Shown here piece after piece: positions 1 to 64,000 of a DNA stretch of 64,000 nt. Numbering within the stretch: the first letter of the stretch is position 1; each line of letters begins with the position of its first letter. Both the position numbers and the translations under genes were made by a program. The notes under the pieces were generated by a model. It had not been told where the DNA came from and did no database searches. It was given only the letters and a program-made list of their open reading frames with translations. The stretch comes from an uncultured Lachnospiraceae bacterium. GTDB taxonomy: Bacteria > Bacillota > Clostridia > Lachnospirales > Lachnospiraceae. The stretch is taken from NCBI GenBank assembly GCA_944383765.1, contig CALWQT010000001.1, positions 1 to 64,000 of the forward strand, in the 5' to 3' direction.

Positions 1-278
1 ACTCGAAAAAGATTCGGGTTGAGTTCTCTTTGGAAGATATGGATATGTCCGAATTTCAGGATGGGGCAACCTACACACAGATCAAGGACTATGTACTGGA
101 ACATAGCGGATTAAAAGTATCCAACCTATATATCTCACAGATTAAACGGAAATGTGGGATTGAGGTCGGCAAGAATTACAATCTGCCTAAGTCCGAGGCT
201 TCCAGACAGCCCCAGTGTCCACTGGAAAAAGAGAAAGCTATTCGAGAAGCATTGAAATACTTTGGGATGATTTCTTAA
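1..278 (+). CDS. C-terminal end of an RlmD-type 23S rRNA uracil-C5 methyltransferase (partial)
   Basis: The frame is open from base 3 and ends with a stop at 276-278, so only the last ~91 residues lie in the window. They match the C-terminal extension I recall on many clostridial 23S rRNA (uracil-1939-C5)-methyltransferases of the RlmD/RumA group: KKIRVEFSLEDMDMSEF, then ATYTQIKDYVLE, VSNLYISQIKRKCGIEVG and a KYGMI-like end (here KYFGMIS). The catalytic methyltransferase core and its iron-sulfur/TRAM part would lie upstream. A strong hairpin terminator follows. The 3' end of this gene family is a known insertion site for some mobile elements, which fits the accessory genes downstream. The family call is from memory and moderately sure. 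Confidence 0.6.
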   Translation, partial: SKKIRVEFSLEDMDMSEFQDGATYTQIKDYVLEHSGLKVSNLYISQIKRKCGIEVGKNYNLPKSEASRQPQCPLEKEKAIREALKYFGMIS

Positions 279-311
279 TTGAATGAAATAGTAGTTACTA
301 TATGAACGAAA

Positions 312-352
312 AACCGTCTATGGGAGTTTTGATTCTCATAGGCGGTCTTTTT
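312..352. terminator. Bidirectional intrinsic terminator
   Basis: The arms around ACCGTCTATGGGAG and CTCATAGGCGGT form a stem with a GTTTTGATT-like loop, followed by a T run on the + strand and preceded by an A run. It lies between the + strand methyltransferase end and the convergent AraC gene and can serve both. Confidence 0.75.
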
Positions 353-369
353 CATGCAGACATGGAAAG

Positions 370-1254
370 TCAGATATTTTGGGAACGGTAATCCTTTGGT
401 GTACACTGATAAAAACGCTTAAACTGCTTGGAATAATAACTCGGCTGATCAAAACCGCAAGCGGCTGCCACTTCTGCAATGCTGGCATTTGGCGAGGACT
501 GAAGCATGGATGCACTTTGCATCAGTCGGTATTTCATAAGATGTTGTACAGGCGTATCACCGATTGCCCGATGAAAGCAGCGAAGGCATTCACGTTCGCT
601 TAAATCCGCACTTTGTGCAATATCTTTTAAGGTAATCGGTTCAAAAAAGTGTATATAGATGTATTCCAGCATTTTTTCGATGCGGATGGTGTCGGTATCT
701 TTTTTTGTTTCTGCAATATGAAACACAGGTGCAAATTTCTGAATACAGGATACCATAATTTGGCATAGTGATTCCCTGACTGTAAACTCATAGGCAAAGG
801 TTTCATCAGCCAATGCAGAATATGCAGTTTGAAATGCGGTAGTCAGTTCCGAGCTGTTCGGCTGATATACAGTAAAATCAGCACAGGTCAGCAATGGATA
901 GATATATTTCTTGTAAAAAACTGTACTGCTTCCTCCTGTAATTAAAAATGGAGAAAACACAAGGGAGCGCAGTTCACAGAAAGGTTGTCCAATAGCATAG
1001 TGAAGCATATTAGAGTTGAGAACAGTTAAACTCTCCTCTTCCAGGATATATTCTCTGCTCGGAATCTGTAATTTCATAGTTCCCTTTTGGATAAAAATGA
1101 TTTCTATTTCTTCATGCCAGTGCCACAGAACGGCGTCATTTGGATTATCAGTGTGACAGGATGTGTATCCGGCACAAGGGAAATCCACCGTTCCATGGGG
1201 CTGCAATTCTTTCTGCCCGCGGGTTATATTCAGACCACATTTTTGCAGTGCCAT
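370..1254 (-). CDS. AraC-family transcriptional regulator with cupin-like sensor domain
   Basis: This 294-residue protein has the usual AraC layout. The N-terminal half resembles a cupin effector-binding domain (WHWHEEIEIIFIQKG near residues 45-60, the typical opening of sugar-responsive AraC proteins). The C-terminal ~100 residues carry two helix-turn-helix units, with ITLKDIAQSADLSERECLRCF in the first and IAEVAAACGFDQPSYYSKQFK in the second. The start is preceded by a GGAG nine bases upstream. It is divergent from a major facilitator and a PHP phosphatase, and the two promoters overlap at their -35 boxes. It therefore most likely controls that pair in response to a small solute. The effector is not recognisable. 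Confidence 0.88.
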   Translation of the reverse strand: MALQKCGLNITRGQKELQPHGTVDFPCAGYTSCHTDNPNDAVLWHWHEEIEIIFIQKGTMKLQIPSREYILEEESLTVLNSNMLHYAIGQPFCELRSLVFSPFLITGGSSTVFYKKYIYPLLTCADFTVYQPNSSELTTAFQTAYSALADETFAYEFTVRESLCQIMVSCIQKFAPVFHIAETKKDTDTIRIEKMLEYIYIHFFEPITLKDIAQSADLSERECLRCFHRAIGDTPVQHLMKYRLMQSASMLQSSPNASIAEVAAACGFDQPSYYSKQFKRFYQCTPKDYRSQNI

Positions 1255-1285
1255 AATTTTTCACTCCAAATGTCAGTTTTGTTAT

Positions 1286-1314
1286 ATTATATGGCGGCAT
1301 ACAGCTTGCGTCAA
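1286..1314 (-). promoter_or_regulatory. Promoter of the AraC gene
   Basis: On the minus strand, TTGACG-17 nt-TATAAT ends ~32 bases before the AraC start codon. Its -35 box overlaps that of the divergent transporter promoter, so one bound regulator could affect both. Confidence 0.7.
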
Positions 1315-1334
1315 GATAATTTGGGCGATATTAT
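1306..1334 (+). promoter_or_regulatory. Promoter of the MFS-PHP operon
   Basis: TTGCGT-17 nt-TATTAT lies 30 bases upstream of the transporter start. The -35 box is weak, which suits activation by the divergent AraC protein. Confidence 0.6.
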
Positions 1335-1363
1335 ATAAGAAAAACATTGGAGGTTTATCTGTT

Positions 1364-2551
1364 ATGTTTCAGATATTGTTAATTATCATCTATTTGTCCT
1401 TTATCAGCTTGGGACTTCCGGATTCTTTGCTTGGCTCAGCATGGCCTACCATGTATCCGCAGCTTGACGTTCCGGTTTCTTATTCCGGCATTGTGTTTAT
1501 GATCATCTCAGTAGGAACGATCATTTCCAGCCTGCAAAGTGACCGCTTGACCAGAAAATTGGGAACCGGAAAAGTTACTGCTATCAGCGTCTGTATGACA
1601 GCAGTTGCACTTTTTGGCTTTTCTATCAGTAATTCTTTCTGGCAGCTTTGCCTTTGGGCAATTCCTTATGGTCTTGGTGCAGGAAGTGTGGATGCCAGCC
1701 TGAATAATTATGTTGCATTACATTATGAGAGTAAGCACATGAGCTGGCTGCATTGTATGTGGGGCGTGGGAGCTTCCGTAGGCCCGTACATCATGGGTGC
1801 AATCATTACTGGTGGTGGCACATGGAATGGCGGCTACCGCACAATCAGTCTGATCCAGGTGGTATTAACTGCCATTCTGTTTTTCAGCCTGCCCCTTTGG
1901 AAAGGCCGTCCTCAGATTAAGGACGAATCCGGCAAGGAAGTGGAAGTAAAAGCACTTTCCTTGAAAGAAGTTCTCAAATTTTGTGGCGTAAAGGAAGTTT
2001 TGATCTGCTTTTTCTGTTATTGTGCTTTGGAGCAGACCACCGGACTTTGGGCAAGCAGCTATTTGACTTTGTATAAAGGAGTTCCCGCAGAAACAGCAGC
2101 CTCTTTTGCCAGTATGTTCTTTATCGGCATAACCTTAGGCCGTGCATTCAGCGGTTTCATTACAATGAAACTGAATGATGTACAGATGATTCGCCTTGGA
2201 CAGGGTATCATTGCTCTGGGCGTTGTCATTATGTTCCTGCCTTTGGGTGCGACGGTATCTTTGATTGGCTTTGTGATCATCGGTTTGGGATGTGCGCCGA
2301 TTTATCCGTGTATCATTCATTCGACACCGACACATTTCGGTGCAGATAAATCGCAGGCAATCATCGGCATTCAGATGGCGAGTGCATATGTGGGAACTTC
2401 TTTGATGCCGCCGCTGTTTGGGTTAATTGCAGAACATATCACAGTTGCTTTGCTGCCGGTATATCTGGTTGCTATTTTGGTGCTGATGTTCGTTATGCAC
2501 GAAACACTGATACGCAAAGTAGCACAAAAGGAGGGAAATTATGCTGGCTGA
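1364..2551 (+). CDS. Major facilitator superfamily transporter, sugar/fucose-permease-like
   Basis: A 395-residue protein with about twelve hydrophobic segments, an integral membrane carrier of MFS size. Between TM2 and TM3 there is the MFS loop-like stretch SDRLTRKLGTGKV. The PYGLGAGSVDASLN segment in TM4 resembles the FucP-like branch. The ATG at 1364 is chosen because GGAGG sits nine bases upstream and the hydrophobic start is typical; an in-frame upstream extension would run into the promoter and the divergent AraC gene. The gene overlaps the next one by 11 bases, so the two are likely co-translated. The substrate is unknown; the AraC regulator and the phosphatase suggest a sugar or sugar derivative. 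Confidence 0.85.
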   Translation: MFQILLIIIYLSFISLGLPDSLLGSAWPTMYPQLDVPVSYSGIVFMIISVGTIISSLQSDRLTRKLGTGKVTAISVCMTAVALFGFSISNSFWQLCLWAIPYGLGAGSVDASLNNYVALHYESKHMSWLHCMWGVGASVGPYIMGAIITGGGTWNGGYRTISLIQVVLTAILFFSLPLWKGRPQIKDESGKEVEVKALSLKEVLKFCGVKEVLICFFCYCALEQTTGLWASSYLTLYKGVPAETAASFASMFFIGITLGRAFSGFITMKLNDVQMIRLGQGIIALGVVIMFLPLGATVSLIGFVIIGLGCAPIYPCIIHSTPTHFGADKSQAIIGIQMASAYVGTSLMPPLFGLIAEHITVALLPVYLVAILVLMFVMHETLIRKVAQKEGNYAG

Positions 2552-3398
2552 TTATCATGTACACACAGAATTTAGTGATGATTCTGATTATGTAATGGAG
2601 CAGGTTGTGAAAGATGCCATTGGTTTGGGATTGGATGAGATCTGCTTTACTGACCATGTGGATTATGGAATTAAAAAAGACTGGGATGAACCGGGAGAAA
2701 TGATTTACCGCAAGGGTGGTCCCGGCGAACCTGAGAAAATGCCTTTGGCAAATCCGCATTATCCTACCTATTACAGAACCTTTGAAGAATTAGGTTTCCT
2801 TTACGGTGACAGGATTTCTTTGAAATTCGGTTTGGAATTTGGAATGCAGGTGGAAACCATTCCAAGATACCAACAGCTTTTTGAACGCTATCCTTTTGAT
2901 TTTATCATTCTGTCAGTCCATCAAATCGAAAACAAAGAGTTCTGGACGCAGGAATTTCAGCAGGGACGAACGCAGGACGAATATATCCAGCGGTATTATC
3001 AGGAAATATTGGAGCTTGTCCGGCAATACAAAAATTATAGTGTGTTGGGACATCTTGACCTGATCAACCGCTATGATAAAATCGGGAATTATCCTTTTGA
3101 GAAGATCAAACCTATTTTGACAGAAATTCTGCAAATGGTGATTGATGATGGAAAAGGCATTGAAATAAATACTTCCAGTCATCGCTATGGCTTGAAAGAT
3201 TCCACACCTTCTGTTGATATTTTGAAACTGTATCACCAGCTTGGCGGTCGAATCGTCACAATTGGCAGTGACAGTCATAAAAAAGAGCATCTTGGAGCTT
3301 ATATCCGGGAAGCGAAACGGTTACTTAGAAACCTTGGGTATCGTGAGTTCTGTACCTTTGAAAAGATGCAGCCAATTTTTCATCCTTTGAATATTTAG
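2541..3398 (+). CDS. PHP-domain phosphatase, histidinol-phosphatase (HisJ/HisK) family
   Basis: A 285-residue cytoplasmic metal-dependent phosphoesterase. All PHP metal-binding motifs are visible in order: DYHVHTEFSDDS at the N terminus, TDHVDYG, GLEFG, SVHQ, GHLDLI and the closing GSDSHKKEHLG. Length matches histidinol-phosphate phosphatase of the PHP type. It is preceded by GGAGG and overlaps the transporter gene, with no his genes nearby. The context therefore argues that it acts on another phosphorylated metabolite brought in or made via the transporter, rather than in histidine synthesis. The family is sure; the substrate is not. Confidence 0.85.
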   Translation: MLADYHVHTEFSDDSDYVMEQVVKDAIGLGLDEICFTDHVDYGIKKDWDEPGEMIYRKGGPGEPEKMPLANPHYPTYYRTFEELGFLYGDRISLKFGLEFGMQVETIPRYQQLFERYPFDFIILSVHQIENKEFWTQEFQQGRTQDEYIQRYYQEILELVRQYKNYSVLGHLDLINRYDKIGNYPFEKIKPILTEILQMVIDDGKGIEINTSSHRYGLKDSTPSVDILKLYHQLGGRIVTIGSDSHKKEHLGAYIREAKRLLRNLGYREFCTFEKMQPIFHPLNI

Positions 3399-3413
3399 TT
3401 CTATATATGACAT

Positions 3414-3466
3414 AAACCCGTTGGAACACTCATTCTTTTATGAATGGTAGACCAACGGGTTTTTCA
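3414..3466. terminator. Bidirectional intrinsic terminator
   Basis: AAACCCGTTGG pairs with CCAACGGGTTT, with an inner CATTC/GAATG stem, followed by a T run. It sits between the convergent phosphatase and sigma-factor genes. Confidence 0.8.
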
Positions 3467-3471
3467 TGTTA

Positions 3472-4113
3472 TCAATACCGCCAAGGCAGTTCCAGCCATA
3501 CATTATCCAGAGCGAGTGCTTCCGTAGATTTTGCTCTGCTCTCAGACAGGTGGAAGTGCTTCGCTGTTTCGTTCAGCGGATGGTATACATCATCCTCGAA
3601 ACCGAAGCGATACAAGAGATATGCCTGTTCCCGACGGTCAATCCGTTGCAATGCGGTATGGATTTCTTCGTGGGTTTCTTTTGCAATATATATATGCTCC
3701 GGATTCTTTGCTCTGGAGTCAGCGATAAATTCATGCTTGCCTTTGTTCTCGTCTTTTACAACCTCATCCAGACGGATGATACTTCCCAGATTCTTCGCTT
3801 CAAAAGTGGGGTTCCATCTGCGGATGTAGTCTACCATAGCATTGCGGATCGCAGGTGCTGCGTAGGTCAGAAACTTGTTGCCGGTGTCCGGTCTATAACC
3901 AGCGATACATTCCAACAATCCTAATGAACCTTCCTGCACCAAATCGTTGATTTCAATGCCAAGGGTAGCATTCAGTTCTCGCTGTGCGCTCCACATTTCA
4001 TAGGCAGTTCTTTTTATGAAGCGCAAGTTGTTTTCTACAAGAGCATTTCTCGCTTCTGTATCGCCGTCCAAAGCAGCAATACAGAGCTGTTCATTACTCA
4101 TCTGGCTTATCAT
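3472..4113 (-). CDS. Sigma-70 family RNA polymerase sigma factor of a mobile element
   Basis: A 213-residue protein with a clear region 2: NLRFIKRTAYEMW, then INDLVQEGSLGLLECIAGYRP and FLTYAAPAIRNAMVDYIRR, the core- and -10-binding helices. The C-terminal part, around DRREQAYLLYRFGF and HFHLSESRAKSTE, looks like a region-4 helix-turn-helix. It lacks regions 1 and 3 of housekeeping sigma factors. It overlaps the XRE gene by 20 bases and is last in a three-gene minus-strand operon. Such short sigma factors are common in clostridial islands, where they may switch on element genes; that role is inferred. Confidence 0.8.
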   Translation of the reverse strand: MISQMSNEQLCIAALDGDTEARNALVENNLRFIKRTAYEMWSAQRELNATLGIEINDLVQEGSLGLLECIAGYRPDTGNKFLTYAAPAIRNAMVDYIRRWNPTFEAKNLGSIIRLDEVVKDENKGKHEFIADSRAKNPEHIYIAKETHEEIHTALQRIDRREQAYLLYRFGFEDDVYHPLNETAKHFHLSESRAKSTEALALDNVWLELPWRY

Positions 4114-4918
4114 TTGGTATTACCATAGTCTGCATCAGCCCGACCAGTGCATTATTAAAATCGTCCAATGCTTTCTGATTCACCCCGTCAACATTGGCAA
4201 TCGTTCCGGTGATAGCATCTGCAACTTCTTCTGGTGTAACTGTGGGAACTGGTGCATCTTGCCCTTTCGTAAGCGTTGCAAACATTTCTGCTGTGATTTC
4301 CTTGCTGAGTGCTTTTTGTGCTTCCAGTTCGCTGCCAACCTCTTTCTTTACCTCTCGCACAGCGGTCATAAAAGTATTCTGGATATTTGTAAGATCAGCC
4401 TGATAAACCGGAACTTTATATGAATTGGCTTCTCTGGCGGCCATCACCACAGCAGAAGTCTTATTTTGTCCCAAAAGCATGGATGTGACCGTAGCGATCA
4501 TCTGATTGTGGGCAGCATAGCCTCCTGCTGTTGTATCGTCAAGATATCCTGCGATCATGTATGTAACCGTTGCAAAGCGGGGATTTTCCAACAAGCGGTT
4601 CACAATATCAGCTTTGACCTTTCCGGTATAAAGGTTTTTGGCAGCTTCAACGGACAAGCCCAACTCAGAAATATCGTAATTCTTTTTGTCGGGGATCTGC
4701 GTCGTTCCCAAAATAAAGTCTGTGGAAACATTAAACGTTTTGGCGATGCGGATTACACTTTCTTCGCTCAGTTTTTCGGTTGTTCCATTGAGAAAGCGTC
4801 CGAGGGTGCTTTCATGTACACCGATAGACAGAGCCAGTTTCTTTTGCGAAAACTTGTGTTCTTTCATCAAATCTATAATTCGAGTACGAACATCAGCCGG
4901 TAAATAAGTGCTGGACAT
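4094..4918 (-). CDS. XRE-family helix-turn-helix regulator with long C-terminal domain
   Basis: A 274-residue protein. Residues ~10-70 form an XRE/Cro helix-turn-helix (KFSQKKLALSIGVHESTLGRF, then ESVIRIAKTFNVSTDFILG). The remaining 200 residues are predicted mostly helical and are not recognised. The start codon overlaps the stop of the xis-like gene by one base (TAATG), and the 3' end overlaps the sigma gene, so all three are translationally linked. It is probably the phage-repressor-like control protein of the element. The long C-terminal domain could sense an inducer or multimerise; nothing in the sequence settles this. Confidence 0.8.
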   Translation of the reverse strand: MSSTYLPADVRTRIIDLMKEHKFSQKKLALSIGVHESTLGRFLNGTTEKLSEESVIRIAKTFNVSTDFILGTTQIPDKKNYDISELGLSVEAAKNLYTGKVKADIVNRLLENPRFATVTYMIAGYLDDTTAGGYAAHNQMIATVTSMLLGQNKTSAVVMAAREANSYKVPVYQADLTNIQNTFMTAVREVKKEVGSELEAQKALSKEITAEMFATLTKGQDAPVPTVTPEEVADAITGTIANVDGVNQKALDDFNNALVGLMQTMVIPNDKPDE

Positions 4919-5127
4919 TAGCAGCCCTCCTCTCTGTTGGTATGGTGTTTGATATATTTTCCGCTTTTTATGCGGGCATCTGTGGGCTTGGGTGCATTTT
5001 CGGGAATAATCCAGCGGCTTCCTGCCCGCTGTGCTCCCGGTATGCGGTTTTCATTGCAGAGGATACCAACCCGTCGGGGAGATATGCCCCATTTTTCTGC
5101 AACTTCAAAGGTGGACAGGTATCTCAT
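4918..5127 (-). CDS. Small excisionase/MerR-like helix-turn-helix protein
   Basis: A 69-residue protein beginning MRYLSTFEVAEKWGISPRRV. It has the helix-turn-helix-17 pattern of excisionases: the helix around STFEVAEKWGI, the recognition helix around RRVGILCNENRIPGA, and the wing QRAGSRWIIPE. The start at 5127 is set by GGAGGG ten bases upstream; a longer version would begin before the ribosome site. It is the first gene of the minus-strand operon with XRE and sigma. It could be an excisionase or a local transcription regulator; no integrase partner is present in the window. Confidence 0.75.
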   Translation of the reverse strand: MRYLSTFEVAEKWGISPRRVGILCNENRIPGAQRAGSRWIIPENAPKPTDARIKSGKYIKHHTNREEGC

Positions 5128-5161
5128 ATCTGCATTACCCTCCTGTAAATATAATAACCAC

Positions 5162-5190
5162 ATTATATTCTATTTGCGGAACAATATCAA
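5162..5190 (-). promoter_or_regulatory. Promoter of the xis-XRE-sigma operon
   Basis: On the minus strand, TTGATA-17 nt-TATAAT lies 35 bases upstream of the xis-like start codon. Both boxes are close to consensus. Confidence 0.7.
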
Positions 5191-5210
5191 TGGATATCCT
5201 GTGAACATTG

Positions 5211-5257
5211 CCGTTCCTGAAATTGCATTTTTGCAATTTTCAGGAACGGTTTTTTTG
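5211..5257 (+). terminator. Strong hairpin with T run upstream of the CHC2 gene
   Basis: CCGTTCCTGAAATTGCA (5211-5227) pairs with 5232-5249 with one bulge, followed by a run of seven T on the + strand. No + strand gene ends before it. It could be a leader attenuator for the CHC2-primase genes or an insulator behind the divergent promoter. Confidence 0.6.
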
Positions 5258-5362
5258 TTTTTTTGCACGAGTGCCTGATTTTTCAGTTGAAAGCGATTTT
5301 TTGCGTATATTCGGGTGAGACGAATAAAAAATCGTCAAAAAAATTCAAGGTGGTATGCAAAA

Positions 5363-5974
5363 ATGACAATCTATGAAAACATCAAGGTGGCAATCAGCGT
5401 AAAGCAAGCCGCCGAACGCTATGGGTTAAAAGTCAATCGTAACGGTATGGCTTGCTGCCCGTTCCACAATGACCGACATCCGAGCTTGAAGCTGAACGAG
5501 GACTATTTCTTTTGCTTCGGCTGCGGAGCCAAGGGGGATGTGATCGACTTTGTGGCAAGGCTGTTCAATCTGAGCGGCTATGAAGCAGCGCAAAAACTGG
5601 CTGCGGACTTTGGGCTTGACCCGAAACCGCCTACTGCTGTTGCCTTGCCCAAGCCGAAACATCCCTACATCCGTCAGTTCCGGGAGGATGAAATGCTGTG
5701 CTTCCGGGTGCTGACGGACTATCTGCATCTGCTGGAAGATTGGAAAGTGAGGTATGCCCCGAAAACACCGGACGATGCTTTGGATGACCGTTTCGTGGAA
5801 GCCTGCCAGATGATTGATTATATCGAATATCTGGCAGATATTTTGACAGTCGGTGATTTAGAAGAACGGGTTGCCGTGGTGGACGAGCTGATGAAGGAGG
5901 GCAAGATTGCTTTCCTTCGGGACTATGTGGCACGGAAACGAAAGGAGGGGTTGTCCCATGGGGAAGAAAGGTAA
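5363..5974 (+). CDS. CHC2-type zinc-finger protein, DnaG-like primase N-terminal domain
   Basis: A 203-residue protein. Residues ~10-75 are a CHC2 zinc ribbon of the DnaG type: ACCPFHNDRHPSLKL then FFCFGCGAKGDVIDFVARL, with the Cys-x2-His and Cys-x2-Cys zinc ligands. The remainder (residues ~90-200) is helical and shows no TOPRIM domain, so it is not a full primase. The start at 5363 follows AAGGTGG; an earlier in-frame start has no ribosome site. It overlaps the helicase gene by 17 bases. Together the pair would recognise and prime single-stranded origin DNA of the element, a role known for such pairs in phage satellites and ICEs. Confidence 0.83.
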   Translation: MTIYENIKVAISVKQAAERYGLKVNRNGMACCPFHNDRHPSLKLNEDYFFCFGCGAKGDVIDFVARLFNLSGYEAAQKLAADFGLDPKPPTAVALPKPKHPYIRQFREDEMLCFRVLTDYLHLLEDWKVRYAPKTPDDALDDRFVEACQMIDYIEYLADILTVGDLEERVAVVDELMKEGKIAFLRDYVARKRKEGLSHGEER

Positions 5975-7289
5975 AATGCCGGATATGAATCTGCCGATCT
6001 GGTTTGACGGGCAGAACATCAACGAAGCTCTGTTCTGTGAAGAATTTCTGCATGAGCGCAGGATCATCTTTGCAAACGGAGCTTTTTTTACGCCCGATGG
6101 TCGAGTGACGGACGATCTCCCTCTGCGTGGGGAGATTTACGACAAGCTGAAATTCTGTGCCGTGAACAATATCCCCCGGAAGATCACCAACATTCTGGAA
6201 GTGCTGAAACTGGAAGCGCAAGTGCCTGACTTCCCACCGGAGCAGGATCGTATCCATGTGTCCAACGGTACGCTACTGCTGAACGGCACATTTACCGAGG
6301 GCAGACCGGCTATCGTGAGGAGCCGTCTGCCTGTTGCCTACAATCCCGATGCTCATGCGCCTGTTATCTGGCTGAACTTTCTGGATGGGCTGCTCTACGC
6401 CGAGGACATTCCCTCCTTGCAGGAGTTTATCGGCTACTGCCTGATTCCCTCCAACAAGGGGCAGCGCATGATGGTGATTAAGGGAAACGGCGGCGAGGGC
6501 AAATCTCAAATCGGTGCGGTGCTTTCGGCAATCTTTGGCACGAATATGAAAGACGGCAGCATCGGAAAGATTTCCGAAAACCGCTTTGCCCGTGCCGATC
6601 TGGAACATATCCTCTTGTGCGTGGATGATGATATGCGGATGGAAGCTCTGCGCCAGACCAACTATGTGAAATCCATCGTGACAGCACAGGGCAAGATGGA
6701 TTTGGAACGCAAGGGCAAGCAGAGTTATCAGGGCTGGATGTTCGCCCGGCTGCTTGCGTTCAGCAACGGCGATTTGCAAGCTCTTTATGATCGCAGTGAC
6801 GGATTTTATCGCAGACAGCTTGTGCTGACCACCAAGGAAAAGCCTGTGGATAGAGCTGATGATCCGGACCTTGCGGAGAAGATGAAAGCCGAAGCCGAGG
6901 GCATCTTCCTGTGGGCATTGGAGGGATTGCAGCGGCTTGTTGCCAACAACTTTAAGTTTACGGAAAGTGACCGCATCCGTGCAAACCGGGAAGCGGTCAA
7001 GCGTGACAATAACAACATTTTTGACTTCATGGATTCCGATGGATACATCCGACGCAAAGCGGATGCATCCATCAGTTCCAAGGACTTTTACGCTATCTAT
7101 CGCCTGTGGTGCGAGGAAAACTCCCTCGCCCCTCTGAAATCCCGCAGCTTCAGCGACGCTATGGTTGCCAATGCGAAGAAATTCAACTTGGAGCATTGCA
7201 ACAACATCACCAACTCTGCCGGGCGGCGGGTATGGGGATTTATGGGAGTGGAAGCAGTGGCACGACCTAATATAAATGGGTTTTCTTAG
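5958..7289 (+). CDS. Phage/plasmid primase-helicase, P4-type C-terminal domain (DUF5906-like)
   Basis: A 443-residue superfamily 3 style helicase. Walker A is GNGGEGKS around residues 177-184, and Walker B is ILLCVDDDM around 220. The segments downstream (KSIVTAQGKMDLERKGKQSY and RLLAFSNGDLQALYDRSDGF) match the P4/D5 helicase core with its sensor Asn. The N terminus carries the short D5-N-like part but no primase active site. The ATG at 5958 follows GGAGGGG. The C-terminal ~100 residues resemble a winged helix (DFYAIYRLWCEEN). It probably unwinds the element origin together with the CHC2 protein. After its stop, 7290-7428 holds no recognisable gene. Confidence 0.82.
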   Translation: MGKKGKMPDMNLPIWFDGQNINEALFCEEFLHERRIIFANGAFFTPDGRVTDDLPLRGEIYDKLKFCAVNNIPRKITNILEVLKLEAQVPDFPPEQDRIHVSNGTLLLNGTFTEGRPAIVRSRLPVAYNPDAHAPVIWLNFLDGLLYAEDIPSLQEFIGYCLIPSNKGQRMMVIKGNGGEGKSQIGAVLSAIFGTNMKDGSIGKISENRFARADLEHILLCVDDDMRMEALRQTNYVKSIVTAQGKMDLERKGKQSYQGWMFARLLAFSNGDLQALYDRSDGFYRRQLVLTTKEKPVDRADDPDLAEKMKAEAEGIFLWALEGLQRLVANNFKFTESDRIRANREAVKRDNNNIFDFMDSDGYIRRKADASISSKDFYAIYRLWCEENSLAPLKSRSFSDAMVANAKKFNLEHCNNITNSAGRRVWGFMGVEAVARPNINGFS

Positions 7290-7428
7290 AGATAATGCAA
7301 AAGATACAAAATGATGTGAAGATGTTCAAGGTTTAAATGAAAGTACTGACGATAAAATGGGAATAACACAAAGATATCAGCAAATCTAGTGTTTATACGG
7401 ATTTGTGAGAGTTTAAAAGACTATTTGA

Positions 7429-7692
7429 TGGATTGGATATGAAGCAATCATTCTTTCCGGGGTTACGGTTGATGATGGTGCAATTATTGGCAGCCGGGCG
7501 GTCGTGACAAAAGATGTGCCGCCATATACCATTGTAGGTGGGGTTCCGGCAAAGCCTATCCGAAAACGTTTTGACGAAAACACAATTGCTGCATTGCTTC
7601 AGGTTAGGTGGTGGGATTGGCCCGAAAAGCGGATTCAGGAAAATATACAGAACATACAGGCAGGCTGTATGGAGAAATTTATGGAGAGGTAA
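7429..7692 (+). pseudogene. 3' remnant of a CatB/Vat-type xenobiotic acetyltransferase
   Basis: The frame opens abruptly after a TGA at 7426-7428 and reads [18 protein letters not shown], then [20 protein letters not shown] and IRKRF. This is the last left-handed beta-helix turns and tail of hexapeptide acetyltransferases that inactivate streptogramin A or chloramphenicol. Only ~87 of about 210 residues remain. The active-site His loop and the start are absent, and the protein cannot be functional as it stands. The sharp edge suggests a recombination junction at about 7428, at the right side of the mobile module. The drug class cannot be told from the remnant. Confidence 0.75.
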
Positions 7693-7694
7693 CT

Positions 7695-8390
7695 ATGTGT
7701 ACAAGATTTGTTTGCAATGGAGAGGATACGATTACGGGATTCAATTTTGATATCGATCTCTCTGTCTGGACCCATCAGGTCGTAAAAGAGAAAGATAAGT
7801 TTTTTATTGGAATCCGGATGCCGGACCATCAATATCATTCCTTTCATGGGGTAAACAAAAATGGAAATGTGGGAACGCTGCTTTATGTGAACGGGAATGA
7901 AAGAGGGGCATATTGCCCGGATCAAAAGAGTTATACCATTTCCAGATTGACGGAAACATTTATTCAGGGTCATATTTCCCTGGATGATGCGATTCACATT
8001 GTAGAGACTGAGAAGATTGTTTATGCGCCTGACGCAACCATGCAGGCAATGCTTTCAGACAAAAATGGGCGTGTACTGATTATTGAGCCGGGAATCGGAT
8101 ACCGGATAGAAGAAAAAAAGTATTCCCTTACTACCAATTATTCCGTGATCAGTCCGGAAACAACCAGACCATATATCGTGCCCGGAGATGACCGATATGA
8201 AAGAGCAAAACAGTGGCTGGACCGACAACAGGGAGAAGTTACAGTAAAAAATGCGTTGGGCCTTTTGGAATCTATGAAGCAGGAAGGAATTTGGGCAACC
8301 AGAGTTTCCTTTGTCTATTCGGTAAAAGAAAATAAAGTCTATTACGTTTTGGGGTGCGATTTTGAGCGTGTGATGGAGTGTGGCTTTTAA
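7695..8390 (+). CDS. Small Ntn-hydrolase, choloylglycine hydrolase-like linear amide hydrolase
   Basis: A 231-residue protein that starts MCTRFV. The Cys directly after the initiator Met is the nucleophile position of choloylglycine hydrolases and penicillin V acylases. The next segments (TGFNFDIDL, GNVGTLLYVNGNERG, LTTNYSV near residue 150 with an Asn-Tyr typical of the family, and a closing ATRVSFVYSVKENKVYYVLG) follow the order of the family. It is ~100 residues shorter than bile-salt hydrolases, so I do not call it one. It starts three bases after the acetyltransferase remnant, with GGAGAGG as ribosome site. It probably cleaves an amide of a small or acylated substrate. Confidence 0.75.
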   Translation: MCTRFVCNGEDTITGFNFDIDLSVWTHQVVKEKDKFFIGIRMPDHQYHSFHGVNKNGNVGTLLYVNGNERGAYCPDQKSYTISRLTETFIQGHISLDDAIHIVETEKIVYAPDATMQAMLSDKNGRVLIIEPGIGYRIEEKKYSLTTNYSVISPETTRPYIVPGDDRYERAKQWLDRQQGEVTVKNALGLLESMKQEGIWATRVSFVYSVKENKVYYVLGCDFERVMECGF

Positions 8391-8404
8391 TGAGAATTTT
8401 ATAA

Positions 8405-8450
8405 GAGATATCCCCGGCATACCAGTTTGTCTGGTCTGCCGGGGATATTG
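8405..8450. terminator. Hairpin between convergent genes
   Basis: ATATCCCCGGCA pairs with TGCCGGGGATAT, with an inner CCAG/CTGG stem. The T run is poor, so termination is likely but not certain. Confidence 0.5.
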
Positions 8451-8489
8451 GTATCATCTTATGCGGGGAACCTATCATGGCCAATGGTT

Positions 8490-9568
8490 TCAGCGCTTGA
8501 ACATTTCCCTTGCTTTTTTCATATTTTCCCGAATGTTTACTCCAAAGGGACAATTTGGCTCGCAGCGGCCGCACATCAGACAGTCTTCCGCAGTGGCAGA
8601 CAGAGACCAGTAATGCTCCATGACCGTATCCGGTACGGTTTCCTGCTGGGCGGCAAGGTCCAGGAATTTGGTGATGGCTGCAATATCCAGATGGGCCGGG
8701 CAAGGCTGGCAGTGATTGCAATACATACATTTGCCTGTCATGGAAATAGCAGTGCCGGCTGCGAAAATATGGGCATAGCTTTTTTCTTTTTCATCAAGTT
8801 GCTGGTGTTTGACAGCCTCCAGGACTTCCTGAGGGGAGTGGCAGCCAACAATGACCACTTTCACACCATTGCGGTCCAGACAGTATTGGATACACTGGGG
8901 AACGGTCATGGCTACACCGAAGGGGGAAGTTTCTGCCTTCAGAAGGGTTCCGGCCCCCAGAGGTTTCATAACGGTGTTTCCATTCCTTTAAATTCCATCA
9001 GATCATAAATGTCTGTTTCAGCCCGTTCCATATCGTAAGCAGGGTTGATACTGAACATCAGTACGTCGATGACTCCACTTTCCACGGCTTTCAGAGCAAT
9101 TATGGGATTGTGGGAACTCATGCCGATATGCCGGATTATCCCTTTGGCTTTCAGTTCTTTTGCATAGTCCAGTATAGGGCCTTCAAATACCGTACGAAAA
9201 TCGTCTTCGCTGTCTACATAGTGGATCATGCCCACGTCAATATAATCCGTACCTAACCGGTCTAACAGGTCCTGAAAAGAGCGTTTCGTTTTTTCAATAT
9301 CACGGGTCCTGGTATATTGTCCGTCTTCGTAGACCGTACACAGATGTCCCTGGATTAAAAATTTGTCTCTGCGGCCTTTTAAGGCATCGCCGATGTGGTC
9401 ACGGGTAGGCGCCTGGGGCATAAAGATATCAATATAATTGATACCCGCTTCCATAGCCGTGTCTATGACCGCAGTAGTCTCAGCCTGGGATAATCCGTTC
9501 AGCCATTCGCCGCCCAGACCGATTTCACTGGCCTTCAGGCCAGTCCTTCCTAAAATCCGATAGTTCAT
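8490..9568 (-). pseudogene. Aldo/keto reductase with 4Fe-4S C-terminal domain, broken by an internal deletion
   Basis: Two adjacent frames give one protein family. The 5' frame (8966-9568, 200 aa) is the (beta/alpha)8 barrel start of an NADPH aldo/keto reductase (LGRTGLKASEIGLGGEWL, then GTDYIDVGMIHYVD). The 3' frame (8490-8969, 159 aa) continues MKPLGAGTLL and ends with two ferredoxin clusters, CMYCNHCQPCP and CLMCGRCEPNCP. Members normally have about 20 residues between DLMEFK and ITVMKP; here they are missing and the frame shifts. The 5' part ends in a TGA overlapping the ATG of the 3' part. Translational coupling could make two halves, but the missing barrel strand argues for decay. It is paired with a damaged HxlR regulator. 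Confidence 0.75.
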
Positions 9569-9692
9569 GCCAAACCTCCTGTAAGATGCAGATTTCTGTT
9601 TTCTGCCGTATTTACAAACATATAAGGATTCGTTATAGTCTTATTATAGGTGTGAGGTACACAGGCATCAAGTACGCACAATTTTTTTATTA

Positions 9693-9710
9693 AGTGAAAT
9701 AAAGTTCACT
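9693..9710. promoter_or_regulatory. Palindrome, possible HxlR operator
   Basis: AGTGAA-6 nt-TTCACT is a perfect inverted repeat directly in front of the HxlR coding region and within the divergent intergenic region shared with the aldo/keto reductase. HxlR proteins bind short palindromes near their own genes; assignment here is inferred. Confidence 0.45.
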
Positions 9711-9722
9711 ATGGAGGAGATT

Positions 9723-9971
9723 TTGGAAAAGATACAAGTAACCTGTGAGATGGAAGTGACATTAAAAATGATCGGTGGAAAATGCAAACCTTTGATTCTG
9801 GACGGGCTGATCCGGAGAATGGTTTATGCGGAGGTTCCTCCCCGGGTAGAGTACAGCATCACGGAAAAGGGGCAGTCGTTGGAGCAGATTCTTTATCTGA
9901 TGTGCGAATGGGGAGAAACACATATGGATGAGAGGTTTGAACTGACCAATCCCCAGTGCACGGAGGAGTGA
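9723..9971 (+). pseudogene. HxlR-family regulator with in-frame internal deletion
   Basis: About 82 residues, compared with ~110 in the family. It opens with the HxlR signature VTCEMEVTLKMIGGKCKPLI (normally GGKWKPLIL). It then jumps straight to DGLIRRMVYAEVPPRVEYS, the wing of the winged helix, and ends ILYLMCEWGETH. The helix-turn-helix segment of ~35 residues that should lie between (the part with the KRFGEL and TQKMLT-type motifs) is absent at PLIL/DGLI. The reading frame is kept, but DNA binding should be lost. A TTG at 9723 after GGAGGAG is the best start; an ATG at 9711 lacks a ribosome site. The stop overlaps the next gene. Confidence 0.7.
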
Positions 9972-10348
9972 TGGGCTTTATGGATGAAAAATTATATCAG
10001 ATGAAAGTTTCAAAGATTTATCCCCTTTTGGTGGCAAAAGCGGAAAGAAAAGGAAGGACCCGGGAAGAGGTAGATGAAATCATCAGCTGGATGACCGGTT
10101 ACAGCTGCCAGCAGTTGGAATCTGATGAGGTTCAGAATATGGCCTACGGTGATTTTTTTCGGTATGCACCCTGTCCGAATCCCGGCCGGTATCAGATTAC
10201 AGGGACCGTATGCGGTGTTCGGGTGGAACAGATCGAAGACCCGATTCTGCGGGAAATCCGGTATCTGGATAAGTTGGTAGACGAACTGGCGAAAGGAAAA
10301 GCAATGGAGAAAATTCTGCCGGACAGGAAAAATTCCAGAGATATGTGA
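9971..10348 (+). CDS. DUF2200 family protein
   Basis: A 125-residue soluble protein matching DUF2200. It shows [31 protein letters not shown], the [19 protein letters not shown] core and the closing [20 protein letters not shown]. Family members are small, widespread proteins of unknown function. The start is uncertain: ATG 9971 is four bases from GGAGG and overlaps the HxlR stop; ATG 9980 is 13 bases away. Function cannot be read from the sequence. Confidence 0.8.
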
Positions 10349-10358
10349 CAACGTCACA
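10344..10358. promoter_or_regulatory. CRP/FNR-like palindrome upstream of the CoA-disulfide reductase gene
   Basis: TGTGAC-AAC-GTCACA is a 6-3-6 inverted repeat 75 bases before the reductase start. It resembles Crp/Fnr or Rex sites, but the spacing is unusual and no clear promoter accompanies it. Confidence 0.3.
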
Positions 10359-10432
10359 GAGAAAAAGAAAGAAATCTGCTAGTATGGTCTCAGAATTTGT
10401 TAATTCCATATCAATTTGAGGAGGCCATATAC

Positions 10433-12115
10433 ATGGGCAGGAAAACATTGATTATCGGCGGAGTGGCAGGAGGAGCTACCACTGCAGCAAGACTGAGAAG
10501 AAGAGATGAACACAGGCAGATCATTATGTTTGAGAGAGGCAGTTATATTTCCTATGCGAACTGCGGACTGCCATATTATATCGGTGGTGAGATCCGTGAC
10601 CGGAATGCGTTGCTGCTGCAGACACCCCAGGCGATGAAACAGAAATTTAATATTGACGTCAGGGTATGCAGCGAAGTGACATCCATAGACCCGGAAAAGA
10701 AAAAAGTAACTGTAAGAAATCTGAATACCGATGAGATTTATGAGGAAAGTTATGATGACCTGGTAATTGCGACCGGATCATCACCGGTAAAGCCACCGGT
10801 TCCGGGAATTGACGGGAGAAATATTTTTACCTTGTGGACAGTTCCGGATACAGATGCCATGAAACAATATCTGGAAATTCACAGACCAAAGACGGCAGCT
10901 GTGATCGGAGGCGGGTTTATCGGCCTGGAAATGGCAGAAAACCTTCACCGGGCGGGACTGAAAGTAAGCCTGATCGAGATGCAGAATCAGGTCATGCCGC
11001 CTTTCGACCCGGATATGGCAAACCTGATCCATGAAACTCTGCGTGGGAATCAGGTAGACCTGATACTGGGAGATGGGGTGAAAGAATTCTGCCAGGAAAA
11101 GGATTCTGTCATCATCAGGCTGAACAGCGGAACCCAAGTGGAAGCAGATATGGTGGTACTGTCCATTGGGGTGCGTCCCAATAGTGAATTGGCAGAAAAA
11201 GCAGGGATCCGACTGAATGAAAGGAGAGGAATTGCGGTCAATGACTATCTGGAAACTTCTGTTCCGGATATTTATGCGGTAGGAGATGTGATTGGCGTAG
11301 ATCATTATGTGACAGGGGAAAAAACCATGATCCCTCTGGCAGGTCCGGCCAATAAACAGGCCAGGATACTGGCAGATAACCTTTGTGGAGACAGGAAGAA
11401 ATATAAAGGCTCTATGGGAACATCAGTGGTGAAAATCTTTGACCTCCATGCGGCAGGTGTAGGGTTAAATGAGAAGCAGCTGAAAGCTATGGGGAAGAGA
11501 AAAGGCAAGGAGTATTTCACGGCTCTGATCGACCAGAAATCCCACGCCGGTTATTATCCCGGAGCCACTCCTCTTACTTTGAAAATGATGTTTGAGCCGG
11601 ATGGCACGATTCTGGGCGGACAGATCGTTGGAAAAGATGGAGTAGATAAAAGAATTGATACACTGGCGACGGCCATGCGGTTGGGCGGCACCATTTATGA
11701 CCTGGAAGAACTGGAACTGGCGTATGCGCCTCCGTTTTCATCAGCAAAAGACCCGGTCAATATGCTGGGCTTTGTGGCAGAAAATATTCTCAGAGGAATG
11801 GCAACGTTTATCGAATGGGATGAAATGGATGCCTTAATGGCTGATCATACCAGAAAAGATGACGTGGTCGTATTGGACGTGACGGAAGAAGTAGAAAGGA
11901 AGGCATATGCGATTCCAGGTTCGTATCATATCCCATTAGGCCAGCTGCGGGAACGTATGGATGAGCTGGACAAAAATAAGCTGATCATACCGTATTGCGC
12001 CATTGGGGTACGTTCCTACAATGCAGCCAGGATCCTGATGCAGAATGGTTTCCAGCGGGTCAGGACTTTGTCAGGAGGAACTGCATTCTATCGATCCATG
12101 CATGATGGGGAATAG
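10433..12115 (+). CDS. CoA-disulfide reductase/NADH oxidase-like flavoprotein fused to rhodanese domain
   Basis: A 560-residue cytoplasmic flavoprotein. The FAD motif TLIIGGVAGGATTAARLRRR is at the N terminus. The active-site Cys lies in SYANCGLPYYIGG near residue 44, as in single-cysteine CoA-disulfide and polysulfide reductases. The NAD motif AAVIGGGFIGLEMAENL is near 155-170. The ATG motif GVRPNSELAEKAGI and the FAD-closing IYAVGDVIGVDH follow. The last ~95 residues are a rhodanese with active-site CAIGVRSY. Such fusions reduce CoA disulfides, CoA persulfides or polysulfide. GAGGAGG nine bases upstream fixes the start. It precedes two permeases and lies beside the desulfidase locus, which supports sulfur handling. 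Confidence 0.85.
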   Translation: MGRKTLIIGGVAGGATTAARLRRRDEHRQIIMFERGSYISYANCGLPYYIGGEIRDRNALLLQTPQAMKQKFNIDVRVCSEVTSIDPEKKKVTVRNLNTDEIYEESYDDLVIATGSSPVKPPVPGIDGRNIFTLWTVPDTDAMKQYLEIHRPKTAAVIGGGFIGLEMAENLHRAGLKVSLIEMQNQVMPPFDPDMANLIHETLRGNQVDLILGDGVKEFCQEKDSVIIRLNSGTQVEADMVVLSIGVRPNSELAEKAGIRLNERRGIAVNDYLETSVPDIYAVGDVIGVDHYVTGEKTMIPLAGPANKQARILADNLCGDRKKYKGSMGTSVVKIFDLHAAGVGLNEKQLKAMGKRKGKEYFTALIDQKSHAGYYPGATPLTLKMMFEPDGTILGGQIVGKDGVDKRIDTLATAMRLGGTIYDLEELELAYAPPFSSAKDPVNMLGFVAENILRGMATFIEWDEMDALMADHTRKDDVVVLDVTEEVERKAYAIPGSYHIPLGQLRERMDELDKNKLIIPYCAIGVRSYNAARILMQNGFQRVRTLSGGTAFYRSMHDGE

Positions 12116-12149
12116 GCAATCTCAGAGCGGATAGGCAGGGGGAAAGAGT

Positions 12150-12626
12150 ATGTTTACTTATATTTTATATGGCTGTGCGGCAGCAGGCCTGGCTGTGTCT
12201 TTTTCAAAAGACCGGGGAAAAACAGTTAAGGCCCTGAAGAAAGCCTGGAAATCTTTTGAAAATATTCTGCCTCAGTTTCTGACGGTGCTGGTGCTCATTG
12301 GCCTGATACTTTCCATATTGGATTCGGAGACGATTTCTCTGTTGCTGGGAACAAAGTCAGGGATATGGGGGCTTTTGGGGGCGGCTCTCTTAGGTTCCAT
12401 TACCCTGATTCCAGGATTTGTAGCATTTCCTCTGGCGGCGGCCCTTTTGAAAAATGGAGCCGGATATATGCAGATTGCAGCTTTTATCTCAACTTTGATG
12501 ATGGTAGGGATTGTGACGATCCCTATGGAGATAGAGACATTTGGGAAAAGAATGACTCTGTTCCGCAATGGGGCTGCATTTCTGTTTTCCATTGTTGTAG
12601 CACTGGTGATGGGGGTGATTTTATGA
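12150..12626 (+). CDS. Half-size permease, PF03773 (DUF318/ArsP-like) family, first half
   Basis: A 158-residue membrane protein with four to five transmembrane segments. The segment GSITLIPGFVAFPLAAALLK and the later IPMEIETFGKRMTLFRNG match the repeated half of PF03773 permeases. Full-length members have two such halves in one chain; here they are separate genes joined by an ATGA overlap, so they probably form a heterodimer. Known members move organoarsenicals or are uncharacterised. Next to the rhodanese-fused reductase, transport of a sulfur or redox compound is possible, but this is inference. Confidence 0.7.
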   Translation: MFTYILYGCAAAGLAVSFSKDRGKTVKALKKAWKSFENILPQFLTVLVLIGLILSILDSETISLLLGTKSGIWGLLGAALLGSITLIPGFVAFPLAAALLKNGAGYMQIAAFISTLMMVGIVTIPMEIETFGKRMTLFRNGAAFLFSIVVALVMGVIL

Positions 12627-13141
12627 TGAAGGGAAGAGAGTGGCTGAAAAGATACTGGGTTTTTCTGAGTTTACTGGCTATCAATGTATTGATCGGTATC
12701 CTATGGCCTCAGATAGGAAGGCAGTCATGGACACTGACGAAAAGTAATCTGGTGGAGATGATTTCTGTTATTCCCCCGATTTTCATTTTGCTGGGTCTGC
12801 TGGATATCTGGGTAGACCGGGCAACCATGGTCAAATATACGGGAAAAGATTCGGGAGTGAAAGGAATGCTGATTTCTTTTCTGCTTGGTTCAGCAGCGGC
12901 AGGACCGTTGTATGCGGCATTCCCGGTAGCTGCAGTTATGCTGGGGAAGGGAAGCAGCGTTTTTAATGTATTGCTGTTTATCGGAGCATGGTCTACCACC
13001 AAGATCCCCCTTTTGACTTTTGAGGCAACCAGTATGGGAATCCGCTTTATGATCACAAGGCTGGTACTCAGTGTCATTGGAATCACGGTGATTGCTTTTG
13101 CAGCAGAAAAGGCAGTACCTGTTGAAGAGAAAATTTCATAG
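12623..13141 (+). CDS. Half-size permease, PF03773 (DUF318/ArsP-like) family, second half
   Basis: A 172-residue membrane protein with about four transmembrane segments after a short basic start (MMKGREWLKRYW). The signature GSAAAGPLYAAFPVAAVML followed by WSTTKIPLLTFEATSMGIRF is the second PF03773 half, the counterpart of the preceding gene. Its ATG overlaps the previous stop (ATGA), indicating coupled translation in equal amounts. A strong terminator follows, closing an operon that begins with the CoA-disulfide reductase. Confidence 0.72.
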   Translation: MMKGREWLKRYWVFLSLLAINVLIGILWPQIGRQSWTLTKSNLVEMISVIPPIFILLGLLDIWVDRATMVKYTGKDSGVKGMLISFLLGSAAAGPLYAAFPVAAVMLGKGSSVFNVLLFIGAWSTTKIPLLTFEATSMGIRFMITRLVLSVIGITVIAFAAEKAVPVEEKIS

Positions 13142-13162
13142 TTTGCTGGCAGAATGATAATA

Positions 13163-13216
13163 GACAGCCATTGCTGTCCGGACCGTTGCAGGTTTGGACA
13201 GCAATGGCTGTTTTTG
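13163..13216. terminator. Bidirectional intrinsic terminator
   Basis: ACAGCCATTGCTGTCC pairs with GGACAGCAATGGCTGT around a 16-base loop, followed by TTTTT. It separates the permease operon from the convergent GntR gene. Confidence 0.8.
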
Positions 13217-13221
13217 ATTGT

Positions 13222-13866
13222 TTATACGGCGATGATATCTTCAATGTCGGCTTTTAAGATATTGACTGCCATTTTGATATTTCCCTGTTTCAAATAGTCC
13301 AGAACCGCAAAATGGAGGCTGGAAGGGTCAATGAATACGGAAGAAGACCATCGGGACACCCGGTCCTGGGCATAAAATCTGGTCTGACCAATCAGGGCTT
13401 CCTGAAGTTTGGCATAGGCAAACGGACTGTTGTAATTGGAAAACAAGATCAGGTGGAATGTGGAATTCAGCTTCCAATGCTCCAGGGCAGTCTTTTCCTG
13501 GTGGGAGAGGTCCAGAGACTTTAAATGCTGTTCCAGTTTCTGTATGGCTTCTTCTGTGATGGAGGAAGAAAACCATTGGAGATAGGTACATTCCAGGGCC
13601 TGGCGGAAGGCGATCAGATGTTTCATGTCTTCCATGCTCATGGTTGTGACCATGTAGCCTTTTTTGGGAATGTTCATCAGCATTCCTTCGCTGCATAGCT
13701 GAATCAGGGCTTCCCGGATGGGGGAGCGGCTGACATTGAATTTATCCATGAGCTTTTTTTCATGGAGTATGGTCTCTGGTTGGCAGGTGCCGTCCAGAAT
13801 ATCATTGAAGAGAGAGTCGTGGATCTTCTCTTTGAGACTTAAATCGGAGTTGATGATATCAATCAT
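13222..13866 (-). CDS. GntR-family regulator, FCD (FadR) type, copy 1
   Basis: A 214-residue protein. Residues ~10-75 are the GntR winged helix (LHEKKLMDKFNVSRSPIREAL, then EGMLMNIPKKGYMV). Residues ~85-210 form an FCD ligand-binding domain, with the metal/ligand His residues in the helices around AFRQALECTYLQ and NSTFHLILF. It is divergent from the ATC-hydrolase/ABC/desulfidase operon with ~300 bases between start codons. A paralogue at 23281-23925 shares most residues by eye (including the identical YLKQGNIKMAVNILKADIED end). Each sits beside a desulfidase-linked promoter of the same design. It likely represses that operon until the imported substrate or a product binds. Confidence 0.88.
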   Translation of the reverse strand: MIDIINSDLSLKEKIHDSLFNDILDGTCQPETILHEKKLMDKFNVSRSPIREALIQLCSEGMLMNIPKKGYMVTTMSMEDMKHLIAFRQALECTYLQWFSSSITEEAIQKLEQHLKSLDLSHQEKTALEHWKLNSTFHLILFSNYNSPFAYAKLQEALIGQTRFYAQDRVSRWSSSVFIDPSSLHFAVLDYLKQGNIKMAVNILKADIEDIIAV

Positions 13867-13973
13867 ATGAATAAAACCTTTCTGTGGACTACTATAATAT
13901 GGTATCCCAGGTAGTTCTGAAAAAATGAGATATCAGCTGGTTGGGATAGGGATAGCAGATCCTTACAAAAGTA

Positions 13974-14002
13974 ATCATATCACATGACGCAAGTAAAATC
14001 AA
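13974..14002 (-). promoter_or_regulatory. Promoter of GntR copy 1
   Basis: On the minus strand, TTGATT-17 nt-TATGAT. The -10 region sits in TGATATGATTAC, a string also present in the promoter of GntR copy 2 and, as TGATATGATTA, in both divergent operon promoters. Confidence 0.7.
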
Positions 14003-14082
14003 ACAAAATCAAAAAATATTGTGCAATATAGATAAAATAATGGAAATAAATTCTGTAATAGTGATGAAAATATATAATGACA

Positions 14083-14111
14083 TTGACTTTGAATAGGCAA
14101 ACTGATATGAT
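14083..14111 (+). promoter_or_regulatory. Promoter of the ATC-hydrolase/ABC/desulfidase operon
   Basis: TTGACT-17 nt-TATGAT, 56 bases before the first gene. It begins TTGACTTTGAA and ends TGATATGATTAG, matching the promoter of the second desulfidase copy at 24058. The shared TGATATGATTA string is a candidate GntR operator element. Confidence 0.75.
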
Positions 14112-14166
14112 TAGTTTATCAAAAACAGGAGCACACCTGATGTGCACAAGAAAGGGGTTTAGAATT

Positions 14167-14658
14167 ATGAAAGAATTAAACACACCAACCATCAACGACG
14201 AGAAGGCAAATATCAACAGGGCAGCGATTGAGCATCGTGCAACCTGGATGGGTCTGATTTATGACGAATTGAAAAAAGATGGCATTGATCCGGAGCCTGC
14301 ATTCCGCAGAGCCATTAAACGCTGCGGACTGATTCATGGAGCAAATTTTAAAGCAGCTTGTGAGAATCCGGATGACTGCCGTGATTTTGCAAAGGTGTTC
14401 TTTGGAGATCTGGGAAGAAAGACTTTTGAGCAGGACGTACATGAAACAACAGAAACAGAGACTTCCGTAGATTTCCATTACTGCGCTCTTTTAGCTGCAT
14501 GGAAGAAGTTAGGATTTGATGATGAAACCTGCGCAAAACTGTGTGACATCGCTATGGATGGAGACAGAGGCATTGCTGAAGCCATGGGCCTGACCTTGGA
14601 TCTGACAGATACCATTGCTAAAGGCTGCCCGACCTGTAAACTTTGTTTCCATAAATAA
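14167..14658 (+). CDS. L-2-amino-thiazoline-4-carboxylate (ATC) hydrolase-like protein
   Basis: A 163-residue soluble protein that I place in the ATC hydrolase family (PF14196). It has RAAIEHRATWMGLIYDELKK near the N terminus, FHYCALLAAWKKLG in the middle, CDIAMDGDRGIAEAMGLTLD, and a Cys-rich end GCPTCKLCFHK. ATC hydrolase opens the thiazoline ring on the way to L-cysteine in pseudomonads; most members of the family have unproven substrates. The start at 14167 follows AAAGGGG and an upstream promoter. As first gene before an amino-acid ABC importer and a cysteine desulfidase, conversion of an imported thiazoline-like or cysteine-derived compound is a reasonable inference. Confidence 0.68.
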   Translation: MKELNTPTINDEKANINRAAIEHRATWMGLIYDELKKDGIDPEPAFRRAIKRCGLIHGANFKAACENPDDCRDFAKVFFGDLGRKTFEQDVHETTETETSVDFHYCALLAAWKKLGFDDETCAKLCDIAMDGDRGIAEAMGLTLDLTDTIAKGCPTCKLCFHK

Positions 14659-14725
14659 ATAGAGTTACATATTGGAATGGTTAGCTGTACCGTGAACATC
14701 ACGGGCAGAAGAGGGGAGGATTTCA

Positions 14726-15898
14726 ATGAAGAAAAAAAGAATGCTGGCGGTTGCGGCACTTAGTATGACGGCAGTACTGATGACTGCATGTTCCGGGGGG
14801 AGCGGCAGTTCTACAGGCGGTGGCTCTGGGGAAGCATCTACCATTAAACTGGGAGGACTGGCACCGCTGACAGGAAACTATGCGGAATACGGAAAAGGAT
14901 TCCAGATAGGCTGGCAGATGGCGATTGATGAGATCAATGCAGCCGGAGGAGTAAACGGTCACAAGCTGGAGATCGAAGTGAAAGATACCCAGGGTGATGC
15001 AGTGGTGTCCTCCAATATGGCGACCAACTTTGCAGAAGATGAAAGCGTTATGGCGATTCTTGGTGATTTTACTTCAGGAGCCTGCAAAGCAAATGCAGAG
15101 ATCGTAGACCGTTATGGAATCGTACAGCTGAGTCCCACAGCATCTGCCCCTGATTATGCCAATATGAGCAAGTATTGCTTCAGTATTATGGGACGTCAGG
15201 ACGGAGAGGCTCCGTATCTGGCAAGATATATCCTGGATAAATATCTGGGAGCCAAGAAAATTGCCGTTATCCGTGTAGACAGTGACTGGGGTCTTTCCTG
15301 CTACGAGAATTTCCTGCCAACAGCAGAAGAGCTGGGCATGGAAGTGACTGTAGAAAAATATGCTTCCGGTGAAAAAGATTTCAGCTCCCTGATTACCAAG
15401 ATGAGATCAGTAAATCCGGACGTATTGGTAGTGATGGACCAGGGCGATTCCGTAGCTGCTATCTTTAATCAGGCTGATGCAGCCGGCTGGGATATCCAGC
15501 ACGTTGCACTGGGACCGGGAACTTCTGAACAGCTGATCGGCCAGCTGACCACACCGGACAATCTGATTGTTACCTCTCCGTTCTTCTTTGATGAAAATGA
15601 TGAGACGCTTACAAAATGGTCCAGCACATTCCAGGAGCAGTCTGGATTTGCACCCACCATTCATCCGGCTTGTGCTTATGATACGGTGTATCTGATCAAA
15701 AACGCTATTGAGCGTATCGGAGATGGAGAAATTACCAGAGATGCGATTCAGCAGGCCCTTGACCAGAGCGAAAATACAGGTATAACAGGAGCCTTGAACT
15801 TCACAGAAGATGGAGACATTGTAAGAAATTATATGATCTGTGGTGTGGAGAACGGAAAATGGGTTGTTCTGGAAGGCTTTGACTACGCAAACGAATAA
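14726..15898 (+). CDS. LivJ-type ABC importer substrate-binding lipoprotein
   Basis: A 390-residue lipoprotein. The signal peptide MKKKRMLAVAALSMTAVLMT is followed by the lipobox TAC-S with lipid-carrying Cys at residue 22. The mature part begins with a Gly/Ser linker and continues as a periplasmic-binding type 1 fold (TIKLGGLAPLTGNYAEYGKG, then LSPTASAPDYANMSKYCF, IAVIRVDSDWG and the closing HPACAYDTVYLIKNAI). Family members bind branched-chain amino acids, amides, urea or other polar compounds. GAGGGGAGG precedes the start. It is followed by the two permeases and two ATPases of the same importer. The position between an ATC-hydrolase-like gene and a cysteine desulfidase hints at a sulfur amino acid derivative. 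Confidence 0.9.
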   Translation: MKKKRMLAVAALSMTAVLMTACSGGSGSSTGGGSGEASTIKLGGLAPLTGNYAEYGKGFQIGWQMAIDEINAAGGVNGHKLEIEVKDTQGDAVVSSNMATNFAEDESVMAILGDFTSGACKANAEIVDRYGIVQLSPTASAPDYANMSKYCFSIMGRQDGEAPYLARYILDKYLGAKKIAVIRVDSDWGLSCYENFLPTAEELGMEVTVEKYASGEKDFSSLITKMRSVNPDVLVVMDQGDSVAAIFNQADAAGWDIQHVALGPGTSEQLIGQLTTPDNLIVTSPFFFDENDETLTKWSSTFQEQSGFAPTIHPACAYDTVYLIKNAIERIGDGEITRDAIQQALDQSENTGITGALNFTEDGDIVRNYMICGVENGKWVVLEGFDYANE

Positions 15899-16011
15899 TG
15901 AAATGTAAGAGAAAAGGGGGCGGCGGGAATCACTGCTCCCTTTTGCTGTCTGAAAACTGTGTAGCCCCAGGGGGAGGGGACAGCAGCTATGATTTGAGGA
16001 GGTAACAGGAT

Positions 16012-16899
16012 ATGGAATATTTTCTGAACCAGCTGGTCAATGGCTTGTGTCAGGGAGCAATTTATGCACTGATGGCCATTGGTTATTCCGTCATTGTGGG
16101 CGTGGTTGGAATGGTAACATTCACTTACGGCGAAATCATGATGATCGGAGCATTTTCAGCGTACTATATTTTTCAGGCTTTTGGAAATAATCTTCCATTG
16201 GCGATCCTGGCAGCATTTACCGGGTCTTTCGTAATTGGAATTATTGTATATAAACTTTGTTATGAGAAATTCTTTAATGCCCCAAGGCATATTTCTCTGT
16301 TATGTACCATTGGAATCAGTATGCTCATCAAGAATCTGGCGCAGATCGTATTTGGACCGGAAACAAAGCCGGTGCTGGATATTATTGAGAACAGGACATT
16401 TACCATTATGCTGGGCAGTGTACGTCTGGATATCAAACTGCTTCAGATCGTGGTAATCCTTCTGGTAATCGTGCTTGCCGGTACTCTTACCCTGTTCTTC
16501 AATAAAACAAAATGGGGAATTGCTTTACGGGCAGTCAGCCAGAACAAAGATGCGGCATATCTGATGGGCATCAACGTAAAGCGCACAGCGCTGATCGGAA
16601 ACTGCATTGGCTCCGGACTGGGAGGAGTAGCAGGAATCCTTCTGAGTATTTATTACTATTCCGTATCAGCAACCATGGGTGGAGCCTACAGTATGAAGGC
16701 ATTTGCAGCCAGTGTGCTGGGAGGACTGGTGGATATCCGTTTTTCCGCTCTGGGAGGATTGTGCATCGGTATTATTGAAAACCTTGGAATTGCAGTTTCG
16801 GCTGCCACGTTCCGTGACGTCTTTGCTTTCGGATTCCTGATTCTGGTTCTTTTGATCCGTCCTCAAGGATTTGTCAGCAAGAAAGGGGTGAGGGTATGA
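16012..16899 (+). CDS. LivH-type ABC importer permease
   Basis: A 295-residue inner-membrane permease with about eight hydrophobic segments. Typical LivH features are LVNGLCQGAIYALMAIGYS at the start, VGMVTFTYGEIMMIGAF, and the coupling-loop segment GIALRAVSQNKDAAYLMGIN that contacts the ATPase. It ends IRPQGFVSKKGVRV. AGGAGG sits eight bases before the ATG. The 113 bases upstream carry no clear promoter, so it is likely transcribed from the promoter at 14083. It overlaps livM by four bases. Confidence 0.92.
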   Translation: MEYFLNQLVNGLCQGAIYALMAIGYSVIVGVVGMVTFTYGEIMMIGAFSAYYIFQAFGNNLPLAILAAFTGSFVIGIIVYKLCYEKFFNAPRHISLLCTIGISMLIKNLAQIVFGPETKPVLDIIENRTFTIMLGSVRLDIKLLQIVVILLVIVLAGTLTLFFNKTKWGIALRAVSQNKDAAYLMGINVKRTALIGNCIGSGLGGVAGILLSIYYYSVSATMGGAYSMKAFAASVLGGLVDIRFSALGGLCIGIIENLGIAVSAATFRDVFAFGFLILVLLIRPQGFVSKKGVRV

Positions 16900-17894
16900 T
16901 GGAGAAGGCAAAAGACTTTTATGAAAAACACAAACTGATCGTTTATCTGATTCTGTTTGCTGTTTCTCTGGTGGTTCCGTTCGTGATTGAGCAGGCCCTG
17001 ATCCTGAGATATATCTGCACCATTATGATGTATGCCACACTGGCAGGTTCTTTGAATGTGATCAATGGATATAGCGGTCAGACTTGCCTGGGTCAGGCAG
17101 GGTTTTTCTGTATAGGAGCCTATACCTGTGCAGCATTGACAAAGAATTTTGGCGTTAGCTTCTGGATCGTGCTGCCACTTGCCGGTATTCTGGCAGCTCT
17201 GGTAGGACTGTTAGTCAGTCTGCCTACCCTGAAGCTCTCCGGTATTTATCTTTCCATTGTTACCCTGGGTGCGTCGGAAATCATCCGTATCATAGCCCAG
17301 ACATGGACTCCGGTGACAGGCGGAGCGCTGGGAATCAAGCAGATCCCCTATCCAAACCTGTTTGGCCTGGAACTGTTCCGGCCGAAATATTACTATTTCA
17401 TTTTCCTGATCATTGGAGTCCTGTTCCTTTTTATCACCAGCCGTGTGCTCCGTTCCCGTGTAGGAAGGGCATGGATGGCGATCCGTGAGGACCAGGTGGC
17501 AGCCAAATCTCTGGGAGTGGAGACCAGCCGCTGCAAATGTACAAACTTTATGTATGGAGCTTTCTGGGCAGGAATCATTGGAGCAGCTTATGCACCGTTT
17601 GTCAATTATATCGAATCTTCCCAGTTCACCACAGATACCGGTTTTAACGTGCTGGCCATGGTGGTGATCGGAGGACAGGGAACGCTGCTTGGACCGATCA
17701 TAGGGTCTGCGATTGTAACAATCCTGACAGAGACTCTGAGATTTCTGGAAAACTGGAGATATGTCATCTATGCCATCATCATTATCCTGATGATGTGGGT
17801 TCGTCCGCAAGGGCTTTTGGGAGCTTCTGATTCCATTCTGGCAGGTGGCAAGATCAGGCGGAAAGAAAAAGAACAGGGGGGTAAAAAGGCATGA
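16896..17894 (+). CDS. LivM-type ABC importer permease
   Basis: A 332-residue membrane permease, partner of LivH. Recognisable are the LivM core GYSGQTCLGQAGFFCIGAY and the coupling segment VGRAWMAIREDQVAAKSLGV with the EAA-like Gly. The family end LLGPIIGSAIVTILTETLR precedes a basic cytoplasmic tail. The start overlaps the LivH stop (ATGA); ATG at 16896 or 16899 both possible. It forms the channel with LivH and is coupled to the two ATPases encoded next. Confidence 0.92.
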   Translation: MMEKAKDFYEKHKLIVYLILFAVSLVVPFVIEQALILRYICTIMMYATLAGSLNVINGYSGQTCLGQAGFFCIGAYTCAALTKNFGVSFWIVLPLAGILAALVGLLVSLPTLKLSGIYLSIVTLGASEIIRIIAQTWTPVTGGALGIKQIPYPNLFGLELFRPKYYYFIFLIIGVLFLFITSRVLRSRVGRAWMAIREDQVAAKSLGVETSRCKCTNFMYGAFWAGIIGAAYAPFVNYIESSQFTTDTGFNVLAMVVIGGQGTLLGPIIGSAIVTILTETLRFLENWRYVIYAIIIILMMWVRPQGLLGASDSILAGGKIRRKEKEQGGKKA

Positions 17895-18712
17895 TTGATT
17901 TTTCTCAGATTGATACCAATGTCCCGATGTTGGAATCCAAAGGACTCTGTAAATATTTTGGCGGTCTGAAAGCAGTGGACAATGTAGATATGAAAATCAT
18001 GCCGGGAGATATCTTCGGCATTATAGGACCGAATGGAGCAGGAAAGACCACATTTTTTAACATGTGTACCGGAATGTATACCCCTACAAAAGGGAATGTA
18101 TATCTGATGGGAGAGGATGTGACCGGCCTGTCGGCAGAGCGGGTGGCAAGGAAAAAGATGGCCAGGACGTTTCAGAACCTGCAGCTGTTTAAATTTATGA
18201 GTGTTCTGGATAATGTAAAGATCGGCTGCCATATCGGTACTAAGACCAATATGGTAGACTCGATTTTTCATACGAAGCGGTATAAACAGGATGAAGAGTA
18301 TGTGGTACATAAAAGTGAAGAAATCCTGAGGGCAATTGGTTTATACGAATATCGTGATACGATGGCGGGAAATCTGGCTTATGGAATGCAGAGAAAAGTA
18401 GAAATTGCCAGGGCGCTGGCTCTGGAACCGTATATCCTCCTGTTAGATGAACCGGCGGCCGGTATGAATCCTCAGGAAAAAGAAGAACTGATGGAATTTA
18501 TCAAAATGCTGAATGATGGTGGTTATACCATAGCGGTCATTGAACATGACATGAAGTTTGTAATGAATTCCTGTAACAGGATTCTGGTGCTGAATTTTGG
18601 ACAAAAGATCTGTGAGGGAACTCCGGACCAGGTAAAAAGTGATAAACAGGTGCATGAAGCCTATTTCGGAAAAGGCATCATAGCGGGAGAGGCGGTGAAA
18701 GTCCATGGTTGA
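17891..18712 (+). CDS. LivG-type ABC importer ATPase
   Basis: A 273-residue cytoplasmic ATPase. Walker A GPNGAGKTT is near residue 50, the Q-loop lies in RTFQNLQLF and Walker B is in LLLDEPAAGMNP. The usual LSGG signature is replaced by LAYGMQRKVEIARAL (the LSYG type common in LivG). The switch His is in VIEHDMKFVM. It overlaps both neighbours (ATGA with LivM, eight bases with LivF) and energises the LivHM channel. Confidence 0.93.
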   Translation: MIDFSQIDTNVPMLESKGLCKYFGGLKAVDNVDMKIMPGDIFGIIGPNGAGKTTFFNMCTGMYTPTKGNVYLMGEDVTGLSAERVARKKMARTFQNLQLFKFMSVLDNVKIGCHIGTKTNMVDSIFHTKRYKQDEEYVVHKSEEILRAIGLYEYRDTMAGNLAYGMQRKVEIARALALEPYILLLDEPAAGMNPQEKEELMEFIKMLNDGGYTIAVIEHDMKFVMNSCNRILVLNFGQKICEGTPDQVKSDKQVHEAYFGKGIIAGEAVKVHG

Positions 18713-19436
18713 TGGAAAGAAAACAGTGCTGGAAATAGAAGATCTGTCCGTACATTACGGTTATATTTCTGCCCTGGACCATGTGAGCCTTCATGTAGAG
18801 CAGGGAGAAATCATTACTCTGATCGGTTCCAATGGGGCGGGAAAAACAACTACTCTGATGGCAGTGTCCGGTCTGGCGGCGAAAACCAATGGTACGATCC
18901 GGTTTAAAGGTCAGGATATCACAAAAACGGCTCCTGATAAGATTGTAAAGATGGGATTGTGCCATGTTCCGGAGGGACGGAAGATTTTTCCTGCTCTGTC
19001 AGTGTATGAAAACCTGATCGCAGGTTCTCTGGGAAATCCTGCTTTGAAAAAAGAAAGGATACAGGAATTGATCGAAGAACAGTTTAATCTGTTCCCCAGG
19101 CTGAAGGAAAGGATCGGGCAGGCGGGAGGAAGTTTATCCGGTGGCGAACAGCAGATGCTTGCTATTTCCAGAGGGCTTATGATGGACCCGGATATTGTGA
19201 TGCTGGATGAACCGTCTCTGGGATTGGCCCCTATTATTGTAGAGGATATTTTTGAATTGATCATGAAGATCAGAGATATGGGAAAGACCATATTGCTGAT
19301 CGAGCAGAATGCTTCTATGGCATTGTCCATCGCAGACAGAGGTTATGTTCTGGAAAACGGACGTATTATCATGGAAGGAAAAGGAAAAGAACTGCTGGTG
19401 AACCCGAAGGTAAAAGCAGCATATCTTGGAGCATAA
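18705..19436 (+). CDS. LivF-type ABC importer ATPase
   Basis: A 243-residue ATPase, the second nucleotide-binding subunit. Walker A is GSNGAGKTT, the Q-loop region is LCHVPEGRKIFPALSVYENL (the classic LivF signature), the ABC signature is SLSGGEQQMLAISRGL, and Walker B is VMLDEPSLGLAP. The switch region is LLIEQNASMALSIADRGYVLE. Its start lies inside the end of LivG. The desulfidase gene follows after only 14 bases, which places that enzyme in the transport operon. Confidence 0.93.
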   Translation: MVDGKKTVLEIEDLSVHYGYISALDHVSLHVEQGEIITLIGSNGAGKTTTLMAVSGLAAKTNGTIRFKGQDITKTAPDKIVKMGLCHVPEGRKIFPALSVYENLIAGSLGNPALKKERIQELIEEQFNLFPRLKERIGQAGGSLSGGEQQMLAISRGLMMDPDIVMLDEPSLGLAPIIVEDIFELIMKIRDMGKTILLIEQNASMALSIADRGYVLENGRIIMEGKGKELLVNPKVKAAYLGA

Positions 19437-20716
19437 AAGAGGGAGTACATATGGATAAGAAAATGTATGACAATTGTATCGCTATCTTGAAGAGTGAACT
19501 GGTACCAGCTATGGGCTGTACGGAGCCCATCGCCATTGCTTACGCAGCGGCAAAGGCGAGGGCGGTACTGGGCAAGCTGCCGGAGACCATTGTGGCCCGG
19601 TGCAGCGGAAATATCATTAAAAACGTAAAAGGAGTAACGGTACCTAATTCCGGCGGGCTGAAAGGCATTGATGTAGCGGCTATCCTGGGAGCAGTAGGAG
19701 GAAAGGAAGACCTGGAACTGGAAGTGATCAGCCAGGTAACGGAAGAAGACCGGCAGAAGACCAGGGAATTGCTGGATAAGGGTATCTGCAGCTGCGAACT
19801 GGAAGAGGGAGAGGAAAATCTGTATATCCGTATCTATATGACAGCAGGAGAGGACAGCTCCATGGTGGAGATCCGCTCCAAGCACAACCATATCTGTCGG
19901 ATCGAAAAGAACGGAGAAGTGGTGTTTTCCCAGGATGACCTGGTAAAGGAGATTTCAGGAGACCGTTCCCTGCTGACGGTAAAGAACATCCTGGAGTTTG
20001 CTGACAGCCTGAACCCGGAAGATGTGGAAGAAGTGCTGGGAAAACAGATCGACTGCAACCGTGCCATATCAGAAGAAGGAATGACGGGAAAATACGGAGC
20101 CAGTGTGGGAAAGACCCTGGTAGAGTGTGTGGGAGACGATGTGCGTACCAGGGCGAAAGCGGCAGCAGCGGCAGGTTCGGATGCGAGAATGGACGGATGC
20201 CCGATGCCGGTGGTGATCAACTCCGGAAGCGGAAACCAGGGAATGACCATCTGCCTGCCGATCCTGACCTATGCGGAGGAGATGAAAGTGCCCAGAGAGA
20301 AGCTTTTAAGGGCGCTGGCGCTGGCAAACCTGATCGCGGTGCATGAGAAGTATTATATCGGAAGCCTGTCCGCATACTGCGGAGCGACCTGCGCAGGGTG
20401 TGCGGCAGCCTGCGGAATCGCCTATCTGAAGGGGGCAGGTTATGAAGTGATCTCCCAGACGATCGTCAATGCCATTGCAGACATCGGCGGTATGGTATGC
20501 GACGGAGCGAAGCCGTCCTGTGCCGCTAAGATCGCCAGTGCAGTGGAAGCCGGTCTGATGGGATATGAGCTGGCAGTGAGAGGAAAAGGTTTCCATGACG
20601 GGGAAGGCCTGGTAGCAGGAGATGTGGAACAGACTATACAGAACCTGGGCCGTATGGGAAGAGAAGGAATGAAGAGCACGGACGTGGAAATCCTGAATAT
20701 CATGATCGGAAAATAA
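19436..20716 (+). repeat. 1,281-bp near-identical repeat, copy 1 (desulfidase gene and ribosome site)
   Basis: From AAAGAGGGAGTACATATGG to the stop codon, the DNA matches 24162-25442 with only two differences noticed by eye, both silent and within the first 60 bases of the gene. Flanking DNA on both sides is unrelated. Confidence 0.9.
19451..20716 (+). CDS. L-cysteine desulfidase / UPF0597 (CyuA-like) family enzyme, copy 1
   Basis: A 421-residue cytoplasmic enzyme of the serine dehydratase-like iron-sulfur group. The signatures are VPAMGCTEPIAIAYAAAKA at residue ~17, GCPMPVVINSGSGNQGMT in the middle, AYCGATCAGCAAACG and GGMVCDGAKPSC near the C terminus. The Cys residues in these three places correspond to the 4Fe-4S ligands and catalytic region of archaeal CdsB and E. 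coli CyuA, which break L-cysteine into pyruvate, ammonia and sulfide. The start follows GAGGGAG and is joined to LivF. A protein-identical second copy is 3.4 kb downstream. Substrate could also be another cysteine- or serine-like amino acid. Confidence 0.82.
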   Translation: MDKKMYDNCIAILKSELVPAMGCTEPIAIAYAAAKARAVLGKLPETIVARCSGNIIKNVKGVTVPNSGGLKGIDVAAILGAVGGKEDLELEVISQVTEEDRQKTRELLDKGICSCELEEGEENLYIRIYMTAGEDSSMVEIRSKHNHICRIEKNGEVVFSQDDLVKEISGDRSLLTVKNILEFADSLNPEDVEEVLGKQIDCNRAISEEGMTGKYGASVGKTLVECVGDDVRTRAKAAAAAGSDARMDGCPMPVVINSGSGNQGMTICLPILTYAEEMKVPREKLLRALALANLIAVHEKYYIGSLSAYCGATCAGCAAACGIAYLKGAGYEVISQTIVNAIADIGGMVCDGAKPSCAAKIASAVEAGLMGYELAVRGKGFHDGEGLVAGDVEQTIQNLGRMGREGMKSTDVEILNIMIGK

Positions 20717-20767
20717 AAGATAAGGTGTCTGACTGATAGAGAAATGCAGCGGAAAGGTGGAAAATCA

Positions 20768-21556
20768 ATGGAACTGGGGTTAAAAGGAAAGACTGCTGTA
20801 GTAACAGGAGGCAGTAAGGGCATTGGTTATGAGACGGCGAAGGCATTTCTGAAAGAAGGAGCAAAGGTAGCCATCTGTGCCAGAAACCGGAAGGAACTGG
20901 AACAGGCAGTGAAAGAACTTTCTGCCTGGGGGAAGGTCATAGGAGTGGAAGCGGATATGACTGTAGAAGAAGATGCAGGGCTTTTGGCGGAGAAAGCATG
21001 GAAAGAATTTGGCTCTTTAGACTGCTGGGTCAATAATGTGGGGGCGAGCTTCCCAAAAGAAGGGGAAGAATACGATGAAAAACAGATTGACCGGATTGTC
21101 CGCGTATGTTTTTCCAGTGTGATCTACGGGACTCAGGCAGCTTTCCGGTATATGAAAGATGCAGGAGGAGCCATTGTGAATGTGAGTTCCCTGGCGGCCA
21201 GGTGCGGCACCGTAGGCGCCAGTACTCTTTATGGCCCTCTGAAGGCAGCTGTGAACCGTCTGGCAGTCTCTTATGCCGGTGAATATGCAGCTTATGGAGT
21301 GCGGGTCAACAGCGTGATGCCGGGATTTACTATGACACCGGCAGTAGAAGCTACCATTGCTCCGGATTATCTGGAACGGAATGTGAAAGATACCCTGCTT
21401 CGGAGAGCGGCAAAACCGGAGGAGATTGCTGTTCCCATCGTATTTCTCTGCGGCAGCGGAGCTTCCTACATAACAGGTTCCTGTCTGGATGTGACAGGGG
21501 GACGGAGTATGGTGTTGAATCCGGAATATTCTTATGACCAAAAGAAAGGAAAATAA
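20768..21556 (+). CDS. Short-chain dehydrogenase/reductase
   Basis: A 262-residue classical SDR. The cofactor motif VVTGGSKGIG is at residues ~10-20, an NNVGA variant of the NNAG motif is near 90, and the catalytic Ser and YGPLK (Tyr-x3-Lys) are near 140-155. SVMPGFTMTP follows the catalytic site, and the family end is YITGSCLDVTGGRS. An Arg after the first strand (ARNRKE) suggests NADP preference. The start at 20768 follows AAAGGTGG. It lies 51 bases after the desulfidase and 15 before dhaK, so it is probably in the same operon and interconverts an alcohol and the keto compound used by DhaK/DhaL. Confidence 0.85.
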   Translation: MELGLKGKTAVVTGGSKGIGYETAKAFLKEGAKVAICARNRKELEQAVKELSAWGKVIGVEADMTVEEDAGLLAEKAWKEFGSLDCWVNNVGASFPKEGEEYDEKQIDRIVRVCFSSVIYGTQAAFRYMKDAGGAIVNVSSLAARCGTVGASTLYGPLKAAVNRLAVSYAGEYAAYGVRVNSVMPGFTMTPAVEATIAPDYLERNVKDTLLRRAAKPEEIAVPIVFLCGSGASYITGSCLDVTGGRSMVLNPEYSYDQKKGK

Positions 21557-21571
21557 TGGAGGGTTGATAGC

Positions 21572-22579
21572 ATGAAAAAATTAATGAACAAGGCAGAAGA
21601 CTTTGTTAAGGAAACCATGGAGGGGATTATCTGTGCTTATGGAGACAAAGTTAAACTGTTAAACGGAGATGAAAGAATCCTGGTAACCAATTATCCGGTC
21701 CAGAAAGGGAAAGTGGGAATCGTGACAGCAGGAGGAAGCGGGCATTTGCCGGTATTTTTGGGGTATGTAGGCCAGGGGCTGCTGGATGGCTGTGCAGTGG
21801 GAAACGTATTTGCGTCCCCTTCTGCCCAGAAAATGGCAGATATGATCACCGCCTGTGATTATGGCAGCGGAGTACTCTGTCTGTACGGAAACTACGGTGG
21901 AGACAATATGAATTTTGATATGGCTTGTGAGATGGTGGAGATGGATGATATCGAGACCAGGACGGTGAGGGTAAAAGACGACGTAGCCAGCAGCCCGGCA
22001 GAGACAAAGGAAAAACGCCGTGGTGTGGCAGGTATGGTATATGCCTTTAAAGTTGCCGGAGCTGCAGCGGAAAAAATGATGAATCTTGATGAAGTGGCAG
22101 GTGTAGCCCAGAAAGCACTGGACAATATCCGTACCATGGGTGTAGCGCTTACTCCCTGTATTGTACCTCAGGTAGGAGAACCTACCTTCCAGATTGCTGA
22201 TGATGAGATGGAAGTAGGTATGGGAATCCACGGAGAAAAGGGCATTGAAGTGACCAAGATGATGACAGCAGATGAGACAGCAGAAACACTGGTAAACCGT
22301 ATTCTGGAAGATATGCCGCTTCAGGAAGGTGATGAAGTGTCTGTCATGGTAAACGGTCTGGGTGCAACTCCTCTGGAAGAGCAACTGATTGTGTACCGCC
22401 GTGTTCATCAACTGCTGACAGAAAAAGGAATTCAGATTGTGATGCCCCATGTGGGAGAATATGCCACATCTATGGAGATGGCAGGGCTTTCGGTAACAAT
22501 CTTCAAATTAGACGAACAGTTGAAAGAACTTTTACTGGCTCCGGCAAAGACACCGTTCTACACCAATCTGAATAAATAG
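21572..22579 (+). CDS. dhaK: Dihydroxyacetone kinase subunit DhaK-like
   Basis: A 335-residue cytoplasmic protein with the DhaK fold. The substrate-binding GGSGHLP (GGSGHEP in the family) is near residue 57, and FASPSAQ and GNYGGDNMNFDMACE follow. The covalent hemiaminal His lies in GMGIHGEKGIE near residue 220, so keto-substrate binding is intact. DhaK binds dihydroxyacetone or other short ketoses (some members act on erythrulose) as a covalent adduct on this His. GGAGG precedes the start. It is followed by DhaL but no DhaM phosphotransferase subunit, so ATP rather than PTS may be the donor, or DhaM is elsewhere. Confidence 0.88.
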   Translation: MKKLMNKAEDFVKETMEGIICAYGDKVKLLNGDERILVTNYPVQKGKVGIVTAGGSGHLPVFLGYVGQGLLDGCAVGNVFASPSAQKMADMITACDYGSGVLCLYGNYGGDNMNFDMACEMVEMDDIETRTVRVKDDVASSPAETKEKRRGVAGMVYAFKVAGAAAEKMMNLDEVAGVAQKALDNIRTMGVALTPCIVPQVGEPTFQIADDEMEVGMGIHGEKGIEVTKMMTADETAETLVNRILEDMPLQEGDEVSVMVNGLGATPLEEQLIVYRRVHQLLTEKGIQIVMPHVGEYATSMEMAGLSVTIFKLDEQLKELLLAPAKTPFYTNLNK

Positions 22580-22592
22580 GGGGGAAATGGGA

Positions 22593-23195
22593 ATGAATGC
22601 AGCATCCGTGAAAAAAGGGATTGAAAAGATCAGCAGGAAAATGAATGAAAACAAAGACTATCTGATCCGTCTTGACCAGCAGAATGGGGACGGAGACCTG
22701 GGTGTGTCCATGAGTGAGGGATTCCAGGCTGTAGCAGACTATGTGGACAGCGCAGAGGAAACCGATCTGGGAAAACTGATGATGAAGGCGGGAAGCGTGT
22801 TTAATGAATCGGCGCCTTCCAGTCTTGGAACCATCATTTCCTTTGCGTTTATGGGTATGGCTAAGGAACTGAAAGGAAAAGAAGAGGTAGATGCTGCCGG
22901 ATTTGCGAAAGCAGCGAAGGCCGGTGTGCAGAAAATCATGGATAAAGCAGGGTCAAAACCTGGAGAGAAAACGATTCTGGATGCTCTTTGCCCTGCGGTA
23001 GAGGCACTGGAAAAAGCGGATAGCTTTGAGGAAGGCTTCCGGCTGGCAGCGCAGGCAGCAGCGGAAGGTTCAGAAGCTACCAAGACCATGAAATCCGTAC
23101 ATGGAAGGGCGGCTTATTATGGAGAAAAATCCATTGGCCTTCTGGACGGAGGTTCCGTGGTAGGAAGATTGATCTTCGAGGCTCTGGCGGAGTAA
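22593..23195 (+). CDS. dhaL: Dihydroxyacetone kinase subunit DhaL-like
   Basis: A 200-residue protein, the nucleotide-binding subunit. The magnesium-binding Asp triad is in LIRLDQQNGDGDLGVSMSEGF (split here: LDQQ, NGDGDLG, VSMSEGF). FNESAPSSLGT and the closing GRAAYYGEKSIGLLDGG (RASYLGERS type) complete the family pattern. AGGGGGG is eight bases before ATG 22593; the ATG at 22587 is too close to it. With DhaK it would transfer phosphate to the keto substrate. A terminator follows, so it is the last gene of the long operon starting at 14167. Confidence 0.87.
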   Translation: MNAASVKKGIEKISRKMNENKDYLIRLDQQNGDGDLGVSMSEGFQAVADYVDSAEETDLGKLMMKAGSVFNESAPSSLGTIISFAFMGMAKELKGKEEVDAAGFAKAAKAGVQKIMDKAGSKPGEKTILDALCPAVEALEKADSFEEGFRLAAQAAAEGSEATKTMKSVHGRAAYYGEKSIGLLDGGSVVGRLIFEALAE

Positions 23196-23231
23196 AAGAG
23201 ACCAGACTGCCGGAAGGATCAGGAGAAAATG

Positions 23232-23260
23232 AAAAACAGGACGGAAACGTCCTGTTTTTC
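23232..23260. terminator. Bidirectional intrinsic terminator
   Basis: AAAAACAGGACG-GAAA-CGTCCTGTTTTT is a perfect 12-bp stem with a GNRA-type loop. It ends the operon and the convergent GntR gene. Confidence 0.9.
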
Positions 23261-23280
23261 ATTTCTATAGCCGGGGAACA

Positions 23281-23925
23281 TCAGGCAGTGGTGATATCTT
23301 CAATATCGGCTTTCAGGATATTGACTGCCATTTTGATATTTCCCTGTTTTAAATAATCCACGATGGCAAAATGCAGGCTGGAAGGATCTACAAATACGGG
23401 GGATGCCCATTTGGAAATCCGCTCCTGGGCATAAAATCTGGTCTGGCTGATCAGAGCTTCCTTTAGTTTGTCGTAAGCAAAGGGGTTATGGTAATTGTCA
23501 AACAGAAGAAGGTGGAACTGAGAATTAAGATGCCAGTGTTCCGGAGCTGTCATGCCATGATGGGAAAGGTCAAGAGAATACAAGTGGTTTTCCAGCTTTT
23601 GAATGGATTCTTCTGTGATACAGGAAGAGAACCATTGCAGGTAAGTACATTCCATAACCTGCCGGAAAGCAATGATATTTTTCATATCTTCCATACTTAA
23701 AGCAGTGACTACATATCCTTTTTTAGGCATGCTGACCAGCATACGTTCGCTGCACAGCTGGATCAGTGCTTCGCGGATGGGAGCCCGGCTTACTGAATAT
23801 TGGTCCATCAGTTTTTTTTCATGGAGTACGGTGCCAGGCGGATAGACGCCGGTGACGATACTGTGGAACAGAGAATTGTGAATCTGTTCTTTCAGGTTTA
23901 AATCAGAATTGTTTATATCAATCAT
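23281..23925 (-). CDS. GntR-family regulator, FCD type, copy 2
   Basis: A 214-residue paralogue of the regulator at 13222-13866, aligned end to end without gaps. The winged helix (LHEKKLMDQYSVSRAPIREAL) and FCD domain are intact, and about three quarters of residues look identical; differences cluster in residues 20-35 and 120-140. The start at 23925 is preferred over one 39 bases upstream, because the upstream one falls in the promoter and copy 1 begins at the same residue. It is divergent from the second desulfidase gene. The two regulators may respond to different ligands or cross-regulate both loci. Confidence 0.87.
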   Translation of the reverse strand: MIDINNSDLNLKEQIHNSLFHSIVTGVYPPGTVLHEKKLMDQYSVSRAPIREALIQLCSERMLVSMPKKGYVVTALSMEDMKNIIAFRQVMECTYLQWFSSCITEESIQKLENHLYSLDLSHHGMTAPEHWHLNSQFHLLLFDNYHNPFAYDKLKEALISQTRFYAQERISKWASPVFVDPSSLHFAIVDYLKQGNIKMAVNILKADIEDITTA

Positions 23926-23959
23926 GGAATAGAAATCCTTTCTGTTATCAGCAAAAGTA

Positions 23960-23988
23960 ATCATATCATATCAATGTCCTAAAATCAA
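23960..23988 (-). promoter_or_regulatory. Promoter of GntR copy 2
   Basis: On the minus strand, TTGATT-17 nt-TATGAT, the same as copy 1, including the downstream TACTTTTG. The -10 region contains the overlapping repeat TGATATGATATGATTAC. Confidence 0.7.
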
Positions 23989-24057
23989 ATGAAATGTAAC
24001 ATATGGAGAAAAAAATGTTGGATTTTTCTGAATAAATTGGGAAAATAGATAATACAA

Positions 24058-24086
24058 TTGACTTTGAAATCTAAAATTGATATGAT
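24058..24086 (+). promoter_or_regulatory. Promoter of the second desulfidase gene
   Basis: TTGACT-17 nt-TATGAT with the same TTGACTTTGAA start and TGATATGATTA end as the operon promoter at 14083. It lies 90 bases upstream of the gene. Confidence 0.75.
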
Positions 24087-24161
24087 TAGGACAGAAAAAA
24101 GGAATGAAGACTGTCTGCCATAAAGTATGGTATAACGATCCGACAGGAACATTCAAAAAAG

Positions 24162-25442
24162 AAAGAGGGAGTACATATGGATAAGAAGATGTATGACAAT
24201 TGTATCGCTATCTTGAAGAGCGAACTGGTACCAGCTATGGGCTGTACGGAGCCCATCGCCATTGCTTACGCAGCGGCAAAGGCGAGGGCGGTACTGGGCA
24301 AGCTGCCGGAGACCATTGTGGCCCGGTGCAGCGGAAATATCATTAAAAACGTAAAAGGAGTAACGGTACCTAATTCCGGCGGGCTGAAAGGCATTGATGT
24401 AGCGGCTATCCTGGGAGCAGTAGGAGGAAAGGAAGACCTGGAACTGGAAGTGATCAGCCAGGTAACGGAAGAAGACCGGCAGAAGACCAGGGAATTGCTG
24501 GATAAGGGTATCTGCAGCTGCGAACTGGAAGAGGGAGAGGAAAATCTGTATATCCGTATCTATATGACAGCAGGAGAGGACAGCTCCATGGTGGAGATCC
24601 GCTCCAAGCACAACCATATCTGTCGGATCGAAAAGAACGGAGAAGTGGTGTTTTCCCAGGATGACCTGGTAAAGGAGATTTCAGGAGACCGTTCCCTGCT
24701 GACGGTAAAGAACATCCTGGAGTTTGCTGACAGCCTGAACCCGGAAGATGTGGAAGAAGTGCTGGGAAAACAGATCGACTGCAACCGTGCCATATCAGAA
24801 GAAGGAATGACGGGAAAATACGGAGCCAGTGTGGGAAAGACCCTGGTAGAGTGTGTGGGAGACGATGTGCGTACCAGGGCGAAAGCGGCAGCAGCGGCAG
24901 GTTCGGATGCGAGAATGGACGGATGCCCGATGCCGGTGGTGATCAACTCCGGAAGCGGAAACCAGGGAATGACCATCTGCCTGCCGATCCTGACCTATGC
25001 GGAGGAGATGAAAGTGCCCAGAGAGAAGCTTTTAAGGGCGCTGGCGCTGGCAAACCTGATCGCGGTGCATGAGAAGTATTATATCGGAAGCCTGTCCGCA
25101 TACTGCGGAGCGACCTGCGCAGGGTGTGCGGCAGCCTGCGGAATCGCCTATCTGAAGGGGGCAGGTTATGAAGTGATCTCCCAGACGATCGTCAATGCCA
25201 TTGCAGACATCGGCGGTATGGTATGCGACGGAGCGAAGCCGTCCTGTGCCGCTAAGATCGCCAGTGCAGTGGAAGCCGGTCTGATGGGATATGAGCTGGC
25301 AGTGAGAGGAAAAGGTTTCCATGACGGGGAAGGCCTGGTAGCAGGAGATGTGGAACAGACTATACAGAACCTGGGCCGTATGGGAAGAGAAGGAATGAAG
25401 AGCACGGACGTGGAAATCCTGAATATCATGATCGGAAAATAA
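24162..25442 (+). repeat. 1,281-bp near-identical repeat, copy 2
   Basis: Direct repeat of 19436-20716. The homology stops exactly at the stop codon and just before the ribosome site, so it is a gene-sized unit rather than a larger segmental copy. Confidence 0.9.
24177..25442 (+). CDS. L-cysteine desulfidase / UPF0597 (CyuA-like) family enzyme, copy 2
   Basis: Protein identical to the product of 19451-20716 (421 residues, all Cys motifs kept). The DNA differs by two silent changes noticed near the 5' end. Unlike copy 1, it is the only gene behind its own promoter and ends in its own terminator, with a GntR regulator divergent. It would allow the cell to make the enzyme without the importer and kinase genes. 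The near-identity beside clearly diverged GntR paralogues suggests gene conversion between the copies or selection for dosage. Confidence 0.82.
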   Translation: MDKKMYDNCIAILKSELVPAMGCTEPIAIAYAAAKARAVLGKLPETIVARCSGNIIKNVKGVTVPNSGGLKGIDVAAILGAVGGKEDLELEVISQVTEEDRQKTRELLDKGICSCELEEGEENLYIRIYMTAGEDSSMVEIRSKHNHICRIEKNGEVVFSQDDLVKEISGDRSLLTVKNILEFADSLNPEDVEEVLGKQIDCNRAISEEGMTGKYGASVGKTLVECVGDDVRTRAKAAAAAGSDARMDGCPMPVVINSGSGNQGMTICLPILTYAEEMKVPREKLLRALALANLIAVHEKYYIGSLSAYCGATCAGCAAACGIAYLKGAGYEVISQTIVNAIADIGGMVCDGAKPSCAAKIASAVEAGLMGYELAVRGKGFHDGEGLVAGDVEQTIQNLGRMGREGMKSTDVEILNIMIGK

Positions 25443-25460
25443 TGGAAAAATAAGGATAGA

Positions 25461-25506
25461 AATCCCCGGAAGATAGGATTTAACCGCATCTTCCGGGGAT
25501 TTTTTG
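25461..25506. terminator. Bidirectional intrinsic terminator
   Basis: AATCCCCGGAAGAT pairs with ATCTTCCGGGGATT around a 13-base loop, followed by TTTTTT. It separates the desulfidase from the convergent MarR gene. Confidence 0.9.
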
Positions 25507-25514
25507 CTTTTGGT

Positions 25515-25946
25515 TTACCGGGAAACATTGGCTGCCATGATCGAGAGGATCCGGCGCAGTTCCTCGATTTCTTCCTGAGTGAGCCCCTGATACTGGACTT
25601 CAAACAATTTATGGGATATAAGGGAAAAAACTGGTTCCAGTGCTTCCCCTTCTTCTGTCAGGGCAACCATAGTGGTGCGTTTATCCTGCTGGGATTTCCA
25701 GCTTTTGATATAACCTTTGGATTCCAGTTTGTCCACCAGGGTAGTGACAGTCTGGGGAGTTTTCCCAATCTTGGCTGCCAGTTCATTCATGGAGAGGCTT
25801 CGGCCCCCGAAAAGGGCTGCAAGGATGGCTCCGTGGGAAGGAACGATTCCGGTAATGCCGGATTGTTTCAATTCGGCAACCAAAAGGTCGTCCAGTCCCT
25901 TATGGACTTTGGAGATCAAAGTAAGTGTATTATCGGAATGTGTCAT
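25515..25946 (-). CDS. MarR-family transcriptional regulator
   Basis: A 143-residue winged-helix protein. The DNA-binding part is SMNELAAKIGKTPQTVTTLV, followed by DKLESKGYIKSWKSQQDKR, where DKR is the usual MarR wing ending. Helices at both ends (LISKVHKGLDDLL and LTQEEIEELRRIL) would make the dimer interface. Its ATG overlaps the symporter stop (ATGA), so it is co-transcribed and likely controls that operon. The ligand is unknown. Confidence 0.88.
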   Translation of the reverse strand: MTHSDNTLTLISKVHKGLDDLLVAELKQSGITGIVPSHGAILAALFGGRSLSMNELAAKIGKTPQTVTTLVDKLESKGYIKSWKSQQDKRTTMVALTEEGEALEPVFSLISHKLFEVQYQGLTQEEIEELRRILSIMAANVSR

Positions 25947-27187
25947 GACTGTCTCCCTTCCTTTCTGTGATAGTTGCCCAGAAGGTCTGCCTGGGAGATA
26001 AAACGATCCGCTTTTTCATAGTCCGGTCTGGTGCACAGGCTGACAGTGGTATAGATGATGACCGAAAGCCCCACACCCAGAATGACCTGGAGGGCAGACT
26101 GGTTTTCCCAGAATGCGGGAAGGTTGACGCCGAAGCTGATGAGCAGGTTGTAAATACAGTAGCACAATCCCACAGCCATAGAAGCAATGGCTCCTGTATT
26201 GATCAGGGAATCCATGGTGGACATGATAGCAGCGGAGATGCCGACAAAGACCAGAGCTCCCAGAGCGGGAGACATATGGTTCATAACGATGGATGTGACG
26301 ATTCCTCCCTCTGGCAGAGAGTCAAACATGGTGATCCCTGCCATTCCGGTGAGCACTACGATCAGGTACAGGGGAATATAGGCAAAAAAACTGAGTACTG
26401 CCATTTTTCTGGCATCCGAAGTCGTTCTGGCAGCAGAAATACGCTGCCATACATTTGCCTGGATCATCCAGGCACAGCCAAATGTGATCACGTAAGTGGC
26501 ATATTTGGAGGCGCCGGCGGTGAGGCTCATATAATCCTGTTTCCCGGCCAGAGCGGCAGCAGCGCGGATCTCGGTGAAACCTCCGGAATGGGACATGGCA
26601 ACCAGAAAAACGGCAATAGCGGAAATAAGCAGCAGTACGAACTGGATAATATCGGTCAGTACCACTCCACGGAAGCCGCCGAACATGGAGTAGATCAGTA
26701 CGATACCGGTACCTGCCAGCACTGCCAGCTCATAGTTCAGTCCTAAATAAGTACCGAAGAAATTTCCCACTCCCACCATCTGGGAAGCGGCGGAAAAGGT
26801 CATGAAGATCAGGATCATGACGGATAAAATCCTGGATACCGTAGGAGAATATCTGGCTTCCATCATATTTCCCTGAGTCAGATAGCCGACTCTCCGGATT
26901 GCTTTTGCGCCGAAGATCATCAGCAGGGTAGATAAAAGGACAGGTACCCCGTAGTACCAGAAGGCGCCTAAACCATCGGAATAGGCCAGGTCAGCGGTAG
27001 ACAGGGCGGACCCTGCGCCCCACCAGGAAGCAACGAAGGTGATGGATAAAGCCCAGAAGGGAAGGGTTCTCCCGGCAAAGAAAAAATCCAGTGCATTCTG
27101 ATTCTTTTTTTCTCTGGATACGGCAAACAGCAAAAGGGCGAAATATGCCAGTAAGCCGATGAGAGAAGTAATCTGTAAAGCAGTCAA
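25943..27187 (-). CDS. Sodium:solute symporter (SSS) family transporter
   Basis: A 414-residue membrane protein with about twelve hydrophobic segments. SSS features are DFFFAGRTLPFWALSITFVA with the family's ASWWGAGSALSTADLAY in TM2, YSMFGGFRGVVLTDIIQF, and the Na+-site region GISAAIMSTMDSLINTGA. The start is taken as TTG at 27187, eight bases after GGAGG; the upstream TTG at 27202 overlaps the ribosome site itself. Length is a little short for the family (450-550). Substrate cannot be read; members carry proline, pantothenate, sugars and carboxylates. It is first in a two-gene operon with the MarR regulator. Confidence 0.87.
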   Translation of the reverse strand: MTALQITSLIGLLAYFALLLFAVSREKKNQNALDFFFAGRTLPFWALSITFVASWWGAGSALSTADLAYSDGLGAFWYYGVPVLLSTLLMIFGAKAIRRVGYLTQGNMMEARYSPTVSRILSVMILIFMTFSAASQMVGVGNFFGTYLGLNYELAVLAGTGIVLIYSMFGGFRGVVLTDIIQFVLLLISAIAVFLVAMSHSGGFTEIRAAAALAGKQDYMSLTAGASKYATYVITFGCAWMIQANVWQRISAARTTSDARKMAVLSFFAYIPLYLIVVLTGMAGITMFDSLPEGGIVTSIVMNHMSPALGALVFVGISAAIMSTMDSLINTGAIASMAVGLCYCIYNLLISFGVNLPAFWENQSALQVILGVGLSVIIYTTVSLCTRPDYEKADRFISQADLLGNYHRKEGRQS

Positions 27188-27242
27188 TCGAAAAACCTCC
27201 AATCATAATAGAAAATGTGTGTATCGTTTGAAAGATATGAGC

Positions 27243-27271
27243 ATTATAATTCGACATCGAAATAAAGTCAA
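27243..27271 (-). promoter_or_regulatory. Promoter of the symporter-MarR operon
   Basis: On the minus strand, TTGACT-17 nt-TATAAT, 56 bases upstream of the TTG start. Confidence 0.75.
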
Positions 27272-27399
27272 GAGATGATTTCCAGGTCTTCCTTTCCTAC
27301 AGGCCAGTTTACTTTTAAGTACGGGGTGTTTATAATGAATGAAAGATTTAAGTTTAGAGGAAAGATCATGGAAAAGAGAGAAAAAAGTTTGGGAAGGGC

Positions 27400-27906
27400 A
27401 GGCTGGAACCTTACCGGGGAAATATCTTTCTGGGAGGCAGAAATCTGTCTGCCTTCAGCCGGAGAGAACTGGCGGAAGTGATCGCCATCGTTCCTCAGAC
27501 TCCTTTTCTGACTGCGGATACTGTTTTTGCAAACATCTGTTATGGAATGAAACGGAATGTGACCATGGCTGAAGTAGAAGAAGCAGCAAGAAAAGCCTGT
27601 ATCCATCAGGTGATTGACCAGATGCCGGGGAAATATCAGTTCCAGGTAGCGGAAGGAGGCAGCAATCTGTCAGGAGGACAGAGACAGAGAATCGCCCTTG
27701 CCAGGATATTTCTGAAAAAACCGGAAATTTTGATCCTGGATGAAGCAACCTCTGCCCTGGATAATACTTCGGAGCGGCAGATCCAGAATGAGATTGAAAA
27801 GATGAAAGAGGAGTATGGCACTACGGTCATATCCATTGCCCACCGTCTGACTACACTGAAAAACTGTGATGAGATCATTGTTATGGATAAAGGGATTCTA
27901 AAATAG
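27400..27906 (+). pseudogene. 3' remnant of an ABC exporter ATPase domain
   Basis: Homology begins at about 27400 with RLEPYRGNIFLGG, runs through the Q-loop IVPQTPFLTADTVFANI, signature NLSGGQRQRIALARI, Walker B ILILDEATSALD and switch AHRLTTL, and ends at 27906. The membrane domain and Walker A are missing, and no proper start precedes it. A GTG at 27478 opens a 142-residue frame, but without Walker A it cannot bind ATP normally. The D-loop and signature show it came from an exporter-type (ABCB-like) transporter. The 5' break lies in 27,300-27,400 where no gene is recognised. Confidence 0.75.
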
Positions 27907-27949
27907 GACGGAAAGCATATGCTGAAAAAAAGAGAAGGGAAACAGGATC

Positions 27950-28882
27950 GTGCGGTATTGCAATGGAGTGTTTGAAGGAGGAGGAGTCCGGGGAATCGGC
28001 CATGTAGGAGCAGTCTGCCGGCTGGAACAGGAGGGAATCCGGTTCGTGGATCTGGCTGGTTCTTCTGCCGGTGCTATCGTAGCTGCATTGCTGGCAGCTG
28101 GGTACAGCGGCAGGGAATTGCAGCAGGAAATGGAGACACTGGATTATGAAGCATTCAAGGGAAAGGACTTTCTGGACCGTTTAGGAACGGTGGGAAAGGC
28201 ACTTTCCCTTCTGTTTCATTTTGGGGTTTATGATACGGATTACCTGGAAGCGTGGGTGAGAGGACTGATAGAGAGAAAACAGGTGATAACCTTTGGAGAT
28301 GTGAAAAAACTGGGAAGAAAACTGAAGATCACAGCCAGCGACTTAACAGACAGAAAACTTCTGATCCTGCCGGACAGCCTGGAGCAGTTCGGAATTTTGG
28401 GTGATGATTTTCCGGTTTCCAGGGCAGTTGCCATGAGTGCAAGCATTCCCATATTTTTTGAACCGGCTGTGCTGGTGGACAGGGATGGAAAGGAACATCT
28501 GGTTGCAGATGGAGGGCTGCTGAGCAATTATCCCATGTGGGTCCTGGAAGACAGCCAGCTGGGAGGAAGGCGTCCCACCCTGGGATTTCGTTTTTCAGGG
28601 GAGCAGAAACAGGAAAATGGCAGGAATGAAAACAGGAAGTTTGGCCTGGCAGAATATCTGATGTCTATCGCAGATACCTGCATGGATGCCATTGATAACA
28701 GCCATATATCGTCAGAAGAGGGAGAGAGGACGATATGGATTTCTACCACGATTACTCTGAATGGAGGTTCCAGAAACATCCATGCCACAGAATTTGGGAT
28801 CAGCCGGGAAGAAAGCCAGGCCTTGTTTGAAAATGGAAGCCGGGCAGCGGAACGTTTTCTTTTGCAGAAAAATGTGTTATGA
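27950..28882 (+). CDS. Patatin-like phospholipase
   Basis: A 310-residue patatin-family lipid acyl hydrolase. The oxyanion loop EGGGVRGIGHVGAVCRLE is at residues ~9-26, the nucleophile Ser is in GSSAGAIVAALLA (Gly-x-Ser-x-Gly) near residue 39, and the catalytic Asp is in VADGGLLSNYP near 190. The GTG start at 27950 is preceded by AAGGGA; no ATG fits. No signal peptide is visible, so action on cytoplasmic-face lipids is likely. It is followed 38 bases later by YedF, possibly in one operon. Confidence 0.87.
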   Translation: MRYCNGVFEGGGVRGIGHVGAVCRLEQEGIRFVDLAGSSAGAIVAALLAAGYSGRELQQEMETLDYEAFKGKDFLDRLGTVGKALSLLFHFGVYDTDYLEAWVRGLIERKQVITFGDVKKLGRKLKITASDLTDRKLLILPDSLEQFGILGDDFPVSRAVAMSASIPIFFEPAVLVDRDGKEHLVADGGLLSNYPMWVLEDSQLGGRRPTLGFRFSGEQKQENGRNENRKFGLAEYLMSIADTCMDAIDNSHISSEEGERTIWISTTITLNGGSRNIHATEFGISREESQALFENGSRAAERFLLQKNVL

Positions 28883-28920
28883 TAAGGACGTCCTAATCTG
28901 GAAACGAAGGAGGAACAAAG

Positions 28921-29637
28921 ATGATCAAGCTGATTGACATGAGAGGGGTTGCCTGTCCGGGACCGGTGATCGCAGTAAAAAAAGAAGCAGAGGATATGAT
29001 TGCCGGTGAACTGGAAGTTCTGGTGGATAACCAGGCGGCAGTGCAGAATCTGAGTAAATATGGAGAATATAAAGGGTTTGAAGTGACCTGGGAGAAAAAG
29101 GCAGAGAAAGAATTTTCTGTCCATATTCTGGTGGGGCCGAAAGCCTTACGCTCCTCCGGTGAATTTCTCACCCTGCATGATGAGCAGGATGAAAAGCGAA
29201 GAGAGCTGGAAAAAGAAAAGGAAGAGAAAGAAAAGGGAACCTGCGAAACCTGCAGCCTGGTAGACCCGGAAAGTGTTATGGCAGTGGAAAGCCCTGTGGA
29301 TACAGGGGCTGTTATGGTAATCTCTTCTGACCTGATGGGAACCGGTGATGAAGACCTGGGACGTATCCTGATGAAAGGATTTCTGTATGCCATGACGGAA
29401 CAGGAAAAAGTGCCGGAAGAGATTATCCTGTATAACCGGGGAGTGATGCTGGCTGTGGAAGGTGCGGAAAGTCTGGAAGACCTGAAAACCATCCGTAACA
29501 GCGGCAGCAGGATCTATGCCTGCGGAACCTGTCTGAACCATTACGGACTGATGGACCGGCTTGCAGTAGGCGAGGTTACGAATATGTATGAGATTACCGA
29601 AAAACTGATGAAAGCCCGGAAAGTGATACGGCCGTGA
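28921..29637 (+). CDS. yedF: YedF: TusA-like sulfurtransferase fused to DsrE-like domain
   Basis: A 238-residue two-domain protein. Residues 1-75 are a TusA/SirA fold with MRGVACPGPVIAVKKEAE, where the CPGP Cys is the sulfur/selenium carrier. A charged linker (~95-125) containing CETC leads to a DsrE-like domain (AVMVISSDLMGTGDEDLG, then GSRIYACGTCLNHYG with a CGTC pair). This layout is the YedF family linked to selenium metabolism in Clostridia. Actual selenium genes (selD, yedE) are not in the window. GGAGG precedes the start. The DNA glycosylase start overlaps its stop. Confidence 0.85.
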   Translation: MIKLIDMRGVACPGPVIAVKKEAEDMIAGELEVLVDNQAAVQNLSKYGEYKGFEVTWEKKAEKEFSVHILVGPKALRSSGEFLTLHDEQDEKRRELEKEKEEKEKGTCETCSLVDPESVMAVESPVDTGAVMVISSDLMGTGDEDLGRILMKGFLYAMTEQEKVPEEIILYNRGVMLAVEGAESLEDLKTIRNSGSRIYACGTCLNHYGLMDRLAVGEVTNMYEITEKLMKARKVIRP

Positions 29638-30125
29638 CGGAGCGGGTGGAACATGAGTTTCTGCCGGTATTTGATCAAGACTGCCGGGTGCTGGTCCTGG
29701 GAACTATGCCGTCTCCCAAGTCCAGGGAAGAGGGCTTTTACTATGGGCACCCCAGGAACCGTTTCTGGCCTGTGATGGCGGAGGTCCTTCAGGAACCGTG
29801 CCCGAAAACGACAGAAGAAAAAACGAGAATGCTTCTGCAGCATCATATCGCTCTTTGGGATGTGTTAAAAAGCTGTGAGATCCATGGAGCGGAAGATACC
29901 AGCATCCGGAATCCGGAGCCGAATGATATGGGGATTATTTTAAGCTGTGCCAGGATTCAGGCAGTATTTGCCACAGGCACAAAAGCTGCATCTTTATTCA
30001 AAAAGCTCTGTACGCCTGTTACCGGTATTTCTGCCATAACCCTGCCTTCTACCAGTCCTGCCAACTGCCGGATATCCTGGGAGGAGCTGATCCGGGAGTA
30101 TGGCAGAATCCTGGAATATCTGTGA
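29634..30125 (+). CDS. DNA-deoxyinosine (hypoxanthine) glycosylase, UDG superfamily
   Basis: A 163-residue protein. The active-site motif VLVLGTMPSPKSREEGFYYG followed by HPRNRFW is the form seen in the hypoxanthine-DNA glycosylase branch of the uracil-DNA glycosylase superfamily, with the Asn of HPRNRFW as conserved residue. The second motif LPSTSPAN is close to the C terminus. It would remove deaminated adenine from DNA. The start is a GTG that overlaps the TGA of YedF (GTGA), so expression is coupled. Confidence 0.83.
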   Translation: MTERVEHEFLPVFDQDCRVLVLGTMPSPKSREEGFYYGHPRNRFWPVMAEVLQEPCPKTTEEKTRMLLQHHIALWDVLKSCEIHGAEDTSIRNPEPNDMGIILSCARIQAVFATGTKAASLFKKLCTPVTGISAITLPSTSPANCRISWEELIREYGRILEYL

Positions 30126-30131
30126 CCGTTG

Positions 30132-30160
30132 TTGACAAATGAAAGGAACAGGGGTATAAT
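30132..30160 (+). promoter_or_regulatory. Promoter of the DUF6465 gene
   Basis: TTGACA-17 nt-TATAAT, both boxes perfect consensus. It begins seven bases after the glycosylase stop and suggests high expression of the next gene. Confidence 0.85.
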
Positions 30161-30234
30161 TTTCCTCGAAAATTCCTTGATAACGGCAGCTTGTGTTACC
30201 TGAATGGAAAGGATATTACGAGGAGGAAAAGATT

Positions 30235-30597
30235 ATGACATCCAAAAAAGTAAGTGGAAAGGCAGAGGCTGTCAAAGAGGCAGAAGCGCCAAAAACAGTA
30301 AAGGCAGTGGAGAAAGAGACAGCTCCAAAGGCAGCGGCTTCTAAAACAGCTGCAAAAGCTCCGGCGAAGAAACCGGCTGCGAAGAAAGTGGAACCGAAGG
30401 CATCGGTTGTGATCGAATTTGGTGGAAAACAGATCGTAGCAAAAGATGTGCTGGCAGCAGCGAAAAAAGACTTTACGAAAAAGCATAAAGGAACTGAGTT
30501 AAAGAGTATCAGTTTATATATTAAACCGGAAGAATCTGTAGCCTACTATGTAGCAAACAATGGAGTAGGAGATCCTGAGGATAAAGTAGAATTTTAA
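30235..30597 (+). CDS. DUF6465 family protein with Lys/Ala-rich N-terminal tail
   Basis: A 120-residue basic protein. Residues ~8-58 are a low-complexity Ala/Lys/Pro tail (KAPAKKPAAKKVEPKA), like histone H1 or bacterial nucleoid protein tails. Residues 58-120 are a small domain with VVIEFGGKQIVAKDVLAAAK and SISLYIKPEESVAYYV, which I recognise as DUF6465, common in Lachnospiraceae. It has a perfect promoter, AGGAGG ribosome site and its own terminator, so it is an abundant stand-alone product. A DNA- or RNA-binding role is suggested by the tail but unproven. Confidence 0.8.
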   Translation: MTSKKVSGKAEAVKEAEAPKTVKAVEKETAPKAAASKTAAKAPAKKPAAKKVEPKASVVIEFGGKQIVAKDVLAAAKKDFTKKHKGTELKSISLYIKPEESVAYYVANNGVGDPEDKVEF

Positions 30598-30606
30598 GTT
30601 CGTAGG

Positions 30607-30641
30607 AAAAAGCCGCATATCAGTATGGTATGCGGCTTTTT
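30607..30641. terminator. Bidirectional intrinsic terminator
   Basis: AAAAAGCCGCATA pairs with TATGCGGCTTTTT around a nine-base loop. It serves the DUF6465 gene and the convergent membrane protein gene. Confidence 0.9.
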
Positions 30642-30655
30642 GGTTGACAGGAAAT

Positions 30656-31201
30656 TTAGGATCCCTCCATCCTTCTGTGAAGCCTGCGGAGAAGGACACC
30701 AGATGCGGCAGTTAAAAAGATTTCCAGGGCACTGGTCACCATACCGGCAGTCCATAGCAGAATTAGGGAAATGGAAGTGATCAGGCAGAATCCGGTAAGA
30801 TACAGCCGTCCTGCCCGGGGATTCTTTTTCCGGTAACAGAGTAACAGCATCAAAAGTCCCAGCAGGAAGAAAAAAGGGGACAGAAATGCGCAGTAAAAAT
30901 GAATACGGGACCAGAATGGAAATGTTTCCGGAAGATATGGGGTCAGAATGGCTATCCCCAGGATCACACAGGAAATACGGACCAGGAGAACGGCTTTTCC
31001 TGCATAGGAAAGCCGTTGGGACAGAGAACCAAACCAGTGGGAAAAGCAGATGATCACAGAAAATGCCCACATGAGGAATAAAGGTTCTTTCTGGTTGCCG
31101 TTTCTTAGAATGGAAAAGTTTGTGGTCATCCAGTTGCTGGTTCCGGCGAACAGAATGGAAGAAACAGGGATAAAAAAATAAGCGAAAAAATCATGTAACA
31201 T
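30656..31201 (-). CDS. Small integral membrane protein, DUF998-like
   Basis: A 181-residue protein with about six transmembrane segments and short loops. It starts MLHDFFAYFFIPVSSILFAG and contains GTSNWMTTNFS, then several hydrophobic helices separated by Arg/Lys (LCYRKKNPRAGRLYLTGF), and ends with the basic RRLHRRMEGS. The start at 31201 is chosen because AAGGAGG lies just upstream and inside a possible longer frame. The arrangement resembles DUF998-type proteins, but I am unsure. No neighbours suggest a role. Confidence 0.6.
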   Translation of the reverse strand: MLHDFFAYFFIPVSSILFAGTSNWMTTNFSILRNGNQKEPLFLMWAFSVIICFSHWFGSLSQRLSYAGKAVLLVRISCVILGIAILTPYLPETFPFWSRIHFYCAFLSPFFFLLGLLMLLLCYRKKNPRAGRLYLTGFCLITSISLILLWTAGMVTSALEIFLTAASGVLLRRLHRRMEGS

Positions 31202-31314
31202 GGAAATCCTCCTTAACATGCCGGAAGTTTTTGCAGGTATTCGTAGTATACCCGGAAATATGAAAAGGAATATTGGAGAAGTTTTCCTGAAAGAATGGGA
31301 TAGAGAGGTTTGGA

Positions 31315-32700
31315 ATGACAGGATTGCCAGAAGGATTTACAGAGAGAATGAAAGCTCTGTTGGGAGAAGAATACGAAGCGTTTGAAAACAGCAGCAGGAA
31401 GGAAAGGACCCAGGGTCTGCGGGCCAATCTGCTGAAAGCGGAAGAAGAGCATTTTCAGGAAAGATTTTCTTCCTTTGGATTACGGAAGATTCCGTGGGTA
31501 AAAGAAGGATTTTATTACGATGAGACAACCCGTCCGGGAAAAAGCCCATGGCATGAAGCCGGAGCGTTTTATATCCAGGAACCCAGTGCCATGGCAGTGG
31601 TATCTTTGCTGGACCCGAAACCGGGAGAAAAGGTGCTGGACCTGTGCGCGGCTCCCGGCGGCAAGACGAGCCATGCGGCTTCCAGAATGAAAGGGAAAGG
31701 GCTTCTGGTAAGCAATGAGATTCATCCTGCCCGGGCAAAAATACTGTCCCAGAATGTGGAACGTATGGGAATGACGGGAACTGTGGTGACAAACAGTGAT
31801 CCGGCCGGGCTGAAACCTTATTTTCCGGAATTTTTTGATAAGATTATCGTGGATGCCCCCTGTTCCGGAGAAGGAATGTTCCGGAAAGAGGAGGAAGCAG
31901 TGGAACAGTGGAGCCTGGAGAATGTGCTTCGGTGTGCCATAAGGCAGCTGGAAATCCTGGACTGTGCGGCAGCCATGCTTCGTCCGGGAGGAAGGCTTGT
32001 TTATTCTACCTGTACCTTTGCCCCGGAGGAAGATGAGGGAACAGTGGAGAGATTTCTGGAACAGCACCCGGAATTTTCTGTTGTCAGGACAGAGCCAATG
32101 CCGGGGCTGAGCCAGGGAAGGCCTGAATGGGTTCCGGGAGGACGGAAGGAACTGGCTGATACCTTTCGTATCTGGCCCCATAAGTCGGAAGGAGAGGGCC
32201 ATTATCTGGCATTGCTGGAAAAGAAGGGCGATGCCTGGAACCGGGAAGGAAAACAACCGGTATATTGGAAGGATAAAAATCTGGGAAAAGACCTGGAGCA
32301 GATGCTTGCAGAAGTATGCCCGGGAGCTGACTGGCTGCAGGGGAGAAAGGAATGGGTCCGTTTCGGTGACCAGATTTACCTGCTTCCTGGTCAGATGCCT
32401 GATTTTGACGGCCTTCGGGTACTCAGGGCTGGCCTGCATGTGGCTTCTGTAAAAAAGAACCGGCTGGAGCCGGCACATGCCCTGGCAGCTGCCCTGAAAC
32501 CGGAGGAGGCGGCAGAGGTCTGCCGGCTGGATCCGGAAGGAGAAAAGGTAAAACGCTATCTGAATGGAGAAACCCTGGCCAGAGAAGGCAGAAATGGATG
32601 GGTTTTAGTATGTGTGGGCCCCTATTCCCTTGGCTGGGGAAAACAGGCAGGGGGAACCGTAAAAAATCATTATCCGAAAGGGCTGCGCCGTCAGCTTTGA
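31315..32700 (+). CDS. RsmF-type 16S rRNA m5C methyltransferase (RsmB/NOP2/Sun family)
   Basis: A 461-residue SAM-dependent methyltransferase. The SAM motif is KVLDLCAAPGGKTSHAASRM near residues 105-125. The first catalytic Cys is in DAPCSGEGMFRK, the second in YSTCTFAPEEDEGTV, both required in this family. The C-terminal ~150 residues match the RsmF extension (a PUA-like domain, with SLGWGKQAGGTVKNHYPKGL at the end). GAGAGG precedes the ATG. It modifies cytosine in 16S rRNA. The 3' end overlaps the convergent pseudouridine synthase by ten bases. Confidence 0.88.
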   Translation: MTGLPEGFTERMKALLGEEYEAFENSSRKERTQGLRANLLKAEEEHFQERFSSFGLRKIPWVKEGFYYDETTRPGKSPWHEAGAFYIQEPSAMAVVSLLDPKPGEKVLDLCAAPGGKTSHAASRMKGKGLLVSNEIHPARAKILSQNVERMGMTGTVVTNSDPAGLKPYFPEFFDKIIVDAPCSGEGMFRKEEEAVEQWSLENVLRCAIRQLEILDCAAAMLRPGGRLVYSTCTFAPEEDEGTVERFLEQHPEFSVVRTEPMPGLSQGRPEWVPGGRKELADTFRIWPHKSEGEGHYLALLEKKGDAWNREGKQPVYWKDKNLGKDLEQMLAEVCPGADWLQGRKEWVRFGDQIYLLPGQMPDFDGLRVLRAGLHVASVKKNRLEPAHALAAALKPEEAAEVCRLDPEGEKVKRYLNGETLAREGRNGWVLVCVGPYSLGWGKQAGGTVKNHYPKGLRRQL

Positions 32701-33584
32701 AAAACAAATTTCATATCATCCGGGAGAGGAGCTTCGAAATGAAGCTCCTTTTTTGTGATGGGATGAAGGAAACAGAGGGTATGGGAATGGAGAGCCTGAC
32801 GGTTGATGAGCGAATAATCCGGACAGTACAGGAAATCGCCGGGCAGAGGGTGACCGATATAGGACATGTGCACCCGTATCTGATGGGTGCGCCCAGTTTC
32901 CAGACGAAGGCTTACCAGGGAAACGTCCAGCCTTTCATGGTAAGAAATCCGGCGGTAGTGAGTGCGGGCGGATTCTCCAAGATGGAAGTCTACTTTTCGT
33001 TGGATAATGGAATCTCCGGCCCGGGCAATAGGGGCATCGATGATCCCTTCCATGGGGACTTTGCCCAGAGCTACGGCCAGATATTCCCTGTGTATCTGCC
33101 GCTGGGCCATCATGGAAGAAAGGATACAGGCGGAAAGCATATGTTTGGCTATGACCAGAAGTCCGGAAGTATCTTTATCCAGCCTGCCGGTAGCCCGGTA
33201 GACAAAAGGAATATTCCGGGAAGAAAAATAGTAGGCGAGCCCGTTGGCAAGGGTGTTGGTGAAGTTCCCGAGAGAAGGGTGGATAGGAACTCCGGCCGCT
33301 TTGTTGACGACTAAAATATCTTCGTCTTCATAAACAATATCCAGAGCCATAGGAACCGGAACGATAGTCTGGGAAGGAATATCGTCGGGAATCCGGATGC
33401 GGAGGGTCTCTCCGGGGAGGAGACAGTAATTGGTAAAGACAGGTTTCTCTCCTGCCAGGATATGACCGGGATTTTTTTTCAGCTGAAGGATCACATGTTT
33501 GGAATAACCAAGATTTCTCAGATAATGGTCAACTGTGGTTCCGGCGCAGGAAGACTCAATCAGATATTCCAGGGTTCTTGCCAT
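32691..33584 (-). CDS. RluD-family pseudouridine synthase
   Basis: A 297-residue RNA pseudouridine synthase. An S4-like N-terminal part (SSCAGTTVDHYLRNLGYSKH) precedes the catalytic domain. IVYEDEDILVVNKAAGVPIH is the usual opening, and the catalytic Asp lies in ATGRLDKDTSGLLVIAK near residue 137. LETGRTHQIRVHMSYIGHPL is the third motif. It targets 23S rRNA or tRNA; the exact uridine cannot be told. It overlaps the DNA polymerase IV gene by 29 bases and is probably cotranscribed with it. Confidence 0.88.
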   Translation of the reverse strand: MARTLEYLIESSCAGTTVDHYLRNLGYSKHVILQLKKNPGHILAGEKPVFTNYCLLPGETLRIRIPDDIPSQTIVPVPMALDIVYEDEDILVVNKAAGVPIHPSLGNFTNTLANGLAYYFSSRNIPFVYRATGRLDKDTSGLLVIAKHMLSACILSSMMAQRQIHREYLAVALGKVPMEGIIDAPIARAGDSIIQRKVDFHLGESARTHYRRISYHERLDVSLVSLRLETGRTHQIRVHMSYIGHPLPGDFLYCPDYSLINRQALHSHTLCFLHPITKKELHFEAPLPDDMKFVFQS

Positions 33585-34836
33585 GATTTTCTTCGGTTCC
33601 TTTCTTCATATATTTCTGTTTGGCGGCAGCGTGGTCAACGGGAGAGTCTTTTTTCAGAAAGCTGGCCCGCTTGATGCTGTCGGTACCAAAGCGGCTGCGG
33701 ATGGCATCTACGGCTTTTTCCATTTCCAGCCGTTTTCTGTCCTGTTCGGTTTCAAACAGGCTCATTTGCACAAAGCCATGCCCGGTGATTTTTCCGGTGC
33801 GTATCCCGATCAGTCTTACCGGTGTCAGGTCCCAGAATTCTTTTAACAGGCGGCAGGCTTCTTTGTAGATCACAGAGGTGGAGTCTGTAGGGGTGGAGAG
33901 GATTCCCTGATGGGAAAACGAATGAAATCTCCAGTCAGTCAGTTCCACGCAGACCAGGCCGCAGAGAACTTCATCAGCTCTCAGCCTGGCGCCTACCGTT
34001 TCAGCCAGGCTGAGAAGGACCTGAAAGGCTTCTTCGTAGCTGTCTGCATCTTTTGCCAGGGTGATACGGTTGCCGTATCCTTTGGTGACAGGTTCCCGTT
34101 GTTCCACAGGAGAATCATCAATGCCATTGGCATAGTTATAGATAACCTGAGAATATTTTTCACCCAGATGGGAACGCAGCAGGCTTAAACGGCTGTTTGC
34201 CAGCTGGCCGATGGTGTGGATGCCGATGGCTTCCAGCTTTTTCTGGGCGGCTCCTCCAACAAAAAAGAGATCCCTGATGGGAAGAGGCCACATTTTTTTC
34301 TCGATTTCTTCCGCGTAAAGGGTATGGGTCTTGTCTGGTTTTTCAAAATCAGAAGCCATTTTTGCCAGCAGTTTGTTAGGACCAATCCCTACATTGACGG
34401 TAAATCCCAGCTCCTTTTTTATCCGGCTGCGGATCCGGTCAGCAGTTTCCAAAGGGCTTCCGAACAGATGGATGGTTTCCGTCATATCCAGAAAGGCTTC
34501 ATCAATACTGAATTTCTCTATGTCAGGCGTATATTCTTCCAGAATCTTCATCATAGCGTGGGAATATTCCTGATAAATACGGAAGTTTGCCGGAACTGTT
34601 AGCAGGGAAGGACATTTTTTCCGGGCCTGTGCAAGAGGCTCACCGGTGATGATGCCGTATTTTTTTGCAGGGGTAGATTTGGCCAGTACGATACCGTGGC
34701 GTTTGCTGGCATCTCCCCCCACAGCGGAGGGGACGGTGCGCAGATCCAGGGCTTCCGGGTCTTCCTTCAGACGGTGGACCGATTCCCAGCTTAAAAAAGC
34801 AGAGTTTACATCAATATGAAAAATCAGCCGTTCCAT
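33556..34836 (-). CDS. dinB: DNA polymerase IV (Y-family, DinB)
   Basis: A 426-residue translesion polymerase. The palm motif IFHIDVNSAFLSWESV carries the first metal-binding Asp. KFSIDEAFLDMT carries the Asp-Glu pair near residue 108. The helix-hairpin-helix thumb is around GIGPNKLLAKMASDF and AIGIHTIGQLAN. The little-finger domain follows. It ends before a canonical clamp-binding peptide, although VQMSLFET (QMSLF) near residue 375 fits a beta-clamp motif. The start at 34836 is set by AAGGAGG eight to ten bases upstream. It works in damage-tolerant synthesis. No LexA-type operator was seen. Confidence 0.9.
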   Translation of the reverse strand: MERLIFHIDVNSAFLSWESVHRLKEDPEALDLRTVPSAVGGDASKRHGIVLAKSTPAKKYGIITGEPLAQARKKCPSLLTVPANFRIYQEYSHAMMKILEEYTPDIEKFSIDEAFLDMTETIHLFGSPLETADRIRSRIKKELGFTVNVGIGPNKLLAKMASDFEKPDKTHTLYAEEIEKKMWPLPIRDLFFVGGAAQKKLEAIGIHTIGQLANSRLSLLRSHLGEKYSQVIYNYANGIDDSPVEQREPVTKGYGNRITLAKDADSYEEAFQVLLSLAETVGARLRADEVLCGLVCVELTDWRFHSFSHQGILSTPTDSTSVIYKEACRLLKEFWDLTPVRLIGIRTGKITGHGFVQMSLFETEQDRKRLEMEKAVDAIRSRFGTDSIKRASFLKKDSPVDHAAAKQKYMKKGTEENHGKNPGISD

Positions 34837-34954
34837 GCAGCAGCCTCCTTTTATAATTTCTGTAAGCAGTATACCAGAATGTATGTTCGGCTGCAAGATG
34901 GGAACGGACAGGGAGAGGGCATATTGGAAAAAAGAAAGGAATAGGATAGAAAGA

Positions 34955-36235
34955 ATGGGAGAGGAAAGCAGGGATAAAATGGGAAGAAGAAGCAAGTGGG
35001 CAGCATTTCTTCTGACAGCAGTGCTGGCAGGAACAGGAGGAAGCTTTTTTGCGTATGGGGAAACAGAAGACAGCCGGAAGGAAGGACAGAAACAGGAATT
35101 ACAGCTGTATGCCCAGGCGGCAGTCCTGATGGACGGAGATTCCGGAAGAATCCTTTACGGAAAAAATGAAACGGAACGGCGTGCCATGGCCAGTACGACG
35201 AAAATCATGACCTGCATCCTGGCGCTGGAAGAAGGAGAACCGGACCAGATCATAGAGTTTTCTAAAAAAGCGGCTTCCCAGCCGGAAGTACATCTGGGAG
35301 CGGCTTCCGGTCAAAGCTTTTATCTGAAAGACCTGTTATACTCTCTGATGCTGGAATCCCATAATGATACGGCAGTGGCTATTGCAGAGGGCATTGATGG
35401 AACCGTGGAACAATTTGCAGAGAGAATGAACCGGAAGGCAGAAGAACTGGGGTGTAAAAATACCTGGTTTGTAACACCGAATGGACTGGATGCTTCTTCG
35501 GCAGATGAGAAGGGAAGGGAAAGGGCCCATTCCACGACAGCGGCAGACCTGGCAAGAATCATGCAGTATTGTATTTATGAATCTCCGAAAAAAGAGGATT
35601 TTCTGACAGTTACCCGTACAGCCAGTTATACGTTTCACGATGTGAAGGGAGCCCATACCTATTCCTGTAATAACCATAATGCCTTTCTTACTATGATGGA
35701 CGGGGCGTTGTCGGGAAAAACAGGTTTTACGGGAGAAGCCGGTTATTCTTACGTGGGAGCCCTTGAGAGGGACGGGAAATCATTGATCGTGGCGTTGTTA
35801 GGCTGTGGCTGGCCTCCCAATAAAACCTACAAATGGTCAGACACCAGAACATTGATGGAGTATGGACTGGATGAGTATGAATACAGGGAAGTATGGCAGG
35901 AGCGGGATTTTCCTCCTGCAAAAGTAGAAGGGGGAATTCCGGCAGACGGAAATCTGGGTGAAACAGCTACGGTTCCGGTGGGAATCCCTCTGGATGCAGC
36001 AGAACGTTCTCTGAAAGTCCTTATGAAAGATGGGGAAAACGTATCGGTCAGATATGAAAAAAAAGAAAAACTGCAGGCCCCGGTGAAGGAAGGGGATGAG
36101 ATGGGAACGGTCCGTTACCTGCTGGAAGGGCAGGAATGCGCATCGTTTCCGGTTGTTGCCTTGGGGGATGTGGAGAAGATTACATTTTCCTGGTGCCTGG
36201 ACCATACCATACGTTCCGACTTTCTATTTAATTGA
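34955..36235 (+). CDS. D-alanyl-D-alanine carboxypeptidase (PBP5/DacF-like)
   Basis: A 426-residue exported serine peptidase. After a short basic start comes a signal sequence (KWAAFLLTAVLAGTGGSFFAYG). The active-site Ser lies in ASTTKIMT (Ser-x-x-Lys). The second motif is SHNDTA and the third KTGFTGEAGYS, all in order and spacing of class A low-molecular-weight PBPs (Peptidase S11). A PBP5-C-like domain follows (~residues 310-420), ending in a hydrophobic SDFLFN rather than a clear amphipathic anchor. The start may be 34955 or 34979. It trims the terminal D-Ala of peptidoglycan outside the membrane. Confidence 0.88.
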   Translation: MGEESRDKMGRRSKWAAFLLTAVLAGTGGSFFAYGETEDSRKEGQKQELQLYAQAAVLMDGDSGRILYGKNETERRAMASTTKIMTCILALEEGEPDQIIEFSKKAASQPEVHLGAASGQSFYLKDLLYSLMLESHNDTAVAIAEGIDGTVEQFAERMNRKAEELGCKNTWFVTPNGLDASSADEKGRERAHSTTAADLARIMQYCIYESPKKEDFLTVTRTASYTFHDVKGAHTYSCNNHNAFLTMMDGALSGKTGFTGEAGYSYVGALERDGKSLIVALLGCGWPPNKTYKWSDTRTLMEYGLDEYEYREVWQERDFPPAKVEGGIPADGNLGETATVPVGIPLDAAERSLKVLMKDGENVSVRYEKKEKLQAPVKEGDEMGTVRYLLEGQECASFPVVALGDVEKITFSWCLDHTIRSDFLFN

Positions 36236-36404
36236 GGGAAAATGGGAGACTAACTGAAAATTTTGGCAAATTTCCCTAAAATAACTTGCAATTTTCGTGC
36301 AGTCGTTATACAATTAAAATCGGCAGAAATTGGATTTACCAAGCAATAGTTTGTTAAATATCTAACCACTGTTGTGAAAATATTACAAAATGGAGGACTG
36401 CAAA

Positions 36405-37859
36405 ATGAGTAATTCAGCACAAACGTCAGCAAGTAATCGTATCAATCTGTTACTTGATGAAAACAGTTTTGTGGAAGTTGGCGGTTATGTAACAGCCAGA
36501 AATACCGACTTCAACATGACTGCGAAGGAAACACCTGCCGATGGCGTGGTTACCGGTTACGGCACTATCAATGGCGGGCTTGTGTATGTGTACAGCCAGG
36601 ATGCGTCTGTTATGGGCGGCTCTATGGGTGAGATGCATGCAAAGAAAATTTCTAACATTTATTCCATGGCTATGAAGATGGGGGCCCCGGTGATCGGGCT
36701 TGTAGACTGTGCCGGATTAAGGCTTCAGGAGGCAACCGATGCATTGGCTGGTTTTGGCGGATTATATCTGTCCCAGACTATGGCTTCCGGAGTGATTCCT
36801 CAGATCTGTGGAATTTTTGGTTCCTGCGGTGGTGGTATGGCAGTTTCAGCTGCCCTTGCGGACTTTACATTTATGGAGGAGAAAACAGGAAAGCTGTTTG
36901 TGAATTCTCCCAATGCTCTTTCTGGTAATTATAAAGAAAAATGTGATACCTCTTCTGCCGGATTCCAGAGTGAGGAAACCGGAATGGTGGACTTTACTGG
37001 TTCAGAAGAAGAAATCCTGGAAGGTATCCGGACACTGATTTCCATTCTGCCTGCTAATAATGAAGATGATATGTCTTACGATGAGTGTACCGATGATCTG
37101 AACCGTATCTGCGATGGCCTGGAAGGCTGGGCAGGAGATACGAGAGAGGCTTTGGTCACCATTTCTGATGATAACTTTTTCCTGGAGACGAAAAAAGAAT
37201 ATGGTCCGGCTATGGTAACCGGCTTTATCCGGTTAAATGGCATGACTGTAGGCTGTGTAGCCAACCGTACGGAAGTATACGGAGAAAACGGAGAGAAAGA
37301 AAAAGAGTTTGGCGGCGGCCTGACTGCCAGGGGCTGTGAGAAAGCAGCAGATTTTGTGAATTTCTGTGATGCATTCAATATTCCTGTGCTCACTCTGGTG
37401 AATGTAAACGGGTATCAGGCTGTGAAGTGTACAGAGAAGAAAATTGCAAAAGCGGCAGCCAGACTGACATATGCGTTTGCCAATGCGTCTGTGCCGAAGG
37501 TAACGGTAATCACAGGAAAAGCATATGGTACGGCTTATCTGACCATGGCAAGCAAAGCAATAGGAGCTGATATCGTATATGCATGGCCGGGAGCAGAAAT
37601 CGGTATGATGGATGCTGATATGGCGGCTAAGATCATGTATGTGGATGAGATTGCGGCTTCTGAAGATGGGGCGGCGCTGGTCAAGGAAAAGGCTGACCAG
37701 TACAGAAACCTTCAGTCCAGTGCTCTGGCTGCGGCAAAGAGAGGTTACGTCGATGATATCATCGAAGCAGCAGAGACCAGAAAACGGGTGATCGCAGCAT
37801 TTGAGATGCTGTTTACCAAAAGAGAGGACAGACCGGCTAAAAAACATGGAACGGTTTAA
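36405..37859 (+). CDS. Acyl-CoA carboxyltransferase subunit, MmdA/12S-like
   Basis: A 484-residue biotin-dependent carboxyltransferase of the crotonase fold. The two oxyanion regions are FGSCGGGMAVSAALADFTFM near residue 145 and KAYGTAYLTMASKAIGAD near 370, followed by VYAWPGAEIGMMDADMAAKI. It corresponds to methylmalonyl-CoA decarboxylase alpha or the 12S subunit of transcarboxylase. The ATG at 36405 follows GGAGG by eight bases. It is the first of five closely spaced genes with OadG-like, biotin carrier, OadB and OadA-like products. The acyl-CoA could be methylmalonyl-, malonyl- or glutaconyl-CoA. Confidence 0.87.
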   Translation: MSNSAQTSASNRINLLLDENSFVEVGGYVTARNTDFNMTAKETPADGVVTGYGTINGGLVYVYSQDASVMGGSMGEMHAKKISNIYSMAMKMGAPVIGLVDCAGLRLQEATDALAGFGGLYLSQTMASGVIPQICGIFGSCGGGMAVSAALADFTFMEEKTGKLFVNSPNALSGNYKEKCDTSSAGFQSEETGMVDFTGSEEEILEGIRTLISILPANNEDDMSYDECTDDLNRICDGLEGWAGDTREALVTISDDNFFLETKKEYGPAMVTGFIRLNGMTVGCVANRTEVYGENGEKEKEFGGGLTARGCEKAADFVNFCDAFNIPVLTLVNVNGYQAVKCTEKKIAKAAARLTYAFANASVPKVTVITGKAYGTAYLTMASKAIGADIVYAWPGAEIGMMDADMAAKIMYVDEIAASEDGAALVKEKADQYRNLQSSALAAAKRGYVDDIIEAAETRKRVIAAFEMLFTKREDRPAKKHGTV

Positions 37860-37878
37860 AAATGAGGTGATGTAAGAT

Positions 37879-38652
37879 ATGAGAAAGATAAAGAAAGGGA
37901 TATTGGCGCTGTGCATCACAGCGGGCCTGTTTTCTCTGTCAGCTTGCAGTTCTTCCCAGGAAGAGACGGCATCAAGCCTGGACCTGAATACTTCTACACA
38001 GATTTCCATGGTTTCGGAAAGCCTGATCAGTCAGATCACATCAATTCCGGAAGAAGAGCTGGAAGGGATGATCGCAGTCCAGGAAGAAAACGGCGAGATG
38101 GCCCTGGCAGAAGCAATGACTTCCTGGCAGAACGTGATGCCGGATACAGGAGCATTTGTAAAAGTAGAGAATTCAGTTGCGGATAAAGCAGATGATGAGT
38201 ATGTTTGTCAGATGGTAGTCCAGTTTGAGGAACGCCTGGCAGATTGTGATATTTATTATGATACGAAAAGCGGAGAAGTGACGTCCATCAGTATTTCTCC
38301 CCGTTATACGGTGGGAGAGAGAATGGCAAAAGCCGGTATGAATACTTTGATCGGAATGGGAACCGTATTTCTGGTGCTGATTTTCATCAGCCTGATCATT
38401 GACTGCTTCAAGTACATTAACTTATGGGAAAGCAAACAGGCAGCAGGAAAGAATCAGTCCGGAGAAACAGGGGCTGATCAGAAGCAGGTTGCAGTATCTG
38501 CAGCAGAAAGCGGAGAAGAAAATCTGGTTGACGACCTGGAACTGGTGGCTGTTATCACAGCAGCGATCGCTGCATCCACAGGAACATCTTCCGATGGCCT
38601 GGTAGTAAGGTCCATCAGACGTGTGCCAGGTGCAAAATGGAAAAGAGTTTAA
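37879..38652 (+). CDS. OadG-like gamma subunit with lipoprotein N-terminal extension
   Basis: A 257-residue protein in the OadG position. It has a lipoprotein signal (lipobox LSAC-S, Cys at residue 24), then ~120 residues of acidic outer domain (EEELEGMIAVQEENGEM). A single transmembrane helix follows (MNTLIGMGTVFLVLIFISLI). The cytoplasmic OadG tail has LVAVITAAIAASTGTSSDGL and ends RSIRRVPGAKWKRV. Classical OadG is 80-130 residues with only the helix and tail. The extension would sit outside the membrane next to the Na+ pump. Role is structural in the known complex. Confidence 0.8.
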   Translation: MRKIKKGILALCITAGLFSLSACSSSQEETASSLDLNTSTQISMVSESLISQITSIPEEELEGMIAVQEENGEMALAEAMTSWQNVMPDTGAFVKVENSVADKADDEYVCQMVVQFEERLADCDIYYDTKSGEVTSISISPRYTVGERMAKAGMNTLIGMGTVFLVLIFISLIIDCFKYINLWESKQAAGKNQSGETGADQKQVAVSAAESGEENLVDDLELVAVITAAIAASTGTSSDGLVVRSIRRVPGAKWKRV

Positions 38653-38671
38653 TTTAGGAGGAAGATAAGAT

Positions 38672-39034
38672 ATGAAGAATTATACGATAACCGTAAATGG
38701 CAATGTATATGAGGTAACAGTAGAAGAGGGAACCGGAACAGGAGCGGCTCCGGCAGCGCCGAAAGCAGCTCCGGCAGCTCCTAAGGCAGCACCGAAAGCA
38801 GTTTCCCAGGGTGCGCAGGGCTCTGTAACAGTAGCAGCACCTATGCCTGGAAAAATCCTTGGTATTAAGGCAAGTGCAGGACAGGCAGTCAAGAAAGGGG
38901 AAGTTCTGGTAATCCTGGAAGCCATGAAGATGGAAAATGAAATTGTGGCTCCGGAAGATGGAACGGTAGCATCGATCAACGTGGCAAACGGCGATTCTGT
39001 AGAGGCAGGCGCAACCATCGCGACTTTAAACTAA
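38672..39034 (+). CDS. Biotin carboxyl carrier subunit of the decarboxylase
   Basis: A 120-residue protein. Residues 1-20 are the usual beta start (MKNYTITVNGNVYEVTVEEG), residues ~25-50 an Ala/Pro/Lys linker (APAAPKAAPKAV), and the last 70 residues a biotinyl domain. The biotinylated Lys lies in EAMKMENEI near residue 87. AGGAGG precedes the start. It would carry CO2 between the two carboxyltransferases and the membrane pump, as in MmdC or the 1.3S transcarboxylase subunit. Confidence 0.92.
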   Translation: MKNYTITVNGNVYEVTVEEGTGTGAAPAAPKAAPAAPKAAPKAVSQGAQGSVTVAAPMPGKILGIKASAGQAVKKGEVLVILEAMKMENEIVAPEDGTVASINVANGDSVEAGATIATLN

Positions 39035-39084
39035 TGACTGGATCAGATGCGTAAGTTGAGCGTATCTTTATGGAGGGATAAACC

Positions 39085-40236
39085 ATGGAATATATTATGA
39101 CCACATTTGGGAATCTTCTTCAGCAGACAGCATTTGCCAATCTGACCTGGGGCAATTTTGTAATGATCGCAGTTGCATTTATCTTTCTGTATCTGGCGAT
39201 CAAAAAGGGGTTTGAACCTCTTTTGCTGGTCCCCATCTCTTTTGGTATGCTTCTTGTCAATATTTACCCGGATATCATGCTGAGCCCGGAAGATTCCGCA
39301 AACGGGGTGGGAGGCCTGCTTCATTATTTTTATCTGCTGGATGAATGGAGTATCCTGCCTTCCCTGATCTTTATGGGTGTTGGCGCCATGACGGATTTTG
39401 GCCCGCTGATCGCCAATCCAAAGAGTTTCCTGCTTGGTGCGGCAGCCCAGTTTGGTATTTACGGAGCTTATTTCCTTGCCATCTTCATGGGATTTAATGA
39501 TAAGGCGGCAGCAGCAATCTCCATTATCGGAGGAGCTGACGGCCCTACATCGATTTTCCTGTGCGGGAAGCTGGGACAGAAAGAATTTATGGGACCGATT
39601 GCTGTGGCAGCCTATTCTTACATGGCTCTGGTGCCTATCATTCAGCCCCCGATCATGAAACTGCTGACCACAGAGGAAGAACGGAAGATTAAGATGGAGC
39701 AGCTCCGGCCAGTATCCAAACTGGAGAAGATACTGTTCCCCATTATCGTAACCGTTGTTGTCTGCCTGATCCTTCCTACCACAGCTCCTCTTGTAGGTAT
39801 GCTGATGTTAGGAAATCTGTTCCGGGAATGCGGCGTGGTGAAACAGCTGTCAGAAACAGCATCCAATGCATTGATGTATATTGTAGTAATCGTGCTTGGT
39901 ACATCAGTAGGAGCTACCACCAGTGCGGAAGCCTTCCTGAAAATGACTACCATTAAAATCGTGATCCTGGGTCTTGTGGCATTTGCCCTTGGTACAGCTG
40001 CAGGTGTTATCTTTGGAAAGATCATGTGCAAAGTAACGGGAGGAAAGGTAAACCCGCTGATCGGTTCTGCAGGTGTATCCGCAGTGCCGATGGCTGCCCG
40101 TGTATCCCAGAAGGTGGGGTCTGAGGCAGATCCTACCAACTTCCTGCTCATGCACGCCATGGGGCCCAACGTGGCAGGAGTGATCGGAACGGCAGTTGCT
40201 GCCGGAGCGTTTATGGCTATTTTTGGAGTAAAGTAA
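39085..40236 (+). CDS. Na+-translocating decarboxylase beta subunit (OadB/MmdB-like)
   Basis: A 383-residue membrane protein with about ten hydrophobic segments. Family landmarks are PSLIFMGVGAMTDFGPLIANP, IIGGADGPTSIFL with the essential Asp of the Na+ path, MALVPIIQPPIMKLLTTEEE, the GNLFRECGVV region, and the closing FLLMHAMGPNVAGVIGTAVA. It decarboxylates carboxybiotin and drives Na+ out. GGAGG precedes the ATG. It lies between the biotin carrier and OadA-like genes. Confidence 0.93.
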   Translation: MEYIMTTFGNLLQQTAFANLTWGNFVMIAVAFIFLYLAIKKGFEPLLLVPISFGMLLVNIYPDIMLSPEDSANGVGGLLHYFYLLDEWSILPSLIFMGVGAMTDFGPLIANPKSFLLGAAAQFGIYGAYFLAIFMGFNDKAAAAISIIGGADGPTSIFLCGKLGQKEFMGPIAVAAYSYMALVPIIQPPIMKLLTTEEERKIKMEQLRPVSKLEKILFPIIVTVVVCLILPTTAPLVGMLMLGNLFRECGVVKQLSETASNALMYIVVIVLGTSVGATTSAEAFLKMTTIKIVILGLVAFALGTAAGVIFGKIMCKVTGGKVNPLIGSAGVSAVPMAARVSQKVGSEADPTNFLLMHAMGPNVAGVIGTAVAAGAFMAIFGVK

Positions 40237-40264
40237 CAACAGTGGAAGATTAGGAGGAATAATC

Positions 40265-41677
40265 ATGGCTGAAATAGAGAAAAAACCGGTCAAGATTGTA
40301 GAGACTGTCCTGCGTGACGCCCATCAGTCTTTGATCGCAACAAGAATGTCTACGGAACAGATGCTTCCTATTATAGAGAAGATGGACAAAGTAGGATTCC
40401 ATGCAGTAGAATGCTGGGGCGGCGCGACCTTTGACGCTTCTCTCCGTTTCCTGAAAGAAGATCCCTGGGAAAGACTGAGAAAGCTGAGAGACGGTTTTAA
40501 ACATACCAAGCTGCAGATGCTGTTCCGTGGCCAGAATATCCTTGGCTATAATCACTATGCGGATGATGTGGTAGAATATTTTGTACAGAAATCAGTAGCG
40601 AATGGTATTGATATTATCAGAATCTTTGACTGTCTGAATGATATCCGGAATTTAAAGACAGCAGTAAAGGCAGCGAATAAAGAAAAAGCCCATGCCCAGA
40701 TCGCTCTGTGCTATACACTGGGAGATGCTTATACGCTGGATTACTGGAAGACCATTGCTAAAGAGATTGAAGAGATGGGGGCAGATTCCCTGTGCATCAA
40801 AGATATGGCAGGGCTGCTGACCCCGTATGCGGCAGAAGAACTGGTAGGAGCTTTGAAAGAATCCACCAGCCTTCCCATTGACCTGCATACCCATTATACG
40901 TCCGGTGTGGCTTCCATGACTTACTTAAAGGCTGTGGAAGCAGGCTGCGACATTATCGACTGTGCGATGAGCCCGTTCGCTCTGGGTACCAGCCAGCCGG
41001 CTACAGAGGTTATGGTGGAAACTTTCCGGGGAACTCCTTACGATACCGGTTATGACCAGAACCTTCTGGCTGAAATCGCAGAATATTTCCGTCCCATGAG
41101 GGAAGAAGCGTTGAAGAGCGGTCTTCTGAATCCGAAGGTGCTGGGCGTGAATATCAAGACTCTTCAGTATCAGGTTCCCGGCGGTATGCTTTCCAATCTG
41201 GTGTCCCAGCTGAAGGAAGCAGGGCAGGAAGACAAATATCAGGAAGTACTGGAAGAAATCCCGAGAGTAAGAAAAGACTTTGGAGAGCCTCCGTTAGTAA
41301 CCCCGTCTTCCCAGATTGTAGGAACCCAGGCAGTTATGAACGTGATTTCCGGAGAGCGGTATAAGATTGTTCCAAAGGAATCCAAGAAAATCATGCTTGG
41401 CGAGTTTGGCCAGACAGTAAAACCTTTTAATGCAGAAGTTCAGAAAAAGATCATCGGTGATGAGACACCTATTACCTGCCGTCCGGCAGACCTGATTCCG
41501 CCGCAGCTGCCTCAGTTCGAAAAAGAGTGCGCCCAGTGGAAGCAGCAGGATGAAGATGTTCTGTCTTACGCATTGTTCCCGAAGGTAGCGGAAGAGTTTT
41601 TCAAATACCGGGAAGCACAGCAGAAAAAAGTGGATGTGACGGTAGCGGATACGGCCAGCCAGGCATATCCGGTATAA
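40265..41677 (+). CDS. Oxaloacetate decarboxylase alpha / pyruvate carboxylase subunit B-like (5S-like)
   Basis: A 470-residue TIM-barrel carboxyltransferase of the keto-acid type. Signature stretches are ETVLRDAHQSLIATRMSTEQ with the metal-binding Asp, MLFRGQNILGYNHYADD, CIKDMAGLLTPYAAEEL with the catalytic Lys, and HTHYTSGVASM with two metal His. It ends after the PYC/OADA domain and has no C-terminal biotin domain, so it depends on the separate carrier. This matches the 5S subunit of transcarboxylase. It transfers carboxyl groups from oxaloacetate. AGGAGG precedes the start and a strong terminator follows the operon. Confidence 0.9.
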   Translation: MAEIEKKPVKIVETVLRDAHQSLIATRMSTEQMLPIIEKMDKVGFHAVECWGGATFDASLRFLKEDPWERLRKLRDGFKHTKLQMLFRGQNILGYNHYADDVVEYFVQKSVANGIDIIRIFDCLNDIRNLKTAVKAANKEKAHAQIALCYTLGDAYTLDYWKTIAKEIEEMGADSLCIKDMAGLLTPYAAEELVGALKESTSLPIDLHTHYTSGVASMTYLKAVEAGCDIIDCAMSPFALGTSQPATEVMVETFRGTPYDTGYDQNLLAEIAEYFRPMREEALKSGLLNPKVLGVNIKTLQYQVPGGMLSNLVSQLKEAGQEDKYQEVLEEIPRVRKDFGEPPLVTPSSQIVGTQAVMNVISGERYKIVPKESKKIMLGEFGQTVKPFNAEVQKKIIGDETPITCRPADLIPPQLPQFEKECAQWKQQDEDVLSYALFPKVAEEFFKYREAQQKKVDVTVADTASQAYPV

Positions 41678-41700
41678 AAAATCAGAAAAGAAATAAGGAA

Positions 41701-41739
41701 AAAACACAGAAAACTGAAAAAGTTTTCTGTGTTTTTTTT
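41701..41739. terminator. Intrinsic terminator of the decarboxylase operon
   Basis: AAAACACAGAAAACT pairs perfectly with AGTTTTCTGTGTTTT around GAAAA, followed by further T residues. Confidence 0.9.
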
Positions 41740-41791
41740 AGATAATCGTAAAAATTTTTACGAAAAACGAAATTTTATCTTATATACATTC

Positions 41792-41820
41792 TTGCCTGCG
41801 AAACATAAATGTCGTATAAT
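41792..41820 (+). promoter_or_regulatory. Promoter of the giant secreted-protein gene
   Basis: TTGCCT-17 nt-TATAAT, perfect -10 box, ~98 bases before the ATG. The leader is AT-rich with no clear riboswitch; 41678-41791 otherwise holds only the upstream terminator. Confidence 0.7.
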
Positions 41821-41918
41821 GAGAAATAATGGATATATTTTGCCCGTAATAATGGGTATCTTATGATAATAATAACCAATACCAGTATTAGTATAAACAT
41901 AAACGGGGAGATGACTAC

Positions 41919-42014
41919 ATGATAAAGTTATTTTCAAAGGCAAGAAAAAGCAAGATGGCAGGGCTGCTGATCTGTTCTATGATGATGCAGAATATTTCAG
42001 GCTTGGCCCAGGCA
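41919..42014 (+). other. Signal peptide of the giant protein
   Basis: Basic n-region MIKLFSKARKSK, hydrophobic core AGLLICSMMM, and AQA-G at residues 30-33 as signal-peptidase I site. The Cys at residue 19 has no lipobox after it, so it is a secreted rather than lipoprotein signal. Confidence 0.7.
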
Positions 42015-45000
42015 GGCACCGGGGAACTTTTTGCCTCCAATAAAGCTACCGGATCGGAATATGATCTTGAACTTTTAGATGGGAATATTCCGGAATATCC
42101 CAATCTGGTAATCCAAACAAATGCCAAACAGCCGGGAGGTTCCAGCGCCGTTGTAGAAGGAATGGTAACCCTTGGTAAGAGGCAGGAGTCTGAGGTAGAA
42201 TTTACCATACAGCCAGAAGGAGCTGCTACCAATACATTTGGGGGAGTGATGGTCCGTTTAGACCTTCCTTATTTGATTCGGGAAAAAGGAAATCCGAATG
42301 CCCCTGTATTGTCTTACTATGGAGCAGAAAGCGGGATTGATACAGATAAATATGATATTCTGGGAGGGCTGGAGTTTTATTATGACAAAGGTCAGAATGA
42401 TAAAAGTTTTTCCGTTTACAACCCAAAACAGCAGAATATGGAATTACTTGCTGATGAGATAGAAGAAAGTGATGTACCGGAGAAAATAGAGAGCAATGTG
42501 ACGGAGGAGAGCCAGGGAACAGAAGAAACAGATGCGGCTGAAGATGGAGAAACTCCGGAGAATATAGAGAACAGCGAAGCTGGGGAGAACGGGAACCAGG
42601 AGAAACCAGAGGACGTTGAAACGGATGGAAATAACGATTTGGAAGACGCAGCAGATGCTTCTTCCGAAACGGATAGGGTTCCGGAGAATACGGCGGATAG
42701 TGAGAGCGCGGAGAGAAAAACAACAGAAGATGCAGGTCAGGAAAGTAAAACAGCTTCCGCTCTAACGATCAAAAAAGCTTCCGCAGGTGTTTTTTCTTCT
42801 ATATGGCAGAAACTATTTGGCACTTCGCAAAAGGACGAATGGATTCCGGAAGGGGATGCAGCCGATATAACAGAAACCGATACGGAAGAAACGGATGCAG
42901 CAAATACCAGTCTGTTTTCCCTGGATGGAGAAGCGGGTACATATGCGGAAACTGCCGATGGTGATATGCTGGTGCCTGAGGAAACCATAGTATTTCCTAC
43001 TTCCGGTGAAATGGTGGCAGTTACCTCAGGAGATAAAACTTATTACCGTGGGGCTTTTGCTGCGAATCTTTTAACGCAGGAATACAATCCTAATGATAAT
43101 GCGATTATGAAGGGAACAGTCCGCTTCTGGCTGAACCAGGGAGCGAATCTTCCGGAGGGAACCACAGCCAGGGTATTTGCCTGGTCTCATTATCAAAAAT
43201 ATAAACCGAATGGCAGTAATTATTATATTGAAGCCAGTGCGTTTAGCCTTCCGGCTTTCGTTCCGCTTACTCCTTTTACCGGAACAGGAATGGCTACCTT
43301 TTTGTATACCAATATTGACTGGGATATTACGCTGGAGCCGATGAAGGGAAATGGAAAGGAGGAGAATGGAAAAGATGCTTATGTGCTGGCATGGCAGAAA
43401 CATAACTACGCGTCTTTCCGGATGGAAATCCAGAATGTGTCTGGCTATGTAAAGAATGAAGAGACAGGAAAATGGGAACCGCCTACAGACGGGTCGGATC
43501 CGGTTCCGGATGAGACTGTGATTGAAGACTATCAGTTTGATTTTACCAATAACCAGCAGTTATATTGGAGATGGTACAGTATCAGACGGTATTTCCTGGC
43601 ATCTGGGTCAGAATTGGGTTATGAAAAAAATGATAATTATGCGGAACCTACGCCGGGACGTTTGTATACGGGTGTGTGGGCATCTAACAGCCTGGATTCC
43701 AGGAACTATGACTTGGCACAGTATGATGAGATGGGTGGAATCCTGATCCTGGATGTGACAGAGTTACCGGAAGAACTTCAGGATTCAGAAGATGCAGATG
43801 AACTTCTGAATGCAGGAGCAAAACGGATAGGTTATTCAGCTACTGCAGAAAATACATTTGCATTCACAGACCATGATGTTCTGTATCCTCCTCATTTAGC
43901 GGAGAAAGGATTGCAGACAAAAAAGATATATCGGATTTTTGTTCCTTATACGAATGACCTTCAATTTGACAGTGACGGAGAAATAGAATCGGCAAAGATG
44001 GACCTGAATGCCAAAATCTTTTTTGGTCCTAAAAAACAGTCAGAAGCATCTCCTTCCGAAACAGTCCCGGAAGAAGATAATAAAGGAATCTATCAGTGGA
44101 CGAAATATGACCGGGACGGGAATCAGGTGTATTTTAAACAGCCGGAATATGTAGTCAGCACTTCAAAAGATATGGAAACCCAGCCCATTATTTATGTGGG
44201 TCAGGAAGTCTCCTATGCAATAGACCAGATTGATTACCAGCCGTCTGAGGATTTAAGAGCACTTGGCTATCAAAAGACAGATTTACCGCCTTTATATCGC
44301 GCCAGAGTGATCGATGAACTTCCTGCGGAGTTTGACCTGACTCATGTGGAGATTCGGGTGAATACAGCGGAGAAATCTCCCGGACCAGATTATCTGGATG
44401 AAAATTATGGCGGCCCGGATCCAATGGTAGGGCTTGGTGTGAAGCGGACCTTGGAAGGATTTCCGGCGGATTATACACTTTTACAGTATAAAGGCAGCGA
44501 TGGAACGTGGAAGGATATTGAGACGCCGGAACCGGTTATCCGTACAGAAGGGGAAAATACGGTATATTTGCTGGATTATGAAGAAACCCTGAAAAATAAT
44601 GCGGATTTCCGTAAATATCATACCGTCAGGATTAACTACCGATATAATTATAAGCCCTATACTTCTCAGGATGTAATCTGCATCAAAGGACGGGCAAAAG
44701 TAGCTGATAAAAATCTGACGAATAAAGCTACGGTAGAATTTATCCGTATGAATTATAATCCTACGGCAGCGGAAGAGTCAGAAAACTTATCTGACCGGGT
44801 TGGATATTATCCTGTGGATAACGAAGAATATCTGGAAAAGGCAGGAGATGAGAGTGTAGACGAGTATGAGAAGTCAGACCTGGAAGCAAAGCTTTATGCC
44901 AAAATGCTGAGCGGAGAGGAAGTCTTTATAGAGGATACGGAACCGTTACGGACACCTTTGGCAGGTCTGAATGGCAGTTATCTGCTGAAAGTAAAAAGCA

Positions 45001-48000
45001 AAAATAATGGATATGCTTATAATACAGATCTGACGGTAAATGTCCCATCTGTTGCTCCCAGTTACGAGGAAGGCCATGAAGGCGAAGAAGTAGAAGGATT
45101 TGTTACGGCTGGTATTTATCTGAATCTGGCTCTTTTGAAAGCAGGAGAACCCCAGTATCAAAGAGATGCTTCGGGAGCTATTATTTATGATGAGGACACG
45201 GGACTTCCAGTAGAAGATACTTTTATTACCATAAAAGGGACACGTACATGGGAAGAACAGAAAGTTGAGAACGGAAAGCCGGTTTTTGATACGAATGGAA
45301 ATCCGGTGATGGAAACAAAAACAGAGCCGACTGAACTCAAATTTAAGAGGGAAGAACTTCTTGCAGCCAAACCGGATGGCTCGTTGGTTTTTGCACCGCC
45401 ATCCTATGCAGTGTATCCGGAGGCGCATCAGGATTGTATTTACATTCCTATCAAAAATAAAGACTTAAATGATAATGAGTATCAGATGGGAACTGTTGAC
45501 AGCATTCGCCTGGACTACAGTGTAATCTATGGAAAAGATGTGCTGGAGCAGATGGGAGAAGAACAGGGACTTGAGGCAAAGAAAGCTCAGGATTCCCAGT
45601 ATATGGAAATCGTCGGTACCAGCTATAACCTGACTACCTGTGTGGCTGATGTAAGCGGCCGGGTAAATGGTTGGAGAGATAAGTTTACGAACGAACCGGC
45701 AAAAGTTGATAATAACGTTTATGATATCAACCCGGATACAGAGGATGGGAAACCTTCCGAAACAGCCGCCTTGATTTTTGAAATGGCAAAACCGGAGATA
45801 ACCGGAAGCGTGAACTGGGTGAACTGGGAGAAGCAGCTAGCTACCGGTCAGTATCTGTATATTCCAATCAATAGAGAGTTTTATTATGAAGTCCGTTATG
45901 GGAATACTGCAAAAGCATTGATGGATTCCGGAGAAGTCATGCTTTCCTATGAAGTGAACCCGCAAAACCAGGGATTTATCCTGGACCGTCTGGAAGTAGA
46001 ACTGAAAAAGCCTGACGGAGAGCCGGTGGCGAATTTTGATGAGATTCTTCTTTATACGACAGACCAGATCGGGAAAGATATCCAGGAGAATACCTTGCCG
46101 GAACGGACGGCATCGGCTGCCGTTATATTAAAGAGAGAAAAACTTTCCCAGTATTTGAGTGAGGATGGAACAAAATATGTAATTCCAAGTGATGCCTGGA
46201 AAACAGAGGATGGAACAGAGCGGACTGTTTGTGCGGTACGGGTACATTTCCGAAATATGAAAGCGGAAATGAAAGATCAGCAGAATGACTGGGTATCCAT
46301 TCGGTCTTACGGATATTCCAATGTGTACGAGCAGAACCTGGAGATGAAAGACAAGTTCTATGCTTACAGTGCGCCCATGCCTCCAAACGGGGAATCCAGG
46401 ATCACAACGGATGCTACAGCTGACCTTTCCCAGATGTTTTTGGACACCAATCCCAAGACGTCCGTATCTACGTCTTATACAAGACCGGAAGATAGTGGAA
46501 AGTATAGAAATAACTATAGCCAGAATGGTACGGTATACCAGTATCAGAATACAGAGCCTGCAGGCGGAACAACTGGACTTACCAATCCATCTTATGACCT
46601 GTATTATGATAACATTCCCATGCAGATCACGGCCAATTATGCCAACTATTATGTAAATGGAACGAGAAATATGCCTCTTTCAGATATGTATCCGGCAGTG
46701 GCTGCCCTTACGGTAGATGCCAGGGTCAATCCGGATACGAAGGAAGCAGAAGGCATTTTGCTGCAGCAGCTGGCAATTCCTAAGAACCAGGATACTTTTG
46801 AAAATGCTTATGACAATATCACAGAAATCCGGTTCTATGGTTTTGACAGTGATGGGAAGGCATTAGGCGATAGCGAGAAAGCATACGTATCGTTAAGCCA
46901 CGATGACCTGTTTAACAGTGACGGTACTCCCAAACAGCTGGAAGATGGTGGAACGACCTGGATATTGAAGTCTGAAAAATGGGAAGCATTAGGGGCATTT
47001 GTGGTCACCAAGGTAGAAGTCTGCTTTGACCGGTTCCAGGCTGGACTGAAGGCAGACGATGGCTTTAATCTGGTTTACCAGGCGGTTACTACCCAGCCCG
47101 GATTTATGAATATCCGCAGCGATTTCTATACAGATGTCCGCAGGGCAGAGAAGGCTAATAATATAGAAGACTGGAGAAACTGGTGCAGATGGACAGATGA
47201 TAATGGTTGGACACATTATACATACTATTATCCGGACCATATCGGAGGACAGTCTTCTGCTAATCTTCCGCCGGAATATCGCCCTACAGATAAAGGGGAA
47301 AAGGCTCCATATATCGGATACAATTATTGTAATAAACCGATTTTGATAGGTTATACCGGAGCCTGGGCCGATGCGGATGCATATTATGATTCTGACCAGT
47401 ACGGGAAAGTGAGCGGTTACAGCCAGCACAGAAAAGAAATCTATGTACCGTTTAATGATTATACCCGGACCTTCCATTTCTATATGGGTTCCGGTTATGG
47501 CTACTATCCATTGGACCAGAGCAGTTTGCATATAGAACTGCCTGTTTCCTGGGAAGCAAAGATTGGAGAGGATGGCCAGCCGGAAGGCGGGGAAATGGCG
47601 AAAGGATTCCTGTTTGATTCTCTTGCTATCAGTAAAGAAAATCTGGAAAAAATGCTGACAGATGATGACCTGGCGTATAATGAAGAGCATTCGGATGCAC
47701 CTCGGACTGGGATTGATAAGATTGAAAAAATTGTAGTGATCGACTGCAAAGACAGTTCAGCCGGTGCTTCCGGTAATGATGTATTATATGAAACCCTTCC
47801 CCAGGGAACCCAGGTGGTGTTTGGAAGGGATGAGATCAAAGGTTTTGATGATGGTAATGGCAATCTGAATCTGACTTTGGAAGCGATTAAACGGAAAGAT
47901 GCTGGTTTCCAGCAGGTGCGTTATATCCGTATCTATTTTGAAAAAATGTCTCAAAAGACAGCGAGCCAGAGAGTACAGATTGATGTAAACGGAAAGACCA

Positions 48001-51000
48001 ACTGTTATCTGGACCGGGAGCTGGATAAGAATACGATTGGCTTGCGGGCAAATAGTGTGGCTTCAACAAAACTCCGCTGGTATTTTAATACGGGTGCAGA
48101 CGGCCGTCCGACCATAGACGCAGGAAATCAGGCAGCTATCTTTATCTACCGTCCAAGGCCTTATGTATTCATGCAGGCACAGTTTACCGACGACAGGCTG
48201 ATTGACCGGGGCTTGACAGTTTCCGGAAGCAATAATTATTCTGCCAAGACTACGGAGCCCAATGTTCTGACAACCAACACCCGTTCCATGTATGCACCGT
48301 TAGGTTATCTTCATGGAATAGTGAGCCAGTATGACAGGACCCAGCACAGTTATAAAGTAATCTTTGGAAATCAGCAGAAAAGCAGGTTCACCGATACCGG
48401 TTGGATAGAGTTGAGCGCCAATGCATATTCGGACCTGGTGAATGTGGAATTTAACGTGGCGATACCGAATTCTCAGGCAGCCGGAAAGAAAGGTTTCCAG
48501 GTGACATCCATCGGACTGGACCCGAATATCCTGAAGTATGGAACAAACTGTGCGATTACCATTTATTACAATGGAGCAGAGATTGATAAGCCTGTCATAG
48601 GGGAGGATGTAGACCGCTATGATGAAGGAGCAATCCGGAATCTATTGGATGCGGCAATTCAGAGCGGGACAGAACCTGCCATTTCTGTGGATTTGGATAA
48701 AAAAGTAACGGCAGTCCAGATTTCCTATGACCAGTATGACGGTAATATCCCGGACAGAAACCAGGTGGACCCGGATACGTTCCAGACTGATGCTGGCACC
48801 ATATATCCGGCATCACAGGAAGAAAATCATCAGAATTATCTGGTCCTGTACGGAATTGCGGATACTTATAATGAAGCAAACCTCTCTACCCAGCAGGATG
48901 AGAAGGGCTCTCCTCTTACGGTCAGCGGTTCGCTGAAGATGGCAGATTACGACCCGTTTGATAGTACAAAAGAAACAATGGTGTCCAATCAGAATGCTTC
49001 TATTACCCCAATGAAACCGAAGCCCACAGTATCGGTAGTAGCGAATGGAGGGGGAGCTTCTTCCGAGACGGCAGGCGCCAGCATTGGACAGAATGCTTAT
49101 TATGAAGTGACAGTAGGAAACAGCGGATACAGCAGAATGTATCAGGCCTATCTGACGGCAGAGGTTCCGGTGAGCCGCAGTCCGAAGGACGAGAGCGGTG
49201 TTGCTACGGTAGGCGGTTTCCGTTTGCAGTCTGTTACATCAGATGCGAATCTGATCAAGCATATTACCAGAGATTACGGAAACGGGGATAAGAGAGTGGA
49301 ACTGGATTCCATTATCCTGAAGGAATTCCCGAAAACAGCCACCACTTCGGAAGTAGACCAGATTCTTATCCGTGCAAAGAGAAATGAAAAGGGAGAAATC
49401 CTGTATGGAGAAACAGACCAGATAACCGGGTTAAAATTCCCCCGGTATGAAGTAACGTATCAGTCTGCCGGTGATACAACGGCAAGTTCATCAGAACTTC
49501 CGGCAGAAGCACTGTTTGATATTCAGGGGGATACGGTTACTTTGAATCTGAAGCTGGATCGCTGGCCGGATTTTGGCTTTGCAGAAAGCTTTGGAATGTC
49601 GGTAGGTTATTTTGATTCTGCAAAAGAAGGAACAGCTCTGGCAGGGGGGACCACAGGCAAGGTGTATTTCCAGGGTATTCCTACCAGCTATATGTATGGA
49701 GAAGATGGTTCCCTGAGTAAGGAACTTCAACTGTGTTCAACATGGAAAGAAAGCTACGAACCGGTAGGAACTTCTCTGGATGTGAAAGTCATCAGCGACG
49801 GACCGGATTGTGCAAAACTTCGGTTAAGCCCGTCTGAACCTATCCTGGGAATGACAGCGGTAAAAGGAAATGATCCGGAGCTGGTGTATGATGGGGAAAG
49901 TGCTGTCAACGGTGGTCTGGGGATTTCCTATGAATATAAGGAAGGTACCTACTACCGTATCATGCTGGGGAATAACTCAGAAAGTGCCATGTCAAAACCG
50001 ATTCTGTCAATTCGTCTGCCTATGAATGGAGATGATCCGGCAACGCAGGAACAGGAAGAGAGGAGAAGAGGTTTTGAACTTACCGGCATCTATTTTGATA
50101 GCAGTCTGTTAGAACCGGCTGGCGGAAGAGAAGAGGCATTGACAGGAGTTCAGCTGGTCCGGATTTATGATGGGATTGAAGAAGAAAATGGTTCTGCCAA
50201 AATGGTGGAACTGGGACCGGATGCACTGGAGCCCTGGGAAGATGGATATCGGATTGATTATACGAAATATTATGAAAATGGAAATGGAATCAAGTATCCA
50301 TCTAAAGTAGAAATCATCTTTACCGGATTTTTGCCAAACATAACGGGTGCTGACAGGGGTGAAGTGCGCCTGTATGGAAACATCAACCGTTATGGTGACA
50401 GTGTGACCAAACAGGGAGTGGACTCTTCGGCCAACAATACGTATGGCAATTACTATATGTCGCCTACAAACAGCAATACTGCCACTAAGGTTGCTGTAGA
50501 CGGAAATATCCTGTTGGCGGATGCAAGTTTTATTGATTATATTTCCGGTACGGAAACGGAGATTGTATCCAACGATGGAAAACAGGCGTGGTCTCACGCA
50601 TGGTTTGATGTGAAAGAACCGAAACCGGTGACCCGCCATTATGTAAAATATTATAATAGAAGCGGAGCTGATGCAGCATCTACGGTTGTACCTTATGCAA
50701 GAGAATATACTACTTCCATCGGAATTGGTAATGACAGTATTTCCCGTATGGAAAACTTCCGGATTGAAATTACGCCGGATATGAGCAAAGCCACAACTGC
50801 GGGAGATGAGGCAAACCGCGGTTTCCATACCATGGATATGGTGATTCGCAATCAGTTGTTCAACGAGGCTGTGATCGACAGGATTACCTTCTACGATGTG
50901 GATGACCCGGCTAAGACCCTGACATTGAAGAGACAGGGCTACGTAGAGGAAGAAATTCCAGGGCCGGAGCATGATTTTTATCAATACACTGCCCCGGTGA

Positions 51001-54000
51001 CCGAAGGAAAACCAGCTCCGTCTACCGTAAACCAGACTGTAGTTTATGAGGTTTATGTGGGCGATAGCAAATTGGAGGGTGTGGAGATTTCCCGGTCTGA
51101 CGGTACGGTTCAGCCGAAGTCCTTGGCTGATGGAGTGTATACAGTAGAACAAGGCGACCTGCTTCTGGGAAGAGATTATATCATTGAAAAAGCCCAGATG
51201 AGAAATATCGGGAAAATCGTGGTGGAAGGCTCTGATTTCCTGCCTATGAGGAACCCGGATTATTCACTGGATGGAGATGATGCGAAGAAGGATACATCGG
51301 TAACACCGTCTGCTAATGAGGCAATCATGCTGGTGGGAATCAGTGATGAGAAAGATAACAGTACAGAAAGTGCTAATTATCAGAGCAATCCGTCGCTGTC
51401 AGTAAGAACCTATATTCAGTCTGGATTTGCCACCTGGCTTTACAGCCATAGTTATAAAGATTTCCTGGATTCGGATAAGGAAGTGACTGGTGAGCAGGAC
51501 GGAGAGAATAACTTTGAGGATGTGGCGACAGAGAAGCATCAGCGTTCCAATCGTGCTAATTCCTATATTTATCCGACCAACCTGTACTTTGACACTACCA
51601 TCAGTGCAGTGTTTAAAGATGATGGCTATATCTGGAAAGACGTGGAGACACTTCCGGTTCCCATGGCGGATACGGTACACAGCCTGGATAAGAGATTTTC
51701 CGATGAGACCATTGGACGGAATGTGATCCGTGATGCAAGGACAGGTGGACAGAATAAATATATCTGGCTGGATTTGACACCTCACTGTGATGGACATAGT
51801 TCAAGCGGATGGTGTACCCATTATAATCATGACGATACGTATCCACATCAGCATCATAATGTACGCCAGTATTATATGGACAATGAGCTTCTGACCTTAG
51901 GTTATAAAGCCATGGGGTCCTATACCGTGGATTTCCGTCAGCTGTTTTATGAAGCAGCCGGAAACGGAACCATTCTTCAGGATTACAATGCGGCAGCAGC
52001 AGTAGAGATGACCATAGACCTTCCGGCAGACAATTTTGATGCCTATTATGTGAAGCTGAGGGCGGCACTGAAACCGTATGTAACCCAGGTAACGGTGGTG
52101 TATAGTGATGGAACGGAAAAAGTTATCCCTCAGTCAGAATGGGAAGGAAATGCTTCTCATCATACAACCTACGGGAATAAGACTGATTACAGTATCCAGG
52201 AAGATAAAGATGCAGGAAATGAATGGTGGCGAATCAACCTGGTTTCCAAAGATGATTTATATGGAGATATTCCAAATGCCTATGCATTGAATACTGTTTA
52301 TGATCCCAGAGATGTGGATGGTGATGACTCCACATATCCTTATTACAAATCTCCGGCAGTCATTACAGAAAAAGGCGGAATCGATAAGGTAAAGGTCCGT
52401 ATGGAAATCAATGAAACACCTGCGAAAAACGGTGCGATTATCTCTGCGGATGAAGGTATCTGGTACCGGGAAAACACAGACCCGAGAAAAGCTCCCAGAA
52501 CAGAATCAGGCTGGGATGATACTTCTACCATGGCGTACCAGAATTCGATTCCCAACCTTCAGGAGCAGAATAAGAGAAACATAAAGGACCAGGAAACCCG
52601 TCATTCCATCGAAGTGGCAGGCCGTATGATCAAGACGGGAGAGAATACTGCCAGTGTGTCCACCCATCTGGAAATGGGCACCTTGTTCCGCACAGATGGC
52701 CAGGATACCATCAGCAAGAAGCCGGTAAAACCGGAAAATCAGGTAATCAAGCTGAGGGAAGAAACCGGAACAGAAGAGAAGCGGAACAGCAGCTGGTCCT
52801 ATATGAACTACTTTGTTTACTATATGTGCACAGGAAGTATCAATGATTATCATGACTGGCAACCTGTGACAGAGATTGCCAGACAGTATTCCGCTCCCTG
52901 GCATGCAGGCCATATTTACGATACTGCTTCTTTTAACGTTCTTCCATCCCAGGTAACAGTAGATAAAGGTACTGGGCAGACGAATAATTTGAAACCGTTT
53001 GGCATTGCTTCCGGAAATATTGCTACTGATATTATGAGTCCGGTCGCCTATGGTTCTCTGCGGGCGTATGCCATGGGTATTAATCAGGTGATTCACTGGC
53101 CGGTGACAGAAGAAAATAAAAATCTTGTCAAGACAGAAAAATGGTATACACATTGGTATGGTACATATGGTAGTCATCATGTAGATGATCATTATAAGAA
53201 CTATTATTCCAACCTGTATGATGAGTGGCTGAACCGAGTAGCCCATGTGGACACCGTAACAGTTACCGATACCCTTCCGGTTATTTCAAAACAGGACGGC
53301 TGGTACAAAGGATTTTTAAGCCGGTATCTGGAAGTGGATGAGACGATCCGTCCCCACATTATGAAGATTGAGGTGGAAATCTCAGAGCATGAAACAGATA
53401 ATGGAGGTAATCCCAATTCTCCAAATGTTGCTTATCCTACTCAGGAAGGGGATGTAAAGCAGGAAATAAAGGAAACCAGAACAGTAGTCCTGGATTACGA
53501 TGATTTCCTGTATGGAGAACATACTGGGGAACATGAGGGCCGTGTGCTGTTCCGTTATGCTACGCCGTCCACGGCAGATAAGTATCTGGGCAGTAATCAG
53601 GCTAATGCGGAAATGGCCGGCGATTATTTCAATGATGGGGTACAGAAACTTCCGGACGGAACCTGTGTAGTAGAATTAAAAAGAAATGAGTATCCGTCCA
53701 AAGTGACCTTTACCGTAGTCAATCTGGAAGGAAATGGAGACCAGACCGGTGAATTTACAGGCGTAACCCCGGATGGAAATGAGAGAGGTACTACCGCCAT
53801 TGTGAATCCGACTGTCAACTGGGAAAGCCAGATGACGAATAAGAAAGCAGATTTCTACATCTTTGGTGATGTGGAAGAAGTGATTGAAGATTTACCGTCT
53901 CCTGTGACAGACCCGGGAAATCGTGCAAACCGTCAGGCATCTCAGTATGGTTATACTCAGAATCCGGATGGAACAGTAACCAGTGATGGAAAAAATCAGA

Positions 54001-57000
54001 CAGAAGGGTGGAATAATGCAGGCGGTTTATGGAACGGAACTACAAATTATCCCATTTATCCAGAATGGTCCTTCCTCTATTCCCAGAGAATCAACGAGGC
54101 AGCCAAGATACAGGTGGATACAGTTCCGATCACAGAGGGCGGTACTGCGGAACAGCCAGAACCGATTCCGGAATTAAATGATTTTGCTGCGGATAATATC
54201 ACACCAAACCGTCAGGCGTTCCGTGTATGGGCAACCAATACTACGAAGAACAGCACGGGACTTTCCGGTGAAGCAGATCCGCTGTTGGATGCTACCGGTG
54301 TATATTACAATTATCTGAAATACAGCAATACCATGCCGGAAGGCTATCGGATGCAGAAGTTTTGGATTCCGGTGGAATTTATCAATTCCTATGTGACAAC
54401 AGGACAGAAAACAAATGTGACAGAAGACATTCAGGAACTGGGAGAGAATAAATTTACCATCTCCAGTATGAAGTTCCGTTATGCTACAGCGGAAGATTCC
54501 AGCCAGACGGCAGAGTATGACCTTTATGAAAATATTGTAAAGAAACTGATTGAAAATCCAGCGGAAAATACCATACCGGCAGAGTTGCAGACTTATGTCA
54601 GCTATGCAGATGAAAACCGGAATCAGATGAAGCTGTCAGAAGGAGAGAATGCAAGGTATTACTGCATTGACATTGAAAAACTGTTCCTGGATAAGGAGAT
54701 GCAACCGGTGGAAGTGCCGGATAAGGATGACCAGGCAGTATACCTGAAGATGCAGGTGACGGAGTTTACCGCGGAACTGAAGCTGCGGACTACCTGGCGT
54801 ACCAGCTTTGAATTAAACCGGAGACGTTACTTTACTCCGAATGATACTCAGGATGCAACCCTTACTGGTATCAAAGGAAATGCGGAGGGCCAGTTTAAGT
54901 ATGAGGTGGAACCGGCAGATTTCCTGTACGAAGGTGTGTTTGCTGACCGGTTGATCGCAAAAGACGAGGAATACAGCAGCAGTAAGATTCCTGATTTTGA
55001 CTTGGGTTCCAGACCTACCGTGAAAGTGGATCCGTTGGAACTGAATAAGGTGATTACAGATTCCGTTTCCCTGTATATGACCAATGCCAATATCAATACG
55101 TATACCTATGATACAGACAGGACAGACAGTATATTGACAGATGGAAACCGCAGAGAAATTTCCGTTAGCAATTATAAAAAACTGCGTTTCTACAACCGGG
55201 CGGCAAGGATCAATGTGGCGGTGAACCGTCTGCCATATCAGAATGATGCAGGTAACTTAAATCCAGACGTCAACCAGAACCAGAATGGATTGTATACACC
55301 TCTGGCGTTGAATTTTGGCGGTAATGATTTCAATAAGGCTGACCCGAATTATCTGGAAAAGACATATGGGACAGAAAATCTGGCTGCCCGTATGACACCG
55401 GTGGAAATGGACAGCCTGATGCCGGGAGACCGGATTGCTTACTATGTGACGGCTGTCAACGAGAAGGACCAGGAGCCTACCGTAGGCGGGAACCAGAGAC
55501 CGTCAGCAGCATGGATCAATCCGTCCATTCGATTTGATGCGCCGAAGGGTACTCGAATCGCGAAATGGTATTTTATGCCGGAGAATGATGAACTGGGTAT
55601 GCTTCCGACGGTGGATGAGGAAACTCAGCTTTATGTAACGAGAGATGGTCAGCTGACAGAAGATGTATCTCTTGCTACCTTAAGCGAGGCAGCGGCCAGC
55701 ATTGGTTTAGAACAGATTCAAGCACTGGATCCGGACCACAAGCAGGCAGACGGAACTTATGTATCAGTTCCTCATGATACAGAACTGAAAGATATCCTGA
55801 CGGGAATTGAAATGGAGAATCCTACCATCTGGTCAAGGATGGCAAGTTTCTTCAGTATCAACACGACACCGGCGCCGGAAGATGCAATAGACAGCATTGT
55901 ATGGCAGATTGACGGTAGCGTGCCTACCAATAAGGGAATCCGTTTTATGGTCCTGCTGGAAGTAGAAGATGTAACAGCAGAAAACGAAGATGGAAGCCAG
56001 GATGGAAATCTGAATGACCTGGATGGAAAAACCATTGGAAATGCAGAAGTGTATTATGGTACCTGGACGGATACCCATGGATATTCGCCGTATTATTTCT
56101 CCAAGCTTTATGGAGAAAATAAAGCTCCGGCTGCGAATCCTTACGACTACACATCAGAAGCGATCGCTACCGGCAAGGATTCAGCAGGAACCAGGCAGGA
56201 AACCATAAACGGTGGTCATACAGTCTTTTATTACAAGGTTGACCCGAAAGAGGGCTTGACCAAGAATGAAGAAACCTTCCTTTCCGGAAATACCAGAGAC
56301 GGTATGACGGCAAAGGTAACGTCCGGTGGATTCCGGTATTTTGACCTGGAAGGTGAACCTTCCATGAAGATACGGATGGAGAACAATCTGGACGGAGAGA
56401 ATGCAATCCTGACCATAGGAGAGCATACAGAAGCTTCCAGTGAAGGCAGTATCCGCAATGAGACAAAGCGGTTCCTGTCCAAACTTCATGTGGATGTGGA
56501 CTTTATCAGCAATAATACTGAGTGGAACAATCAAGATTTATTATCTCTCCAGGGCTTCTTCTTAAACCGGATGCCAACCAGGGAAGAGATGAGTTACTCC
56601 CAGACATCTGCTACCGGAGAGAAGAATGTGGCCGCTTCCATTTATGTGCAGTTCCGGGATGACCTGAATCCAGACGGAACCATCAAGGAGGAATTGAATG
56701 GTTTAGACCAGGATTACAACCCGGATACTCCGAATGCTATCCGGGAACAGAGAGACGGATACCGTCTGGTACATTATCCGTCGAATGCTGGGGAGGAAGA
56801 GAAGTATCCAAATGGTTACTATATGGATTCTAATGGCCAGAAGCAGGCGGTAGACCCCAGGGAAGTGGCAAGAATCCGGTTTGAATACGGAACGCTGGCA
56901 GCTTATGACAAGAATAAGACTTCTACGGAGACGGATAATTATCTGGTGCTGCCGGAGATCAACCTCTATGGCATCAGCAGCTGGCAGGATGTGGACCCGG

Positions 57001-60000
57001 ATACCAGGGACAAATACGGCTATGTGTATCGTGTTGGCCTGAAGGAAACCAGCTATCTGGATGCGTCCTATGGGGATAATTTCACTACCATGGAACCGGG
57101 AGAAATCACAGATGACCTGAAAGATAAGACAGATGAGGCATTGAAAGGGGAGTTTGAAGAAGAATTAAAGAAAGATAACGGGGATATTACAGATGGTATC
57201 CTGGGGGGAACCGATACGGACGATACCCTGAATACAGAAATTGAGAAAAATACTTATACTTATAAGGTTACCAATCAGGTATCTTATCCGGTGAGAAGGC
57301 GTATGCCGAAGGTGGAATTCGACCATGATAATTACAGTACCAGGGAAAAAGCATTAGCAGGAACGGAAGCAGACAGTCTGACCAGCTATGTGCCGGAAGA
57401 AACTCTCTGGAACCGGATCGAGGTAAAGAATATCCTGAATGAGGATAATGTAGCGAAAACAGAGATTGTAAGGACAGATGCAAATAATGAGGACAATATT
57501 GACACCATGGGCATCCGTCAGAGTATGGGTACGGGAGAGGTATATGCTCCTGTAGTGATCGATAAGGTTCCGGCAGAGTATGTGGATATTCCTGATAATC
57601 TGCTTCCGAAAGATGGAACCGTGACAGAGGAGCCGAAAGAAATTGACCTGAAACAGGCGAAAGACCTTACGATAATCTGGAATTCTACCGATGATGAGGG
57701 AAATCCTCTTGTCCGTACCTGGGAGAATGGAACATTCCAGGTGGCAACTGCTTCGGAAGCGCCTTTGGCGACCTATTCGGAATGTGACTTGAAGCTGACC
57801 GTACATAAAGTGTCTCATAAAGATATTGGCGGAGACCAGGAATTCGACCGGTCAAAATTTGGATTCAGCGGTAATTATCTGGATACGGGAAATCAGTATA
57901 TTGCACCGAATAATACGGATGAAACGCTGACAAAGGCAGATGACGCGGATTATTATGTATATACCTATTCCTTCAGCAGTAAAGACAATACACTGGCTAT
58001 GAAACCGGGAGATACCATTGAGATTGTTTATCCGATGACGGCAAAACGGGATGGACTTCCTATGCTGACTTATATGAATTCCAAAGATGCTGAAGATGAT
58101 GGAAAGAACCTGTATCTTCCTATTATCAATCAATATCAGTATCAGAACGGTTCTGCTCCTAATGGTGACCATATCCGTTCCAAAGAGATGGATATGGATA
58201 ACCTGCTTCATGATGTAGGGTTTACAGGAAGAAGAGAGGGAGAACGCCGGGTTTATACCTGGGAGAAGACAGCAGATGGAACCGATACGGTAAGGATTCC
58301 GGTAACGGACCCGGAGACAGGAGAACCAAAACGGTATGCGGACAGTACCAGGCAGAGGAAGAGTGAGTTCCTCACCGGTTCTGTCACGGAACTTCCGGGA
58401 ATGCTTCATGTAACATCTACCAATGGAGTGGACGGTTATCAGAATAATGGAAACATTTACGATTATGATATCAATTCCTCTGACTGCCATGATGTGGTAG
58501 TGAGGGCTGATGAAACAGCAGTGGGAAGCGCAGCTGCCTGGGACGAGTCAGCAGAATTGCTGCCCAACTATTATAATGTAAGTTATCGTTACAGCAATGG
58601 AACATACAACTATTACGGAGTATCGTATGGTATCAATGACTGGTATAGCCAGCTGATGGATGCCCGTACCTATGAAACGACAGGAAAGCAGCTGGGAAAT
58701 GCAGAGAATGCTTCCGATAAAGCGGTAGTTTATACAGAAGGAGATGAGAAAGGGGAACTGATCGGAGAAAATATTCTCTGGACAGAAGAACCGCTCCATT
58801 TGAGAAAAGCATGGCTTTACGGAGCTTCCCAGATTATTCCGGATACCGGAAATCTGCAGTACAATGGAAGCACTACTGTTACTACACCGGCTCTCCAGTT
58901 TGGAGATACGTATACAGCGAAGCTAACGGCCATGAACTATGGAGACCGGGCACTGGACGGTGTGTCTATGACCTATGTCCTGCCCAAGGGTGTGATGCCA
59001 AGGCTGAACGAAGACAATGAACTGGTTCTGGAAGCTTCTGACGGAACGCCGACAGTAAGAGCTTATTATGGGGCTGATTATTCTGCTGCAAATCAGATCA
59101 CCCTTGACCGCGACCACATTAAGATTACGGCAAGGCCTGCATCTGCTTCAGAACTGACAGAGGCGGATTTGGAGAAAATCCATCTGGCGCCAAAAGCTCC
59201 TGGCGATCCGGTACGTTATAATCAGTTCGCAGATAAGGATAAGGCAGATAAGCCTTATAATTACTCCAGAATTCCGGAAAATGCAGCCTGGGTGATCGAA
59301 ATCACCATGGATAAAGAACTGGGAGCATGGTGGAACCGTGGAACGAATGATGTAAACCATCGGATTTCCGTGGAAATTCCCTGTGTAGTAGTGGCACAGC
59401 CGGATCAGGAAGCTTACTTTGATGCTCTGTATGTATCGCCTTATGATGACGGACAGGATTTTGGAGCGGATGGAGAAATCCTTCCTTCCGAACTGTATTA
59501 TCAGATTTATGACGACAGTTATGCGTACCGTTATGGAAACAGTTATTATAAGACTCCGGAAACCATTGTTTCTAATGGAAGATATCTGTATGCAGATACC
59601 TTCCTGCATGGAGAAGATTATGGTGCGGCTGGAAGCGGAGCAGATTTCTCTACGATTACAAAGAATCTGGTCATCAATGATAGGTTTGAGAAACAGAACA
59701 GTTGGGATTCTGACGGAGATGGAACGGATGATACCAGAAAATCCGTGAGAACAGGGGCCCAGGCAATCCTTGCCAAGCCGATGATGCGTCACTGGGCGGA
59801 AGTGTCCGATGAAAAGGAAGACGGCAGTGAGAAGACAGGAGCGGAGATTGCTGCTGAGTCAAAATTTGATGAATTCTTCCAGAATGTGGAAAGCCCGTTT
59901 AAGGTAAGGCTGATCACCGAAAATCAGCTGGTGATGACTAATATTAAAAGCGGTGGAGATTTACGTTATGGAAGAATGGAAGAAACACCATATAGCTATT

Positions 60001-63000
60001 ATATGTATCCGAATTACCAATCTCCATACGGGGAATCTACATATGCCCCATATTTGAGTGATGTGACTGGAAGCCAGAAGGGAGCCAAGTATCCGCTGCC
60101 TGCGATTACGGCAATCCTTCCTGAGCGGATGGTTCCGATGATGGCAGATGGAAGCGTATATTATAAGAATGCAGACGGAACGGATGAACTGATGGAAACA
60201 GACCAGCTGTCCTTTACGATGAGAACCTTTAAGGTCAGCACATTGAAAACAGATGCCAATAAAGAAACAACAGATGGCAGCCCGTTTGATATGGAACAGT
60301 ACCGGGAGCACTATAAAGTGTATGTGGGATATGAAAAGGATATTGACCGGTATATCGTGAAGTTTATTCCTTCATCACCCACTTACGCAGATGATTATGA
60401 ATCCATGAACCAGATTCTGGAGGCACCGATGCTGCCTAACAATGAGAGCCTGATGATCGAAATTGGCATGATGCCGATTGGAAGTCCGGATGATACTCTG
60501 GAAAATGGAGATTCAGATCCGGAACTTCTGAAAAAATGGCAGTCCTTGAGAAGTTTTGCAGGAAGTACCCTTCCGGGATTCAAGTTTGTTACTGATGATG
60601 CCAGCAATGCCAGCTCAAACAAAGGTTTGGTCATTGATGGAACTACAGCAGACAAAAAACATGGAAATTATTTCTATGTAGGAAAGGCTTACGCTGGAAC
60701 GGATATGGTCAATGGAAATGGAGTAGGATATTCTATATATTCGCCATATTATGGCAGGAATTATTCTGGCCAGGTATTCCATGACACCAGACTGGATTCT
60801 ACCGGATATGACGGCAGGATCAATTCCAATGACCGGGTACAGTTCTTAGGCAGAATGGTAAGGATTTCTGAAGCCGATAACGATGGAAAAGCCTTTGACT
60901 TAAATGTGGAAGACTATAAGAAAAGACAGGAAAAGAACATTAGCTATGACAGTCTTGACCTGAATGGAAACAGTCAGGTATCCCGGGTAGAAGAAGGCAA
61001 GATGATTTCCGATGAATGTGTGATGAACCAGATGTATGTCTACACCAAACGTCCGAATATCATGTTAGACATGAGGATGAGCCTGACGGTAGATGAAGAT
61101 GGTGTGGGAGACGATAATGGATCACCGGATTACAAAGGAAGGGATGCCCATACCGGACAGGCAGTATGCTGTGATGACTATCCTATGTGTGACCATGACT
61201 ACTTTGAAAATCCCAATGCACTGTCAGAGGAAGATATTCCAAAGCTGGGATACAATGACCGTGTGTGGTATACCATTACTGTAAAGAATCAGCCGTCAGA
61301 ATCTGTGAAACTGGAAAAAGTGACCGATCCGGATACTGGAAAGGTGACTGACCAGATCGTTACAAATGGCTTGGGGATTTATCAGAGCTGGGATACTTAT
61401 CTGGAACTGCTGCGGAATCCGAATGAGGGAGCATCTCAGGACCTCCAGAGATATTATGGAGGCGGTTATTTCAGCGGCATGCCACTGGTCAATGTGAAAC
61501 AGAACAGTAGGTTTTCTTCTTGGGATAATTGGTCCAGAATCCGCCAGAGGAAGGTAACGGAAAGCGGCGATGTGGCTCATGGCGCCTTTGTATTTTCCCA
61601 GTATCTGCCGGAAGCTTTGGCCTATGACAGAGAACTGGCTATTGCGACTTATAAAGAAGACGGCACGATAGACCAGCTGTTAACGAAAGAAGAGGCAGAA
61701 AAACAGGGATGGACCATTATCGATAACACGGAATTGCCAACATTTAATGAGAATGGTGTAAAGAAAGACAATGTGAAATTTGTCAGTGTTACGGTGATTC
61801 CTCCGGCAATGGACAGAGATGGAAATATAATGGCAGACGGCGGTTTCGCTGGCATGGGAGAAGGGGAAAGCTTTTCCGCGATTGCTCAGGGAGACAGACC
61901 GGCTGGATATCTGGCAAGCGGTCAGAGGTTTGCACTGAAGATCCGGACCAGGGTATCGGACCTTCCGGAACTGGGAGCGGAGGATAATTATGATGAAAAT
62001 GGTGTTTCCAAAGACCAGTATGCAGCCCATGCGTTTGTAAACCTGGAAAGACTGGATGGAGATTATGAAAGCCTGACAGGGAACCAGGAAGAGAAACCGG
62101 CGTATACGTATGACCAGTTCCTGGATCAGAACCGGGATATGGTTTCCTATTATTCAGGAACTACCGGTTATGGTACAGAAGAAAAGGTGGTAGTAAAAGA
62201 TGGAGAAGACCTGCCGGAAGGATTTGTAAAAGATAACGTGATTCCGGAACCTCAAGATCAGAAGTGGAATCAGCAGTTTGAGAATCCGTACCAGACCGAA
62301 TATGCAGTGGATACGTCTTTTGGAATTAAGGTGACAGCGCCCAGTGGTTATGCAAAATACAATATGAATCCGGCGCTGATCCGTACCACAGGAAGTTTCC
62401 GAGACCCAGGATATCACAGTACAGATGTGATCCATATGTATCTTGGTGAAGGAACGCTGCTGACTGGCGGTGCAGGAGCTCTGTATCTGGTTGACAATAT
62501 TCCATTGTATGGTCTGCCTCACAATAAGGAAATGCCAGATCTGGTGGCATCCAATATTGGAAGCCTGGAAGATGCACAAGATGTGAAGCAGGTGGTCAAC
62601 CATATTGAAACGGTACGGACTGGAAAATGGTCCATACCAGAGGATGATAATCTGTATGAATCCATGCTGATGAATCCATCTCAGGAAGAGATTGATGAGT
62701 ATAAGAAAGATCTGGAAGAAAAACTGAAGGTGCACGTATTCTATACCATCCGTGAGGAAACGGGAGATGAACGTGCGGAGATTCCAAAAGAAGGTTTTGA
62801 TCCGGAGCAGGAAGATGATATCTGGCATGAAATTCCAGGTACCCAGGGCGGAAAGGTGGGAATCCATGATAATGTGGAATTGGATTTCCCAAAACAGGCC
62901 AACGGGGATTGGATCAATGTAAGCCAGATCATGATCGCTATTTATGCGGATGACAGGGATTATTATCCGGTACCAACCGGTTTCCGGCTGGATGTGGATA

Positions 63001-64000
63001 ATGATCTGTCAGAAGAAGGCAATCAGGATATGCACGAGATGCAGAATCCAATTGACCGTAAAAAAGGTACTGGTCATTATCCGTATCATATGCAGGAGTA
63101 TGAGACCAGCGAGGCAGGAGAAGGCGGTACTCCGGCTGTAGAGAATACAGTTGAGAACAATGGCGCATTTATCCGTATGGCCAGCGGAACCAACTATCCG
63201 GGTGTTATCTATACGGCTCATTACAGCCAGGCATATATCAATTACAGTGATGATCATTATGAAAAACTGGAAGGGGCCAATATACCTGAACAGATAGGAG
63301 ATTCCGATGACAGCGGGGAAGAATTGTACAAGGTAAATCCTGAAAATGATAAGATCTTCTCGAAAACCGGTATTATCCTGTTGAGCAAACAGCCGATTGC
63401 AAAGCTCACGATCAAGGACCGTTATTTCAAATATATCCGGTATGATGAAGAGGGAGAACCTCTTGATAATCCTTATTATCAATGGGTGGATGGAGTTACA
63501 TTGGAAGAATCTTCCAAATTGATTGCTTATCATCTCACTTTGGACAATTTCGACCAGGCTTATATTGACCAGTATGGTTTTAATAAAGATGATAAGGAAG
63601 ACAACTTTACCAATCCGGTCATTACGGTTAAGATTCCTAAGATCTTGGGTATCAACTCTAAATTCGAGTATGCCCCTTATGAGGATACGCTCAGCCCGGT
63701 TCACCCGTTGAACCCTAACTATAAGATTACCAATTCCGACGGTTATTTGTCAGATGCTTCGTTATATTGGACTTACCGGATCGTGCATCCTGTCTATGAC
63801 GAAAATGGAGATTTGGTGGAGTATATTGACAAGACAGCTGATACGGATATTGAACTTCTAGTGGATTATGGAACAGATGGGGCAGAACTGACGGGAGATT
63901 ATCGGAATGGTAATCAGCTTTTGAAATTCCGTTTTGGAGAAAAAGGCAAGACACCTCAGAGCGGCTCTGCCAACCTGGCTCCTGGTGACAGCATTGTGAT
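41919..64000 (+). CDS. Giant secreted multi-domain protein (partial, at least 7,360 residues)
   Basis: One frame stays open from ATG 41919 (GGGGAG eight bases upstream) to the last base, with no stop. Frame continuity was checked at many points. It starts with a Sec signal peptide (MIKLFSKARKSKMAGLLICS, cleavage after AQA ~residue 32). An acidic low-complexity segment covers ~residues 178-281. After that, long stretches rich in Asp, Glu, Asn, Tyr and Gly look like repeated beta-sandwich modules. Several begin with a DUF11-like pattern such as YYEVTVGN or DTYTAKLTAMN and end in a Leu-Pro or Val-Pro strand. No catalytic motif, LPXTG or surface repeat was recognised; the C terminus is outside. 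His/Cys-rich spots and Asp-x-Asp loops suggest metal or Ca2+ binding. Most likely a surface or extracellular structural protein or adhesin. Confidence 0.9.
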   Translation, partial: MIKLFSKARKSKMAGLLICSMMMQNISGLAQAGTGELFASNKATGSEYDLELLDGNIPEYPNLVIQTNAKQPGGSSAVVEGMVTLGKRQESEVEFTIQPEGAATNTFGGVMVRLDLPYLIREKGNPNAPVLSYYGAESGIDTDKYDILGGLEFYYDKGQNDKSFSVYNPKQQNMELLADEIEESDVPEKIESNVTEESQGTEETDAAEDGETPENIENSEAGENGNQEKPEDVETDGNNDLEDAADASSETDRVPENTADSESAERKTTEDAGQESKTASALTIKKASAGVFSSIWQKLFGTSQKDEWIPEGDAADITETDTEETDAANTSLFSLDGEAGTYAETADGDMLVPEETIVFPTSGEMVAVTSGDKTYYRGAFAANLLTQEYNPNDNAIMKGTVRFWLNQGANLPEGTTARVFAWSHYQKYKPNGSNYYIEASAFSLPAFVPLTPFTGTGMATFLYTNIDWDITLEPMKGNGKEENGKDAYVLAWQKHNYASFRMEIQNVSGYVKNEETGKWEPPTDGSDPVPDETVIEDYQFDFTNNQQLYWRWYSIRRYFLASGSELGYEKNDNYAEPTPGRLYTGVWASNSLDSRNYDLAQYDEMGGILILDVTELPEELQDSEDADELLNAGAKRIGYSATAENTFAFTDHDVLYPPHLAEKGLQTKKIYRIFVPYTNDLQFDSDGEIESAKMDLNAKIFFGPKKQSEASPSETVPEEDNKGIYQWTKYDRDGNQVYFKQPEYVVSTSKDMETQPIIYVGQEVSYAIDQIDYQPSEDLRALGYQKTDLPPLYRARVIDELPAEFDLTHVEIRVNTAEKSPGPDYLDENYGGPDPMVGLGVKRTLEGFPADYTLLQYKGSDGTWKDIETPEPVIRTEGENTVYLLDYEETLKNNADFRKYHTVRINYRYNYKPYTSQDVICIKGRAKVADKNLTNKATVEFIRMNYNPTAAEESENLSDRVGYYPVDNEEYLEKAGDESVDEYEKSDLEAKLYAKMLSGEEVFIEDTEPLRTPLAGLNGSYLLKVKSKNNGYAYNTDLTVNVPSVAPSYEEGHEGEEVEGFVTAGIYLNLALLKAGEPQYQRDASGAIIYDEDTGLPVEDTFITIKGTRTWEEQKVENGKPVFDTNGNPVMETKTEPTELKFKREELLAAKPDGSLVFAPPSYAVYPEAHQDCIYIPIKNKDLNDNEYQMGTVDSIRLDYSVIYGKDVLEQMGEEQGLEAKKAQDSQYMEIVGTSYNLTTCVADVSGRVNGWRDKFTNEPAKVDNNVYDINPDTEDGKPSETAALIFEMAKPEITGSVNWVNWEKQLATGQYLYIPINREFYYEVRYGNTAKALMDSGEVMLSYEVNPQNQGFILDRLEVELKKPDGEPVANFDEILLYTTDQIGKDIQENTLPERTASAAVILKREKLSQYLSEDGTKYVIPSDAWKTEDGTERTVCAVRVHFRNMKAEMKDQQNDWVSIRSYGYSNVYEQNLEMKDKFYAYSAPMPPNGESRITTDATADLSQMFLDTNPKTSVSTSYTRPEDSGKYRNNYSQNGTVYQYQNTEPAGGTTGLTNPSYDLYYDNIPMQITANYANYYVNGTRNMPLSDMYPAVAALTVDARVNPDTKEAEGILLQQLAIPKNQDTFENAYDNITEIRFYGFDSDGKALGDSEKAYVSLSHDDLFNSDGTPKQLEDGGTTWILKSEKWEALGAFVVTKVEVCFDRFQAGLKADDGFNLVYQAVTTQPGFMNIRSDFYTDVRRAEKANNIEDWRNWCRWTDDNGWTHYTYYYPDHIGGQSSANLPPEYRPTDKGEKAPYIGYNYCNKPILIGYTGAWADADAYYDSDQYGKVSGYSQHRKEIYVPFNDYTRTFHFYMGSGYGYYPLDQSSLHIELPVSWEAKIGEDGQPEGGEMAKGFLFDSLAISKENLEKMLTDDDLAYNEEHSDAPRTGIDKIEKIVVIDCKDSSAGASGNDVLYETLPQGTQVVFGRDEIKGFDDGNGNLNLTLEAIKRKDAGFQQVRYIRIYFEKMSQKTASQRVQIDVNGKTNCYLDRELDKNTIGLRANSVASTKLRWYFNTGADGRPTIDAGNQAAIFIYRPRPYVFMQAQFTDDRLIDRGLTVSGSNNYSAKTTEPNVLTTNTRSMYAPLGYLHGIVSQYDRTQHSYKVIFGNQQKSRFTDTGWIELSANAYSDLVNVEFNVAIPNSQAAGKKGFQVTSIGLDPNILKYGTNCAITIYYNGAEIDKPVIGEDVDRYDEGAIRNLLDAAIQSGTEPAISVDLDKKVTAVQISYDQYDGNIPDRNQVDPDTFQTDAGTIYPASQEENHQNYLVLYGIADTYNEANLSTQQDEKGSPLTVSGSLKMADYDPFDSTKETMVSNQNASITPMKPKPTVSVVANGGGASSETAGASIGQNAYYEVTVGNSGYSRMYQAYLTAEVPVSRSPKDESGVATVGGFRLQSVTSDANLIKHITRDYGNGDKRVELDSIILKEFPKTATTSEVDQILIRAKRNEKGEILYGETDQITGLKFPRYEVTYQSAGDTTASSSELPAEALFDIQGDTVTLNLKLDRWPDFGFAESFGMSVGYFDSAKEGTALAGGTTGKVYFQGIPTSYMYGEDGSLSKELQLCSTWKESYEPVGTSLDVKVISDGPDCAKLRLSPSEPILGMTAVKGNDPELVYDGESAVNGGLGISYEYKEGTYYRIMLGNNSESAMSKPILSIRLPMNGDDPATQEQEERRRGFELTGIYFDSSLLEPAGGREEALTGVQLVRIYDGIEEENGSAKMVELGPDALEPWEDGYRIDYTKYYENGNGIKYPSKVEIIFTGFLPNITGADRGEVRLYGNINRYGDSVTKQGVDSSANNTYGNYYMSPTNSNTATKVAVDGNILLADASFIDYISGTETEIVSNDGKQAWSHAWFDVKEPKPVTRHYVKYYNRSGADAASTVVPYAREYTTSIGIGNDSISRMENFRIEITPDMSKATTAGDEANRGFHTMDMVIRNQLFNEAVIDRITFYDVDDPAKTLTLKRQGYVEEEIPGPEHDFYQYTAPVTEGKPAPSTVNQTVVYEVYVGDSKLEGVEISRSDGTVQPKSLADGVYTVEQGDLLLGRDYIIEKAQMRNIGKIVVEGSDFLPMRNPDYSLDGDDAKKDTSVTPSANEAIMLVGISDEKDNSTESANYQSNPSLSVRTYIQSGFATWLYSHSYKDFLDSDKEVTGEQDGENNFEDVATEKHQRSNRANSYIYPTNLYFDTTISAVFKDDGYIWKDVETLPVPMADTVHSLDKRFSDETIGRNVIRDARTGGQNKYIWLDLTPHCDGHSSSGWCTHYNHDDTYPHQHHNVRQYYMDNELLTLGYKAMGSYTVDFRQLFYEAAGNGTILQDYNAAAAVEMTIDLPADNFDAYYVKLRAALKPYVTQVTVVYSDGTEKVIPQSEWEGNASHHTTYGNKTDYSIQEDKDAGNEWWRINLVSKDDLYGDIPNAYALNTVYDPRDVDGDDSTYPYYKSPAVITEKGGIDKVKVRMEINETPAKNGAIISADEGIWYRENTDPRKAPRTESGWDDTSTMAYQNSIPNLQEQNKRNIKDQETRHSIEVAGRMIKTGENTASVSTHLEMGTLFRTDGQDTISKKPVKPENQVIKLREETGTEEKRNSSWSYMNYFVYYMCTGSINDYHDWQPVTEIARQYSAPWHAGHIYDTASFNVLPSQVTVDKGTGQTNNLKPFGIASGNIATDIMSPVAYGSLRAYAMGINQVIHWPVTEENKNLVKTEKWYTHWYGTYGSHHVDDHYKNYYSNLYDEWLNRVAHVDTVTVTDTLPVISKQDGWYKGFLSRYLEVDETIRPHIMKIEVEISEHETDNGGNPNSPNVAYPTQEGDVKQEIKETRTVVLDYDDFLYGEHTGEHEGRVLFRYATPSTADKYLGSNQANAEMAGDYFNDGVQKLPDGTCVVELKRNEYPSKVTFTVVNLEGNGDQTGEFTGVTPDGNERGTTAIVNPTVNWESQMTNKKADFYIFGDVEEVIEDLPSPVTDPGNRANRQASQYGYTQNPDGTVTSDGKNQTEGWNNAGGLWNGTTNYPIYPEWSFLYSQRINEAAKIQVDTVPITEGGTAEQPEPIPELNDFAADNITPNRQAFRVWATNTTKNSTGLSGEADPLLDATGVYYNYLKYSNTMPEGYRMQKFWIPVEFINSYVTTGQKTNVTEDIQELGENKFTISSMKFRYATAEDSSQTAEYDLYENIVKKLIENPAENTIPAELQTYVSYADENRNQMKLSEGENARYYCIDIEKLFLDKEMQPVEVPDKDDQAVYLKMQVTEFTAELKLRTTWRTSFELNRRRYFTPNDTQDATLTGIKGNAEGQFKYEVEPADFLYEGVFADRLIAKDEEYSSSKIPDFDLGSRPTVKVDPLELNKVITDSVSLYMTNANINTYTYDTDRTDSILTDGNRREISVSNYKKLRFYNRAARINVAVNRLPYQNDAGNLNPDVNQNQNGLYTPLALNFGGNDFNKADPNYLEKTYGTENLAARMTPVEMDSLMPGDRIAYYVTAVNEKDQEPTVGGNQRPSAAWINPSIRFDAPKGTRIAKWYFMPENDELGMLPTVDEETQLYVTRDGQLTEDVSLATLSEAAASIGLEQIQALDPDHKQADGTYVSVPHDTELKDILTGIEMENPTIWSRMASFFSINTTPAPEDAIDSIVWQIDGSVPTNKGIRFMVLLEVEDVTAENEDGSQDGNLNDLDGKTIGNAEVYYGTWTDTHGYSPYYFSKLYGENKAPAANPYDYTSEAIATGKDSAGTRQETINGGHTVFYYKVDPKEGLTKNEETFLSGNTRDGMTAKVTSGGFRYFDLEGEPSMKIRMENNLDGENAILTIGEHTEASSEGSIRNETKRFLSKLHVDVDFISNNTEWNNQDLLSLQGFFLNRMPTREEMSYSQTSATGEKNVAASIYVQFRDDLNPDGTIKEELNGLDQDYNPDTPNAIREQRDGYRLVHYPSNAGEEEKYPNGYYMDSNGQKQAVDPREVARIRFEYGTLAAYDKNKTSTETDNYLVLPEINLYGISSWQDVDPDTRDKYGYVYRVGLKETSYLDASYGDNFTTMEPGEITDDLKDKTDEALKGEFEEELKKDNGDITDGILGGTDTDDTLNTEIEKNTYTYKVTNQVSYPVRRRMPKVEFDHDNYSTREKALAGTEADSLTSYVPEETLWNRIEVKNILNEDNVAKTEIVRTDANNEDNIDTMGIRQSMGTGEVYAPVVIDKVPAEYVDIPDNLLPKDGTVTEEPKEIDLKQAKDLTIIWNSTDDEGNPLVRTWENGTFQVATASEAPLATYSECDLKLTVHKVSHKDIGGDQEFDRSKFGFSGNYLDTGNQYIAPNNTDETLTKADDADYYVYTYSFSSKDNTLAMKPGDTIEIVYPMTAKRDGLPMLTYMNSKDAEDDGKNLYLPIINQYQYQNGSAPNGDHIRSKEMDMDNLLHDVGFTGRREGERRVYTWEKTADGTDTVRIPVTDPETGEPKRYADSTRQRKSEFLTGSVTELPGMLHVTSTNGVDGYQNNGNIYDYDINSSDCHDVVVRADETAVGSAAAWDESAELLPNYYNVSYRYSNGTYNYYGVSYGINDWYSQLMDARTYETTGKQLGNAENASDKAVVYTEGDEKGELIGENILWTEEPLHLRKAWLYGASQIIPDTGNLQYNGSTTVTTPALQFGDTYTAKLTAMNYGDRALDGVSMTYVLPKGVMPRLNEDNELVLEASDGTPTVRAYYGADYSAANQITLDRDHIKITARPASASELTEADLEKIHLAPKAPGDPVRYNQFADKDKADKPYNYSRIPENAAWVIEITMDKELGAWWNRGTNDVNHRISVEIPCVVVAQPDQEAYFDALYVSPYDDGQDFGADGEILPSELYYQIYDDSYAYRYGNSYYKTPETIVSNGRYLYADTFLHGEDYGAAGSGADFSTITKNLVINDRFEKQNSWDSDGDGTDDTRKSVRTGAQAILAKPMMRHWAEVSDEKEDGSEKTGAEIAAESKFDEFFQNVESPFKVRLITENQLVMTNIKSGGDLRYGRMEETPYSYYMYPNYQSPYGESTYAPYLSDVTGSQKGAKYPLPAITAILPERMVPMMADGSVYYKNADGTDELMETDQLSFTMRTFKVSTLKTDANKETTDGSPFDMEQYREHYKVYVGYEKDIDRYIVKFIPSSPTYADDYESMNQILEAPMLPNNESLMIEIGMMPIGSPDDTLENGDSDPELLKKWQSLRSFAGSTLPGFKFVTDDASNASSNKGLVIDGTTADKKHGNYFYVGKAYAGTDMVNGNGVGYSIYSPYYGRNYSGQVFHDTRLDSTGYDGRINSNDRVQFLGRMVRISEADNDGKAFDLNVEDYKKRQEKNISYDSLDLNGNSQVSRVEEGKMISDECVMNQMYVYTKRPNIMLDMRMSLTVDEDGVGDDNGSPDYKGRDAHTGQAVCCDDYPMCDHDYFENPNALSEEDIPKLGYNDRVWYTITVKNQPSESVKLEKVTDPDTGKVTDQIVTNGLGIYQSWDTYLELLRNPNEGASQDLQRYYGGGYFSGMPLVNVKQNSRFSSWDNWSRIRQRKVTESGDVAHGAFVFSQYLPEALAYDRELAIATYKEDGTIDQLLTKEEAEKQGWTIIDNTELPTFNENGVKKDNVKFVSVTVIPPAMDRDGNIMADGGFAGMGEGESFSAIAQGDRPAGYLASGQRFALKIRTRVSDLPELGAEDNYDENGVSKDQYAAHAFVNLERLDGDYESLTGNQEEKPAYTYDQFLDQNRDMVSYYSGTTGYGTEEKVVVKDGEDLPEGFVKDNVIPEPQDQKWNQQFENPYQTEYAVDTSFGIKVTAPSGYAKYNMNPALIRTTGSFRDPGYHSTDVIHMYLGEGTLLTGGAGALYLVDNIPLYGLPHNKEMPDLVASNIGSLEDAQDVKQVVNHIETVRTGKWSIPEDDNLYESMLMNPSQEEIDEYKKDLEEKLKVHVFYTIREETGDERAEIPKEGFDPEQEDDIWHEIPGTQGGKVGIHDNVELDFPKQANGDWINVSQIMIAIYADDRDYYPVPTGFRLDVDNDLSEEGNQDMHEMQNPIDRKKGTGHYPYHMQEYETSEAGEGGTPAVENTVENNGAFIRMASGTNYPGVIYTAHYSQAYINYSDDHYEKLEGANIPEQIGDSDDSGEELYKVNPENDKIFSKTGIILLSKQPIAKLTIKDRYFKYIRYDEEGEPLDNPYYQWVDGVTLEESSKLIAYHLTLDNFDQAYIDQYGFNKDDKEDNFTNPVITVKIPKILGINSKFEYAPYEDTLSPVHPLNPNYKITNSDGYLSDASLYWTYRIVHPVYDENGDLVEYIDKTADTDIELLVDYGTDGAELTGDYRNGNQLLKFRFGEKGKTPQSGSANLAPGDSIV
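42450..42760 (+). other. Acidic Glu/Asp/Ser/Asn-rich spacer of the giant protein
   Basis: About 104 residues (178-281) such as ESNVTEESQGTEETDAAEDG with hardly any hydrophobic or aromatic residue. It is probably disordered and separates an N-terminal domain from the modular part. Confidence 0.7.
51783..51860 (+). other. His/Cys cluster in the giant protein, candidate metal site 1
   Basis: From residue 3289: HCDGHSSSGWCTHYNHDD followed by TYPHQHHN. Seven His and two Cys fall within 26 residues, flanked by ordinary module sequence. Confidence 0.6.
53142..53207 (+). other. His/Tyr/Trp-rich segment in the giant protein
   Basis: From residue 3742: WYTHWYGTYGSHHVDDHYKN. Aromatic and His residues dominate, unlike the Asp/Asn-rich surroundings. 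Confidence 0.5.
59706..59732 (+). other. Ca2+-binding-like Asp loop in the giant protein
   Basis: DSDGDGTDD at residue 5930 matches the Asp-x-Asp-x-Asp-Gly pattern of thrombospondin type 3 or dockerin-like calcium loops. A single copy rather than a repeat array. Confidence 0.5.
61092..61202 (+). other. Asp loop and Cys/His cluster in the giant protein, candidate metal site 2
   Basis: DEDGVGDDNGSPD is followed 12 codons later by AVCCDDYPMCDHDYFE at residue ~6415. Three Cys and two His (one upstream in DAHTG) lie close together, in a protein otherwise poor in Cys. Confidence 0.5.

Follow-up and report, generated by a model that had tools for sequence, protein, structure and literature searches.

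Here, we present an analysis of a giant gene in the genome of an uncultured Lachnospiraceae bacterium (2.58 Mb, 29 contigs, 99.55% complete). The gene starts in the window, i.e., the 64,000-bp stretch of DNA that was analyzed, which corresponds to bases 1-64000 of contig C1 (635,253 bp), and it encodes a protein of 9,429 aa with a mass of 1,057,550 Da (~1.06 MDa; sum of residue masses). We consider it likely, with a probability of roughly 70%, that this protein is the structural gene product of a three-gene module and forms a sortase-B-anchored giant adhesive fibre. Together with its homologues, it defines a family of proteins of 7,000-12,000 residues, most of the length of which is without family annotation. 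The gene and its surrounding signals are located as follows:

41699..41737, unstranded: terminator-like hairpin (stem of 17 bp) that sets the giant gene apart from the oxaloacetate decarboxylase operon lying 5' of it
41747..41762, unstranded: perfect 16-bp palindrome CGTAAAAATTTTTACG, 5' of the promoter of the giant gene
41792..41820, + strand: sigma-70-type promoter, TTGCCT-N17-TATAAT, with 10/12 consensus positions
41919..63998, + strand: initial 7,360 codons of the gene for the giant surface protein, with an ATG start; the gene runs on to C1:70208
41919..42017, + strand: signal peptide MIKLFSKARKSKMAGLLICSMMMQNISGLAQAG, read from the sequence, with an AxA-type cleavage site and counterparts in the paralogue and homologues

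A preliminary description of this DNA had claimed a frame that is open for 7,360 codons up to the window edge, a product of more than 800 kDa, and a promoter, ribosome site, and signal peptide of the gene's own. These claims were borne out. Following the frame through the whole of contig C1, we found the stop codon at C1:70208, and the in-window part of the protein alone amounts to 826 kDa. In addition to the promoter and the AxA-type site, an RBS-like GGGGAG can be read a few bases 5' of the ATG. Neither a stop codon nor a frameshift was found in the window part of the gene; the paralogue on contig C2 of the same genome does have a frame break. At the given base composition, the probability that the frame of the full gene is open by chance is ~10^-258. 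Matches to the palindrome CGTAAAAATTTTTACG with at most two mismatches are expected 0.02 times in the window, and this palindrome is possibly an operator; it has no counterpart upstream of the C2 paralogue. Based on this absence and on the lack of long, well-matched inverted repeats flanking the promoter, an invertible promoter was rejected.

The part of the protein encoded in the window divides into three regions:

42816..44918, + strand: N-terminal all-beta region, aa 300-1000, kept in all homologues (alignment, AF2 model with pLDDT 57, and Foldseek)
45000..50255, + strand: array of diverged repeats that varies in length, about aa 1030-2780
50256..63998, + strand: core of diverged Ig-like/DUF11-like domains, about aa 2780-7360 in the window, colinear throughout the comparison of nine giants

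Residues 1-7360 have no Pfam match above the cut-off and none to the PADLOC or PHROGs families, and NCBIfam, for which the scan covered residues 1-2333 and the C-terminal part, has no match in residues 1-2333. The earlier statement that no described family is recognizable over most of the length thus holds for these residues and databases, and no full-length similarity to a characterized family was found. A profile of three sequences of one core block also found no relative among the PDB sequences (best E=0.83). Repeats were identified by self-comparison with HMMER. Based on the nine-way alignment, in which the nine giants are homologous along the chain, the diverged-repeat array spans about 3,500-3,900 aa in the homologues of 12 kaa and explains most of the length gap between these forms and the window giant, and the colinear core reaches about aa 7750 in the full protein. 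The core is followed by SdrD_B domains (PF17210, 85 bits, three stretches), then by (DP)n, and finally by the anchor. In the longer subclade, and in the window giant, one SdrD_B domain carries a coiled-coil insertion. A Cys/His-rich stretch near aa 3290 was considered for metal binding, and this was rejected because the Cys positions vary across the homologues.

The C-terminus has the organization of a sorting signal, i.e., QIPKTGDSQG, a hydrophobic stretch, and RKKKEEE, and it matches the LPXTG anchor model TIGR01167 with 28.2 bits against a cut-off of 15.9 (E=2e-6). Judged by its predicted signal peptide and this sorting signal, the giant is an LPXTG-type sortase-anchored protein, and the wall anchor that the preliminary description had proposed to look for is present. 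The SdrD/SdrC models match only about 34 residues, and neither Pfam (aa 1-7360, above the cut-off) nor NCBIfam (aa 1-2333) gives a match that would indicate an N1-N2-N3 DEv-IgG region. Because this N-terminal ligand-binding region was not found, we do not file the giant as an MSCRAMM.

AlphaFold models of aa 300-1000 and of aa 5575-5995 in the core are both beta-rich (mean pLDDT of 57 and 49, respectively). In Foldseek, the N-terminal model matched the C-domain of AgI/II (5dz9; 3.5e-6), and the core model matched the pilins SpaA, RrgB, and PilB and the Ig-like domains of PrgB at ~1e-4 with a probability of 1.00; integrins score equal to the pilins, and the TM-scores are 0.1-0.25 by query length. 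Because both models are of low confidence, we limit the fold call to "Ig-like beta sandwich." Within this limit, the models point to Ig-like beta sandwiches resembling pilin/adhesin domains in the modelled parts. If all domains are such sandwiches, then the extended chain would measure a few hundred nanometres. No domain with a known ligand specificity was recognized in the giant; aa 300-1000 are a candidate for the tip or ligand-binding part.

The giant gene is the first gene of a trio, in which it is followed by genes for a transmembrane (TM)-anchored SBP_bac_5 protein (SBP) and a class B-like sortase:

C1:70214-71911: SBP_bac_5 gene (Pfam PF00496), separated from the stop codon of the giant gene by a 5-bp gap
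C1:71928-72722: class B-like sortase gene, two genes downstream of the giant gene

The trio has the same gene order on C1, on C2, in G253 (Clostridium sp. MCC353), and in G700. In G721 (Clostridium sp. chh4-2), ORFs of 560 and 254 aa with N-termini near-identical to those of G253 occupy the places of the SBP and the sortase, and in G587, which belongs to another family of the order, an SBP gene lies upstream of the giant gene and the contig stops before the 3' side. The giants of G152 and G674 have no SBP or sortase next door, and a complete trio is thus not required. In the C1, C2, and G253 trios, the SBPs match PF00496 (E of 1.9e-40, 7e-26, and 1.1e-52, respectively). In the PDB, the relatives of the SBP include AppA, DppA, and Lmo0135 at 1e-20 to 1e-26 and PrgZ (4faj) at 4e-15. 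All three SBPs begin with a single hydrophobic helix, and none has a Cys, as expected of a lipobox, within the first 45 residues. The catalytic-type His and TC...R residues are kept in the three sortases aligned. The scores to TIGR03064 are 129 bits (C1), 137 bits (C2), 144 bits (G700), and 163 bits (G253) with a curated cut-off of 153.75, which only the G253 sortase exceeds. Moreover, IPKTG is more usual as a substrate of class A sortases. Because three of the four sortases score just under the cut-off and the motif is typical of class A, the pairing of giant and sortase rests on genome position. The genome encodes three sortases, one beside each of its two giants and a third within C5:21279-30765 (- strand), beside a protein of 2,905 aa whose terminus is LPXTG-like (VPVTGDDTN). 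These positions suggest that each sortase serves a large client of its own.

The preliminary description had offered a surface structure, an adhesin, or a predation/defence factor as options. Among these, a wall-anchored surface structure is supported by the sorting signal, the class B-like sortase, the SdrD_B domains, and the Ig-like folds. Nothing speaks in favor of defence: the weak PADLOC matches (JetC/LmuB) are confined to the coiled coil and are compositional, and this role was rejected. An alternative role would be that of a nutrient-capture scaffold, in which the giant captures (glyco)peptides from the diet or from mucin and passes them to the SBP for import by a distant permease, while adhesion is secondary. 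The SBP is a full-length member of a peptide-binding family and is kept beside the giant in the trio loci, and a gene for a CitMHS-family transporter (C1:72744-73952) lies downstream of the sortase gene in the same genomic block, as would fit such a scaffold. However, no genes for an ABC permease or ATPase are present among the module neighbours tested on C1 and C2, the SBP has a TM helix in place of the usual lipobox, and the genes scanned with Pfam downstream of the C2 trio include no CitMHS gene, making this alternative unlikely.

The giant of the second trio, on C2, measures about 10,200 aa and is likewise accompanied by an SBP and a sortase. It is 36% identical to the window giant along about 8,600 aligned columns. 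Its gene starts at C2:137902 with a good RBS, a signal peptide, and an N-domain and then goes out of frame at a run of 11 G:

C2:138538-138548: G11 tract, at the frame break after the signal-peptide/N-domain part

Past this tract, the gene continues in a different frame that stays open for the remaining 10,103 codons; an intact frame of 30 kb downstream of the break is not what would be expected of an old pseudogene. The tract is the only G/C run of at least 10 in the whole genome; in the 175 kb of the genome that were examined, twelve runs of 6, none of 7-10, and one of 11 are present. The window giant gene has no such homopolymer tract. We suggest that the G11 tract is probably a phase switch of the C2 giant that would operate by slipped-strand mispairing. 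It is also possible that an assembly error in the tract accounts for the frame break or that ribosomal frameshifting bridges it. A poly-G switch in a megadalton gene of Clostridia, if true, would be an unusual case of slipped-strand phase variation for this group.

Altogether, we propose a model for the sortase-anchored adhesive fibre. The open frame, the sorting signal, the SBP and sortase neighbours, the recurrence of the trio, the purifying selection on a homologous pair, and the patchy distribution are observations, whereas adhesion, the fibre length, the role of the SBP, and phase switching are the elements that we infer. According to this model, Sec would export the giant through its signal peptide, and outside the cell, the giant would fold into Ig-like beta domains that form a long chain; at the end of this chain would lie the calcium-type SdrD_B domains, the coiled-coil insertion, and the wall-spanning (DP)n stretch. 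The class B-like sortase of the trio would recognize IPKTG and attach the giant to peptidoglycan. The N-terminal region would then be held far from the cell and might contact a host glycan, a protein, or a neighbouring cell. The TM-anchored SBP would most likely help the giant to fold or assemble at the membrane, or else it would sense a peptide that governs the use of the giant, and the copy of the module on C2 would be turned on and off by its poly-G tract. More tentatively, and with less confidence than we have in the fibre itself, we speculate that the trio could be one machine, i.e., a megadalton wall fibre with a class B-like sortase of its own and with a TM-anchored OppA-like protein that lacks a transporter and governs the folding, display, or engagement of the fibre. 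This machine would exist as two diverged copies, and in one of them, the only long poly-G tract of the genome would act as a phase switch. The recurrent association, in several lineages, of a giant, a private sortase, and a peptide-binding protein without a transporter suggests an unrecognized helper for building or controlling giant fibres.

The giant family appears to be an undescribed one of a known kind, i.e., giant Gram-positive surface proteins. Ebh/Embp of staphylococci is a single-gene surface protein of about 1 MDa and about 10,000 aa, and Ebh is assembled from tandem helical repeats of the FIVAR/GA type. The window giant is likewise a single-gene surface protein of ~1 MDa; in contrast to Ebh, it appears to consist of beta-sandwich domains, is mostly non-repetitive, and has no Pfam match to FIVAR/GA. 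With the SdrC/D/E MSCRAMMs of staphylococci, it shares SdrD_B domains, an LPXTG anchor, and a wall-spanning low-complexity stretch, which is (DP)n in the window giant and SD in Sdr; however, the window giant is about seven to ten times longer, and the sortase that adjoins it appears to be of class B rather than of class A. The PrgB/PrgZ system of the Enterococcus plasmid pCF10 combines an Ig-like surface adhesin with an OppA-like SBP (PrgZ). The resemblance extends to the Foldseek matches of the giant, which include 8beg, and to the match of the SBP to PrgZ. Unlike PrgB/PrgZ, the module has no plasmid match and no conjugation genes identified beside it, its SBP is TM-anchored, and a sortase is part of it. 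Giant1-5 of Apilactobacillus kunkeei are similarly extracellular Firmicute proteins, of 3,000-8,000 aa, with a proposed role in adhesion/biofilm and an accessory distribution (PMC12863079). Giant1-4 have N-terminal beta-solenoids, Giant1-3 form helical-repeat rods, and the Apilactobacillus homologues have an SH3b-like C-terminus; the word sortase is absent from the text of that paper (PMC12863079). By this description, the window giant is set apart by its Ig-like/SdrD_B architecture, its LPXTG-type anchor, and its SBP and sortase partners. In open-access papers, we found no description of the giant family, and the main text of a survey of huge proteins does not mention Lachnospiraceae, Clostridia, or SdrD (PMC11573180).

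Homologues of 7,000-12,125 aa that are colinear along most of their length are present in seven other genomes, e.g., 12,125 aa in G253, 12,081 aa in G721, 7,929 aa in G700, 7,725 aa in G674, and 7,311 aa in G152. The domain order is conserved across bacterial families and is not the product of simple repeat amplification. The dN/dS ratio was computed for the G253/G721 pair, as no sufficiently close relative of the window gene was available; it is 0.086 over 12,069 codons, and no full 1,000-codon stretch exceeds 0.14, supporting that these two giants are under purifying selection over their whole length. With the single window protein as query, no relative was found in the genome contigs; with the alignment as query, two named relatives were found. 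In a class-wide search, only short partial matches in smaller ORFs were found outside the present genome. Viral contigs and plasmids contain no relative of the giant, and thus, no phage or plasmid origin is indicated.

The giant family is present in 3/397 genomes of the family (including the present one), in 6/392 genomes of the order, and in 1/9 genomes of the genus, with none in the eight congeners. This distribution bears on the idea that the giant is an S-layer-like or structural coat protein without a specific ligand, as its Ig-like array, its high acidic content, and the fact that length and domain order hardly differ between the closely related giants of G253 and G721 could suggest. However, a protein found in 3/397 family genomes and in none of eight congeners is not a general envelope component, and sortase anchoring is not the mode of S-layers; we therefore regard a coat as improbable. 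Least probable of all is contact-dependent antagonism or predation, with the giant as a stalk that confronts other bacteria with a toxic or lytic tip: while predation-linked giant proteins are known in other phyla, and the size and patchy accessory distribution suit weapons as well as adhesins, Pfam finds no toxin, lytic, or protease family along the giant, the chain ends in a wall anchor, the neighbours on C1 and C2 include no conserved immunity-like gene, and the PADLOC matches lie in the coiled coil only.

In the congeners G059, G397, and G400, the gene for oxaloacetate decarboxylase alpha is directly followed by the choline-binding gene that is located at 74045 in the present genome. It follows that the genes for the giant, the SBP, the sortase, and the CitMHS transporter form a block of ~32 kb that is absent from this site in the three congeners, rather than the giant replacing about 20 ordinary genes, as had been claimed. 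The block could be either a gain in the present genome or a loss in the congeners. Insertion by a simple mobile element was rejected, as the ends of the block have no direct repeat of more than 9 bp. At the site of the C2 module, the BirA gene is the sole match to the congeners in the stretches compared. In G674, a 2,551-aa ORF (C52:41709-49364, - strand) with a signal-peptide-like start lies directly upstream of the giant gene. Finally, the giants of G587 (C290) and G646 (C358), from the other family of the order, contain 0.3-0.4% Lys and zero to one Cys over about 7,000 aa, while their arginine content is normal.
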